A DNA stretch of 64,000 nt from Spirogloea muscicola (Eukaryota; Streptophyta; Zygnematophyceae; Spirogloeales; Spirogloeaceae). Within the stretch, counting starts at the first letter, position 1; every line of letters starts with the position of its first letter. The stretch spans positions 630,391 through 694,390 of the forward strand of contig WELB01000015.1 in NCBI GenBank assembly GCA_009602725.1. Reading direction: 5' to 3'. Under the pieces are notes generated by a model. It was not told the DNA's origin and ran no database searches. It saw only the letters and a list, made by a program, of their open reading frames with translations. Position numbers and translations under genes: made by a program. Positions 1-64,000 of the stretch are shown piece by piece.

Positions 1-70
1 GCCTGGCCGTCTCGCTGCAGAGGTCCATGGCCCGGGCGCTGCACCTTCGTGCCGGCAGAGCCCTCGCTGC

Positions 71-271
71 TGCCTCTGGCTCTGGCCAGGGGACCCACTT
101 CCAGGAGCCCAGCATCTCTGATCTGCGGCTGCTTAGCAGGGGTTACTGAGTGTCTCGTAGCAGCTTTGTTTCTGTTACTTAGCGCTTCCCCTGGCCCCCT
201 TCTCGTACTCCGTTCATTCTTTTTCGGGCTGGTTGTTCCAGCCCCTATTCTCAATGGGCGAGCACTTTCTT
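71..271 (+). repeat. SINE-like element A, copy 1
   Basis: A 201-bp copy that differs at only two bases from the copy at 13,583-13,783 on the other strand. Near its 3' end is a stem-loop (226-244, arms GGGCTGG and CCAGCCC), followed by the fixed tail ATGGGCGAGCACTTTCTT. The sequence upstream (1-70) resembles other degenerate repeat modules, for example 2,660-2,730, so a longer source element may exist. No protein is encoded. Confidence 0.8.
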
Positions 272-1330
272 CTACGTGGCCCGAGGGTTGGGAGCCAGCT
301 CGACGAGACTTATCAGATACGTCACACAATCTGGGAAGGGCCGGGAGAGAAACTGCACTCCAATGATGGCCAATCACTGTGACGGGATAAAGAGGAGCTC
401 GCCCATAAAGAAGAGGAGCTGGCAGAAGCCAGCCATAAGACGAATGCACAAAAACCAAAGAGCCACAACAGGTGCCGGAAAGATGGGAAATACACAGCTA
501 GGCATCTAGACAACTAGACACGACGGGACCACAGGAAGCTCAAGAGAAAAGCTCGTCCAAGAGAAAGGACGAGCTTCCCCAGCCTCCTGCGCCGGCACCA
601 TACCTTGTTTGGAACGAGCCGCCGTACCACGCGCTCCGCCGGTGGGGTCCAGCCCCCGTGGCGTCTTTCCCCCCGTGGGCCGCACCCTCGGTGGGCCATC
701 ATCCGCCGTCTCACAAAACAGCCCCGCGTCCGCTACGCCTCTCCATAGAGCAGCAGTTCCATGCAAGGCAATGGCTGTGAGAGGCCAGCCCAATGGTCTG
801 TACAAGGCCTGAAGGGCCGGAAGGCGCAGAAGCAGGATACGCTTCTCCATGACTTTTGCAGGTGGACAAAGGCCGCAGGTCTACAGGCCGCAGCTGCCTC
901 GCCAGGCTGCCATCTCGGCATCGGCGTCGGCCCAGCGGACCGTTCCGAAGCCACCATCGTTGCATCTGTAGTCTTGCATAGCTGTGTGGTTTTGGCACCT
1001 TCTGGCCCCTTTTGCTGTCTCCCTTCAACGCTTCCTAGCTCTCCCAGTGCACTTGCTGGCAGGTTGCACTATGGCTGCTGCTTCTGGGTCTCGCGGGGGT
1101 GCCTCTTTTCCAGCTGCAAGTCACTCCGACTTCTGTTGTGTTTCTCGGACCTTGGTCAACCTTTCTGGGCTGGCATTTCACAGGCCCCGCCCCGTCGGGA
1201 AAGGAAGCGTCTGCTCCCTGGGAAGAAGTGGACTCCCACAGATGACAAGGGCTATGAAACAAATTGCTGTGAGAAGCCAGCCCGAACGTGAAGCTCGGGA
1301 AGAGCTTCAACACTTGTTGCGGAGGCGGCT
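272..1330. other. Intergenic, degenerate repeat fragments
   Basis: I see no supported gene here. Around 768-830 lies a minus-strand fragment of the dispersed hairpin repeat (GGCTGTGAGAGGCCAGCCC followed by a variant of the 'rest of the module'). More weak fragments follow at 1,150-1,290. Reading frames of 60-180 codons here run through repeats and show no recognisable domain. Confidence 0.5.
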
Positions 1331-2080
1331 ACTCAGGACAAGGGTGGCGGGCCCCGCGGTCACGCGCACGGGCTCTGTCCCGCCCGGATGGAGCCCGGCT
1401 CCTGGATGGCCAAATTGGCGGCCACGGAGCGCGCCCGGAACGGCTCCCGCCCCGCCGCTGAGCAAACCCCCCCCCCAAGTCCACCACTTCCCAGCCGCTC
1501 GTCTCGCGACGGTACCGCCGCTGGGGGCTCCCCGTCAGCCAGAGCGCCAGATGTGGCTGGGGCCCACCACTCTGGCGGCGGCCGCCGACCGCAACCCGCC
1601 CCCGCCGCCGCGTCGCCGTTGACTCAAGCGTCAGCTGACGCGGCCCGCCCGCCGCCGCACGCGCCCCCCCGCCGCCCGCCAGCGGGCGGCCGGAAGCCGG
1701 TGCCGCCGGCGGCAATGATGGCACCACTTTCGAGCCACGCGTCGCGCCCCGGATTGCCAGATTTAGCTGGCGGAGGTGCGGGGCCCCGCCGACCCGGCTG
1801 CCCAGCAGCCGCCAACCGTCCACAACCGTGCGACAGGTAAGTCCGGCAGGCCCGCACCGACCGATCTGCCGCCATCTTGGAGGCACGCTTCGGCGGGCGC
1901 TCCGAGCTTCCCGGCGTCGCGCACGCACTCCGTGCACGACTCTGCGACGTCGGCGGCAGGCGCACGTGTCGGCCCGCCCCAAAAGGACACCTTTGTCCTT
2001 ACCGGTGGTTTCGTCGGCACGCGCCCAGGCTGGGGCGGCGGCAGCCACCGCGGCTCCTTCCTTCTGCGGCGGTGCCTTGG
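1331..2080. other. GC-rich island with open but unrecognised frames
   Basis: This is a strongly GC-rich stretch between repeat copies, with long frames on both strands, as expected from base composition alone. The best candidate start is a minus-strand ATG at 1,875 in the context AAGATGGCGGCA, opening 84 codons with no family resemblance. It could be a promoter or first-exon island of an unseen gene, or an old GC-rich insertion. I cannot assign a product. Confidence 0.3.
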
Positions 2081-2262
2081 GAGCCTAGCATCTCTGATCT
2101 GCGGCTGCTTAGCAGGGGTTACTGATGAATTCGTAGCTGCTTTGTTTCTTTGTGGGCTTGCTTTTCTTAGCGCTTCCCCTGACCCCCTTCTCGTACTCTG
2201 TTCATTCCTTTTTTTGGGCTGGCCTTTCCAGCCCCTATCCCCAATGGGCGAGCACTTTTTAA
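2081..2262 (+). repeat. SINE-like element A, diverged copy
   Basis: Shows the same order of blocks as the copy at 71-271: the 'GATCTGCGGCTGCTTAGC' block, the CTTAGCGCTTCCCCTG block, the hairpin at 2,216-2,234 and the tail ATGGGCGAGCACTTTT. It is clearly more diverged and carries extra bases in the middle. Confidence 0.75.
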
Positions 2263-5240
2263 TGCCCATCTCGGCTCTAATCATGAACCATCTAATCCTT
2301 TCCTCAACGGGCGAGCCGTTCTTTGTTCAATCCTTCGAGCTGTGATTCTGGTCCCGGCGACGCCGTCAGCCAGCGTGCCCCGTTTGCATCGGCCACCGTG
2401 CCCCGTTAGCGCCGCCCGGGCCAAGGAGTTACAAGCACGCTGACCACCCGCAGGAAGACGAGTTCTTCTTCCCGCTCGCCATTCTTCTTTTAGGCTGGCT
2501 TAGCCAGCCCTTGTTCTCTCAGAGCGAGCAACTCTTTCATCGACACCCACAGTGCGTTGGGCGCTCGGTGACTCGAGCTACTCAACCAGCTCTCGCGCCG
2601 ATCCCATGGGGAGCCGGTGGAGCCGCTGCAGCAGGCTCGCTTGCGCAGGTGTACCGCGTGCGCCTGTCCTGTCTCGCTGCAGAGGTCCATAGCCGGGCGC
2701 GCTGCATCTGCATGCCGGTCGTGCCCTAGCGGGTCAATCTACTGTAGATTATGTAGATCTATAGATGTGCTTGCCTTTGTACTTGGCTACTTGGCCTACA
2801 TTTGTTTCAAATACACGGAATTGTCCTAGCTGCAGCCTGTCCATTCTTCTGTCCATTCTTTTTGGGCTGGCTTTGCCAGCTCCTCTTCTCTGTGGGTGAG
2901 CAATTTCTTCTGGCCCTGGCTCGGGGACCCGCTACCAGGAGCCCAGTTTCTCCGACCTGCGGCTGCTTAACAGGGGTCCACTGCGTGACTCGTAGCTGCT
3001 AGCTTTAGCGCTTTCCCTTGGCCCCTTCGACCTTTACTCAGTCTTTCTTCTGGGCTGGCCTCTTCCAGCCACCACTACCTCATGAAAGCGTCGTTCTCTT
3101 TCCCATTTGCACCATCGTCCGCTAGCTCGGCCCATCGCCTAGTACAGAATCGGGGATACTGTGAAGCTCTCGTTCGAACTTTCTTCATTCTTTTCTCTGT
3201 GCTGGCCTCTCCCAGCCACCGCCTTCTCCTGGAAGCGCCTTTCCCTGTTCGAGGTAGCCTCTTGCATAGCTGTGTGATTTTGGCGCCTCTCAGCCTTGGG
3301 GCCTTGTTAATTCTTTCAAGGCTGGCCTCTCACAGTTACTGCCTTGATTTGGACGAGCTCTTGTATACTCTTTTGGGCTGGCAGCCTGGTTGCAATTCAT
3401 TTTCAATCCGAGTATCCATTCTTTCTCCCCCTTTAGAACAGCTACTTATCATTCTTTCTGGGCTGGCCTCCCACAGGCATCGTCCCTTCCCTTTGTGCAT
3501 AGGCGCGCAGGCCGGGCCTTGGCTGCGCCATTTGGTCTCGACGTGGATACACTTTCCCTGCTGTTCTCATTTGACTCGCGCTTGCTGAGTGGCTGTCTGT
3601 AGTCGAAAGTCAAGCCCTTCATTCCCTGGGGTCTGTGCTCTCTCTCTGATTATTCATCGCATGTACATTACTATTACGTCGGCCTGGCCCTTCGGGCTAA
3701 CCAGAGCTAGACAGAGTTTAGTTGGTGGCGGAAGGGCTTGGAGTTGCCGTCCGCTTCCGGGCATTGCTCAGCAACCTCTACTTGCTATGGTGGTTACTCA
3801 ACGGGTCAGCATAGCAGCAGATAACTTACTGTATTACATGTGCTTGCCTTTAGACTTGACCATGCAGGCCCAAGGAAGTGGCTCTCCCAGATTGACAGCG
3901 GTGGCTATCAGAGGCCAGCCCAAAGGAATTGACAAAGTCTGCAAGGGCCGGATGGCGCAAAAAGCAGGAGACTACGCTTCAAGATGTCAGCAGGTGGATT
4001 CTCAGTAACCTCGTCAGGAAATGCTCGGATCAGCCAGTGGGAGACGAGTTTGTCCCATTTGCCGTTGACGTATACGGAGCTATTGGGACATAATGGCTTG
4101 ACCTTCTTCATCGCCTTGCGCGGCGTGCGGTGGCCCGCCGCCACGGGCAGCAGAGCGAGCAGCCTGGCTTCAATGTCGCCGGGTCTCTCGCTCAAGTCTT
4201 CCGGATGCGCTTGGCCATTTCTTTGCAGTGGTCCCTTGCCTTCGCGGTCCACTTGCGCGCAGGCCGTGCTTTGGCTGCGGCCTCCAGCTTCCGTCAGGGC
4301 GACGTCTATCCGCCTGCTAGCTATTCCAGCCCCTATTCTCAATGGGCGAGCACTTTCTCTTATTCTGATTTGCATCTACTGACTAGAGGTTACTGAGTCC
4401 CCTTGCTGCCGTCTTAGCACTTAGTACCTTGCATTCTGCACCATCTGGCTCCTTCAGACCTTGTCCATTCCATTGGGCTGGCCTCTGAGCCACCAGTCAT
4501 TCTGGCCGCGCTTTCTTCTTGTCAGTAAGTGCAGGTCGGACATAAGTAGAGGGCGGGAAAACCCCCTTCTCGTACTCTGTTCATTCTTTTTGGGGCTGGC
4601 TTTTCCAGCCCCTATCCTCAATGGGCGAGCACTCTCTCCTGAAAATGTCGCCCCGACGGAAGCCGGAGGCAGCAGCCAATGCGCGGCCTGCCGCATGTGG
4701 AAGGCAAAGGCAAGAGACCACTGCAGGGAGATGGCCATGCGCACTGAGGCGCATCAGGCCCTCCATCACGTAATACACGGGTTCTGCCTCTCCCCTCCTC
4801 TTACCAATTTCTCCTTCCTGCAAGCACTCGTTGCTTGCTGTAGATTGCGGCCAGGCACTCGCGGTACACCAGCGTACTGGGCGCGCATTAGGCCAGGCTA
4901 ATGGCTTCCGTGGTGGTGGTCTGGCTCCTCAGCTTAGCTTGTCAGATATGTATGTGCTAACTCGAGGATCTTAGTGTCCCCTTAGCCAGCTTATTGCCCT
5001 GTTACCAGGATATCTGTGAAGCTCGATTTGGCCTCCCTATAAATTTCAAGTGCACTGCGAGCGTTTTCCCTCATTAGTTCTCAGTGCCACTATCTCTCAA
5101 TCGCCAAAGACAGCGCTTCCAAATTGACTGGTGGCTGTGAGAGGCCAGCCCAAAAGAATGGACAAGGTCTGGAATGGCGTAAAAAGCAAAATACTAATTG
5201 CTAAGCCAGCAGCAAGGGGGCTCTCAGTAACCGCGAGTTA
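2263..5240. repeat. Repeat island: degenerate hairpin-repeat modules
   Basis: No gene is supported. The stretch is a mosaic of dispersed modules. GGGCTGG-type hairpins recur near 2,493, 2,864, 3,051, 3,203, 3,329, 3,376, 3,461, 4,473 and 4,593 (plus), and 3,901 and 5,131 (minus). A second motif, ATGTGCTTGCCTTTGTACTT with a tail TTTCAAATACACGGAAT, occurs at 2,728-2,825 and more weakly at 3,798-3,862. Element A truncated copies end at about 4,360 and 4,643. Confidence 0.65.
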
Positions 5241-5456
5241 GCAAGTGCAAGTCAGAGTAACTTACAGGCGGATTGTCAAGACTGCAGCCTCTGCTGGTGG
5301 GCTGCTGCAGCAAGCGGCGCCAGGCACGGCCGGGGGCCACCACGCAGGCTCGGCATTAGTGCCCAGGTCTTGCGACGCCTGCTCCCCTTGCCGCCACCCC
5401 TTCCTCCCCGCTTCTTTGTCCTCCTCACCCACCTCTTTTTCCCAACTTCACACACA

Positions 5457-5458
<2 letters not shown>

Positions 5459-5553
<95 letters not shown>
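5459..5553. repeat. (CT)n microsatellite acting as polypyrimidine tract
   Basis: About 95 bases of uninterrupted CT dinucleotide. It ends one undetermined base (5,554) and GCGGCAG before a coding exon that starts at 5,562. It therefore sits exactly where the pyrimidine tract of a 3' splice site belongs. Its length is probably unreliable in the assembly. Confidence 0.85.
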
Positions 5554-5561
5554 NGCGGCAG

Positions 5562-6311
5562 CCGAGGCTGAGCCGGTGAAGAGCCCATTCGATTACGCTG
5601 AGGAGGACGTCGGCGGCTCGGCGACTGGAAGCGGCGACGGCAGCGCCGGCAGCGCCGGCAGCAACTGGACACTGGGACTCAGCGAGCCGCTGGCAGCACC
5701 GGTTGCGGCGGCTGCACAGGAGGAGGGAGGCAGACGGAGGGCGGTGAAAGCTGGGCTGACTGCTCCTGCAGCAAAAGATAAGCAATTGTTGTGGAAGTTG
5801 GGGGCAACGGCAGCATCAAGTGGCGGCAGCGGCCGCTTGGAGGACCGCACGAACGTAGGCCGCCCAGCAGCGGCGAATGCTGGCAAGGGCGGTGGTCCCG
5901 GGGGGAAGCTGGAGGCGGTGTGGTCCAGCAGCAGCCGTGCGACGTCCATGGCAGGAGCGATGGCGGCGGCCGCAGGCGGCGAGAACGTGCAGCCAGGCAG
6001 CGTAGAGGACCTTGCCGCCATCGTGACGCCGACGGCGCTGCCTGAGCTCGCGGACGATGAGCCGCTGGTAAGTTTGGCATTAGTGATGATAATGGTGATT
6101 CTTCTGATAATTCTTAGATTGTCCTCCATAATGCGTACTTGCCTCCCTCGCTTCACCTCCCCATCTCCGACCTCCTCTCTCCCCCCCCTCCTACCGCCTC
6201 TGTCAACGCAGTCTGATTAATAGCAGCTGTTGCTAACTGGGTCGTGGCCGCCTGCTGGCTTTACTATTGCCACAGGAAACGATGCGCCTGCGGCGGCGTC
6301 GTGTACGCTGA
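5562..6311 (+). CDS. Unknown protein, last two exons (partial)
   Basis: I do not recognise this protein. Exon 5,562-6,067 starts after the acceptor GCGGCAG and reads AEAEPVKSPFDYAEEDVG..., an acidic then Gly/Ser/Ala-rich, low-complexity chain ending ...LPELADDEPL at a good donor (GTAAGT at 6,068). A short last exon, 6,276-6,311 after TTGCCACAG, keeps the frame and ends with the basic tail ETMRLRRRRVR and a stop. The acidic-to-basic C-terminus and lack of a fold suggest a disordered regulatory or nuclear protein, but that is inference. The 5' exons lie upstream of the CT tract and could not be identified. The donor, acceptor and frame agreement make expression plausible. Confidence 0.5.
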
Positions 6312-6440
6312 CCCCAGCAGCCAGTCCATGCCAGCGGTGAGAGTGTAAGCCGCCTGCCACTGTCCCTCCAAGGAGGCAGCAGTGGTCGTGAAGCGGCCGT
6401 TGTACTGGTGCTGGCTGAGGGGTGGGGGAAGGAGAAGCAT

Positions 6441-6530
6441 GAAACCCGAAAACCCTAAAATATAAGCCCTAAAATCTGCATTCTATACCCCAAGCCCTAA
6501 ACCCGAAGCCCCCAGATCCTGAACCCTAAG
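6441..6530. repeat. Degenerate telomere-like CCCTAAA tract
   Basis: A run of variants of CCCTAAA (AACCCTAAAA, GCCCTAAACCC, GAACCCTAAG) lies 130 bp past the stop of the unknown gene at 5,562-6,311. It is C-rich on the plus strand. No convincing gene starts directly after it on this strand. Confidence 0.8.
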
Positions 6531-6888
6531 TGCGGGGCTCTTGATGTTCGCGATGGGCAGGCACACCTGAGGACCAAGGCATCGACCCTTCTTTGTCATG
6601 GGAGCCACTTTGCTCGCTCACTTTGTTGTAGAGGCCTTGTTGCCAGGCTTTTCTCTCCCAGCACTTGTCATCCAGCAGCAGGTAAAAGCTCTGGTGAAGG
6701 ACATGCACTCTCGGCCCTGGTTGAAATGACACAGCCCTAAAAGGCTCGACCTTCTCTCGACTACTGTCTGGAGCTGGTCTTGTGCTGCTAGGTCTTTGCC
6801 TCACCTTTGCCGCCCTTGTCCGGTTAAGCTTGTTTTTGCAAAATCTGCAATTAGTCAAGGTGCGCCTTCTAGCACAATACGTACACAT
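6526..6888 (-). CDS. Hypothetical small ORF with CxxC pairs
   Basis: A 120-codon frame whose first 20 residues hold two CxxC pairs (MCTYC ... NCRFCKNK), spaced like a small zinc ribbon. The rest has no recognisable domain. Part of the cysteine region contains an intron-like GACTAATTGCAG, so the frame could be a chance read of splice signals. It is listed because the cysteine spacing is unusual. A protein function is not established. Confidence 0.2.
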   Translation of the reverse strand: MCTYCARRRTLTNCRFCKNKLNRTRAAKVRQRPSSTRPAPDSSREKVEPFRAVSFQPGPRVHVLHQSFYLLLDDKCWERKAWQQGLYNKVSEQSGSHDKEGSMPWSSGVPAHREHQEPRT

Positions 6889-6899
6889 AAGAAGATGAA

Positions 6900-8639
6900 T
6901 GTTGTAGCTTAGTTACACATTAGATGGCTTCCCTGCTTCTACCGCAGTTGCCTGACAAAATGTTTGTAAGATTGTTGTCAAAATTCATCCAACAGCTTCG
7001 AGATTGGGGACTTTGCCAGTGTCGATTGTATTCTTATTGTGAGGTAGTGCGCTTGCGAGCGGGCCGCGCTTTGGCTGCTACTTTTGGGTCTCAAGATTCC
7101 TCTTACAGCTGCAACCTACTCCATTTGCTTCTAAGTCGACTTGCTTCTGAGTCTCGTCAGGTTGCCTCTTTTCCAAGTTACTCCGACTTGCTGCTAACCC
7201 GCCGTTACTAAGACCCCATTCGCTGTAGTCTCTTGCATAGCTGTGTGATCTGGCGCCTTTCGGCCCTTTGGACCTTGTCCGTTCTTTCTAGGCTGGCTTC
7301 TCACAGCCCCCGCCCCCTTCAGTAGTGGACATCGTCCTGCTCTGGCTGATCCTGTGTCCTGCTCTGGCTGATCCTGTGTGTTGCTCCTTTCTTTCACATT
7401 CAGCACCCTCCGCTTCTTGTCTCCTACTCAGGGCTCCACTGCACGTCTACCTCTGTCCGATGGAACAGCAGACCATCACAGCCATTGCCCTCTACTGGAA
7501 GTGTCTTTCTTCTTGGCAGATCGCCCTCACCGTGGCGGTTTAGACGCAGATCCCCTCATAGCGGCACACAGATATCGATCTCACACAGAAAGCACTCACA
7601 CTGACACAGACAGCTGAGGCTCCGACCTCATACAGATTCCGACCTCACACAGAGATCAGCTAACACGTCAGACAGACAGCTGAGGCTCCGCCCTGACATT
7701 AAGTGACAGCCATGGCTCGGGCGCACCTACTCACCAGTCGCCTCAGATCCAGAATCAGGACTGAAGCCCGGTGTACCCGGCCACCCCTTGTCATAGGAGC
7801 ACTCACAAGGTCCACCGGGCTGAGTCAGATAACCAGCCTAATTTGCTGGTTCACCATAAGAAGAGCTCGGTTTTTTTTTTCGGTGAACCAGCGAGTTGGG
7901 CTGGGGAACCACTGTCAACTACGGTAGCATGCTGATTAGCGAGTCGGCTGGGCTGGCCTCTCACAGCCATCGCCCACGACAGTCGTCCCTGGGCAGGAGC
8001 CCCACAGCCTGGTGTAAGGCCGCCTTGCCATCCGAGGCATACTCGTTCCTCACTAGGACCTGTGAGTCGCGAACGGCTTGGGAATGCTCTCCGGCTGCTA
8101 GTCTTTGGGATGTGCGGCTCCTCACTCGTGGTTACCGAGTGATCCATCCTACACAAGCTCTGAGACAGCGCTCTTGGCCCCTTCGGACCTTGTCATCCCT
8201 TTTCGGGCTGGCTGTTCACAGCCCTTGCACTCTTTGGAAGCGCCACTTCTCCGAGGGGCCGAGGGCTGTGAAAAGGTGCCCGAAGGTTGGACAAGCTCCG
8301 AAGGGGCCGGAAAGCGCTGAAACCTACGACTAAGCAAGTACCACGAAGGCTGGTCAGTCAGTGACGACCTGAGAAGGCAAGTCGGGGGCACTGCAGAAGC
8401 CTGGGAACGCTGGAGCGAGATTAAGAGTGGGAGTCAACAAAATGCAGGATTTGGCATCCGGGGGCTCCTGCCATACGAGAGATGCTGGGGCGTGCGTGAG
8501 CCTTTTCTGGACCTGTGTCAAGCCTACGAGAAGCATACGGAGAGTGTTGCGGTGAGCGGCCCTTTTCATAGTGTTGCCTCTGCAAGACCTACACAAAGAG
8601 AATACCTTGCCCACAAAGCGGCAGGTTGCAATAATCACT
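6900..8639. repeat. Repeat island with dispersed modules
   Basis: No gene is supported. Hairpin modules lie at about 7,289, 7,949 and 8,206, with shorter echoes of the CTTGCATAGCTGTGTGA module at 7,230. A 23-bp tandem duplication (TGCTCTGGCTGATCCTGTGT) lies at 7,337-7,382. A duplicated GACAGCTGAGGCTCCG block lies at 7,608 and 7,675. Confidence 0.6.
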
Positions 8640-8644
8640 TGAAG

Positions 8645-11163
8645 TGTAACGATATTTACATAGCATGACAGTCTATATTGCAGGCAAGGCTTAACAGAGG
8701 CCTGGAGAATAGACAACTCACCAGGCTGATGAACATTCAACTGACTGCCGCAGGAAAATGCTTGCAAGATGCCTGGAGACTAGGCACTTAACCAGACTGA
8801 CGATCGGGGAGGTTGGTCTGCTTCCACGAGCGGAACGGCGCATATCCGGAGTGGTGGTGCAAGACAGCATGGTGCTGGTGCTGGAACGGCGATGGGAGGC
8901 GACCACTGCTGAGACTGCCCTTAACGGTTCCGTTAGTGGGAGCTGAGAATTATGTAGACGTCAAACCGCTTGCGCTAGCCCGTGGGTAGCAAACCGTTAG
9001 TGGCTCTGATGGGCCACTGACTGGTAGGTGACGGGAGGTTGCCCTAGACCAATGGGGTAGACTGTCGCTCTGTACACCGTTGGTAGCCGCCGACAAATCG
9101 TAGCCGTGAATGGAGGCCTCGGTGGAATGTTCCATGTGGCCGACTGCGGGGAATCCCGGGGCCCGTCAGCTATATAAGAAAGTGCCCGCCCATAGAGAAG
9201 AGGGGCTGGCAAAGCCAACCCAAAAAGAATGGCCAATGTTCAAAGCCAAAGAAAGAAGTGCTGAAAAAGGACTACACTACAAAGTGCAAGACGGTGCAGA
9301 GGGAGATGCAGATGGATGCTCAGTATCCACGTGTGAGCAACAGCAACTATATACGAGTGCTTTGAGAGGGAAAGAGAGAAAGCGCGCGGGGCGCATGAAT
9401 TGAAAGGGAGGCCAATTCAAGCCAATACATTGTTCAGGCAGAGTCGAGTGCAGACTAAACAATGCTACATAATACGGAGACCTAATCTAAGGTACCTAAG
9501 ATGACATTAGTACCCACGGGTGAGCACAAACAAATCTGACAAGCTAACTTGGGGAGCTGGAGCGCCGCCACGAAAGCCAAAGGAAAATTTCGTGTATTTG
9601 AAACAGTCGAAGGCCAGTATGGCCAAGTACAGAGGTAAGCACATCTTATGACGTAGCAGCAAAGGGGAAAGTGACTTCTTCACTCTCCTTCTCACCCCTT
9701 GGGCGTCACCCTTGCATTTTGCCGTTGCATTTTTACCGATACATCCCTTTCCCACTGCTTGCGCCACCTTCCCTTGCTTGCCGGCAGCCGGGCATGACGA
9801 TCCTTACAAATGATATCAGAGGCGGCAAGCCCTCGCCAGCCCGCTCACGCGGTGACGCGCCATGGCAGGCAAGAAGGTGCCCTGCAGGAGCGGGACGGGG
9901 CCAGCGCGGCTGCAACCATTCTGCAAGCGAGCCGCCGTGAGACTGCTTGCAACGATGCTCAGCGTGAAAGGGCTTCTCTTCCTGCATCATGGGTGAGTTC
10001 TCGGGACCTGGCGGCTGGCGACCGCTGGGTGCTGCGAGCCTCAGACCTAGCGACTGGCGACCGCTGGGTGCTGTTAGTCCTAGGGTCCTAGCGGCTGGCG
10101 ACCGTTGGGTACTCAGGGGGCCGAGGAAGGACCGTTGCCGCCAGCAATGGCAGCAACGGCGGGTTCGGCAGGGGTCCAGAGAAACCATTGCCGCCAGCCA
10201 AGGCGGCAAGGCCATGAGTGGTTCTCGCTGTCATCACATCACCAATCTTTCTTGTTGGCATCCAACAAGCTCTCTAATGTCTGTGGTAATGCTGTGACTA
10301 GTTTAAGCCGAACCCCAAATTGACTGGCATAGCCACCGTGGGTGATGGCCGCAGGTCCATGGTGTTATCGCAGATAACTCCATAGGAGGGCAACATCTTG
10401 TATCCTAGGCTGAGGCCTGGTGGTAAGGGGTGGCGTGCGAGGACGCTCCGCCTGTAAGGGGGGTGCTATGTAACGATAATTACGCAGGATGACAGTCTAT
10501 ATTGCAGGCAAGGCTTGACAGATGCCTGGAGACTAGACAACTCACCAGGCTGATGAACATTTGACTGTCAGTGCCGCAGGAAAAGGCTTGCAAGATGCCT
10601 GTAGACTAGGCACTTCACCAGACAAACGATCGGGGAGGTTGGTCTGCTTCCTCGAGCGGAACGGCGCATTCGGGAGTCGTGGCGCAAGACAGCATGGTGC
10701 TGGCGCTGGAACGGCGATGGGAGGCGACCGCTGCTGAGACTGCCCTTAGCGGTTCCGTTAGTAGGACCTGACAATCATGTAGACGTCAGACCGCTTGCGC
10801 TAGCCCATGGGTAGCAAACCGTTAGTGGCTTTGATGGGCCACCAACTGATAGTTGACGGGAGGTTACCCTAGACCAATGGGGTAGACTGTTGCTTTGTAC
10901 ACCGTTGGTAGCCGTTGACAAATCGTAGCCGTCGATGGAGGCCTGGGTGAAAGATTACCATGTGGCCGACTGCGGGGAAACCCGGGGCCCGTCAGCTATG
11001 TAAGAGTGCTCTGATGAGAGGAGGAGTGAGTTCTCCACTCTCCTTCCCACCCCTTGGACCTCATCCTTGCATGTTGCCGTTGCAGTGTTACTGTTGCATC
11101 CCCTTCCCACTGCTTGCGCCACCTTCCCTTGCTTGCCGGCAGCCGGGCATGACGATCCTTACA
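8645..11163 (+). mobile_element. Non-autonomous LTR retrotransposon fossil
   Basis: A complete insertion by its ends. The LTRs are 8,645-9,808 and 10,469-11,163. Both start TGTAACGATA and end CCTTACA, giving the inverted TGTAA/TTACA termini of LTRs. The 5-bp target duplication TGAAG flanks the element at 8,640-8,644 and 11,164-11,168. A primer-binding site resembling the plant initiator-Met type (TGATATCAGAGGCGG) follows the left LTR at 9,811. A G-rich polypurine stretch precedes the right LTR. The roughly 660-bp interior has only a short gag-like start and GACCGCTGGGTGCTG-type tandem repeats. No protease, reverse transcriptase or integrase is visible, so mobility would have depended on a relative. 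The LTRs agree at about nine bases in ten by eye, so it is fairly old. The left LTR is lengthened by nested younger repeats (about 9,174-9,660). Family (Copia or Gypsy) cannot be told without pol. Confidence 0.85.
9174..9660. repeat. Younger repeats nested in the left LTR
   Basis: Three short repeats interrupt the left LTR: a minus-strand hairpin-module fragment (9,174-9,260, GGGGCTGGCAAAGCCAACCC), short repeat B (9,368-9,478), and a minus-strand fragment of the TTTCAAATACACGAAATTT-tailed module (9,575-9,660). The right LTR lacks all three, so they came after the LTR element. Confidence 0.7.
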
Positions 11164-11420
11164 TGAAGCCTATCAGATTGCAACACATTGTGTTACTGTC
11201 TGATTGCTTCAGTCATCGTCTTAAGATCGAGAGCGCTGTATTGGGTGCTTGAGTCCACATTCTTGTACCTGTTGCCTGGGTGTATGCTCTTGCAGAATGC
11301 TTGCATACATATGAATGAAGATAAGATGCGGGTTTGACCCGAGAATCCGAGCACCCGTAGTCTAGTGGCCACCTTCGGGGGTCTCGTTTCTGGACGCCAA
11401 TCTCGATTCAACCATGCAAT

Positions 11421-12130
11421 TTGACGATTAGTGCTTAGCATGACAGTCAATGCTGCAAGCTAGGCTTGACAGATGCCTGGAGACTGGACAATTCACCAGG
11501 CTGATGAATATTGGACTGTCAATGCCGCAGGAAAAGGCTTGCAAGGTGCCTGGGCACTGGGCACTTCACCATGCTGACCATCGGGGAGGTTGTTCTGCTT
11601 CCTTGAGCGGAAACGGCGCATCCCAGAGTCGTGGCGAAAGACAGCATGGTGCTGGCGCTGGAACGGCGATGGGAGGCGACCGCTATGAGACTGCACTTGG
11701 CGAATTTGTTGAGGTGACTGACAATCATGTAGAAGTTGAACCGCTTGCGCTAGGCCGTGGGTAGCAAACCGTTAGTGGCTTTGACGGGCCATTGACTGGT
11801 AATAAACAAGAAATTATCCTAGACCAATGAGGTAGACTGTCACTTGTGCACCGTCAATAGCCGTCGTCAACAGAATGTGGACAAGTCGTTGACGGAGGCC
11901 TCGGTGCTATCATCCCTTGAGGCCGACTGCGGGGAAACTTGGGGCCCGTTAACTACATACAAGAGATCTGAGAGGGACAGGGGGTGACTTTCTCACCCAC
12001 CGTCGCACCCCTTGGACCTTACCCTTGCAGTTTGCCGCTGCATGTTATCATCAGAGCCCCTTCCCACTGCTCGTCCGACCTTTCTTGCTCGCCGTGAGCC
12101 CGGCTTGACGGTCCAGGGGTAATACTTACA
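11421..12130 (+). mobile_element. Solo-LTR-like copy, same family, diverged
   Basis: About 710 bp aligned along its length with the LTRs of 8,645-11,163 (shared CATGACAGTCAATGCTGCAA start region, CGATGGGAGGCGACCGCTAT middle, CCCCTTGGACC and CTTACA end). There is no interior and no second LTR. The start is blurred and I found no target duplication, so it is a solo LTR or a trimmed remnant older than the neighbouring element. Confidence 0.7.
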
Positions 12131-12166
12131 GATGTAATGGAAGGCCAGAGTATCTAAGTACAAAAG

Positions 12167-12290
12167 AAGAAAGTGCTCGCCCATTGAGAATAGGGGCTGG
12201 AACAACCAGCCCGAAAAAGAATGAACAGAGTACGAGAAGGGGGCCAGGGGAAGCGCTAAGTAACAGAAACAAAGCTGCTACGAGACACTC
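12167..12290 (-). repeat. SINE-like element A, 5'-truncated copy with TSD
   Basis: On the minus strand it ends at the same 3' tail (…GGGCGAGCACTTTCTT) as the 201-bp copies, but begins 77 bases later, so it is 5'-truncated. Near-identical 10-bp direct repeats flank it: AGTACAAAAG at 12,157-12,166 and AGTACAAAGG at 12,291-12,300. Within the shared part it differs by about one base from the copy at 13,583. This is the pattern of target-primed reverse transcription. Confidence 0.8.
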
Positions 12291-12523
12291 AGTACAAAGG
12301 CTGAGCACAATTGAAGACGTACACTGCCCACTGCAAGCCGACTCGCCCCGCGACAATGGGTCAGCACATAATGGTCACAAAACGATGCCTGAAACGGGAA
12401 GGCAAAGTCAAAGCCCTTCTCAAAAGTCTCTCATATTGGGCTTATCTCGAGAATTTCTGACCAGTTTCACCGGCCAAAGCCTTGAGCGGCCTGAAAGGCT
12501 GTCCGGCTGCGACTTGCATATCT

Positions 12524-12638
12524 GGGAAAGAGAGAGAGAAGGCGCGCGGGGCGCATGAATTGAAAGGGAGGCCAATTCAAGCCAATACATTGTTCAGGCA
12601 GAGTCGAGTGCAGACTAAACAATGCTACATAATACGGA
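12524..12638 (+). repeat. Short repeat B, copy 2
   Basis: About 110 bp nearly identical to 9,368-9,478 (core GCGCGCGGGGCGCATGAATT, end TGCTACATAATACGGA). Shorter, more diverged relatives occur at 22,265-22,330, 22,618-22,690 and 54,545-54,590. It has no coding content. The ends do not show obvious inverted repeats. Confidence 0.75.
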
Positions 12639-13572
12639 AAGATGAAGGCCGAGCCCAAGCGCTGCCCTGCTCCCGGCTGACCTGCCGTGTGCCGGTCGAC
12701 ATCGTCGAACCGGGAGACCCCTGAGATTGTGACTACCGAGCCACTTCCGAGAAGGGCGTCGTGGCCAGGTTATCGACTTTCCTTCGTTGTGGAGGGGGTG
12801 TGCCTAAGAAATAGTCGGGCCTTGCCCGGGAACACCTATCGCCATCTCATCTGCGAAGCGGAGGTCCGTTCACGGAAGCAGGCTCGATGCTAGTGCGGCG
12901 GGGCAGGACCCGGCTGCAGACCCCCACAGTCGCATGGTGGTGAGGTGCAACTTCAAAGATGTCACAGTATGCGAGGTTGTTTATCTGGCCACGACGCCCT
13001 TTCCGGAAGTCGCTTGGTAGTCGGAGCTGCAGGGAGCCCCACGCAGTTTGACGGTGTCGCACCGCCCATGGCAGGTCAGGCGGGAGCGGGACCAGCGCTT
13101 CGGCCCGGCATTCTTTGCACCAGACGTGCAAGTCGCGGCCGGAAACCTTCTCGGGCCGCTCGATGCTTCAGTACGTGAAGCTGGGGAGATTCCTCATGCC
13201 ACATAACGGCATACCCAGCACAAATTTGCCGGCGCCCTCAGTTTCGCAGGAGGCAGTCCGCGGCGCCTCCTTACTCTCTTTACTGAGGCTCTGTAATGAA
13301 GGCTCGATCACGGATTTCCCTTCCCCTGCTGCAGACGAGCTGTAGCGTTCCCACCGTTTGTGAGCGCCAATTATTGTGGTTAACGCTTCCCTGGTGTCCG
13401 GGTAGGTGCAGCAAGCATCTCCTGAAGTCAACCAAAACCATGAGGCCGTCAGCCTCGTATCGTGCTGTTAAGGGTCAAGTGCCGGCCCGGCACCAGTGCT
13501 GCCCCGTTTTGTCGGGGCTCGTCGGAGGCTCCGGCGGCCTGCCATGCTTGTGCATGCCCGTCCCGTACGACG
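12639..13572. other. Intergenic, no gene seen
   Basis: Mixed sequence without the clear hairpin modules of the surrounding islands and without a recognisable protein in any frame. Several 60-115 codon frames exist, but none shows domain features or splice-phase support. Confidence 0.4.
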
Positions 13573-13582
13573 GCGTATCAAG

Positions 13583-13783
13583 AAGAAAGTGCTCGCCCAT
13601 TGAGAATAGGGGCTGGAACAACCAGCCCGATAAAGAATGAACAGAGTACGAGAAGGGGGCCAGGGGAAGCGCTAAGTAACAGAAACAAAGCTGCTACGAG
13701 ACACTCAGTAACCCCTGCTAAGCAGCCGCAGATCAGAGATGCTGGGCTCCTGGAAGTGGGTCCCCTGGCCAGAGCCAGAGGCA
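13583..13783 (-). repeat. SINE-like element A, intact 201-bp copy with TSD
   Basis: Perfect 10-bp direct repeats GCGTATCAAG lie at 13,573-13,582 and 13,784-13,793, directly bounding a 201-bp insert. The insert matches 71-271 with two mismatches. It carries the 3' stem-loop (GGGCTGG/CCAGCCC) and the constant tail on the minus strand. This copy defines the family's 3' end and shows recent insertion. Confidence 0.88.
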
Positions 13784-13793
13784 GCGTATCAAG

Positions 13794-14761
13794 CTCGGCT
13801 ATGCCCGCCCTCGAGTGGTGCAGGCCATGATCGTGCATGCTCATGGCTTGCGCATGTTAAGAGCCCGTGGCTACTGGCGAAGAGAGTATTGAGAAAGTAT
13901 TTTCGTCGCTAGCTCGCACGGTCTGGGTCCAAAAGCTGTGTGGAGCTGCGCGGGACCACCTCAAAGCGCGCTGTGAAGCTCATCACACACGGGAGTCGGG
14001 CTTGAAAGCCGGGGAGAACGGTGGTGCCGGCGTGGTCTTCTTTCACGCGGCGTCCACGGGCACCCACTAGGTGGCCACGCGCCCCCATTCGTGGCCACGG
14101 TCGAGAGATGCTGGAGAGCTACGAAGCCATCGCACTCTTGAACACCACCGCACCCCACCTAGTCCAGCGTGCCACCCTCTAGTCGCGGCCGCAGCCTGCC
14201 GACGCGGCCGTCGTTGATTGCCACCGCTGCTGTCGCCACTGCAGGCGCTGCTGCCGCTGAAGCTGTCTTTGCCGACTCTGGAATCGCCGTCATGGCAGCA
14301 CCGCCCTTGCAATCTCATCAGATCCCTCGTCGGGCTCGTTCTCACAGGAGGGGCCTTGGTGCGACCCCTACATGTCCTGGAGGGAGGGTGGGCACACGAA
14401 GTCTGAAGGTTAAGGGCAGAGACCCGATGCGGTGTCGTGGAAGGGAAGCTCTGAGTGAGGCGCAGCATTGCTGCTGCCGCTGCGCGCCGCCGCAGCCCGT
14501 GCCGGCTCGCTGTGAGGTACCCGGGCTGCGCCTCCGCTGGAAGGACAGCCGCTGGCGATGGCGCCAAGGAGGTGGAGCCGCCGCTGGACGGCAGCACCCC
14601 AGAAGCTGAAATCTCCATGTGCCTGTGCTATGAGCTGTGCTGTGTAGTGTTTTATCCCCTTAACCCACTCTGCTTTGACGTAAGCAGGACACCTTGACCC
14701 CCAAACTGTGTGTTAGGAGAAGGCTGCCCCAGGATTCTACATTGTCACCTACCAAGGTGCC
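13794..14761. other. Unassigned region with GC-rich exon-like patches
   Basis: Patches such as 14,240-14,330 (after CGCCACTGCAG) and 14,460-14,610 look exon-like in base composition. One plus-strand frame ends DGAKEVEPPLDGSTPEAEIS. No domain is recognisable and no consistent chain of exons could be built. It could hold a small unknown gene. Confidence 0.3.
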
Positions 14762-14985
14762 GGCGGAGTTTGAGCTAGTCCGGCATCTGTGTGCACGAGC
14801 GTGTCCTAGGCTGGCCTCTTTGTGCAGTTGGGCGGTGTTTGTGCTAGTCTGGCATCCGTGTGCGGCCAGGCGGAGCGTGTGCTAGTGCGGCCTTTGTGTG
14901 TTGTCAGGCGGTGCAGGTTCTAGTCCGGCCTTAGTGTGCTGACTGGCGGAGCTTGTGCCGCTCTGGACTGTGTACTGACAGAAAC
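14762..14985. repeat. 38-bp minisatellite
   Basis: Units of 38 bp start at 14,762, 14,831, 14,869, 14,907 and 14,945, with a shortened 31-bp unit at 14,800-14,830. The unit is roughly GGCGGAGCTTGTGCTAGTCC followed by GGCATTTGTGTGCTGTCA. Units are diverged, so it is not a fresh expansion. Confidence 0.85.
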
Positions 14986-16778
14986 AATGGGACGTTATGA
15001 GTGTCTGTATTGCAGACACGAGGACGGTTTGCTGGTCCTTTGGAGAAGGGGTAACGCCCAATAAGAAACTCTTGATTGGATGAAGTAAGGAGCTGATACG
15101 GCCGTTCAAAAGCAGGAACAGGAGAATGAGCAAGCGAAATATGGAATTCTTATGAATCACGTGGTGTTGCTACAATATATACTTGATGCATTGCCACGGT
15201 CACATGCTCCAGACCAAAATCCTCAGACATAAGTATAGTACAGTTGCCACGTGATTCCCAGCAGCAATGGAAATGCCAATAGAAATTCAGTAACCGTCGA
15301 TTAGTATTCATCTCAGACGAGCAATATGAACGTGAAGCACAGTATTGGCATTGCGGGGCTCCAAATCAAGCAAGGCTGTGAACCAAGCGGACATCAGTTC
15401 CCCACGTGCTCCTACTGCCAATTTTAGTCTACGCCTTCGCACATTGTAAGCATGCTACTGGATGTCTAAAGAGAGCAGAGAGCCCAGCCTAGTGCGTTCA
15501 AAGAGCTGCTCCAGCCAACAGGCGGTTCAGCCACAAAAAAAGCCAAAAGAAATCCAACAACTGTCAAGCAGTATTCATCTCAGACGAGCCATATGAACGT
15601 GAAGCACAGTATTTATATTGCGGTACTCCGATACATGCAAGGCTGTGAGCCAAGCGGAAATCATTTCTTCCCCAATTACTCCTACTGCCAATTTTAGTCT
15701 GCGCCTTCGCACATTGTAAGAATGCTATTAGTTGCCTAAGAGTTTTGAAGCGCAGAGAGCCCAACCTAATGCCTTCAATGAGCTGCTCCAGCCAACGCGC
15801 AGCTGACCCACTTGTAGATGTGCGAAGTAGGCAATAGCCAGTGGTCGCTCTCGTAGTCATCTGGCCCATCTCACCTCCTTCAGTGTAGCCAATTTGTTGC
15901 AGCATGATCACGACTACGCACAAGTCAGACACCCAGGCTGCAAATTGCAGTGGCCTTGACCGTCACAGTGAGAGCAGCAGGTATTGTTAGTAAAAGGACA
16001 GCCCGATGACCTGCACACACTGTCTACGCCGGTGAAGGAGCTTGTTATACATTGTCCTTTCCTGCAGGCAATCGAGACTTGATTACAAGAAGGAAACTGG
16101 GAGACAAATGACTGTCTGGCTAGGCAAAGAGAGAACTGGTGCGTGTTTGGCGCAGCTGAAGACTAAGGATGCCTTTGGACTCTGCAACAATTTGTTGCTG
16201 CTCGTGAGGAAGTTTGCATAAGCACATGCGCGTAAGCTTTTCGGATGATGCAGACATAGTCTGTGCATCCGCAGGCGAACAAATGTAAGCATCAAGGTCT
16301 CTACTCCTAAGCCCTTGATGTTCTTGAGACTCACCAACAGTTAGAATTGGCGCAATTCAAGGTGTAGTTGACATTGTAGCAGGATTGGCCACTGAAGGCC
16401 ACTACATCACATTTACTTTCGTCGCTGCAGACAGTGCACATAATATATCAATGCCACTCTTCTTTAACATGGATTGGTGCAAGGGCGTCCTTGTCAAGTA
16501 TCGCATATCTCTTACTACTGCAATCAGAAAATGTAAATCTGCACTGCTAGGAGTGAAGCTCTGGACGAGCCCTGTACATCCCAAGCTGTAAGTTGGCAGC
16601 AGAACATTTCAGACACTCATGGGGTTGGGAGTTACTTGCACATTCCACCCATGCATGTATATGCAGGATCCATGTCCAACCCCAAGTTCTGGCAGGAATA
16701 ATAATTGTACGGACCGGCGCAAGCTGCACACTCACAGGTCAAAGAGGTGCTTGCTACAAACAATGGTAGATGTAGAAT
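14986..16778. other. Gene-poor stretch with a 267-bp tandem duplication
   Basis: The segment beginning AGTATTCATCTCAGACGAGC at 15,303 is repeated from 15,570 to about 15,808 (period 267), with moderate divergence and small indels. One minus-strand frame across the second unit (15,564-15,932) is open for 122 codons, but the first unit is not, so coding is doubtful. Nothing else is recognisable up to the last LRR exon. Confidence 0.6.
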
Positions 16779-19700
16779 TTAGAATAGTATGCTGTGTATT
16801 GAGAGGTCTTCAGGGAGAGGCAGAGGCACTGACACAGGGGAGAGAGAGAGAGAGAGAGGAGGAGAAGGGTAGAGGGAGAGAGGGAAAGAGACTAGGGGAG
16901 GGGGCGCAGAGAGAGGGGGGGTGGGGGGGAGGGTGGGTTGGGGGGGTAAAGGGGGTGGTAAGCTGAGAGGGCAGGGGTAGGTGTGAGTGGGGGTAGAGAG
17001 GGGAGAGGAGAAGTATCCTGTGAGCACTCACGTGGCTTGGTGTTGTGTGCTTTGCATACTGAAGCTGGCCTTTGCCATTTTGCATATGGTCCTTTGAAGC
17101 AATTGTTTGATGTAAAAACCCGTGTATAATTTGGCACTGCGGTAGGGCTGGGCGGTGAGCCATACAGTGGGCCGACCATGTAATTATATGTGACATCTAT
17201 CCAGGTCAAGTTGGGATGCACGTACGGTGCAAGTAGCGTTCTGGGAAATCCTCCTTGGAGATTGTTGTGAGAGACGTCACTGTCACATTTGAATCATCGT
17301 CAGCCGTGTCTAAGCATCAGAATGATGGAAACGGTCAGCATGTTGCGACCAGCGAGACAATGAGTTAGCTGCTGACGATGTTTCATCACAAAGGGTGTTG
17401 TATTTCTGTTGGAGATGTTAGTATGCAGATATCGGCGTACAATTTGCGCAGGTCTCGCAAAAATCCAAAGTGCATATATAACGTCCCATAGAGATTGTTT
17501 CCAGCCAAATTTCTGCACCACATCGGCAGCAGTCATATCATGATAATGTGAGAAAGCCTTGACTCTGACAAGACCTCTGCTTGTCACACTGTTCTGCTTT
17601 TGTTGTCCCCATGTCGTCTCCTCAGACCTCATTCACTGTGTGCTGCTCATATGCCACAAAGGAGAACAAACTACCATGCAAGACTCATATTTATTCATGT
17701 GAACATTAGTGACATCTAAATTAATGCACGCGTGCAATGTACACTCTTTCCAGCAAAGTCTACTATTAACAATGCTTAGCGGGCTTGGGCCATGGAGCAT
17801 ACATGACTTGCAACTTCAAGCAATAAATGATTCCTTCTGGGAAGAAGTTAGGATCAAGGTTGTTGTATGAAAGATCACTGTGGATCAGGTCACACTCTGG
17901 AGGTCAGTGCATGTGATAAGAAACAGTGGGCTCAAACATGAGATGGAAGTAGAACCTACACAACCAGTTGTACTCAGCCAGCCAACTTGTACTTGCTGTT
18001 CGAAAATTTGTGTTAGGTAGAGCTGCAGAGCATACAGGTGCGTGAGATTGGCCAAATCTCCTGAATAGTCGGAGCCCAAGGGGAAGGGGAGATAGCCAGT
18101 CAACTTGTTGTGCGAAATTTGGCTGTCACAGAAGAGGTACAAGTCCCACGTTGTTAGAGAAACGTGATCTTGACTGCCTCAATCATAGGTGTCACTAATC
18201 TCAGCTAGGAGGACCTCACACATCTGAACACATTGTGGTAGCTATAGCCTTCATACTTAATCACGCCAGTAGTTCATTCCTAGAAAGCATTGAGGCGCAT
18301 CCATAGCTGACACCTTCAGCAGTGAAATTGAAACATAGAAACAACAATGACAAACGCACATCAAAAGGTCCCATGATACAGCTCAGAAGAAGCTGCGCAT
18401 GGCCAGCTCCTTACATTTTTTGTATATTTGTTAAGCCACTAAAGTCGTAGGGTATCGTGCCTGTGAAGCCGTTGTAGTCGAGAATGCTGCACAGCTTAAG
18501 CACCCTGCTGATCAAGCTAAAAGCCCTGTGTTTCGTGCAGCCTTGACAGCGACGTGTGAAGCACTGCGGCTGAGAGATTGAAGTCATAACAATGTCATGG
18601 GAGGTGGCAAGAAGCTTACAGAATGACAAGATTGGTGAGCTGACTGATGCTCGTCGGAATGTCACCTGTGAGGTTGTTGCAGCAGAGATGGCTGTAGTGG
18701 CATGCAACCTCAGTCATGTTCAGAGAAAAAAATTCACCTGATATAGATGTTTGACAGTGCAAGTTGTCCTTGACAGTCTATGGAGACGTAGAAGAGCTGC
18801 CCTCTGCTTTGACAGATGGCTCTATACTGCCAGTGAATGGCTGGCATCTCTCGAGAACTACGAGAATGTCAAGGGAGACAGTAGGGAGTACCACAAAGAC
18901 CTTCTGATGCGGAGCCCTCAAAAGTAATATCCTTAAGGTGTGGACCACAACATACATGTAAGATGGAAGCTTGCTAATACTCACAGCAGCGTAAGCTGCG
19001 ATAGCCGCCCGATTGATGGAGGGATGCTTCCCGTGAGAAAGTTGTGGTCAAGATTGCTGCAGCAGCCCATCATGCTAGATTGTGAGCCTGCTGCATTGTG
19101 GTCTTCAGCAGACACACATCTTGCTGCACCAACAAAAGATATTCAGCTCTAGGATGCGCGATTGAGACACTCACAGGAGTCCAAGGGCTCGACTGAGCTG
19201 CCCTATTGTACCAGGTATCGCGCCCGTGAGCCGATTGCCGTAGAGGTGCCTGGCCAATAGCCACATGTGAGAAGGTGGGACGACATACTCAAGCAAAGAC
19301 TGCAGCCACAGCTGGAGTCGAGTCCTCAGAGTCTGTGCACCACGTTGCCCGTGGTCATCAAGATGGTCAACAAGAGTAACGAGGACTGCTACTCACAAGC
19401 GCGTCAGGCCCGTCAGGTTGCCAATGTATGGCGAAATGGTGCCATTGAGGCCGGCGTTGATGATCACTCTGAGGAGGCAGGCAGGCTTGAGATGGCCATG
19501 TGGCCACAATGGTGGGCTTCAGCAGCTTCAGTCACTGGAAGTGGCTGAGCTGCTCAATTTGGGTCAACAATTGAGCAGCTAGAGAGGGTGAGGACAACAA
19601 CCACTTCTAGGGGAGAAAGAGAGGACAAAATGGCGGCACACATCGACAGCACCGTGTTGACCCTTGGGTCCACACTGCAAGCAAGCCTGCAGGGTCGCCA

Positions 19701-20351
19701 AAGACCACGGGCATCCAGCTTCCTCGCAAGTAAAGGCCAGGTGATTTGCAATGGTGTACTCACAAGGAGCTGACCCGACCACTGGCTGGGTCGCACTCAA
19801 TGCCGTACCAGGCGCAGTGGGCGCCCGTGGGGTCGCAGCCGTAGCAAGGGTCGTTGCCAACCCAGCTGGACAGCAGCGGCGGATTTCCAACGGCGGCCTT
19901 GAAAGCCTGCAGGGCGTCCACTGTGGGAGGCGGGCGGCGGGCGGCGGTGTCAGTGTCGGGGCTCTGCGTCAGCGCCGGCGTCGCCGTGGGCCAGCGCCAG
20001 TGGGAGTTCAGCCGTTTGCTGGCCGCGGCAGGCCAAGCAGAGGGCGAAGCTGGGGGGGGGAAGGGGGGGTGGGGAGTCGAAGCGGTGCTCACGGTCAGTC
20101 GGGTTGCCGAGCAGCCCACGACGGGCGGAGAGCGCCGGCGCAGAGCCTCCGAGGCCCTGCAGCGCCGCAGCCGCCGCCGTCGCAGTGGAGGCGTTGAGGG
20201 CTCGGAGGAGGGCATAATATGCGACCAAAGGCACAGGATCGTCAGGAAGCGCCGCACCGTCGACGCGGTACCTCACCTCGGCGGGCCTGGCGGCTGCGGC
20301 GCCGGCGGTGGCGGCGAGGAGCGCGAGCGCTGCCGCGAGAAGCGGCGCCAT
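16779..20351 (-). CDS. Secreted plant-type LRR protein, 12 exons
   Basis: About 436 residues in phase-consistent exons: 20,351-20,093; 19,920-19,764; 19,468-19,397; 19,249-19,175; 19,056-18,985; 18,691-18,620; 18,486-18,415; 18,122-18,036; 17,877-17,803; 17,512-17,441; 17,279-17,032; 16,828-16,779. Exon 1 gives a signal peptide (MAPLLAAALALL...). Exon 2 holds the LRRNT_2 cap (DALQAFKAAVGNPPLLSSW, then Cys pairs). The next exons each carry one plant-type repeat, such as NRLTGAIPGTIGQLS and NFLTGSIPPSIGRLSQL. Six are 72 nt, and introns always split the same Leu/Ile/Phe codon. The long exon at 17,279 adds repeats and a Cys-containing end cap (SNNCF...SVC). No membrane segment or kinase is seen, so it resembles a secreted LRR protein or receptor-like ectodomain. 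The final exon, after a very long C/T tract, is less certain. A degenerate repeat at about 18,780-18,940 may be a lost or missed exon. Ligand unknown. Confidence 0.82.
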
Positions 20352-20559
20352 GGCGGCGGCGGCGGAGGCAGCGGCGGAGGGCGCCTCGGCTGAGGGCGCA
20401 GGGCGGCCAAGGGTGAAGGCGTGTGTGCTCGGAACGGGAGGGAGGCCAGGGGCGAGCGGGCGAAGCGCACTGCTTTCAGGCAGAAGGCCACGGGGGACAA
20501 GAGGCTTTTCTTCTTTTGCCCAGAAGAGGCAGTGGCTGTGAAAGGATGATAACTCTTCC

Positions 20560-20880
20560 ACCAGAGGGCGATGGCCGTAGATGGCAAGCCGATGAGGTTG
20601 CACCCACGCATTGCTTCCGATCTGCGCCTGCTAACTCGGGGTGACAGAGTTGCCTCTTGTCATGAGTCTTGTCTTTCGGCACTTATTTCTTTGGCTTTGG
20701 ACATTGTCCATTCTTCTTGGGCTGGCTTTGCCAGCCCCTCTTTCTTTATGGGCGAGCCTTCTTCTATGGGCGAGCTCTTCTGGCCCCCTTCTCGTACTCT
20801 GTTCATTCTTTTTTGGGCTGGCTTTTCCAGCCCCTATTCTCAATGGGCGAGCCCTTTCTTCTTCGTTCCCAACCACTGCC
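20560..20880 (+). repeat. Repeat cluster incl. element A copies
   Basis: Two hairpin modules stand in tandem. One is at 20,718 (GGGCTGGCTTTGCCAGCCCC, then TATGGGCGAGCC). The other is an element A 3' part at about 20,785-20,866 (CCCCTTCTCGTACTCTGTTC, hairpin, ATGGGCGAGCCCTTTCTTC). Confidence 0.75.
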
Positions 20881-22261
20881 ACATCTGGAAGAGGCTTCTT
20901 CTTTTGATGGGGTGTGGGTGGGGAGGGGGGGAGGCGTCGGCGGGGGGGAGCGGACGCAGGGGCGGCGCTGGCTGCCGGCCGCCGCCGGCCCGCGCCTTCC
21001 GGCCCGCGCACCTCCACAGTAGCGTCTCTTTTCCCACTAATGCTCACATGCTGGCGGATGTCCTACGTGTCCTCTCCGGTGCCGCCACGGTGGCTCAAAG
21101 ACTCGTCCGGCGGGCCTGTGCCGACCTGCCACCGCGCTCGCAAGCGGATCCACGTTGCATTTTGGGAGGCGCGTGTGAACGGTGCAGGCTCCGCCGCCAA
21201 GGGCCGGGGATTGGTGGGCCCCGCTCGGCCACCCACTTGCGGGCCAGCGCCCGCCGGCCGGCTGGCTGTCTGCAGCCATTCCCCGCTTCATAGACGACGT
21301 ATGCACAGTAAATGCCCTGCAATCACTAATTCGGAGAGGACTTAGCTACTTCTATGAAGCTGTTCCACGAACAGGCCTCACGCTCACAGTACTGCCAGCA
21401 CTATTTTGATGTGTTTAAAGTACTTTCAACAAGAGATTTTGCAAGGCTTTGAATCTGTTATTTTGATATTGTTGTCTACTTGTAGTAGTATGTCATTATT
21501 GGTATCAGCTTATGACTTAATTGCTATGTATTTAGCAACGACTGACGCAAAAAACAAGGATCAAGGTCGTGCCCAGAACAATTCTCAATGAGAGTGATAG
21601 TAATTTGTATCCAAGATAGTGCCAGTAGCTCGGATGAAAAGTGTAGTCGAAGTTCGGAACTGGGGGTGGCACTAGCCGGGTAAGAGATCCGCACAGACCT
21701 CCGCCCACTGGGTCCAGCGTCTTACAGGCAAGATGCGAGACTTCAGGAACTGCAATTAATGCAGATCTTGCATACAATCTTCGGTACTACTGAAGTAAAC
21801 ATGCAACAGCTTCCGAACAACTAAGGCAATGCTTAGTAGCTTCACTTCCACAAGGTCACAATCTTTGTGGCTCACCAAGTGTGGCGCGGTCTTTCGTGAC
21901 CGGCGACGGGGTCCACCGGGAGGCTTCCTAGCTGCTCTGCCACCTCTTCCTTCGCACCCCCGCCCTCGTGGGGCGATAGGAGCGACAGTCGCCCGACGGC
22001 AATGCGGCGGCAGCAGCGACGCGTGGGGCAGCTTCTCGCAAGAGTGAAAGCCTGAGCCGAGTGGACTGCCTTGGCGCCGGCCCTCCACACGCTTATGCTC
22101 GGTCAGGAGGAAACACATGTTCAACAAGATGGTCCATTTGGCCCATCGGTTGCCCAGAACTCGAGTGCCAGTGCAGCCCGAGACCGTCACTTTTACCACT
22201 ACCTCCCATTCCCCCCTCACTGCCTAGTCCGTATCCCACGGCTCGTCCCAGATAGTAGGAA
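20881..22261. other. Intergenic, no gene supported
   Basis: A GC-rich patch (20,900-21,280) is followed by ordinary sequence. Frames on both strands reach 140-240 codons, but they follow GC content and overlap repeats. No domain, signal peptide or coherent exon chain was recognised. If the ubiquitin-like gene beginning at 24,919 extends this far, its later exons could be here, but I could not find them. Confidence 0.35.
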
Positions 22262-22700
22262 GAAGAAAAGCGCGCGGTGCGCATGAATGAAGGGAGGCCA
22301 ATCGGAGCCTCACAAAGTCCTGGGACTGGAGCAATTAGGTGTCCAAGGGAGACTCTGGTACCCACGAGTGAGCACAGGTAATCACACCTCTCGACGCGCG
22401 CTTATGGACGTCCTCGGTGTAATATTGGGGCTTCTCTCTGTGTGGTGAGGGTGACAAGATGGCAATGTACGCAGAAGCCAGGATGGAATTGGGCGGCAGA
22501 TTGGGCATGTCCGCCGATGCCAGGTGCGAGGCTCGGGCGGCAGATTGACTTTACGCCGACGCCAGGCGAGATTGGGCGGTAGATTGGGCATCTTCCCTGA
22601 ACGAAGCGGGTTGGAGAAAGGCGCGGTGTGCGCATGAAATGAAAGGGAGGCCAATCCGAGCCTTTGCAAAGTCCAAGTAAATGGGCAGTACCGTTTGGTG
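22262..22700 (+). repeat. Two diverged copies of short repeat B
   Basis: Copies at 22,265-22,330 and 22,618-22,690 share the GCGCATGAAT and AAGGGAGGCCAAT core with the B copies at 9,368 and 12,524. A locally repeated GGGCGGCAGATTGGGCATGTC-like motif (about 22,490-22,600) lies between them. Confidence 0.6.
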
Positions 22701-22704
22701 AAAT

Positions 22705-23330
22705 CTTCACCTGACCTCGCCTTCTTCTTCGCACCCCTTGGACTTTACCCCTGCATTTTTCCATTGAATGTTACTGTGACAGCCCCTTCCCACTGTCTGT
22801 CCGACCTTGCTTGCTTGCCGGCAGCCGGGCTTGACGATCTGGTCGCATTTCTTACACTGGTATCAGAAGCGGAAAGCCCTCTCCAGCGCGCTTACGCTGT
22901 GACGCGCCATGGCACGCAAGAAGGTGCTCGGCGGAAGCGGGACGGGGCCGACGCGGCTGCAACCACCCTGCAAGCAAGCGGCCGGGAGACTGCTTACGAC
23001 GCTGCTCAGCGTGCAAGAGCTTCACTTCCTGCATCGTGGGTGACTTTCTCGAGACCTAGCGGCTGCCGATTGTTTGGTGCAGTGAGTCTTCGAGACCAAG
23101 CGGCTGGCGACCGTTGGGTGCTGTGAGTCCTAGGGTCCTCGCGGCCGGCCACCGTTGGGTGCCCAAAGGGGTGAGGTGCAACCGTTGCCGCCAGCAATGC
23201 AGCGATGGCGGGGTCGGCAGAGGTACAGAGGGACCATTGCTGCCGGCCAAGGCGGCAAGGCGAGATCAGCGGGTGCCGTAGTCGTTACTGCATCCCGAGG
23301 GCAGCTACTGCCGGGATAACCCTGCATGCA
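22705..23330 (+). mobile_element. LTR retrotransposon relic, same family
   Basis: It holds the 3' part of an LTR ending CTTACA at 22,856, then a primer-binding site (TGGTATCAGAAGCGG, 22,858-22,872). After that comes the start of the interior, with the same gag-like opening and GACCGTTGGGTGCTG tandem units seen at 9,811-10,110. The 5' part of this LTR and the second LTR are absent, so it is a broken partial copy. The primer site matches the plant initiator-Met tRNA type better than the copy at 9,811. Confidence 0.75.
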
Positions 23331-23499
23331 CGTATCACCTGCTCTGGGTAGGCTGCTTGCTTGTAAGCAGGGAGTCGAAGCTGGCAGCAATGTCAACAGC
23401 GTCACCGACTCGACTATCTTCACGGGTTGTTGGGCATGGCGGAAGGATGGCGAAGGGGAACTTCTCAGGAAGACCCGACCTGAGCGAAAATCCTATCCA

Positions 23500-24170
23500 T
23501 CCACAATATTCCGTGGCTCCCTTGTCCGCGTGCTGGCCGTGCTCTCGCTGCAGCCTCTGGCTTTCGTCAGGGGGATAGTTTTCCGACAGCTAGTCTACCG
23601 GATTTGAGGCCCCTCACTCGTAGCTACTGAGTGGTCCATCCTCCACCTATTCTGACTTAGTATTTTCAGGCCCCTCCGTCATTGTGGCCCCTTCGACCCT
23701 TTGTCAATTTCTTTTCGGGCTGGCTTTTCACAGCCCTTGCCCCGGTTGGGAGAGCCACTTCTTCTATCTGTAGTCCAAAGGCATGGACTGTAGTGTAGTT
23801 CTTTTTAGGCTCCTCTTTCTTTGGCTTGGGATATTGTCCATTCTTTTTGGGCTGGCTTTGCCAGCCACTCTTCTCTATGGGCGAGCACATCTCTTCTATC
23901 TAGGGAGTCTCACATCGGCCCCAGCAGGACAAGCGGGATGCTACTCCGCGGCTGCTACTGCTTGGAGCTGGTTAGCTAACTCCAGTCAGCCAAGGCCTTC
24001 GCTTCCCTGAGGCTGGTTACTGATGAGTGATACGTAGTTGCTTTGTTTCTTTGTGTGCTTGTTTTACTTAGCGCTTCCCCTGGCCCCCCTTCTCGTACTC
24101 TGTACATCCTTTTTTGGGCTGGCTTTTCCAGCCGCTATCCTCAATGGGCGAGCCCTTTCTTCTCTAGCGG
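23500..24170 (+). repeat. Repeat cluster with element A copy
   Basis: Hairpin modules lie at 23,718 and 23,850 (GGGCTGGCTTTGCCAGCC then TATGGGCGAGCAC). An element A copy spans about 24,020-24,166, with the CTTAGCGCTTCCCCTGGC block, hairpin at 24,117 and CGAGCCCTTTCTTC tail. No coding sequence. Confidence 0.7.
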
Positions 24171-24294
24171 TTTCTCGCTGAAGGACACGAAATGCCGACG
24201 TGGAATTTCCGACGTGGAATGCCCGGGGCCAACGACCAATGGCGGGGGGAGGGAGGTCGGCGGCCGCGGAGGTGAGGAGTGTACGGCCGGGGGG

Positions 24295-24830
24295 NNNNNN
24301 NNNNNNNNNNNNNNNNNNNNNNNNNNNNNNNNNNNNNNNNNNNNNNNNNNNNNNNNNNNNNNNNNNNNNNNNNNNNNNNNNNNNNNNNNNNNNNNNNNNN
24401 NNNNNNNNNNNNNNNNNNNNNNNNNNNNNNNNNNNNNNNNNNNNNNNNNNNNNNNNNNNNNNNNNNNNNNNNNNNNNNNNNNNNNNNNNNNNNNNNNNNN
24501 NNNNNNNNNNNNNNNNNNNNNNNNNNNNNNNNNNNNNNNNNNNNNNNNNNNNNNNNNNNNNNNNNNNNNNNNNNNNNNNNNNNNNNNNNNNNNNNNNNNN
24601 NNNNNNNNNNNNNNNNNNNNNNNNNNNNNNNNNNNNNNNNNNNNNNNNNNNNNNNNNNNNNNNNNNNNNNNNNNNNNNNNNNNNNNNNNNNNNNNNNNNN
24701 NNNNNNNNNNNNNNNNNNNNNNNNNNNNNNNNNNNNNNNNNNNNNNNNNNNNNNNNNNNNNNNNNNNNNNNNNNNNNNNNNNNNNNNNNNNNNNNNNNNN
24801 NNNNNNNNNNNNNNNNNNNNNNNNNNNNNN
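24295..24830. other. Assembly gap (536 N)
   Basis: A run of N inside GC-rich sequence. It removes the continuation of the ubiquitin-like first exon on the minus strand, and could also hold the missing 5' exon of UXS. Confidence 1.
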
Positions 24831-24919
24831 CGGCGGCGCACCGCGGAGCAGGGCTCGCCGGGCGCCGCCTCGATGCGCAGCGAGCGGCCGCCCAGCGTGC
24901 GCACGCAGAGCGCCACCAT
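24831..24919 (-). CDS. Ubiquitin-like-domain protein, N-terminal fragment
   Basis: A minus-strand ATG at 24,919 opens MVALCVRTLGGRSLRIEA..., which aligns without gaps to the start of ubiquitin (IFVKTLTGKTITLEVEPSD): VRTL/VKTL, GR/GK, the EA.P turn and the VRR/VKA helix. After 29 residues the frame runs into the N gap. Only the first beta-hairpin and the start of the helix are seen, so the family (ubiquilin, BAG-like, other UBL) cannot be decided. A C-rich telomere-like tract lies about 45 bp upstream of the ATG, as in other genes here. The gene is divergent to UXS. Confidence 0.6.
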
Positions 24920-24963
24920 AAGCGGCCCCGCGCAGCTGCGGCGGCTGCGAGCTCGGGCGCGCG

Positions 24964-25009
24964 CTAGGGTTAGGGTGTAGGATTGAGGGGGGTTTAGGGT
25001 GAAGGGTTG
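24964..25009. repeat. Telomere-like tract upstream of the UBL start
   Basis: Plus-strand CTAGGGTTAGGGTG...GGTTTAGGGTGAAGGG, that is, C-rich CCCTAAA variants in the sense direction of the minus-strand UBL gene. It begins 45 bp 5' of that gene's ATG and lies between it and UXS. Confidence 0.85.
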
Positions 25010-25723
25010 TAGAGGTGGGCCCATTCTCTCCCTCATCTTCCCTCCCTCCCTCCCTCCCTCCTCTCTCTCTCATCTTGCAGAGGAATGCTTGCGTGAGAGT
25101 ACTCAATCGAATCACATAGATGTAGGAGTTCTGGAGTCCGCTGCATCACTGCCGACAGACAGCCAGTCAGCATCTCTCTGGGCTGGCCACCCCTTTTACC
25201 ACCTCGGAAGTCGTCGTCTATCAATTGGCGCTTCACCCCCCCCCCAGTGCTGTTGGCGGAAAGGACTGAATCAGCGTGCATTAGGAGCTTGCATTAGGCT
25301 GAGAAGCAGCTCGACCAGGTCGACTCCGGTCGACTGCCGGGACACAAGAGTCGTTGAGAACAGCCCTCATTTATATGTGTGGACTTGGGGCAGCCTCCAC
25401 AGTGTGATTCGGGCAGTGGCTGATAAATCAGAGACACGTGTAGCACTGTCGCAGGGCCAGTCTGTCACAGTCATTGTGTGCCCAGACGGGATCCCTGGTC
25501 GCAGATGACAGGAGCTCACCGCAGGAGCCTGAGTCCAGGACTCCTAGATTCAGACATGTCGCAGCTCTCGCCAGAGTTCTCACTCCACAACTGGGATCAG
25601 CTGCCATTCCGATCAGGGACTTACAAACTCAGATTTGTCCACGTCTTTGAGTGACCATATCTTCTTGCCATCGGAAAGATTGGTGATTCTTAACAGCACA
25701 CTCTGTCCTTGGTTGCCCATCAG
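25010..25723. other. 5' region of UXS, first exon not found
   Basis: A pyrimidine-rich tract (25,023-25,072) ending TCATCTTGCAG could be a 3' splice site for an exon at 25,081. The sequence after it does not encode the expected glycine-rich NAD-binding start of UXS. A hairpin-module remnant (GGGCTGGCC) lies at 25,180. No other gene is seen. Confidence 0.4.
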
Positions 25724-28700
25724 GTCATTGTCGCAGACAACTACTTCACAGGCAGCAAAGACAACCTCAAGCGGTGGATCGGCCACCCAAACTTTGAGCT
25801 TATCCGGCATGGTGAGGAGACATCTCCCATTATGCTAAGTCAGAAGGAAATTGTGCGCAGAGACGACTTTCTCCATTGAAGTCCCTTAACATTTGTCAAG
25901 ACTTGAGTTGATTTGCACGTCAGCCAAGCTGACTCATAGGCTTTCATGACTTTCAATTAGCACAGGCCCTTTCCATCACATTCGCGCTCATTGAAGCAGA
26001 CGCAGATCATCCAACAATCTCCGTTCTGCATAGTCACTCAATGCAATGATCCAAATTGCAGATGTCACGGAGCCCCTCCTCGTAGAGGTTGACCAAATTT
26101 ACCACTTGGCGTGCCCTGCCTCTCCCATCTTCTATAAGCACAACCCTGTCAAGGTACAATCATTCTGCCTCCTCAATCAGTCATCCCTACTTCTCAGAGA
26201 GACCCATGGGGACCTCCCCCTGAGACACGGACATATCTATTTTCCTGGCATGTACGGGGCAATTGAAGTTTGTGCTTGACTTTTAGGCAAAGTTACAGGC
26301 TTGGAAGGTGAGCTTATGGATGTTAGGGGCCATCTAAGGGGTGCAGCACTCTTTTCTCAAAGCTATCCACCGTCTAACCTTGGCTGTTGGCTCTGACTTT
26401 CAGACCATAAAGACCAACGTGATGGGCACTCTCAACATGCTTGGCCTGGCAAAGAGAGTGGGTGCTAGGTGACAAGCAGCTCCATTCCACAGTTACATTC
26501 ATTATCTTCGTAAAACTTCTACCAATTCTCAGCTCCGCACACCATGTCCTGCTCAGTCTGTTGCCTTGTGCCTTCAATCACAGAGTAAGGCGCAAAGCGG
26601 TCAGCCTTGAGTCCTTTTGTAATTAGCCAGCTTCACTTGGCTGCACAGGATTCTTCTGACATCCACCTCTGAGGTTTACGGTGACCCACTCGAGCACCCT
26701 CAGACGGAGGAGTACTGGGGAAACGTCAACCCCATAGGTAATCTCCTCTGCTCCGCACCTTAACTGTTGGGCCTCTGTTGACCTTACAGACTAGTCTTGA
26801 TCCATAGCATAGAAGGGCACCGCCCCACTGAAGTGGCGTACTTGACAAGACAGGTGTGCGCAGCTGCTACGACGAGGGGAAGAGGGTTGCTGAGACACTT
26901 ATGTTCGACTACCACCGACAGCACGGCATTGGTAGGTTGTTGGTCTAACCCCTGTTTATTTGCTACTCTCTTTGTAGTGCTCTGTAGCTGCACGCAGTGA
27001 GTAAATAGTCAGCTTGCTCCATAATATATATACTGTGCTCTGTCAACTGCATGCTTAACTTTCGGCTACTTGAATTAAGTCTGCTTGAGTGGCTGGGAAG
27101 GAGAGGTTGAGAGGTTGCCAATAATCTCCGCTTTTATTGTCCTCTCTATAAATTGGCCATGCACTCTAGATATTGCTCGGTGTTGTAGAGGAGGTGATAT
27201 CCCTATTAGCTCCTGACAAGGAAAAAAATTTGATGCCCATCAGAGATCAGGGTTGCTCGCATCTTCAACACCTACGGCCCTCGGATGAATATTGACGACG
27301 GCCGCGTTGTCAGCAACTTCATTGCGCAGGCACTAAGGTGAGAGGCATGGTGACTCGAGCAAGCAGCCTGTCAGCTCAGCAATAGCGCATAGCCACCGAG
27401 GTGGTTGCTTGCTCGGTGATCGTTTATCCAGGGCTGGTAGACAAGTAATCTGTAATTACTCAATCTCCTCCAAGCAGACAAGCAAAGTTGTCAAAGACCT
27501 TGTGCTTAGACCCTTATTAAAGTATAGCTACTCAGGGTTGTCATTGAGAGGGATCCAGCAGTGACTTGATGGGAAGCACCTTGATTCGTGTTTCACTTCA
27601 GAGGCGAAGAGTTGACAATTCAGGCACCTGGGACACAGACACGCAGCTTCTGCTACGTGTCAGACATGGTGGGCAGCATCCCCTAACTTGACAGATCAAT
27701 ATCTCTTACTGTGCGTGTCACTCAGCTCAATCTAGTTGCCTTTCTCCTCCACAATCTCAAGTGAAGTTGGTGGGAACACCCCATCTGCCATACTTTTTGG
27801 TGACGCACCCGCATGTCCTCGTAGGTTGACGGACTCATGAAGCTCATGAGGGGTGATCACACCGGCCCAATCAACATTGGAAATCCAGGTCTGTCCTCAA
27901 AGTCATGCCCACCATGCAGACTGGTGTTTGACCATAAGCAAGCAGGAATTGAAATGGGGGACAATAGGGAATGGCGAGAAAGCAATTCATAGAGCAGGCA
28001 TACTGCAGTCAAGACGGGACCAGAATTGTGGGTCAGTCTGCACCATTTAGTTCTTTCATCTATGCTCATGAACCTCCTCCACATTACAATTGCTCCTGCC
28101 TCCAGGTGAGTTCACGATGCTGGAGCTGGCGGAAGCTGTCAAGGATGTGAGTAATCTGCGGCCAACTATCAGAGCTTCCAAAGCCTTTCCTTTTATTGAA
28201 TTCCAAAGCCAAGGGAAAATGCAGGGAAAGTTTGTGCCGTAAAGCATTTCATGGCCAAATGCGTGGCAAAGGTCTGCATGCAAGTTTGAGGTCTCCTTTT
28301 AATGTCAAGCATCGTTGAATCTTGAGACCTTGACTCGGCGTGCATGGACCTCAAGTAAAGTTGCAACAAAAAACTCTCGATGTGTGCAGCTGGTCAAGTC
28401 TGATGCTGTCTTCAAGACCGTGGAAAACACTCCTGATGACCCCCGGAAGCGAAAGCCCGACATCACAAAGGCGAAGAAGTTATTGGGCTGGGAGCCTAAG
28501 GTATGGACTTGATACTGCCCAAAAGGCTTGATCATTTATAACTTGGCCATAATCAAATATATTTTGACCTGTAGCTGTGTTTATGTAGATCATTAATGTG
28601 GAAAGAGAAAGTGTGCATGTTACTTGTGCTTGAATATAGAATTGCCAAGCGCTTGAGATTGGCTCTGTGCATCTTCTGATGCCGCCCTGTGGAACTTCAT

Positions 28701-28781
28701 TGCCAACAGGTCACATTGCGGGAGGGACTTCCCCTGATGGCCGAGGACTTCAGGTCACGGCTCGAGGTGTCTGGGAAGTAG
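25724..28781 (+). CDS. UXS: UDP-glucuronic acid decarboxylase (UDP-xylose synthase)
   Basis: Converts UDP-glucuronate to UDP-xylose using bound NAD+, supplying xylose for cell-wall and glycoprotein synthesis. Eleven phase-matched exons: 25,724-25,811; 26,062-26,153; 26,404-26,468; 26,649-26,737; 26,854-26,931; 27,244-27,337; 27,602-27,668; 27,825-27,888; 28,106-28,146; 28,390-28,500; 28,710-28,781. They give 286 residues that follow the family almost without gaps: [48 protein letters not shown] (catalytic Thr/Ser region), [11 protein letters not shown] (catalytic YxxxK), [30 protein letters not shown]. The N-terminal 25-30 residues with the GxxGxxG NAD motif are not found between the UBL gene and 25,724. 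They may lie in the gap, or the copy may be incomplete. The gene is convergent with DPH7, with stops 610 bp apart. Confidence 0.95.
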
Positions 28782-29390
28782 GCCAGGTGTAGCACAGGTA
28801 CCAGCTGCTCGACTGAGCGCACGTTGTAGACTAGGTAACTTTGTTAGAGATTCTGCTGGCCAAGGGCCTGTGCTTGGGCGCTGAGGTCCGAGCAGGCAGA
28901 GCGCCACCATCTGCAGGCTGTGCACTGCTACCAGTGGCCACAATTCTTTGGGTGAGAGCGCGACAAAGCCTGCAGGCAGGGGCTTGGGCTCAGGCACCAT
29001 GTGTGCAGGTGACGATCTTGACCGAGTTGTGAAGGTTGCCGGCGTTCCGGGTTGGATGTCACTTTGGATTTCGACGATGCTGCGCTTCTTATTGTGAAGC
29101 CCTGAACAAGCCATTAGTGAAGCCACCCTCTTCATACTCTTCACGTTTCTATTCCCCATGGTAGCCGCAAAGCTTTTACGGGTTTGCATGTACACCACTT
29201 CGTTGCCAGTTCTGTGCAATGGCGAGCTCACAACCAATCCTGCATCTGCCATATCCAAATTCCCTGCCACACTCTTTCTGAAATCTCGCCATGTGTAGCA
29301 AGCCCTGTCCCGCCTTCCACGGCCTGACTTGTGGACAGGCTCGTCCCAAGCACAAGCCAGGTCTTGTAGGAACTGTTGGTGGTTGCACAG
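28782..29390. other. Intergenic between convergent UXS and DPH7
   Basis: Holds both 3' untranslated regions. A 171-codon minus-strand frame (28,755-29,270) is present but shows no domain and overlaps the end of UXS, so it is not called. Confidence 0.6.
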
Positions 29391-31283
29391 TCATGTGTGA
29401 AGCCAGGCAACGGTGTGTGGCTCCCAGAGGTGGAGCGCACGGTCGTAGAATGAACTCGTTGCGATGAGGCAGCTTGCCTTGGCTGGGACCGGTTGCTCGT
29501 CACTAGCAGGGACTTGTGGGGCCTCTGGTAACAGTCCTTGGTACCAGTCAGCACCGTATGCGAGTGACTTGTGCTCTGTGTAGGTCTCAGTGACCGTCCC
29601 GTCGCGCAGGACTGCAAAGCCCGCATGCATGCCGCGACAAGGAGCAGCGACGTGTCCCTCGGGTGCCACCGGAGCCGCCATGCGCCGCCGCCGAGCGCCG
29701 TGGACTGCACCAGCGTCGGTGCTGATGGCCGCCTGACGTCGAAGTAGCGCACCGCCTCGTCGTAGCTGCCAGTGGCCACGACGTGCTCACGCAGTGGGCT
29801 GCTGCGTATGCTGCCACAGCAGGTTCGTCGTCCACCGCAAGCATTGCCTGCTGTCAGCAGCTGCGCCTCATGTCTATCGCCCAGCCCTGACACTCAACGC
29901 TGCCCTGGATAACACGTAGACCTTCTAAACCCATAGCATCTGGAGATAAGTGTACTGTGCCCAGTTGCTCAGGTTGCTCTTTAAAGTGGATTACAGGCCG
30001 TGATGCAATGCCCATAATGAACTCCATCAGTAAGTGCTGCAAAGCTTGGGTGGAGGGCAATTACCTGCAGACTCCAGCGGAGTGAGAGGTGGCATCAAGG
30101 AAGGCTGGGCGGCTGGTGGGCGCGCGCAGGTCCCACGCGCAGAAGGAGCAGTCGTCGGAGCCGCTGCGCATGTCAACGCTTCAGAGCCTGTTCCAGCTGA
30201 CGACTTTGCTGGCGCAAAGTGGGCTGTCGCATCTTGAGATGATAACTCTGGTCAGAACAAGGCAATTGCTGCAGGAGCGGGCTCCGTGCTTCTCACGGAA
30301 TCTCATGTGTGAGCCATAGTTGTCTTAATATTTATCTAATGATCTTCAAGACTTGTTCTTATACACAATCGAATGTTCCTAATTACACACTCAGGACTAC
30401 AGGACTTATTAAAGGGTCCTCAGACCTCACCTGTACAAGACTTGAGGAGACCAGAGGTCGTGGGCGGCAGCCCAAACCTCGTGGCGGTGCGCCGCCCACG
30501 ACCGGTGCGCAGTCGGGCTGCCGCAGCCAACGTCAGCGACGAGGCACAGCGAGCCATCTGCGAGGCCGAGCGCGATACCGCCGCCGCGGGCTGGCTGCCA
30601 GTCCACGCAGAGGCAGATGCCGCTCGAGACCGCTAGGCAACTGTCTGGCACCAGTGCCAGTGGCGCCTCCGCAGCCTCGCCCGCTAGGTGGTAGAGGGTG
30701 AGGCAGCCGTCGGCGCCGGCCTGCGCCAGCAGCGGGCGGCCGTCGCCGGCTGCTGCAGGGCGCCATGCTAGGTCCAGGACGCCGGCTGTCTCCGCGTGGT
30801 GTGCCTGCGACGGCGGCAGAGGCTCAGGCCTAAGCTGCGTCAGCCAAGCAATGCGACTCACTACTTTTGCCATGTTCTGACGACACTAACGATTGGTAGT
30901 AACGGTTATATATGAGGAGGATCGAGGACTTGCAAGCTCCAGGAAATTCGCATGCGTGCCTGCTAAGCTTGTATGATCTGCCCTACCTGGCAGAACCATT
31001 AAGTCATCGAGAACTTAGATGGGTTATGGCAAGGAGGGAAAGGCAGGAGGAGGATGCGATACAGCCACAAAGGCTCAGTCAGGCAGACCTGGGCGAGCTT
31101 GCGGCTGCCGGGAGAGAGCTGGAAGACGTGAACGCCGCCGCGCCGCTGCTGGGGCCCGTCGCCGCCCGCCGCCTCCTCCAGCGTGTACGTCCCGGCCGCC
31201 AGCAGTTGCTCGCAGCCCGGAGTCGGGCAGAACTCGACGCAGTCCGCATTGCCCGGCAGCACGTGGACGTCAGCGGCGCGCAT
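29391..31283 (-). CDS. DPH7: Diphthine methylesterase, WD40 protein
   Basis: Removes the methyl ester from methylated diphthine on eEF2, a late step of diphthamide synthesis. Exons: 31,283-31,089 (start ...DCVEFCPTPGCEQLLAAGTY, the typical DPH7 opening); 30,834-30,431; 30,163-30,065 (GSDDCSFCAWDLRAPTS); 29,810-29,391 (REHVVATGSYDEAVRYFDVR, GGAWRLRWHP, YGADWYQG, SFYDRALHLWEPH). These WD blades match the family order. Within the last exon the frame shifts at 29,623-29,632, inside GCATGCATGC. One more ATGC unit would restore AACMHAGFAVL, the conserved sequence, and would make the summed exon length divisible by three. Either the assembly collapsed a repeat or the gene carries a real 4-bp loss. 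A telomere-like tract ends 13 bp before the ATG. Confidence 0.9.
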
Positions 31284-31296
31284 CTGCAGACCCCTG

Positions 31297-31383
31297 CCTA
31301 AACCCCTAAACCCCTAAACCCCTAATCAGAACCTAAACCCCTAACACCTAAATTTCAACCCTAAAGCCTAAACCCTGAACCCT
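31297..31383. repeat. Telomere-like tract at the DPH7 start
   Basis: CCTAAACCCCTAAACCCCTA repeats, then looser AACCCTAAAG variants, over about 87 bp. It abuts the DPH7 start (ATG at 31,283). On the gene's sense strand it is G-rich, unlike the other start-adjacent tracts. It is C-rich toward an exon-like patch at 31,390-31,470 on the plus strand (reading KAKATTAATLRRHKLESR), which I cannot assign. Confidence 0.9.
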
Positions 31384-31479
31384 GCTGGCCGACTGGCAGG
31401 CCAGAAGGCCAAGGCCACCACGGCCGCGACCCTTCGCCGCCACAAGCTGGAGTCGAGGCTTTGCGCATTCACCCCTAGG

Positions 31480-33080
31480 CAGACATTTGTTCTACAACTG
31501 GGCCCATGAGTTCTGCCTGAGACTCGAGCGCCGCCAAGCCCTGGTCACTGCGACGTCCTACTGCGTGCTGGTCGTGCCCTGGCTAATGCCTCGGGGGACT
31601 GCAGCCATTGCCTTACTTTGTAGAAGCTATTCCTTTTCACTTATTCGGCCACCTGTCCCTTCCTATTGTGAATGGACATTTGCCTTACTTCAGAATAGCT
31701 GTATCTCTTTGGCTGGCCTCTTTCTCTCTTCTTTGAGCCATCGCCTTACTTTGGGAGTGCTGCTTTCCCATGGGCAAGGGCCTTCCACAGCCTTTCACAG
31801 CCCTCGCCCCCTTTGGGAGAGCACTTTGTGCTGGCCTCACACAGCCATTGCTGTCGATTTGGAAGACCTTTTCTCTCTGCAGCATCTGGCTGTAGACAGG
31901 GGACCAGGTACACGAAGACTAGTTCCTCTGATCTGCGGCTGATCATTAGGGGATATCGATCACCCAGTGGCCACTTGAGTGACTGTGCGCTTCAGCACTC
32001 TTGCCCCTTCGAATGTGTTCTTCTTCTTAGCTGGCCAATCACAGCATCGCCCTCTACTGGAAGGTCTACATTCTTGGTGAAAGGCTAGCCCGAAAAGCAG
32101 TTTCCTTGCCAATATCCAGAAGCGGCAACTGGGAAGTATTGTCTTCATCTATCTGGCTCGTCCCCTTTGGGAGGACTGAATCTTCTTCTATCACCCGTTT
32201 AAATAACTGGTGGGTACTGGTATCCCCCTTCAACATGCTTTTGCACAGTCATCAGTAAATCCTTGACATAGGGCGTCGCTTTGTGTGGCCCCGTTCTTTG
32301 CACTAAGTTTTGCACGAACAGAGTATTGGCTTCCTATAGCCTCCTTTCCATGTCATGCGCACCACGTACTTTCTCTTGCTTCCCGGCCCCACCGGACGTC
32401 GTTCCATCTTTCCTGGGCTGGCCTTCCACAGCTACCGCCCTGCTTCGAGAAGACCTCCCCCTCTCCCCAGCTGCAAATGGGAGCCACTTGCGGCTGCTAA
32501 GTAGAGGTTGCTGAGTGGCCATTCTTAAGGATTGCTATTGTCCCTGCGTGGCAATCACTTTCCAACTCGTCTGGGCCTTGTCTTTCTTATGTAGGCTGGC
32601 CCTTCACAGCCCATGCCCTGTTTGGAAAAGTTTCGTCTTTACTTATACAGGCACCAAATTATGGGCAATTTCCTGCTGTCTCTTTACTTCCCTCCCCACC
32701 TCTTTCACCACAATGCTGGGCAGGAACAACTTCAAGTAAGAACAACAGTTTGACAAAGTTTGAGCCAACGTGCCTCCCTTTCTCCTCAATCAACCCCCCA
32801 GCATCAATCCTTTGACACTTCATCGTTTCGAAACGTCAGTATATTAGCCAAGAAGAGGAGCACATGTGTGCTCAGGTGGCACTACTTAGCCAGCAGCACT
32901 CACCCCTACATGTTGCACGCCATGAGCTTCAGATCACATCTGTGACAGATAGTCATGTGAATAAAGGCAAGCAACCTAGACAGAAGCTGGCAAGGGAAAC
33001 CTTGCCAGCATTTGAAGTCAGCTCCATCGCCTACAAGCCGCCTGGCTGTGAAGGACCTGTAGCTGCACTTGAAGGACCTG
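31480..33080 (+). repeat. Repeat island
   Basis: No gene is supported. Diverged hairpin modules lie at about 31,705, 31,830, 32,030, 32,415 and 32,595, each with a GGCTGGC...CACAGCC core. The last 350 bp before the NCA1 stop are without recognisable content. Confidence 0.55.
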
Positions 33081-35943
33081 CTAGCTGGCGCCTGCTGATA
33101 TCTGTGTGAGAATGAACTCCAGCGTGGCATCCCTCTGCAGCAATGCGATTCATAAGTTGAGCCACACGTCTATATCATAATCATGAAACCTGGGAAACCC
33201 CTGAATATGAAACAGACACTGACGCCACGACACCAGCAGTCAAGCGTCCTGGCAGCACTGAGTGCCAAATTGCCCTGAGGGGGCTTAGGCCAGAGTAACT
33301 AGCGTCTGCTGTGGACCTCCAGAAGTTCAAGATTTTTAGAAAAGTACCTTTGCCTTCAGAGCTTCGTCGTCCGGAGCAAGCTCCTGAGCCACGCTCGCAG
33401 CCTCGCGGAAGTGCTTGGCGGCCACCTGCTCCTCGCCCAGTGCGCGGTCCACATCGGCGACCTTTGCTAGCGAAACCGCTACATCCAGCACCTGCAGCCT
33501 TGACACCACATGCGTGACTTGCTGCACCTCAGAGCAAGTTGCCATTGCCGTCTTTGACGAGACTGGCTGCTTGACTCTTCAGGGGTGCGTGGGCAAGACC
33601 TGATTGAGCACCTGAGAGTCGGCAGACAAACACTCAAGGGCCTCTTGCCGGACGCGGAGAGCCTGCTCGTAGTATCCCCTGCAGGCGGCCAGATCGCCCG
33701 CGTGATACCGCAAGTCGCCCAGCTTGTTCAGCGACACCGAGAGCGTATGAGCAACCTGCACAATAAGCAGAAGAGGAACTTCAACAATTCATACTGCCGC
33801 TTATGTAGTAGTAGTAATACCTTTAATGTGCAACACAACCAAGAGGTTTAGTGAATTGACAAAGTAGCTGATGGATTGGCTGAGAGGCTCACTTCCTTGT
33901 CTTTACTGTCGAGCCCGACTAGCACGTTTACTGCCTCCTGATAATGCTCGGCCGCACTATCCATCTCGCCAGTTATCCGGCTGCAGAAAGACACAGCAAT
34001 GAGTGATAACTTCAACCAAAGCGGCCACAAGTAGGACAATTCTGCACATTACGGCAATGTATCCAGCAACTGACCGTCCAATACAATTCCCCTTCAATTC
34101 CCCTTCTGTGCGTGGCCAGGACTTGCACAGAAGCAGGACAAGCTTGCAGAGTCTGTGTGCATATTGTTACTTCCAAGGAAGGCCAAGAAAGCACAGAAAC
34201 CAAGGGCTTTGCAAGATGTACTGAGGGACGTGAAGGGCGAAAGACGAAGAGTGTGCACATGTAAATAGGCATGCAGCGCACCAGCAGTCACCAAGCGAAC
34301 CCAGGACAGCGCCTAGCTGGCAGCTCAGGGTCAACCGGTCATCAGGATGCTGCGTCGCCGTAGCCGCCAGCTCTGCCTGCAGGTCAGTCACACACAGCTC
34401 CAGCCGACTCCTCGCGCTGTCGAAGTTCTGGGCCTGAAAGGCCTGCAGATGTTATGCAGCCACAGCTCAGATGACAATAACTCAACCAATTCACTACCAC
34501 TAGTTACCCATTGAAATTGTCTGAGAGAGATGCCTTTCTGCAATGTCCAGCAGCGGCAGACAGGCAAGAAGGAGGATGGCCTTGCTCAGTCACCCGCATT
34601 GCCTGCTGCAACAGTAAGCTCCCACGCTCAAGCGCGGCGTCCTTGTCCAACTTCCGCGTCTCACTTTCTGCAGCATCCAGGCTTCGACATATCAGCAGGA
34701 GTTGCAATGATTCACTAATGTTACTATTGGCTGTCCCACTCAAACTCCCTTAGACTCTGCGGATACCTCCTCTTCACTTGTAGCCCTCTGCACAGGCTCA
34801 ACTCCACATATGTGTATATGAAGCTATCCCTTAGCCGTCGCCAGCTGCCTTCATCTACAAGCTTCCGAATGCAGCCAATATGGCTTTCTCTTGTAGCACC
34901 GGTGGTTCTCAACGGCCCGGTAATGTCAGCGAAGGGGCAGTTCTGTTGAAGGGCCAACTCATTTTCTGATGCTCATCATTAGCCAGTCACCACTTTTTAC
35001 CCGTACTGTATCTTCCAAGACATGCCACAGTTGTCCAGATAGTTGATACGTTCTGAAGACAATCAAGCACTACATATGACATAAGGTGCCCTTAAATGGC
35101 CCTCAGCGACTTGGCGGTAAGCGATGAGGTCCAACCTGACGCAAGCTCGCCAGCAGCGGCGGTCGACCGCTGCCTCCGAGCGTGGCCGGCGATATACTTG
35201 TCCACCATCGCCTGCATCTCGTTGTCCGGCTCGAGGCCGTCAATGTCTGCCCCGCACAAGGGGCAGTCTCGGAACGAGGCCAGGCAGCCCCTGCAAAGAC
35301 CACACACATCAGCGCCTAGTCTCGGTCAAATTACCATCACAAAGAGTGGTCCACAGCGGTGATTGCCTGAAGCTGATAGATTAAGCACAAACGTGTGGGA
35401 TTGCACTAGTATATTGGTAGCACGCCGGACTTCCAAGACAGAAGCCACAAGCCGCGCTGTGGCGCCGCCTTCTTACACTGTCTGATTGACAGCGAGATAC
35501 ATAGAGCCGCTTCTAATCTGAACACACAGACTGTCGCTGCCACTGAGGGACTTTGAGGACCTATACGAGATCAATGCGTAGTCCCCAAGCTGGATTGCCT
35601 GTTGGATTGTCAACATGTAGCCGTGCCATGGCCATCGATCGCCACTACTGCCGCTTTGCACAACACTCAGACTGCGGCTGTTAAGTGTTGGCTCGGCGAG
35701 GCGGGAAGGCTGGGCCAGGACCTGCAGAATATGTGGCGGCAGGGGCGGCAGCGGCAGGCGTCGAACAGCAGCGCCTTGCAGTGCGCGCAGCTGAGCGGGC
35801 CAATTCGGAAGGAGGCAGAGCTGTAGCCGAGCGGGCAGCGCGCCACGCCGCCCCCGCCACCGCCGCCGCCGGAATCGTCGCGCTCGGCGGCCATCTGCAG
35901 CGCCCCGAGCTCGGCCTCGAGGCCGCTGACGGCGGCGGCGGCG
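33081..35943 (-). CDS. NCA1: NCA1-like catalase activator (RING-like + TPR), 5' end in gap
   Basis: In Arabidopsis NO CATALASE ACTIVITY1 binds catalase and is needed for its full activity. Eight visible exons: 35,943-35,722; 35,290-35,136; 34,667-34,594; 34,442-34,282; 33,980-33,893; 33,755-33,612; 33,491-33,348; 33,134-33,081. All phases match. Order of parts: CPLGYSSASFRIGPLSC, a C3HC4 RING-like module (CAHC ... PCRHIFC / RGC ... CPLCGAD), EPDNEMQAMVDKYIAGHAR, DAALERGSLLLQQAMR, SRLELCVTDLQ, then TPR-type helices (TLSVSLNKLGDLRYHAGDL, YYEQALRVRQEAL, LDVAVSLAKVADVDRAL). About 347 residues are seen against roughly 400 in the plant protein, so only the N-terminus is lost in the gap. It is divergent from the EREX-like gene, and their shared promoter lies in or beside the gap. 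Confidence 0.93.
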
Positions 35944-36329
35944 NNNNNNNNNNNNNNNNNNNNNNNNNNNNNNNNNNNNNNNNNNNNNNNNNNNNNNNNN
36001 NNNNNNNNNNNNNNNNNNNNNNNNNNNNNNNNNNNNNNNNNNNNNNNNNNNNNNNNNNNNNNNNNNNNNNNNNNNNNNNNNNNNNNNNNNNNNNNNNNNN
36101 NNNNNNNNNNNNNNNNNNNNNNNNNNNNNNNNNNNNNNNNNNNNNNNNNNNNNNNNNNNNNNNNNNNNNNNNNNNNNNNNNNNNNNNNNNNNNNNNNNNN
36201 NNNNNNNNNNNNNNNNNNNNNNNNNNNNNNNNNNNNNNNNNNNNNNNNNNNNNNNNNNNNNNNNNNNNNNNNNNNNNNNNNNNNNNNNNNNNNNNNNNNN
36301 NNNNNNNNNNNNNNNNNNNNNNNNNNNNN
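35944..36329. other. Assembly gap (386 N)
   Basis: A run of N flanked by CGG/GCG-rich sequence. It hides the NCA1-like start codon and part of the shared 5' region with the EREX-like gene. Confidence 1.
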
Positions 36330-36591
36330 GGCGGCGCCTCTGGCACGACGGCGGCGGGGCTCGCGCTGGCGGCGGGGCAGCACTCAGTCGCCGCCCGTCG
36401 CAGCGACTGCCGAAGGCAGCTGATCGGCGGCGGCGCCCTCAGACGCCGCTGCCGCCGCTGCCGCAGCCGCCGCCGCCGCCGCGCGCCTTGCTCGGAGCGA
36501 GATCGAGGGACAGAGTCCAGAGGCCGGGGAGCGCCGCCATGGCGACGGGTCCGCGGCCCCCCGCCGGCGGCGGAAGCGCGAGCAGGGGCCG

Positions 36592-39500
36592 ATGACGGCT
36601 GCCAGCCCGCCGCAGCTCCGCCGCGATGGCGCCTCGCCGCTGCCGCTCGGCATGGACGCCTGCCCGCGGCCCGCGCACTGGGTGAGACTACTGCACCACT
36701 AAGTCACCCTCAGTCCCTCTCCACAGGTCGCGAGCTCGAATCCTGTCAATTGCGCTACGCAAAAGCCAGCAGCATCACCTCCTCCCCTGCCTCTCCGCCA
36801 GCTTACTGCGCTCGAGCTGCTGCATGCGGGCGTCGGCGTCTGAGTCTTCGCATGGCGGCGGCCGCTTGCAGCGTGGCCGCCACACCGTCTGGCCGGCGGA
36901 GGCCGAGGGCCACTGGGCCTTCTGTGCCATGGTCCTCTCGTGGACCGCGTTCCCGGCTGCCCGTGGCGGCCCTGGCGGTACCGCTGTTCCCACTGTTGTG
37001 AGTCTCACGCCTTCAGTCCTTCTCTTCACGGAGGCCGCACGTCTGCACGCCATGCACGGCCTGCTGGGACGCGCCTGAGATGCTGGCAGCGCGGGCGCCG
37101 CCATGGGCCCAGTTCTTCCGTGTGCAGGTCGGCGTGCAGTCGCCTGAAGGCGCGAGCTTTGCGCGGGGCATCCTCCGCCGCTTCTCCGACTTCCTCAAGC
37201 TACACGCCGCCGTGAGCGCCCACTTCGCCTGCTGCCAGCTGCCAGCTGCTATGACCCCTCTCCTCCTCCGCCGCTGTTCCTCCGCCCTTCTCTCACCTGG
37301 ATTGCTGCTCTCCTGCAGCTCAAGCGCTCGCTGCCTGGAAAGAAGTTGCCGGCTCCACCCTCCCGGAACTCGCTCGCACGTGTCAGCGCCAGCCCCGGCC
37401 TGCTGGAGGAGGTAAGGCCGCGTTGTCATGCTCTGCCTTCCGCCTCCATTTCTTGTGCCTATCTGTGTCCCCATCTTTCTGGGGCAGCGTCATGAGCCGC
37501 GCCGCCGTAGATGCTCATGTGGCAGCGGCGCAAAGCTCTCGAGGACTGGCTGGACGAGCTGCTGACCGATGTCGACGCCTCGCGCTCCGCACCCATGGCC
37601 TCCTTCCTCGAGCTCGAGGCCGCGGCACGTGCTGGTAACCATCCTCATACTCCCTCCTCCCCCCTGCCCTCCTCCTCCTCGTGCCTTACCTGTCAAGCAC
37701 GTCCTTGCCAGCCTGACTGCCTCCACAAACTGCCTGCCTTTCTTCTCCACCATGCATCAGTACTCACGGTTGTGCCGATGTGCACCTCGGCAAACCTTTT
37801 GGCAGCAATGACTGCGCTGCTGGAAGCCGCGCAGCCGGAGGCTGATGGCAGCGGTGGCCCCCCATCCCCCTTGCTGGGGCCCGCTGAGTCTGCGCTGCTC
37901 GCACGAAGCCCTCAGCTGATGGCGGCTGGTAACGGCGGCTACGTCAGCGACAGCACGACGGGCGGGCGGGGGACGCCCAGCGAGGGCCTCAGCGAGGCGG
38001 GCGATGAAGAGGGGGGTGATGAGGGAGAGAGGAGAGGGGGAGCAGGAGAGGGGGGGGACGCATACCTGCAAGGTCGGGCAAGTGCAGAGGGCCTGTTCGC
38101 GGACGGAGTCGGCGCCGCCGCAGCCAGCACGAGGTTGCCGGAAGTTGCTGGCCAGAATGGCGGCAGCAAGAATGGCAGCAGCGATGCGCGCTCCCACTGG
38201 CGTGCCGCATCGCATGACAGCCTCGCATCCGACACGAGCTCACTTGGCGGCGGCGGCGGCGGCGCTGGTGGAAGCGGAGGAGTCGAACTGGTGCCACCGC
38301 CAATGATGAAGGAGTCAGGGGCAGCAGCGGTGGCGGCAGCGTTGGTGGCAGCAGAGAGCCGGGTGCGGGGGCTTGAGGCAGAGGTGGCTACAGTCGCGGC
38401 GCGCGCCTCGGCAGAGCGCGAGCGCTTCACGGCGCTGCAGTGGGAGCTGGAGGAGGCACGCGGCGCAGCAGCGGCTGAGACGGCGAGGGCAGCAGCAGCA
38501 AGCGCGGAGCTGGCAGCCGCACTGACTGGCAGAGAGGCTGCCGAGGCGAGTGCACGCGAGGACGTGCGCTTGCTGGCCCGTGAGGTGCTTGCGCTACGGC
38601 GGGCGCTGGAAGGCACCCGCGCTGACACGGCCAGCGCGACAGCGGCGGCTGCTGCCGCTGCCGCAGCGGTGGCTGACTTCCAGGTCTGACCATCGCTCTT
38701 CTTCTCCCTCCACTCACGCCACTCTCCAGGTTCAGCACAAAGCGAGCCCAGCATCTCTAGTCATGCTTGCTATCCCACCCACCATCTTACCTCCCCCCAC
38801 ACGCTTGTGCTGCAGGCACAGCGAGAAGCCGAGCGTGCAGCGCTGGTGGACGTGTTGCACGAGGCGGGCACGCTGCGCCGTCGGTTGCGCGAGTGCGGCC
38901 TTGACGCGGTTGCTCGCGAGGCCAGCTCCAGCGGCGCCTCCACTGATGACACGCTCGCACTGCTTGCGACATCCGATGGCCGCATCACTGCGCTGCTCGC
39001 CGAGGTGCCCTCAAGCCCCCCTTCCTTTATAGTTGTATATAAGGTACACGTTTATGTTTGGCTGTTTGGGTCGATGTGATTACTGTTTGCAGTCAAAGCT
39101 GTCTTGCCTGTGCGTCCTCGCCATTTGCTGCAACAAGTCCAGCATTGCAGTTCCCTTAATTCACTTGTAGCTGCCTAAAATACAGCAGCGTATCAGTGGC
39201 AATCGTGGATAGTAATATAGCCGCCACAGAGCAAGATTGCACAAGGATACAGTCTTCAAACATGTGACCTGAAGATGTAGTCATTTTTGCTGGTCATGAC
39301 ATTTCCTTTCTTGGTGCTAGTCTGATCAGGAGGGCTGATTTGCGAGAAAATTAGCCGGTCCTCAATTGCATTGGTCCTACCTTTTTGCAGGCTCAGCTCC
39401 TGGGTGCGGCCCAGACCAGCAGCAGCAGCATTGATGGTGACAACGTCAGCCTTAACGGTGATGGCGACAGAGGCAGCCACGAGAGTGCTGGGAGCGCTGG

Positions 39501-39804
39501 TGGTGCGCCAGTGGCCGAGGAAGGAGACACTGTTACGGGCTTGGAGCAGGGCTGCGATGAGGAAGGAGGGGCACCCAGCACCCGTGATGCCAGTACCGGT
39601 GGTGGCCTAGTGGCTGTACTGCGGGTGGCACTCAGCGAGGTGCTCGTGGACAATGCACAGCTGCGCAAGGCCGTCAACTCCCTTACGCGCAGCGTGCTCG
39701 CCACTCGCGATGAGTCCTCCAGTGGCGGCACGAGCGAGAACATAGACGTCACTGATGGCGGCCGTGCTGTGGTGCAAAGAGAAGTGCCAGCTGCGCCTTC
39801 ATGA
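36592..39804 (+). CDS. EREX: PX-domain Rab5-effector-like protein (EREX family)
   Basis: EREX proteins bind endosomal PI3P through a PX domain and act with Rab5 GTPases in vacuolar trafficking. Eight exons: 36,592-36,681; 36,872-36,997; 37,113-37,211; 37,319-37,411; 37,526-37,634; 37,806-38,683; 38,816-39,004; 39,391-39,804 (about 665 residues). The start is set by the family hallmark SPLPLGMD in exon 1. Exon 2 has HTVWP...HWAFCAMVLSW. The PX core follows: FFRVQVGVQSPEGASF, GILRRFSDFLKLH, LKRSLPGKKLPAPP, LEDWLDELLTDVDASRS, ASFLELEAAAR. The long exon 6 is Gly/Ser-rich, then an Ala-rich coiled coil. The C-terminus keeps TLALLATSDGRITALLAE and VLVDNAQLRKAVNSL, conserved in plant EREX. A purine-rich stretch at 38,010-38,070 may be a small unspliced intron. 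Alternative: another PX coiled-coil protein, but the end motifs favour EREX. Confidence 0.92.
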
Positions 39805-40567
39805 CATCGAGGACACCCCAAGTCTACATTTCTCATAGATGCCCTATGACATGACGCATGACCGGGTCGTATTCACACGATGAGATAGCCGGCGATTGTA
39901 ATGGCAACCGTGTGCACTCATTTGGACCCGTCCAACCCAGTCGGGGCTGCCTATGCTCAGACTTGCTCAGCTTGATGCTTGTGCCACATGACTTCCCGCG
40001 ACTTGGCATTTCTGTGCTGCCGGTACCAGCGACTACTGACTGCAAGTGCCTGCCTCAACGGCGATGCTGCACTCATGCGGCTGGGGTCCTGCGTCTGCAG
40101 CGGCTGTGCATCACTTTCACCTACTTTGACTTTGATGAGAGACGCAGCCCTTCCCAACGGGGCGAGGAGTGAAAACGCCAGCCCCAGGAAAGTATGTGTA
40201 TTGCCAACCCATTGTACGCCTGGTTCCGCCACCGAGCTACGACTGCGAGCTCCTGGTTTGCCAGCTGCCACTGTTGGAGCCCAAGCCAGCACTGTGCAAT
40301 GAGAGCCAGGGCTGGCAGCCACCGTCGGCTGTTCTTCTGCCGTTCTCTGCGCAGCATTCTCAGAAGCCTCTGCTACCTCTCGGGCTCCACAAGTTCCTCT
40401 GAGGCCTCACCCTTCAATCGCTGGGGGGGCGCCTATAACAGTAGCCATGAAGGACCAGGAGCTCGCACGCTAAGCCCTGCTCCGAAGTACCTGCTGCAAG
40501 CTTCACTGGGCAGGAATCGTTCGCACATCGAGGTCACATTGCAGCTGCTGCTGCTGCCGCTGCTGCC
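39805..40567. other. Intergenic between EREX-like and DPB3-like genes
   Basis: Contains the 3' untranslated region of the PX gene. No frame shows a domain. Several 70-130 codon frames are low-information. Confidence 0.5.
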
Positions 40568-40625
40568 GAAACCCTGAATCCCTTAAACCCTGAATCTGTA
40601 TCCCTTGAACTTAAACCCTGAGCCC
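40568..40625. repeat. Telomere-like tract at the DPB3-like start
   Basis: GAAACCCTGAATCCCTTAAA and similar units, C-rich on the sense strand, ending about 24 bp before the ATG at 40,649. Looser CCCTGA/CCCTAA runs occur again in introns 1 (about 41,030-41,050) and 2 (41,577-41,610) of the same gene. Confidence 0.85.
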
Positions 40626-40648
40626 CGCAGCGGCGGCAGCGGCACGGC

Positions 40649-42840
40649 ATGCGGGCCGGGCCGGCGGGCCTGGATCCGAGGCTCGCGGAGGAGGAGGAGG
40701 AGGAAGCTTCCGAGAAGGAGCAGCTGGGCGGCGGCGATGGCGGCGGCGACGGCGAGGCGGACTGGCTTGCCAGGGACGGCAGGGAGGACCGCCGGCCCGA
40801 CGGCAGCGACGAGGACGACGCCAGCGGCGGCGGCGGCGTCGGCGGCGGCGATGAGGGCTCCCCGGCCGACGCNTGCGGCGGCGGGCGGCGCGGGGCGGGC
40901 CAGCCGCCGCTGGCGCTGCCGCTGTCGCGCGTCAAGCGCCTGGTGAAGGCGCAGGGCGACGTCGCCATGGTCAGCGCCGAGGCCGGCGTCCTCATCGCCA
41001 AGGCCGCTGTGAGCGCGCTCGGCTCCTCAGCCCAAACCCTATACCCCAGACTTCGTAATACCTTAACAATCCTAGATCCTTATTGTCTATTCTGTTTCTG
41101 TAGACTGTGGATCGAATCCTTGTGGCGTCTCTGCTTACGCCACTCGCCTGCGTCCATTTACGTCCGTGTCTGACATAACCCACACTGGCTTCAGTGGCTT
41201 GAGCCACTAGAAGGACCCATGATTGTTTCTCGATTTCGCCATTGATGACTGCTCAAACCGCTACAGTGGATCATCAAGATAATGCTTGCAAATTTTCGGT
41301 ATTGGATTTGGGTTTGGAACGCCTAGGGGCGCAGGACTTCGAGCCCTGCATCTTGATGGCCATTGTGTTATCTCTCAATTTTAACATTGTGCAGTGACCG
41401 GCAGCTGGACACTGCCAGTGGGTAGTGGGCACTCTCACATTGGCGGCTCCTGGCTGCGCTGCTGCAGGAGCTATTCCTCGAGTCGTTCTCCGAGGCGGCG
41501 TACACTATGGCGCGCGCTGCCGGCTCAACTACCAATCTGACATACAAGGACCTTGGTGAGCTCCACCTCTAGCTCAGAGCCCTGAGCCCTGAGCGCTAAG
41601 CCCTCAACCCAAAAGCGAAGGCGTGTGAATGAGACGCCTCTGGTGCTACTGCTTGCTAGCCGGTCACAGTCCCATCTCCACAACAACAGCGAACTTGGTC
41701 TTCTCCAATTTGTCCAATTGTCTTCACCTGATCATTACTATCAAGGTATAAATCTAGGCTTCATGTCTGCATTGTCGGCAATCAGAAGCCAAGGGATTAG
41801 GACGCTCACAACAAGCACCTGAGTCTTGGCTTGCCAATTGTCTGTGCTTCAAGTACTGCCTCATGTTTGAGAATGCAGACCCCTGCCAGCTGTAACAATT
41901 CTACTGCACAGGAAGTACCGAAGGGCAACTTTGGCCAGACCTGCGTGCCGCTGCAGCAGTCGTGGCTGACTGAGTCGTTAACTCAGAGGCGAAAGCCTGT
42001 CCTTCAAAGACGTCTTGCCTTTGTATTGCACTTGCTGCACCTAGCCTCGAAGTGCCAAGGTGTCGTCAATGTCTGCCTGAGTTGCGGGGTGCTGGCTGTG
42101 TCGACGTGGATGTAATGGTCTGCTGTGACTCCAGTCTCTGTCTCATTTGCAGCACCGACGTTGAGATACTGGTTGCCCGCGCCCACCAGGACACCTGTGC
42201 CTCAGGCAGCAGATCATTGCACCATGTCTTGCAATGAGGTCAAGCGCAGCGAAAGCCTAGCTCGACATGCTTTCTGCAACTACAGTGTCAGCGGCAGAGG
42301 CTACTGCTGACATTCAGCTGACTGGAGAAAGGGTTGTCTTTCTTCAGACATGATCTTCATAGTCTTCGTAGGGGTTGCCAGGGAATGGTCGGTCGGCGAG
42401 GGTCCCTCTGACCAGGCCAGGAGCAGAAGCTCCACGACCATCGTGCCATATAACATGGACGCAAACTACATGACAGGAACCTTTCATGATGCTCTAAGCT
42501 GACAATGAGGTCCCTCGCACCTTTGTGTACAGCGGCTGCGGTGGCCAGCACGGAGTGCCTGGAGTTCCTCCGAGGTGAGGCCAAGCTCGGCCAGAACTTG
42601 CTTGCGGTGTAGTTGCGGCCTTGCTTTGGAGCCACTTTAGATAGCATTAAAGCCATATGAGCCATATTCAAATACACAGGGAGACCAAAATCAAAAGCAC
42701 TAATGACTGGCTATCTGGTACGCTGAGTGCCCCTGATAATGGTGAGTCTTTTTGCAGACATTGTGCCGGAGATGGTGAAGGCGTCAGCGGCGCTGGCGGT
42801 CCATGTGTCCGAGAGCAATGGGGACTTGGACGTTCATTGA
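40649..42840 (+). CDS. DPB3/POLE4-like histone-fold protein
   Basis: Ex 1 40,649-41,008; ex 2 41,468-41,555; ex 3 42,533-42,574; ex 4 42,758-42,840; 190 residues. The first 85 residues are acidic and Gly-rich, with one undetermined base at 40,873. Then comes an NF-YC/H2A-type histone fold: LPLSRVKRLVKAQGDVAMVS, EAGVLIAKAAELFLESFSEA, TTNLTYKDL, VASTECLEFLRDIVPEM. This fits the small subunits of DNA polymerase epsilon (DPB3/POLE4, CHRAC-like) or plant DPB3-1. It should pair with an NF-YB-like partner, in replication, chromatin or transcription. The four exons agree in phase. POLE4-like versus NF-YC-like cannot be settled by eye: the KDLA...STE.L.FL pattern favours the DPB3 side. Confidence 0.85.
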
Positions 42841-44010
42841 AACCACCACTGGCATGGCATAGGAGCAAATTGCTGACTGTATATATGGAGCTCGATCAGA
42901 AAGTCAGGCAATTGCACGGCACACAATACTGGCCCAAGTCCACTCAAGCGAGTTGCAAGTACTATTGAAATCGTATAAGGTGTATCATTGGCTCTTATTG
43001 ACTTCGTCCTGGTCCCTCTCGGCAAGCTGGACACAGAGTAACCGCATGCGGCAAGCTTGCTGGCCTTGGAAGTCATTTGTTGTAGCCACTTGCTGCGTAA
43101 TTTGCGCTTTCCGGCTCCTCTGGGCCTTGTCCCTTTGCACTTGGCTTGGCCGCTCACAGCCACCGTCCACTTCAGAAGAATTATTTGGCTTGTGAATCAT
43201 TTCAAAGAACTAAAGAGTAAGTCACTCGCTGAGTGATAAGCAAGCCACAGCACCATGTGCTGTCCCTTGCAGTGGCTACTGAGACACGGTCCCCATCTTG
43301 AGGCCAGCGGAGTCGCTGCTTCACCTGGTAAATAATACACATTCTATAGGTACCAGTCATGGATGATGCTTTAGTCAAGCTTATGGCTTTCTTGTCCGGC
43401 TTCAGCGACAGGACTACCTCTCTCAGGTTGATGTCTTCGATTGGTTAATCGTAAAGACTGCAAGAAGACACCTGCTGGGACTTCCCTTAGTGTTTCGTGG
43501 ACCTATCTTTAACGTGGCTGCACGCAAGTGGCATTAGTCCCCATTCACAGTCGACATTTACATCATCTTTTGCACACTTCGTCTGTAAGCTACACAGCTG
43601 GCAGGTGAAGGTAGATATCTTCTGGTCGTGGTCTTCGATGGCCTATCCCAGGCCAATTTTGGCAATGTATTTTGTACTTCCATATGTTCACCGCGATTGG
43701 CTAGGTTCAGGAAGCACTTGATAGCGTGGACGTATGAGCCCCGAAATTCTGCTGGAGTCCACGAACACTTGTACGTTAGCCACCTCCAGCAGCCTCTGGG
43801 CGAAGCTACAACAAGCTGGTCAGTCCCAGTTGTCACAGCACCAAACTCCACAAGGCAGTCCAGCTGCAGTCCAGTCCAGCGCAGGCCAGCTGCGGTCGCC
43901 AGCCGCCATTGCAGCGGCAATGCCTCGGCGGGTGCAGCAGCCTCGAGGCTGAATCCTCGGCATTGACAGAAACCCAATTGCAGTGACCGCCGGAGTCGCG
44001 CTGTGGAGCC
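42841..44010. other. Intergenic upstream of PCCB
   Basis: One diverged hairpin module lies at about 43,080-43,170 (TTGGCCGCTCACAGCCACCG). There is otherwise no recognised content. The last 170 bp are GC-richer and probably hold the PCCB promoter and 5' untranslated region. Confidence 0.5.
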
Positions 44011-47000
44011 ATGGCGCGCCTCGCCCTCGTCAGGGCGGCGGCGCTGGCCGCTCGCCGGCTTGGCCATGCAACGACGGCCGTCACAGAGGCTACGTCAACC
44101 TCATCGCCGCTGCACCAGTTGCAGCTGAGGCAGAGCTGGGCTGCCCTGCCGGCGCGCTGGCTGGCCTGTGCCGCCACTGCGGCTGACGCTCCGGCGCACG
44201 ATGTCGCGGCCCCCAAGAACGTCAGTCTATAGACCTTAGGCCAGGAATTACTGCAAGACTTGTCGACGCCGAAAGCTCGTTAGCTTGTGGTCACTCAGTA
44301 CCTACGTGCACATATACCGTGTAAATTACACAAGGAAAATCAGAATCTTGGTGTTCGTCGAAGTCGAGGTGCTTCGCTTTGAGAGTCTATCTATGACTCC
44401 TGCCCTTGTGGGCCTGCCGGGCTTGCAGCCTGCAATTGCGAGGATGGAGGCTGCCAAGGAGGCCGCATTGCATGGCGGCGGCGAGGCGCGCATTGCGAAG
44501 CAGCACCGTGCTGGCAAGGTCTGCATCAATGCTGGGCTTATGTAGATGTAAGCATTGCATATGTTGTCATGACTTACATGACCAGAGCCTTCAGGACCCT
44601 AGACCCAACAATCTAGGACTGCAAAGGCTAACTTTAATAACGCGTAATTGTACAAACAATGTACAATTGGAATAATAATATGTACAAGTTTCGCGGAAGC
44701 AGAAGCCCTGATAAGCGGCCTCTGGCGCTGGCACCCTTGCCCGCTGCCCTTCGTCACGCCAGCTGACGGCGCGTGAGCGTATTGCGGCTCTGGTGGACCC
44801 CGGCTCTTTCTGCGAGATGGGTATGTCTGAGTTGCTCCCTTTCCAGCACTAGAGGGCCGCAATGTCTGCACAGCCCTGTGCATACACATTGGTTACTGAT
44901 AGTCCGCAGCTTTGCATGCACAAGAGAAAGAAAGGCAGGTTACATTGTGACTTGCCATGGATAGTGTGGAGACCCGACCATGGATGGCTGACCCGTGTCT
45001 GATCTGGATTGGTGCGGTTCGTGTCCGATCGTTGAACGATCAGGCTTCTTGAACCCAAGAGGGTTATCATCTTTATGTTACCCTGACCTGCTGACTTTTT
45101 GTTATCTTATTCTTTTACATAATCATCTAAATAAATGGTATACACTGGCGTGCTGGCATCTGCAGGGATGCTTGTGAAACACCGCTGCGTGGACTTTGGC
45201 ATGGCCGATCAGCACATCCTGGGCGACGGTGAGCGCCCCACCAAATCCGTTACCTGCTTGTTTCACAACTCAATCTACAGTTGCCAGCTGATAACTCTGG
45301 GGACAAGGGAGTCCAATCTCAGTCCCATTTACTACATGCTCTCGTGCAGGGGTAATTACTGGCAGCGGGAGGATAAATGGAAGGTTTGCCACCGGCCGCT
45401 TGCGGCCTCCCTATCGGGCCCGTAAGAGCTGTAAGACCATGACAATCAGACTTAGCGTGGAAACAGTTTGCAGCTTGCCCATGTCACAGCCTCCATCCCG
45501 TAGTCCTGAACTATACCTAATGCAGTACTCTTATGGATGAGTACTGCAAAAACAGCAGGCATCCCGCCCCCACCTAAAGCCCAGAGGACCACAATGATGT
45601 TTGTCGTTAGTCTGCTGCTCGTGGCAGGACCGTATACCTGTTCAGCCAAGACTTCACTGTGTTTGGCGGCAGCCTATCGGAAACCCACGCTCAGAAAATC
45701 TGCAAGGTACGCTTTTCTCTTTAACCATTGCGATACTTTCTTTTGATATTCTGGGTTTGAGACTGCTTGGACACCACAACATGATTGGCTTTTATACTTC
45801 CGTCTCATGCGTGTCAGCTGCAGGTTCTAATTTTGTCTGACTTGCTCACCTGCTCTGAGCTGATAGGTCCTGGACAAGGCGATGGCAGTTGGGGCTCCTG
45901 TGAGGCTTGCCTTACAACTGTGACCACCTCACTACTTCGCCACATAAAGTCTGGCAGGCACAAGCAGCTTGCCATCTTGCTGGAAGTATTATCCACCGCA
46001 CCTGGTTCACTTTGCACACTTGCGGCCTCATGAAGGTGCTTGGCCTGAACGACTCTGGCGGGGCCCGCATCCAAGAGGGCGTGGTCTCACTTGGCGGATA
46101 CGCAGAGGTCTTCCAGGTGAAGAAACTTGCAGATAGGAACTTTCAGACAATGTGGCATCCACCAATCAGTATTCAACTTGTCTGACAGACTGTGAGGCCT
46201 GGTTTTGGTTTTTTCTAGGAATCTGACACAGACGCTTTGGGTGTGGTGACCATATGAGGTCAGTGGTATTGCGGCAGCTGAGCATGATAATGACTGCCTG
46301 CTTGCTTGCAGAGGAATGTACTGGCGTCGGGTGTCATTCCACAGCTATCCGTGATCATGGGTCCCTGCGCAGGTCCGTTGGGTAATGTGTCGTTTGCTGC
46401 CTCCAGTTATGCAGCATACAATCACACATGCATGCTAGTGGTTCCTTGTCTGCATGCCCAGCATGTCATTCCAACTTTTCTACGATTACATAGTGTTTTA
46501 CATTTATTCGGGTGCCTTGTGGCAGTCCCGTCAGAGTAGCTCCCTATTATCATCACTCTAAATTAGTCTGGCTCGTCACTTGTGTCCTGTCTCAGGTGGC
46601 GCTGTCTACTCACCTGCTTTGACGGACTTCATCCTCATGGTGCAGACTGACTGCTATTGCTGGCTGGCTTATGCTGGAAAGGATAAGTCTTGCCTATACT
46701 GTCATTTTAGCTGCTTAAGGGTCATAAATAAAATTCCTTCGGAATATGTCAAGGTACCCACATTTGACTGCCAGTACCCCTACCTATTGCTGCAAATGCG
46801 AGTAAGGCGTTCTGCCTTGCTTCACAAGGGGTTGGTAATTTGGTGCTTGATTAAGGAGTGCCATGCAGGTCCGACGCAGCTCGCACATGTTTGTCACCGG
46901 CCCAGACGTGCTGCGCAAGGTCACGCACGAGGACGTCTCGCAGGTTGCCACTTGCCTAAGCCGCCAGAGCACGACTGAAATGCTTCCAGTGACGACGTAC

Positions 47001-50000
47001 TTCAGTGATTTGGACTCAATGGTTGAGCCTGTTAGTCCCCGGGCGGTTGTCTTGTGGGGCGCCCGCGGTCAGGAAACGCTCGGCGGCACTGACACGCACA
47101 CGACCAAGTCGGGTGTCGCGCACCTGGGGTTTGACAACGAACTCGATGCGCTCGCAAGGCACACGCCTGTCCCATCTCTCCATGCTTTGATTCATCAGAA
47201 AGTGTGGCAACAAAGTCTGTATATCTCCAACTCTCAGTCTGTAATGTCTTCATTCTTGCAGTGTTTGGGCCACTGTGCACTTCTGGCTGAGGAACGCAAA
47301 CACGTAGCATCAGACTTGATTTGTCCTCCCACGACCTTGTGTTTTAAAATTGTCTTGTCATCTGAGGAGCTTCTTATGCAGTATGTGTGATGAGGCGGCC
47401 TCTCAGATTGAGGGACTTAGTCGACTTCCTGCCAACATCAAATCGTGCGCCCGTGCCTTGCCAACCCTGCGCAGATCCGAGGTATGCAGCTGCAAGCATT
47501 GCAACTCTATATTCTCCTGAGTAGTCCAATTTAGATTTTGGTGAATGGACATCTCTGTATGAATGCGTTCAACTCTATATTCTCCTGAGAAGTCCAATTT
47601 AGATTTTGGTGAATGGACATCTCTGTATGAATGCGTTCCACCTGCCTCTATTCACTACCATCAGCCATCACGCAATAGCATAACGATCTGCCTGTTTTTA
47701 TTTGGTGTCTTTGCACTCTGGTAAACGGTCTGGGGCCTCCGTTGGTCTTTGTGACATTGCAATGCAAAGCTGGCCTTTGTCGAGACTGCAGTGACAGGGC
47801 CCTCAACTCGCTGGACAACATCATTCCCGAGGACGCATCAGCGGCGTACGACATGCAGGACGTCCTGGAGAAGGTGCTGGCCACCCTTGCCCCCTCTGCC
47901 TACAGAGATGAAACCCAACAACAAGGCTCATGGTTTTTGTACAAATTGAAGACATATCATTACCATTATTTTTGTAACATGCATTGATGCACCTAATGCA
48001 CCACAGGAAGGCAAGTCCGCTGTAGCAGCATCATGGATGCCACAGCGTGGGCAATGCCAGCTGGAGGCACGTCGCAGCAGAGTCATACAGGACCTTACAA
48101 CTACGCTGAGAGAAGACGTTCTTAGTGTGCTCGCTGGCTGGATGTGGGAGCTGCCGCTTTTCCAGGTTGTGGACGACAGCGAATTCTTTGAGATCATGCC
48201 CGACTACGCCAAGAACATCATCATCGGCTTTGGGGTGGGCTCAATAACGCTTATTGGACGCATGCAGACAGTGACCATTATGCCGTGGAGCCTCTGAAGC
48301 CCCCAGGAGTAGCATAACCAGAAGCCTTCATTGGGCATGCATCTGTTGTGTGAAGCTGACGAGCTGTTGTCGTCGTGAAGTGACGATGCAGCGGCTGGAG
48401 GGAGCAACTGTAGGACTCGTGGCGAACCAGCCCATGGTGCAGGCAGGCTGCCTGGACATCAATGCCTCCGTCAAGGTTACCTCTGCTCCGTTGCGCTAAT
48501 GAAGTTTGGATCAGTCATACAATGCATCTTAGCTTTCACGGCCAGGGCTGGACCCCATGCTGTGCCGGCCATTTTCTAACTTGCCATTGCTACGTACATG
48601 TATAGCACTTCGTCAAAGTACTGTCAAGTACAAACAGGAGGAGCAGCCTATGTATCTTTGCTGTATTGATGGCAAACATAGATAGCAGATAGATACAGGA
48701 TGGCATATGCCGAGATCGCTGTAATCTTACTCCTCTGGGCCATAGCTGTTGCTGTTTCAATATGCTCACTAAGAAGCCAAGCATGCGCCAGGCAGATGGT
48801 AGAGACTTGGGGCTGGTGCCACCTTGCTGGGAGCTGCCACCTGATTGTTCAACCTGCTAACAGTATCACTCAGTTGGCCAAGTGTTACGATCTCAGGCTA
48901 CTCTTCTCTATGCAAAACTTCATGCGGTTGTTAAGAGCTAGCCATTGTCTGCCCATTCGCAGGCGGCGAGGTTTGTTCGCTTCTGTGACTGCTTCAACAT
49001 TCCTCTTGTGACTTTCGTGGACGTGCCGGGCTTTCTTCCAGGTGGCATACCCCACAGCTTCTTATGTGGCAGATCCACTGACTAAGACTGACAGATGTGC
49101 TGCTCAAATATCATGCAGTACCACGTGAATGGTATCTATGACCCCTCCAAGCAAAGTACTTTGTGCTCATACAAGGCCGCCTTAAGTACTGAGGCGCATT
49201 AGAAATCGGCTGAGCATGCATGCGGCGCGTCAATGCGGCGGTGCCTCCTGCAGGTCAAGACCAGGAGCATGGCGGAATCATCCGGCACGGCGCCAAGTTG
49301 CTGTACGCGTATGCGGAGGCAACGGTGCCCAAGGTCACCGTTATCACTCGCAAGGCCTATGGTGGTGCCTACTGCGGTGCACAAGCGCTGAAACCCTTAA
49401 ACCCATTACTGTGCTTCTTCTGGAAATTGATATTCAAGCATCTGTTGGACATGAGAAGAAGGTGGAAGGACAGCTTTGCTTCTCCGCGTGCCATGCATTG
49501 TCCTTTAAAAAGGCAAGGGGGTGGCGAAGCGAGGAATTTTTGCGCAACTGCTGAGTGGCTCATGGCGTACCGAAGCTGTGTGCGTGCAGTAATGAGCTCA
49601 AAGCACCTGCGCGGTGATGCAAACTTCGCATGGCCATCAGCTGAGATTGCAGTCATGGGCGCCAAAGTGAGTGCCGCTTCACCAGGGCAATCTCCACAAC
49701 TCAAGGATAGAAGTCCAGGATAAGAACTGCTGTTCTCACGGTCCATGTTGGTTGGTTACTGCCAGTGAATTACCCAGTGGTGTGTTATTTCAGATATATT
49801 GTTGACACTTCCAACATTATGCAAGCTCCACAGTCTCTGGACTGCTCATTGTCAGCTTGTCAACCAATCAGTGGTCTGTCAACTATAAAATCTGTTGACA
49901 TTTCCCACATTTTACAAGCTCTACAACCTTATCAGGACTGCTCGTTGTCAGCTTGTCAAGCTTTCAAATCTCATGCTGGTAAAATTGTTTGCTTGCTATT

Positions 50001-50637
50001 TACAGGGTGCTGCAGAAATCCTGCATCGTGGTGCGTCGGACGTTGACGTCCGGGCAGCAGAGTATGAGGAACGCTTTGGCAACCCATATACGGCGGCAGC
50101 TTTGGGCTTTGTTGACGATATTATACAACCTCGCGACACGCGTGAACGCCTCTGTGCTGAATTGCGGGCTCTTAGCACCAAGGTGCATATACTTTATCCA
50201 CAATTTACAGAAGCTGTCAAAACCCTGTCTATGAGCTTCCTCATGACTTTATCCAATGCAATCACCCCACAAATTTCCACTTGACATATTCTGCCACACG
50301 CCCCTTCCCTCAACATACTAGCCTCAGTGACCTGATCCGATGCAAACACCCCAACATTGTCCATTTGACCATGCTTGTTCTGCTACACGCACCCCCTTTA
50401 TAGTACCATAACACAACCCCAGTTCTAAGTCAGATTTCACTCAATGAGTTATGAAAGATCCTTAACCTCTCAACCCTGCAAGTCCACAATTGTGCACAAG
50501 GCGAGTGCTGGGGGCAGCAAGTCTGCAGCTGCAACATATCCTCGGCCAGGAAGTCTGCACAAATAACACACTCGTGTTGGCTTCTCTTGCAGGTGCTCAC
50601 TAATCCTGTAAAGAAGCACGACAACTGCCCTTTGTGA
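44011..50637 (+). CDS. PCCB: Propionyl-CoA carboxylase beta subunit, mitochondrial
   Basis: Carboxyltransferase subunit that carboxylates propionyl-CoA to methylmalonyl-CoA, with the biotin-bearing alpha subunit. There are 21 exons: 44,011-44,220; 44,429-44,518; 44,763-44,820; 45,166-45,228; 45,350-45,383; 45,628-45,706; 45,867-45,899; 46,036-46,116; 46,312-46,372; 46,596-46,639; 46,869-46,943; 47,073-47,158; 47,407-47,481; 47,792-47,873; 48,166-48,234; 48,392-48,475; 48,963-49,041; 49,254-49,376; 49,590-49,666; 50,006-50,182; 50,593-50,637. They give 574 residues, all phases matching (human about 540). The N-terminus is Arg/Ala-rich ([16 protein letters not shown]), fitting a mitochondrial presequence. 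Family blocks include [97 protein letters not shown] and the end VKKHDNCPL. Methylcrotonyl-CoA carboxylase is excluded by these blocks. Intron 12 uses a GC donor. Confidence 0.96.
47502..47637. repeat. 68-bp tandem duplication in PCCB intron 13
   Basis: Two adjacent units starting CAACTCTATATTCTCCTGAG at 47,502 and 47,570 differ at one base. This points to a recent duplication within the intron, with no effect on the coding frame. Confidence 0.9.
49800..49961. repeat. Diverged 93-bp direct repeat in PCCB intron 19
   Basis: Units start TGTTGACACTTCCAACATT at 49,800 and TGTTGACATTTCCCACATTT at 49,893, both ending in CAGCTTGTCAA. They are moderately diverged. Confidence 0.75.
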
Positions 50638-50940
50638 CCCACCTTTACTGCCTATCTCAACAGCCATCATCGTCCCACTGTCCTGCCCCCCATGTTTAAC
50701 AGCAAAAGAAAACAAGTTGGCATCATGCTGCGAGCTTTAAGTCACAGTTCTCTGCAGCAATAATAATTACAGACATGGCAAGCCATGCACTGGCAAGGCG
50801 TTATCTCAGCTTTCATTCTTTAAGGACTATTCGTAACTGACATGCACACTGCCAAGAGGCAGCGCCAGCTGCACAATGGTGGAGGGCCAGTATCTGCTGG
50901 CACAAGTGAGCGAAGGGGGGAAGAGGGTGGAGAAGAGAGA
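50638..50940. other. Intergenic between convergent PCCB and phytocyanin
   Basis: About 300 bp with the two 3' untranslated regions. Nothing else recognised. Confidence 0.6.
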
Positions 50941-53062
50941 CTAAAGAGACACTGCGAGAACTGCTGCAACAAGGCCCAGCACAGCAACACCGCCAGCAGT
51001 GGCGGCACCATGGCGTGGGGGGGCGGTGCTCGGCGGGGGGGAGGAAGCTGGTGGGCTGCCGCTTGGCGGGCTGCTGCTCGGTGGGCTATCAGTGGAAGAT
51101 GGCGGTGGTGACGACGTCGTGGTGGGGGGTGGCGGCGAATAAGGGTAGATGCCTGGCGGCACTGGCGCATTCACCAACTTGGTCGGTAGCTTCCCCAGCG
51201 ACCCATTGATGACCACCTGCACGCAAGACAGAAGGAAAACGAAAGTGACCAAGGGGAAAAGCTTGACCTGTGCCATGGTCTTCACTTTACACTGTGGGTA
51301 TTGGCACCAGAAGTGATCTGACTGCTGCGAAATATACTGCGCGAAGGCTCGGAATGCTTGACTTGGAACAGACAGTGAGGAACGGTAATGGAGGGGGAGG
51401 AGCCGCAGATGTGAAGTGACTGATATCCAGTAAAATGGGGAGTGAGAATGGATGAGGAAGAGAGGAGGACTGGAAGCAGAGCATGGGGAGCTTCCATCAT
51501 TCTGTGGTTCTTCTCTGATGGCAGGAGGGTTTTCTGCACCTCCTCCATCAGAGGAGGATTCAAGACAACTTGCAGACAATGTGTGGACGGATATGTGGTA
51601 GCAATAAAGAGAACAGGGGCGGAAAGGACAGGCTCTTCAACTTCTTGTATTTTTAAGTTTTTGACACTGAGGGAAGAAGCGAGCAAAGGGGGGAAGGAGG
51701 GAGGTGGAAAGTGGGCAGGGGTTGTGTAGATAAGTCAGTGGGGGTAATTCAAAGTGACAGGAACGCTCATAATCAAGAGAGGAATCAAGAAAGGCAAACA
51801 GGGCAGGTGGGGAAGCGAGTAAACGAGGGAGTAGCACAGACAAAAGAGGATTGACAGTCATGAGACAGGGAAGGGCAGAGGTGAGTAGCTGATGACGACA
51901 GAGAAGCCCACAGCGCACTCTTTTATTGGCTGAATGAGGTTTTGTTTTTGTTGGGGGGGGGCGGATGGGTGGTAGGAGCTCAAGAAGTGCTGAGGCACTA
52001 TCCAACCGAAATAAAACCTAGCAGACATGGCAGCATGCGCAGATAGGTCCAAGGTTTGCGTCCGCTAGTGTCATAAAGAACAAGAGAATATACAAACTCT
52101 CTAAGCAAGCCCTCGATCCAAGGCTCAGTCTATCTGTAGTCCAGCACAAATTGCTGTGATCCGCGGCTGTGGACGGCATATCAAGGAGCCACCAGCTAAA
52201 ACGCCCAGTCGTTAAAAGACACGCTAGTTGGTAGGAACCATTGAAGCCTCACTGTCCACTCTCAGTCCATTCCTATGCTACCGATGATTAGTTAACGGAT
52301 TTCTCGTTGTTTTCCCGTTGTTTTCCTGTTTCCGGACAGAACGAGTTGCAGGGCTGGAGCAGGCGCACCTTCTGGCCGGCCTCGCAGTGGCCGTTGATGC
52401 CGCAGGCGATGTACTGCGGCGTGTCGGTGACGGTCAGCCAGAAGCCCTTGCCGACGCCGGCGGACGTGTTGCCGATGAACAGCGCGCGGTCGTAGACGCA
52501 GCCGTCGAAGTCCGACTTGTCCGGCAGCTGCCACACGACGTGCAGCTTCAGCCTGCACGCCGCAACCGCCGCCGCACACCGCCGCCGCCGCCACCGCCGC
52601 CGCCGCCGCGTCAGCCCAGCCAGCGCCATACCTGACCTATCACCAAATTGCGAGCTGCGGCGACGACGACGGCGGCGGGCGATCCAGAAGCTCCTTCTGG
52701 ATCGCCTGCTCGGCGAGGCGCCTCCGTCGTCACCTGTACTTGAAGACTGCACGCAGCCAAGCCACGAAAGCATGGCCCCATCAGCGGCCGGCCCTGGCGA
52801 AGCCCGGCTAGCAGCATCCATGGCGGCGCCGGCGCAGGAGCTCGCTGGCCAGCGCCGCGAGCTCACCGCAGATGTCGCCGGCGTAGAGCGGGTGCTTGAT
52901 CGCCCAGTCGGTGTAGTTCACGTCGAGCTGCGTCCACGGCTCGATGGGGTCCTGGTCGTTGCCCACGACGACGTAGCGCTGCGCGCTCGCGCTGCCGGCG
53001 GCCGCCACCAGGAGCAGCACCGCGAGCGCGGTCGCGGCGGCGCCGGCGACGGCGGTGGCCAT
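50941..53062 (-). CDS. Phytocyanin (stellacyanin-like), GPI-anchored
   Basis: A 222-residue blue-copper protein in four exons: 53,062-52,867; 52,746-52,734; 52,552-52,369; 51,216-50,941. The signal peptide MATAVAGAAATALAVLL... ends near ASAQ. The cupredoxin domain follows: YVVVGNDQD, VNYTDWAIKHPLYAGDIC, VFKYR (encoded by a 13-nt microexon), LKLHVVWQLPDKSDFDGC, FWLTVTDTPQYIACGINGHC, EAGQK. The apparent copper ligands are His in KLHV, Cys in IACG, His in GHC, and Gln in AGQK, so the axial ligand is Gln as in stellacyanins. The C-terminus is a Ser/Pro-rich stalk (PPPTTTSSPPPSSTDSPPSS) followed by a hydrophobic tail typical of a GPI signal. It likely sits at the outer plasma membrane or cell wall and transfers electrons. 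The ATG at 53,062 was chosen because it starts the signal peptide. Confidence 0.88.
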
Positions 53063-53930
53063 GGCGGCGGCGGCGCTGCTTGCGGCGGCGGCGGGGAGGG
53101 GGGGAGCTCGGGGAGACGGGGGGAAACGAGACGGACTTTGACGGAGTAGTACCACTGGGCAGGTGGTCTTTTCTGGCGGGCTTTTCAGATGGGCGGGGGG
53201 CGGTGACGGAGCCCCCCACCGGCGGGGGGCCCTTTCTGACGTTGGCGGCCACGTTGGTGGCGGCGCACGCGGTGCAGGGCCCAGCGGGGCGGGGGCCGGG
53301 GCGCGGGGTGAGAGGGAGAGAGGCCCCGGGGGGGAGAGAAATAAACCTGGAGAGTGTTTTGGGGAGGTTGCTAGTCACTATGTATGCCGGATCTGGGGAG
53401 GGAGAAGAAGAGGGATAAATATTTTGGGGAAGAGGGAGGAGAGTCAAAAGGGAGGGAGGAATGGGGCCTGGCCGCGGCGGGAAGCTGCGCCCCCGGGGCA
53501 GGGCCGCCCCGCTACGCGACAAAGCGCTGACCAATGAGCGCGCCGGGAAGGGAATCTTTCCGCGCGCAGGCCGCGGGGAGGGGAATCTTCCAGCACCTGC
53601 CTCCGTGGGGCCTCCCGCCACGACCGCACGATGACCGTCATCGGACCGTCTCAAAGCCCCCGCCGCCTCCTGCCGTCGATTCAGCCACTCCGCCTCGCGC
53701 AGGCCGTGGATTCTGGGCTGGTTGGGAGGGCTGCAATAGAAGGTGCGCTCGCTCTTTCCCGCAATGCCAGCGCGCTTCTAGAACCGGAGGTTCCACCGCC
53801 GCTAGCAGACCGTTTCCCGACCGTCTGATTGTTCGGGAATCGCACCTAGCTGACGAGAAGGTCATTGAGGTCGAGGTTACTGAGCATCCATCTGCATCAC
53901 CTCGTGCCTTGGTGTGTGGTTTTGTCTTTC
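53063..53930. other. GC-rich 5' flank of the phytocyanin gene
   Basis: GCC-rich next to the start, then purine-rich on the plus strand (53,080-53,470). Long frames on both strands (up to 263 codons) follow composition and are not called. This is likely the promoter region. Confidence 0.45.
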
Positions 53931-55400
53931 CGGGCACTGTTTTGTGGCCTTTGAGGCCTGCGGACACTGTCCATTCTTTTATGGGCTGGCTTTGCTAGCC
54001 CCTCTTTTTCTATGGGCGAGCCGTCCTTCATTGAGCGCCCACTTGCTGACGTCTTGGACAATAGCTTCCTGCATCTGCGCCTTCCGGCCCCGTTAGAGCT
54101 TGTACAGTCCTTTGGGCTGGCCTCTCACAGCCACTGCCTTATGTTGGAAGAGCTATTTCTTCCGGCCTAGTTCGAGACGCCGACCTGCAGTTGTTGACTG
54201 GAAGGTCCTAAAGGGGGACCTACTTCCAGGACCCTAGCCTCTCTGATTTGCGGCTGCTTAGCAGGGGTTACTGAGTAATTTGTAGCTGCTTTCTTTCTTT
54301 GTGTGCTTTGGTTTCTTAGCGCTTCCTCTGGCTTCCTCTGGCCCCCTTCTCGTTCTTTGTTCATTCTTTTTTGGGCTGGCTTGTCCAGCCCCTATCCTCA
54401 ATGGGCGAGCCCTTTCTTCCTAAAGAGAGGTGTGGTTATTGAGCGGGTCAATCTGCTGTAGGTTATGTAGATTTTTAGATGTGCTTGCCTTTGTACCTGG
54501 CCATTTGGCCTACATTTCTTTCTAATACACGATCTTTTTTAAAGAGAGAGAAGGCGCGCGGGGCGCATGAATTGAAAGGGAGGCCTAAAGCGTCCGTCCG
54601 CAGAAGTCATGACGAGTAGTTTCGTGGTCTGCGCCTCCCGGCCCTTTCCGGACCTTGTCCAGAATTCGAGCTGGCCTCTTCACGTTGCACCCTTTTGGAC
54701 TGTGCTGACCCGTGGTTACTGAGCGGGTCAGCTTAGCAGCAGGTGACGTGCGTTTGTCACGTGCTTGCCTTTGTACTTGGCCACACAGGCCCTCCATCTC
54801 TCAATACACACTCATTCCATTCTTTGAAATAGCCACTTTCTCCAGCCCTCGCCCTGTTTGGAAGAGCCATTCTCTCACAGCCATCGCCTCAGGTTGACTG
54901 AGCTGTTTTGAAGGACTCTTCGAGTAGAGGGCTATGGCTGGGCTTGGCCTGCCCAGACGAATGAATTAACAAAGTTCGAAGGAGCCAGAGAAGCGCTGAA
55001 GCACTCGGCGACGCAAGTGGCCACTAGGCACTCAATATCCCCTGTTGAGCAGCCGCAGGTCAGAGATACTAGTCTCTGGGTAGCGGGCTGGCGACTCTTC
55101 TCCACCTTCTCGAGACTCCGACCTGCATTTGTTGACAGAGTATACTGAGTGTCCATCCGGATGAGTCATGGGAGAAGTGTCGTGGTCTGCACCTTTCGGC
55201 CCTTTCGGACCTTGTCCAACTTTGGCCATCGCCTTACTTCGAGTGAGCTGTTGCCTTGCGGGACGAAGTCATTCTCAGATGGGAGCTTAGAAATCCCTGG
55301 TCAGCAATTTGGACCTGGTACATGTATTTTCGGGGCTGGCCACTCACAGCCATCATAGTTGATCGCAAGGTGATCCCATGGTCAGGTTCCTTCATATTCC
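53931..55400 (+). repeat. Repeat island incl. element A copy at 54,225-54,421
   Basis: Hairpin modules lie at about 53,982, 54,112 and 54,373. The last closes an element A copy (54,225-54,421, tail CGAGCCCTTTCTTCCT). The ATGTGCTTGCCTTTGTAC module occurs at 54,443-54,536 and 54,722-54,800, and a short repeat B core at 54,545-54,590. Minus-strand A-like sequence follows at about 55,035-55,075. A further module lies at 55,336. Confidence 0.7.
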
Positions 55401-55451
55401 TCCTCGGATCATGAATACTGAATCATCCTTTACTCATGCACGGTAGGTATC

Positions 55452-55712
55452 GTGAGGAGCGCGCTGAGGAAGCTGCGGCTATACCACCCAGCTAAGGTTA
55501 TGGTCATGGACCTGAGGGCCTCTGCCCATGCCAACCACCCGCACGCCCCAAGTGCCATTGAGATGGTCCACAGTGACACCGCGCAGCGTGCGGGGACAAG
55601 TACAAGGCAAGCTGTGTGCGTCATGGAGGAGCAGGCTGAGTGCTTGATTGAGCAGGCACCAGAAGCCAATCTCCTGGGGCGATTTTGGAAGAGGTGGACC
55701 CCATGGGTGTAG
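55452..55712 (+). CDS. Hypothetical ORF, doubtful
   Basis: An 86-codon frame (MRSALRKLRLYHPAKVMVMD ... EANLLGRFWKRWTPWV) with fairly even codon use and no repeats. No family is recognised and no flanking exon was found. It lies downstream of the pseudouridine synthase on the opposite strand. It could be a decayed exon or chance. Confidence 0.2.
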   Translation: MRSALRKLRLYHPAKVMVMDLRASAHANHPHAPSAIEMVHSDTAQRAGTSTRQAVCVMEEQAECLIEQAPEANLLGRFWKRWTPWV

Positions 55713-55965
55713 ACAGAATGTGTGACGTAGCAGCTATATTGGCCATGGTACAGGGGTGTTTCCTTTGGAAGCTTTACTGTGTCGCTAGTTGCTGGAATTT
55801 GAGTCTTTATTTGTATGAGAAAGTAAAGGTCAGGCTGAGAAAAGTCCACCAAGTTGTGACTTCCAGTTGACCAGTGAATTTACAAAGCTGAGTGCTTAGA
55901 CATTCCAAGGTCATGGTCGGTTGCTAACATAAGTAAATGCACAATTTGTGCGGATTTCTTGAGTG

Positions 55966-58464
55966 CTACTCAGTTGTCAACCCACAGCATGCTAGCGCCA
56001 ATTGAATATCTCTGGGAATACTTAACCTGAACGTGATCCTGGCATCCGAAGATGGGTGCTTAAGTGTCAGCTCCGCTGCATGCAGCGCTTGTCTCTGCAG
56101 AGGGCCCTTGCCGTCTCCACACCTCCTGATCTCCAACTCACTTGCCTCCAAGGAGAGGTACCGGATCCTAGTAGTACTTCCAACTGTGGTATGTGGTCTA
56201 CAATTTGATGACAAGTTTGGATGTAGAGGAGGCTCAGAGGACGTTGGCAGGACATTGATCAAGGATGACTGCTATCTTTCCTCCGTCATGTCGTTGGGTA
56301 TGTCCCCAGAAGTTGTAGTCTCCAAGTCAGGCCTCATCGAGGACGCAGTAGCAGGATCCCCTAGCAAGGGTCCATAGGTGCCGTCCCAGAAGAGAGGGCA
56401 GACGCCGTAGATCTCGTCGCACACAATGGGCAGGCCGACGTGCTGCAGATGCACCCGGATCTGATGGGTTCTTCCAGTGAGTAACTGAGCCTCAAGGAGG
56501 GACGTGCTGCAGGCACAACAACCCAGGAGGATGATAAGGGGACCATCACTATCTGCATAGGGCCCAATTGTGCAGACCATAAGTACTTGCAAGGGCTAGT
56601 AAGAGTATGTCAGAAGCTGCTTGCGGCAGCATGAAAGGCTTAGGTCCATGTGATGCCTTCGGTCATGCAGGGCAAATACCGCAAGAGGTATCTTAGCATA
56701 TGTGAACATCCAACACAAGTACTCAGCTGGCAGACAACAACTTGAATCATCAATGATTGCTTCTCCAGCTAGCTCAAACAATTGCGCAGGCCATATCAGT
56801 AGCGCACTCACTTGGTGCTTTGATTTGAGGAAAGCGTCCGGAAGCTTGTGATGGCTTTTTGACCAGTCGGCGAGACCTTTCGAGCAAATCGATGCTCCAT
56901 GTCTCGGCTTATTGGCGCCTCAACTTCGAAGTGAGGTCTTTCAGGTACTCCAACAACCACGACAAGGTATCGTTTATTAACCTGCAGTAACTCCCGGCAG
57001 TAACATTAAGTATTGCGCATGAAGTCAGAAATATAAGTGCAACCGGTCCACTTCACGACTTTCAGACCCCACATCAAATACATGTTGTCTACAACCTTGA
57101 TGAGTTCTATTAAACAGGAACATGTAGCTGAGCCATACTCTTTGCATGCTCGATCGCTCGACGAAAGCAGTGTGCTGACTCGTCGCATGACGTGGGGCAT
57201 ACTTGACCATCTTGGAGCTGTTGCGCAAGCGCTCTAGCCGCCATGATTGTTTTTGCAAAGCACAGAACTCCGCTTGTGTACATGTCAAGCCTATGGAGCG
57301 TGTATGGTTCCTTGCCCAGGTACCCCAGCTGCAAGTCATGCTGGCACTTAAATGAATTGACTAGTTGTGTAAGTACAAATATCCAGCCAACAACTTCGTT
57401 GCTCGTCCTGGTAGCCCACAATGCATCAATCTCACACACTCACATTGCATACATCACAACTTTCTACGCCTTTGTGATGCAGAGGACGACAAGGTGTCAT
57501 GGCAGCACACCACACGGTTTACTAGCGAGCCGCCGACAAAGCGATGGAGCGGCTCGTGCTTGATGCCCGCGGGTTTGTCCACCACCTGCCATCCTGATGA
57601 GATTTTGGAGCTGATGAGAGAAAGTTCGACTAGGAACGGGGTGAAGCCCGTTTTGCCTGGTCGTAGCACGAAGATCAGATTATTGTCAGCTAGTCGGAGC
57701 TCTGACAAGCTATCTGGGTAGCTAACCACAAACAATAAGGGTAAAAGGTCTTGGACATTGGGACTGCGACAGACATGGTGTGTTCAGCGTAAATTGCAGA
57801 CCTGCCAAAGTTCATCTGCAGATGACATTCTACCAAGCACATTGCTCCAGTCTCGCTTACTCCAAAAGAGGCCGGAGGCATTAATCTGATGGCGACTCAC
57901 GAGTACACAAGGCAGGCACGAGTGCTAATTGTCTGCTCTCACCCCTTCCTTACCTGCTCAGCTACAAGACTACTATGACCTTTGAAAATCATTAACCCTA
58001 AACACCTAACCCTTAACCTAACCCTAAGCCCTTAACCCCCCTTGACACCCTCCACCTAAAAGCTGAAATCCAGCTGCTCTCTACTCTCCAATCTTGAAGC
58101 TTTGACGATGACTCCTCTGCACCTCATTTTCTGCTGGTAATGAAGCTTCTTGCTGTGGGTCATGGGGGCTCACGAGGAGGTCATCGTCCTCGAAGATGAT
58201 GGCAAGGGGGCCACGGTCCACCACTAGCGCCGGCTTCTCCACCTTCGCTTGCAAGGAGCGCGAGCTCCTGCAAGGAGCGCCGGCGCTGCTGGGCGCCGCA
58301 GTCGTTGGGACCGCTCGGTCGGCCTCCATTGAGAGCTTCCTTTGAGACGAGAGCTGGAAAGCTAAACCCACTGCACCGCCGTGGCTGCGCAGCAGCCGCG
58401 CCACCTCCATTGGTGATGACTGCGGCAACATTTCATGGGCGAGACGTTCCCGCGAGTGGCCCAC
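55966..58464 (-). CDS. RluA-family RNA pseudouridine synthase
   Basis: Isomerises uridine in structured RNA. Exons: 58,464-58,174; 57,585-57,511; 57,328-57,203; 56,981-56,812; 56,506-(about 56,430 or later); 56,094-55,966. Parts: a 97-residue N-terminal region ending IIFEDDDLL, then [36 protein letters not shown] (the catalytic Asp is in HRLD), [44 protein letters not shown], and at the C-terminus [20 protein letters not shown] and [14 protein letters not shown]. These are the RluA motifs in order. The RNA target and organelle are unknown: the N-terminus is not a clear transit peptide. The 3' limit of exon 5 is uncertain, and an extra exon may lie between 56,430 and 56,094. Telomere-like tracts lie 41 bp before the ATG and in intron 1. 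Confidence 0.88.
57993..58040. repeat. Telomere-like tract in intron 1 of the RluA gene
   Basis: AACCCTAAACACCTAACCCTTAACCTAACCC-type units over about 48 bp, within the first intron (58,173-57,586). On the gene's sense strand it is G-rich. Confidence 0.8.
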
Positions 58465-58504
58465 GCCAAGCCTTACAGTCTGGTGAACGTCTGTGGCGAT
58501 AGGT

Positions 58505-58547
58505 CCAGGGTTTGGGGTTTTGGGAGAGGGTGTGGAGGGTTCAGGGT
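58505..58547. repeat. Telomere-like tract upstream of the RluA start
   Basis: Plus-strand CCAGGGTTTGGGGTTTTGGG and GGAGGGTTCAGGG. In the gene's sense direction it is C-rich (CCCTGAACCC, AACCCCAAACCCTGG) and begins 41 bp before the ATG at 58,464. Confidence 0.75.
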
Positions 58548-58559
58548 GCTGGCTCGCTC

Positions 58560-59600
58560 AGGTCCTTGAGTGAAATCAGAAATGTTCACGTTGCTAAATG
58601 ATGTTTCAAATTCTCTCACCGTCCATCTGCCAGAGGAACACTTAGCTTATGAGCCACTTGTACTTGTCGGACTAAGCACTCGTAAGGCGCAGCGGAAGTG
58701 ACCAACTAAAATGTCCCTTGCCACAGAAGCATGCCGCTAAATGCACAATCTCCGGACCATGAGGTCCAAGCCAGATCAAAGGCAAGCATTAACAGTACTT
58801 GAGTGCAACCCTTGAGAGGCAAAATAGCGGTGCGTGTGGAAGGGATAACGTTGTGGCAATCTGACAAACGCTAGTCCGAGGATGTATGCATGAACAACTT
58901 GCCAATGCTGGCTTCTCATTCTTGTATTTCAACTGCAGGCTTTTCAGCCATGCAGTTTGAGTGCCTTCTGAGCACCTGGCACGAAAGGCCTTACTTGTTG
59001 GCTAGCAGAAGCACCAGAGCAAGCGGCTAACTTTCACTACCCCACCTCCCTACCGTTGCCTATCCCCATGTATAGTCAGCTTATAGTTACGCTCCATGCA
59101 TGATGCTTGACTGACTCGCATATCATACCCCACTCATTGGCAGCAATTATTCTGTAATTTGGAGTCTTTTAAGGCTAAGCCATCAGAAAGCTGAAATACG
59201 AAACATTCTGATTCTATCTGAATATGTGCTTCTTAGCCGACTTCGTTGATGTCCGTGCTGCTATTGCTTTTCTGCTACTAACTATCAGGGTGACCTATTA
59301 CAAACTGCATCTATGAAAATGAGCTGCTGAATTATGCGTTGGATTCCTGCAGCCACTTTGAACCATGCCACTATCCCTTTTACTTTGACGGACTTTTGAC
59401 TTTGCACTGTGGCATTATCCTTGTAACTTTGTCATTGAATGCAACCCTTGACTTGCGTGCAAGAGCAAAGCTTCCTCTGACGAGCTCATGGTTCTGTAGG
59501 GTGCCTTCAAGCTAAGATGTGGAAAGCTATGGCAGTCAAGCGAGCAAGCAACCACTGAAGGATAACCGCCCCTAACCCCTAGACAACAGCCGCCTCTTGT
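58560..59600. other. Intergenic, nothing recognised
   Basis: AT-richer, ordinary sequence with no coding signal or repeat family noticed. A minus-strand hairpin-module remnant (GCGACAGCTGTGATTGGCCAGCCC region) follows at 59,610-59,650. Confidence 0.5.
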
Positions 59601-60176
59601 CAGAGAGAGCCTCTTCCAGTAGAGGGCGACAGCTGTGATTGGCCAGCCCTCCCTGTCAGATGGCGTCAAGTGGGCTACCTTTTTCGGCCCGCTGGGGAAA
59701 GCCGTCCTATCCGTGCAGATAGGCAGTCTGACTTATCCGGAGCACCCCCCCGAGCAAATCCCCCCCCCACCAACCCCACCCACCCCCGGGGGGGAAAGTG
59801 CACATGTCGGCTTATTTTAAGCAACCGACCTCCGCAAGCTGACCGGCCGGCTGCGCAAGCTGCCCCGCCGCGGGACGCGTCAGCCGTCAGCCGTCAGCCG
59901 TCGGTCGTCAGCCGTCAGGGCCCCGCCGCCGGGTCTCGTGCCCACGTGGCGCCGCTGGCCGCCTCAGGGCCCCGGGCGTCAGCGCTGACTCTGCGCTGGA
60001 ACACAAGGCGGGCCGGCCGGTCGGCACATTCAAAAATCGCGCGGCAGCCCGGGGGCACGTGCGGGGCGCGTGGCCGTACGGCGGCCGGCTATTACGGGGT
60101 AGACGACAGGCTGGGCCCCACGCGGGCCCCGCACGCGCGCCACGCGTCGCGCGCGCCGCGCCCCGCCGACCCCCCG

Positions 60177-60588
60177 NNNNNNNNNNNNNNNNNNNNNNNN
60201 NNNNNNNNNNNNNNNNNNNNNNNNNNNNNNNNNNNNNNNNNNNNNNNNNNNNNNNNNNNNNNNNNNNNNNNNNNNNNNNNNNNNNNNNNNNNNNNNNNNN
60301 NNNNNNNNNNNNNNNNNNNNNNNNNNNNNNNNNNNNNNNNNNNNNNNNNNNNNNNNNNNNNNNNNNNNNNNNNNNNNNNNNNNNNNNNNNNNNNNNNNNN
60401 NNNNNNNNNNNNNNNNNNNNNNNNNNNNNNNNNNNNNNNNNNNNNNNNNNNNNNNNNNNNNNNNNNNNNNNNNNNNNNNNNNNNNNNNNNNNNNNNNNNN
60501 NNNNNNNNNNNNNNNNNNNNNNNNNNNNNNNNNNNNNNNNNNNNNNNNNNNNNNNNNNNNNNNNNNNNNNNNNNNNNNNNNNNNNNNN
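60177..60588. other. Assembly gap (412 N)
   Basis: A run of N inside very GC-rich sequence, between a promoter-like stretch (59,740-60,176) and a poly-Ala coding patch. Confidence 1.
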
Positions 60589-61859
60589 GCGCCGCGGCGC
60601 CGCCGCCGCCGCCAAGCCTGGCGCTGCTGCCAAGGCCGCCGCCGCTGCCGCCGCCGCCGCCGGGAAGCGCCAGACGACCGCCGCCCCCAAGGGCTCTGCG
60701 GCCATGAAGGGCCTCAAGGTGCGGAAGCCGCCTCCGCGTCCCGCCGCCGCTGCCGCCCTGGAGGCTGCTCTGCCGCGTTCGTGGCGCAGCGGGCCCAAGG
60801 CGAGGGCCCGCTGCGCTTTTCTTGATTGAAGGTCACAGGTTCGAATCCTGTAGAGTGCGGGACTGCAGAGGGACAGCAATCGTCAGCTCCACTCGAGCTC
60901 GGCGGCCCCTAGACGGACGACGAGAATGGCTACTGCCAGGGCCCTCCGCACCACTGGCTGCTGGCGCTATCCCTGCCGCTATCACTGCCTTTTCTTTCTC
61001 TTTGACAGACACAGGCTTAGAGCCATTCGATGAGTCTGGCAAATCAAAGGAGACGGATATAAGACTGCTGCTGTCGCTTTGGTCCTGGCTCTGGCGCTGG
61101 AGCTGGCGCCAGCCCGGGCGCTGAGCTGACGCTGACGCTGACGCTGACTTTGCAAGCTCTGCCAGGGCTCGTCACCGGCAGGCGGCCTTGTGGGCACCCC
61201 GGGCGGTGGCCTCCAGGATGGGTGGGGGCGGGCATTCCTAGATGTCCTGCCGGCGTCAAGCTCGACGCCCGAGGCACGGCGGGCTGCGGCGGCGCAGTCG
61301 GACTCGGATTCGGCCAGCAATGAGCGTCGGGGCGGCCGGCGCAAGGTGCGGTACGACGAGGAGCGCGTGCACCTCAAGCTCGCCGAGATCGAGCAGAAGC
61401 TCGAGCAGGTCTGCCCGCTGTCTTTGCCGCGGCTGTCAAATGCTGCAAGATGTTGAGGGTCGTGTTGAGTTTGCTGAAGACATCTTCACGGAAAATTAAC
61501 ATCACCGCGACCCCTCCATTACTCGCAACATGCTCTTGACAGGGTGGTGTTGATGTCTTTCATCTAAATATTCATATCTGATATGTAATGCTGTGGCTGA
61601 AAGTACAGCGCAAAAGAGTGACTTAGATGCATTGCCAGGAGGGTGCCGGTTGCTCCAACATTGGGGGCGCATTGCCAGCTCTGACGCTCTGCAGTCCCGC
61701 CACGGTCTGCAGCTGCGGCGGAAGAAGGAGAAGTACAAGCGGCGGCTGGACGAGATCCAGGCGCGCAAGGAGCAAGTTGCTGGGCCCATCAAGTGGGAGA
61801 GTCCTGGGTCAGTCTCGGCCGTTGCCTCGGCCGCAGCGACCGCCAGCCCGCATGCGTGA
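60589..61859 (+). CDS. Unknown basic/coiled-coil protein (partial)
   Basis: I do not recognise this protein. After the gap a frame reads KPGAAAK-A-rich, then GKRQTTAAPKGSAAMKGLK, ending at a donor (GTGCGG) at 60,719. Two clear 3' exons follow. Exon 61,242-61,408 (after GGCATTCCTAG) reads ...RRAAAAQSDSDSASNERRGG, RRKVRYDEERVHLKLAEIEQ, KLEQ. Exon 61,695-61,859 reads SRHGLQLRRKKEKYKRRLDE, IQARKEQVAGPIKWESPG and stops. They join in phase 0 and form a charged coiled coil. Middle exons between 60,719 and 61,241 are unresolved (TGLEPFDESGKSKETDI near 61,010-61,060 is a candidate). A nuclear or RNA-binding role would fit the composition, but is a guess. Confidence 0.5.
60784..60816. other. Perfect 13-bp inverted repeat followed by TTTT
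   Basis: Arms GCGCAGCGGGCCC (60,784-60,796) and GGGCCCGCTGCGC (60,804-60,816) with a 7-nt loop, then TTTTCTT. It overlaps an A-box-like TGGCGCAGCGGG (60,782-60,793). Twenty-odd bases on is a tRNA-type T-arm with an exact B-box, GGTTCGAATCC (60,838-60,848). No full tRNA cloverleaf can be folded. Confidence 0.6.
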
Positions 61860-63477
61860 GCTACTGCCGCCACGGCCTCCGACGCAGTCGCAAATTCGAG
61901 TTCGCCGCCAGGCCGGATCCACCGTGCAGCATGCCTTGCGGCATCGCTGTTTCCTGCGGAACAACTGGGCGCTACCCGGCCAACGAGAGTCCCACAACAT
62001 GGCGGGGAGCGTCTGCAGCAGTCCTTTCTGCATACCATCGTGGATCTTCGACTTTTGCCGCAGTAGATACCAGGTGCTTGCCTGCATGAGCGCACTGCCC
62101 CAGCCTCCGCCGCTGCCCCTCAGGCGGTGGGCAGTGCGTCCATCCAGCCTCGCGCCTCCTATCTGCCTGCTGAGCAATTGCCGGGAAAACCTCGCTCTCC
62201 CCCCCCCCTTTCACAGATCCTCTTTCCCCTCCTCATTCAGCTTCTCGCATTGCTGCTCTAGGTAGTCATGATGATTCGGGTCACAATGCCTTCGTCCAAG
62301 ACCACTGTAACTGCCTAGGCTGTGAGCGACCTGATGCAATGGACAACCGAGGATGCGTGATGCCGTAGCCATGTTTGAGTTGCATTGTATTTTGGTATCA
62401 CCTGCTTATTCTGATGTCAAGAGTGCTTCAAAAGCCATCAATGTGCTCGAGTTGGGCTCATCTGCGCAACTACTCTGACATCAGCCGGTTTTTCTGGGGC
62501 GGGAAAAGAAGCCAACCCTTTCTTTGGCGCAGTAACATGATGGATGCTCAGCCACAAACCGTTTGTCTCATCGTGCGACTCCCTATTGCACAGCAAGACG
62601 CTTGTGCATGCCTTAGTGGTTTCTTGTACTACAAAAGAGCATAAAATCTTGAGCTTGTCTTCAAGCGCTCCTTGAGGTTTGTGCTTGTTTCGTTGATATC
62701 ATGTGATATTTTCCCGTGATAGTTTTCCAATATTTAAGCCAGTGTAGTCTGCTTTGCTGCATATACAGGCCACATTGTTGCAAGCTTCCTTCTCAAATAT
62801 CACAGCTGCCCACCTATTATGAACTTGCGCGGGGTTGGCCCTTTGCACGTCCTTCTACTGTGTGGCCTGCTTGTCCTCACAACTACAAATCTGAGATACA
62901 GCCAGAGGTACTTTGCAACCTCTGTGTCCACTTCCATAGGACATTTTCACAAGCGCCTGAGCTGAGTCGCACTAATGGAAGCATGCAAGACAGCACAGTT
63001 AGAGAGAGTGAGATGCCCAAGCCAATCTTCAAGGGGCTTGCGCGTGGGAATTGTTCGGCTGGATGTGGGAGGCCTAGTGATGAGAGATGCTCTTTCAGGG
63101 GAGAGAAGGCAACGGCTGCGCAATGCCAGCCCTTTGACGATGGACAAGAGAAAGAGGCGTGATTCATGAGGCAAAAGTGAGGCCACAAGCCGAGCCAATA
63201 CTTCAAGCAAAAGGTGGAAGATTAAGTGGAAGAAACCAAGAATGGCATCATACAAAGCGAAAGCCTTAAAGTAAAAAGCAGGGCAAGACTAGATAGGGCT
63301 CGTGTACCAACCGACGAATGAGCAGAAGCTCTTCCAAAGGGTGCGACAATTGTGAAAAGCCTACAAAGAAGTCGAAAGTAGAAAACGAAGGAAATGAAGC
63401 GAGTGACCGCTGCGCTGCGGTGGGCGCTACATGACCCCTTTCCAGTACTCAGGCATCGAGTAGCGACCTTTATGTAT
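61860..63477. other. Intergenic, no gene supported
   Basis: GC-rich up to about 62,170, then AT-richer. Several frames of 80-200 codons have no recognisable domain or splice support. The first 300 bp may be the 3' untranslated region of the preceding gene. Confidence 0.4.
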
Positions 63478-63602
63478 TGACCCGTGGTTGCTGAGCGGGT
63501 GTATCTGCTGTAGATGGTGTACGTCTCCAGACGTAGATGTGCTTCCCTTTTGTGCTTGGCCACTTGGCCTTTTGTTTGTTTCAAATACACGAAATTTCTC
63601 TT
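63478..63602 (+). repeat. TTTCAAATACACGAAATTT-tailed repeat module
   Basis: Contains GAGCGGGTGTATCTGCTGTA, GATGTGCTTCCCTTTTGTGC, TTGGCCACTTGGCC and the tail TTTCAAATACACGAAATTT. It matches the modules at 2,728-2,825 and 54,443-54,536, and the minus-strand fragment at 9,575-9,660. Confidence 0.75.
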
Positions 63603-63677
63603 TTCAATGGCAATCGTCTAAACGGCGGCGGGAGGTAACGGCGTTAACCGAGGTAGCCGTCGCCCTAGGCTTCGCCT

Positions 63678-63696
63678 GAAACCCTAAACCTAAACC
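63678..63696. repeat. Telomere-like motif directly 5' of an ATG
   Basis: GAAACCCTAAACCTAAACC runs straight into the ATG at 63,697. It includes an exact plant telo-box core (AAACCCTAA). Confidence 0.8.
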
Positions 63697-63723
63697 ATGG
63701 CCGCGGCCATGGCCGTCGCCGCA

Positions 63724-63754
<31 letters not shown>

Positions 63755-63843
63755 CGGCGTGCGGGCCGCCGCGGGATGCGGCGGGAAACGTGGGCCTCCG
63801 ATGCCGGCACCCCGGCCGGCCGCTTGTAATGGCACATCCTTAG
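63697..63843 (+). CDS. Possible first exon, Ala/Gly-rich
   Basis: ATG at 63,697 opens MAAAMAVAAAGGGG... and GPPRDAAGNVGLRCRHPG before a possible donor (GTAATG at 63,826) or a stop at 63,841-63,843. The start lies right behind a telo-box, as in other genes here, which supports it being a real 5' end. The rest would lie beyond the window or downstream. No function can be assigned. Confidence 0.35.
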
Positions 63844-64000
63844 ATCCTGCTCTGGTCACTCAGCCGGTTGATCTTCCAATTCTCGGATTTGCCCCCTGGC
63901 CGGGCGCCACAGCACTTTCGGCGACTGCACGTGCGCGTCCCCTAGACCGGCCTGGACTGCCCCCGCCGACTCGCGTCTTTTCGGGACACGCGGTGACTTG

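Follow-up and report, generated by a model that had tools for sequence, protein, structure and literature searches.

Telomere-like tracts at gene edges in the streptophyte alga Spirogloea muscicola: probable old interstitial insertions, a few of which may overlap telo-box promoters

Telomere motifs at gene edges in other organisms

Telomere motifs at gene edges are already known from angiosperms and moss. The parts of Gaspin et al. 2010 (PMC3022908) considered here describe telo-boxes, each a single box of 1.1 telomere units, as raised in the 5' UTRs and 5' flanks of Arabidopsis and rice genes and, for Arabidopsis, in the first and second introns as well, associate them with an element named site II, and propose a model of origin in which telomerase acts at open promoters. 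TRB-bound telo-boxes of moss and Arabidopsis are the subject of PMC12616469, which in the portion considered mentions a TRB of Spirogloea. Mammalian interstitial telomeric sequences inserted in the course of double-strand-break repair are the subject of two further papers (PMC7215372, PMC2246262).

The tracts reported here resemble plant telo-boxes, as presented in those parts of PMC3022908, in that a telomere-type motif lies at 5' flanks and in introns. They differ in being arrays of 22-98 bp, often degenerate and several of them intronic, and also in that the 264 kb of Spirogloea DNA sampled show no excess of the exact telo-box AAACCCTA over the control AAACCTCA (8 against 10 matches, both strands). 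With the mammalian sequences they share short arrays at unrelated loci; unlike them, they have no demonstrable empty orthologous site and show a marked proximity to gene edges. The likeness to the TRB-bound telo-boxes of moss and Arabidopsis lies in the Spirogloea TRB of PMC12616469, whose binding to the tracts is putative, yet PMC10167121, in the part considered, reported no TRB in the Zygnematophyceae that it studied.

What is described below is a known phenomenon extended to a streptophyte alga, in which the arrays are longer and older; a new promoter system is not demonstrated. Both ideas contained in the original prediction, telo-box promoters and insertion by telomerase at open promoters, are already published for land plants (PMC3022908, in the parts considered). 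A literature search pairing telo-box or telomere with algae or Spirogloea gave no title on such Spirogloea tracts among the matches listed. With its longer, older arrays and with much of its genome present in homeologous copies, a zygnematophyte offers a clean system for separating the origin of telo-boxes, by insertion into open chromatin, from their later use in promoters.

Telomere-like tracts of the window

The window, a stretch of 64,000 nucleotides of contig WELB01000015.1, was scored by wraparound alignment to (CCCTAAA)n, and nine tracts with scores of 28 or more were recovered. Simulated Markov-1 sequence, scanned on one strand as a chance control, gave no tract at 24 or more, and 264 kb of real sequence, reversed and scanned on both strands, gave three at a score of at least 30 and none at 40 or above. 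The tracts beginning at 24965, 31297, 57986 and 6442 (scores 45 to 84) surpass both controls; those scoring 34-38 are borderline on score alone, and those scoring 28-30 are near chance. The window also carries several dispersed repeats.

Five tracts had been predicted to sit immediately 5' of start codons, with the C-rich strand as the sense strand in four of the five. All five were recovered at their places: 24965-25016 (minus strand, score 45, C-rich sense), 45 bp 5' of the UBL ATG at 24919; 31297-31383 (plus strand, score 84, G-rich sense), 13 bp 5' of the DPH7 ATG at 31283 (minus); 40566-40625 (plus strand, score 38, C-rich sense), 23 bp 5' of the DPB3-like ATG at 40649; 58507-58547 (minus strand, score 36, C-rich sense), 97 bp 5' of the RluA ATG at 58410; and the short tract at 63675-63696 (plus strand, score 34), flush with an ATG at 63697. 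Taking the starts as originally given, the count of four C-rich sense strands in five is correct. The names UBL, DPB3 and RluA are also those of the original prediction; the DPB3-like product matches the Pfam family CBFD_NFYB_HMF and the RluA product PseudoU_synth_2.

Supported start codons, 13-45 bp from the tract, were found for DPH7, the DPB3-like gene and UBL. The DPH7 start is confirmed by the deposited model of this methylated diphthine methylhydrolase gene (SM000015S01228; 30427-31283, minus strand; the same coordinates as locus s15:660817-661673(-)), which begins there, and a homology search with the DPH7 exons also returned the homeolog SM000144S00702. The DPB3-like ATG is kept in both homeologs, and that of UBL is present in the copies C84 and C196, the C51 piece ending just short of it. 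The RluA start had been put at 58464, leaving a gap of 41 bp; this position is a GTG, and the frame of the one homeolog compared agrees only from the ATG at 58410. The start codon at 63697 appears doubtful: the sequence downstream of it has six other copies, whose local matches start 6-29 bp past the ATG, and no tract occurs in L056, the one of these copies inspected.

The list of five starts was also selective, as it left out four of the nine tracts (6442, 57986, 41025 and 41580). Three of these are intronic, with splice sites here and throughout placed by eye. The tract at 57986-58038 (plus strand, score 58) lies in RluA intron 1 and is G-rich on the sense (minus) strand, and two weak tracts with near-chance scores lie in the DPB3-like gene, at 41025-41080 (plus strand, score 28), from 16 bp inside intron 1 (donor GTGAGC at 41009), and at 41580-41614 (plus strand, score 30), from 24 bp inside intron 2 (donor at 41556). 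The fourth, at 6442-6529 (plus strand, score 64), has no gene assigned alongside, and its two neighbouring ORFs have no Pfam match.

At its upstream end, the UBL tract bears TGGGCCCA (25016-25023, minus strand), which we take to be a site II-like element of the spelling TGGGCY. GGCCCA is present in all four aligned copies.

Distribution beyond the window

The S. muscicola genome comprises 471 contigs and 153 Mb in total. The telomeric 12-mer AAACCCTAAACC has 1928 matches genome-wide, many of them internal, a figure that includes overlaps within arrays and contig ends, versus 23 for the reversed control. Arrays of CCCTAAA open contigs C10 and C22 and also occur internally, i.e. the alga's own telomere unit is found away from chromosome ends, as in short interstitial telomeric sequences.

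The occurrence of tracts relative to genes was analyzed in a sample of 18 internal places with three perfect units, lying ahead of C27 among the first 100 places listed (L001-L004 and L030-L043). These hold 19 tracts, or 18 tracts at 17 loci when the homeologs L001/L042 are counted once; the contig-end arrays of C10 and C22, a long array in C27 and L029, the homeolog of a window tract, were left out, and L044-L050, picked for ATGGCG, were kept out of the enrichment counts. Coding segments were predicted with a codon model trained on the 264 kb, in which 45-bp random intervals were also drawn. Ten of the 18 tracts (11 of 19 with the homeolog) are no more than 100 bp from the edge of a predicted coding segment, versus 6.8% of random intervals (p about 6e-8), and the other two thresholds gave 10/18 against 8.8% and 6/18 against 4.9%. 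Proximity was likewise seen for five of the nine window tracts and three of four in other sampled DNA. Association with gene edges is thus wider than the window, introns included. Pyrimidine/purine tracts (7/35) and GGC repeats (9/43) are also raised at edges, though less so, so that the effect is partly one of simple repeats in general.

Pfam-matched exons neighbour the tract at seven of the 17 sampled loci, the other ten having no Pfam-supported neighbour. These are a tRNA-synt_1c exon of GluRS/GlnRS-type catalytic domain (L031), an Elongin_A-like start at a distance of 21 bp (L035) and an AAA_26 exon behind a tract-containing intron (L041), both just under the cut-off, an ABC2_membrane exon (L043), an LSM exon (L004), a UPF0176 gene (UPF0176_N; L001) and a tRNA_anti-codon OB-fold exon followed by the tract (L036). 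Thirty further ORFs in the Pfam scans gave two matches above the cut-off, the ORFs at L003 and L034 lying outside the scan. Readings as Pta, LSM7, AspRS, ABCG, exonuclease and response regulator were made by eye.

Eight contexts were read as intronic (two in the DPB3-like gene, one in RluA, the flanking intron at 92482, L004, L036, L041 and L043), of which two have near-chance scores and one lacks a Pfam match, all with splice sites set by eye. Across the window, the flanking intron and the Pfam-matched sampled loci, intronic contexts are at least as frequent as starts. The L041 tract had been considered a complete intron; by eye, it lies inside a longer one of about 165 bp. The codon model identified strong ATGs no more than 60 bp away for five of the 19 sampled tracts. 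Of what the original prediction proposed, proximity to genes is borne out, sampled tracts being much nearer coding-segment edges than random, but start codons are not singled out and orientation is mixed.

Strand-specific counts of 'upstream' tracts were replaced by strand-free edge adjacency, the Pfam exon at L036 being on the opposite strand and L033 being ambiguous. Since the predictor can call the wrong strand, as at L036, adjacency is firmer than side or orientation. Among sampled arrays before coding segments, nine are G-rich and one C-rich on the sense strand, a count into which L035 enters twice, once for each side, and which includes a homeolog pair and L036 with its wrong strand; the window and flanking tracts gave one G-rich versus four C-rich, and a rule of G-rich sense orientation was rejected. 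Within 25 bp, ATGGCG occurs 12 times after C-rich motifs (about ten independent matches, since one pair overlaps at the end of contig C10 and another comes from the homeologs L046 and L050), five times after G-rich motifs and nine times before C-rich ones, and an excess just after tracts over just before is not clear. A CCAT control (418 matches) was set aside, since the tract's own CC yields CCAT by one change.

Homeologous copies and origin of the tracts

Large genome segments exist in further, diverged copies, in line with the genome triplication that Cheng et al. reportedly described in 2019. Homeologs constitute the main evolutionary test of the tracts, and among tract loci they pair L001 with L042, L046 with L050 and L029 with the window.

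Between DPH7 and its homeolog in C144, the first exon is identical at 192 of 198 coding positions and the 5' edge at 13 of 13, while the tract (79/87) and its upstream flank (197/217) are both 91% identical. At RluA, the 5' tract is 66% identical (27/41) and its neighbours 83-89%, and the C144 copy has faded to a score of 15, within shuffle range; the intron tract is 77% identical (41/53) with a homeolog copy scoring 57, and non-coding DNA neighbouring the RluA tracts is 82-83% identical (158/191 and 99/121). The DPB3-like 5' tract occurs in all three copies (scores about 37, 38 and 67) with length changes, many gaps and identities of 76-81%; the partly coding block immediately downstream reaches 94-98%. 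The four UBL copies score 39-45 and are flanked by the GGCCCA block and a conserved ATG-proximal block; identities between them are 80-84% in the tract and 91-96% just downstream.

In a substitution-only simulation, a perfect array has to decay by some 25-30% to score 37-45 over 51-63 bp. Homeolog identity of 81-83% implies roughly 9% change per lineage, so most of the decay would have preceded the triplication. No empty site was encountered, as every homeolog inspected (one for DPH7, two for the DPB3-like gene, one for RluA) carries the region; insertion is accordingly inferred and not seen, and any insertions would predate the triplication. As judged from sequence, the homeologs show that the DPH7, DPB3-like and RluA tracts predate this event and change as fast as neighbouring DNA or faster. 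The datable tracts have the look of old, drifting insertions and not of a promoter system at work.

The most probable reading is that telomeric repeats were inserted long ago, as short interstitial tracts, into open DNA at gene edges, and that a few of the tracts overlap telo-box promoters. Telomerase, or capture of telomeric DNA, would add TTTAGGG repeats at breaks; such breaks would lie in open, transcribed 5' and intronic DNA, which tolerates insertions; and the inserted arrays would then decay, with length changes. For a minority, such as the telo-box of L046/L050 and the UBL tract with its adjacent site II-like element, overlap is probable with the ordinary telo-box element of plant promoters, to which TRB-type proteins bind. 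At L046/L050, two loci with 82-83% identity, a single telo-box and an ATG fall within a perfectly matching stretch exceeding 80 bases, and a functional element is likely there. Also, and counting against a view of decay only, the UBL and DPB3-like tracts stay telomere-like in every copy despite sequence change, which could mean constraint.

The original prediction had left a choice between a system for building promoters and the insertion of repeats at open gene regions, and the second fits better, given that sampled tracts lie far nearer coding-segment edges than random. That the tracts are instead working promoter elements, AAACCCTA-type arrays to which TRB-type Myb proteins bind, recruiting chromatin regulators or displacing nucleosomes, with selection keeping telomere-likeness and not exact sequence, seems rather unlikely, although several observations agree with it: the UBL copies retain both GGCCCA and a telomere-like tract (4/4), the DPB3-like tract persists in 3/3, L046/L050 share their conserved run, site II-type motifs lie within 150 bp of 17 of 32 tracts compared with 33% of random intervals, and a Spirogloea TRB is mentioned in the portion of PMC12616469 considered. 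It is opposed by the DPH7 tract, conserved no more than its flank, by the faded RluA 5' copy, by the eight intronic contexts, by the mixed orientation, by an exact telo-box no commoner than its control and by the unclear ATGGCG excess.

Coincidence compounded by selective reading, any simple repeat gathering near GC-rich gene edges and only tracts preceding ATGs having been chosen, is improbable. The four omitted window tracts, the failed RluA start, the doubtful one at 63697 and the edge-adjacent GGC and pyrimidine/purine repeats would all be expected of it, but telomeric tracts, those outside the window included, lie closer to edges than random positions do, and closer than both repeat controls at the middle threshold (Fisher p 0.013 against pyrimidine/purine tracts, 0.014 against GGC); at the strictest one, p is 0.048 for the former and 0.32 for GGC, where the difference is gone. 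Spread within a dispersed repeat or mobile element carrying telomeric repeats is very improbable. The dispersed repeats of the window and an identical 241-bp copy, on another contig, of the UBL 5' part with its tract point that way, but the neighbouring genes are unrelated and, homeolog pairs aside, comparison of the tract loci with the window gave no shared stretch of more than 80 bp spanning sampled tracts.

A decidedly speculative reading, itself unlikely, is that telomerase repeatedly heals breaks in transcribed DNA with the G-rich strand running 5' to 3' towards the nearest exon. If true genome-wide, the tracts would be a fossil record of the DNA end extended by telomerase at transcription-linked breaks. 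Such a rule could hold only in part, as the 5' tracts of UBL, the DPB3-like gene and 63675 run the opposite way. TTTAGGG is in sense before exons at DPH7, L004, L031, L035, L041, L043 and L001/L042, and CCCTAAA is in sense just after donors at L036, in the intron at 92482 and in the two weak DPB3-like introns.

Copies of the UBL 5′ region and contig-internal telomere arrays

The 5′ part of the UBL gene, including its telomere-like tract (window 24831-25071), is present as a 100% identical copy on another contig of the same assembly, C61, and the match of this segment to contig C144 is limited to the DNA upstream of the tract. Near-perfect telomere arrays also occur in the interior of contig C27 (∼905755-906321), where TTTAGGG units are followed by CCCTAAA units in a head to head arrangement, representing either a relic of chromosome end fusion or a scaffold misjoin.

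Inversion in the DPH7 homeolog and dispersed repeats

The DPH7 homeolog, at locus L029, carries a small inversion (L029:2569-2824 versus window 30570-30810), and this rearrangement could account for the truncation of the homeolog's gene model. This locus also harbors, as an extra piece, a short dispersed repeat of ∼82 bp, found in 8 copies within the window (24079-24163, 54338-54419 and six more places). Another dispersed element, of ∼150 bp, is located at window 63450-63600 and has at least 35 matches elsewhere (79-88% identity) among the matches listed, the whole query having yielded 1674 first-look candidates.

Tandem and simple repeats

The window additionally contains a 68 bp tandem duplication (47502-47638; matches 98%) and a perfect (CT)n repeat of 47.5 copies (5459-5553).
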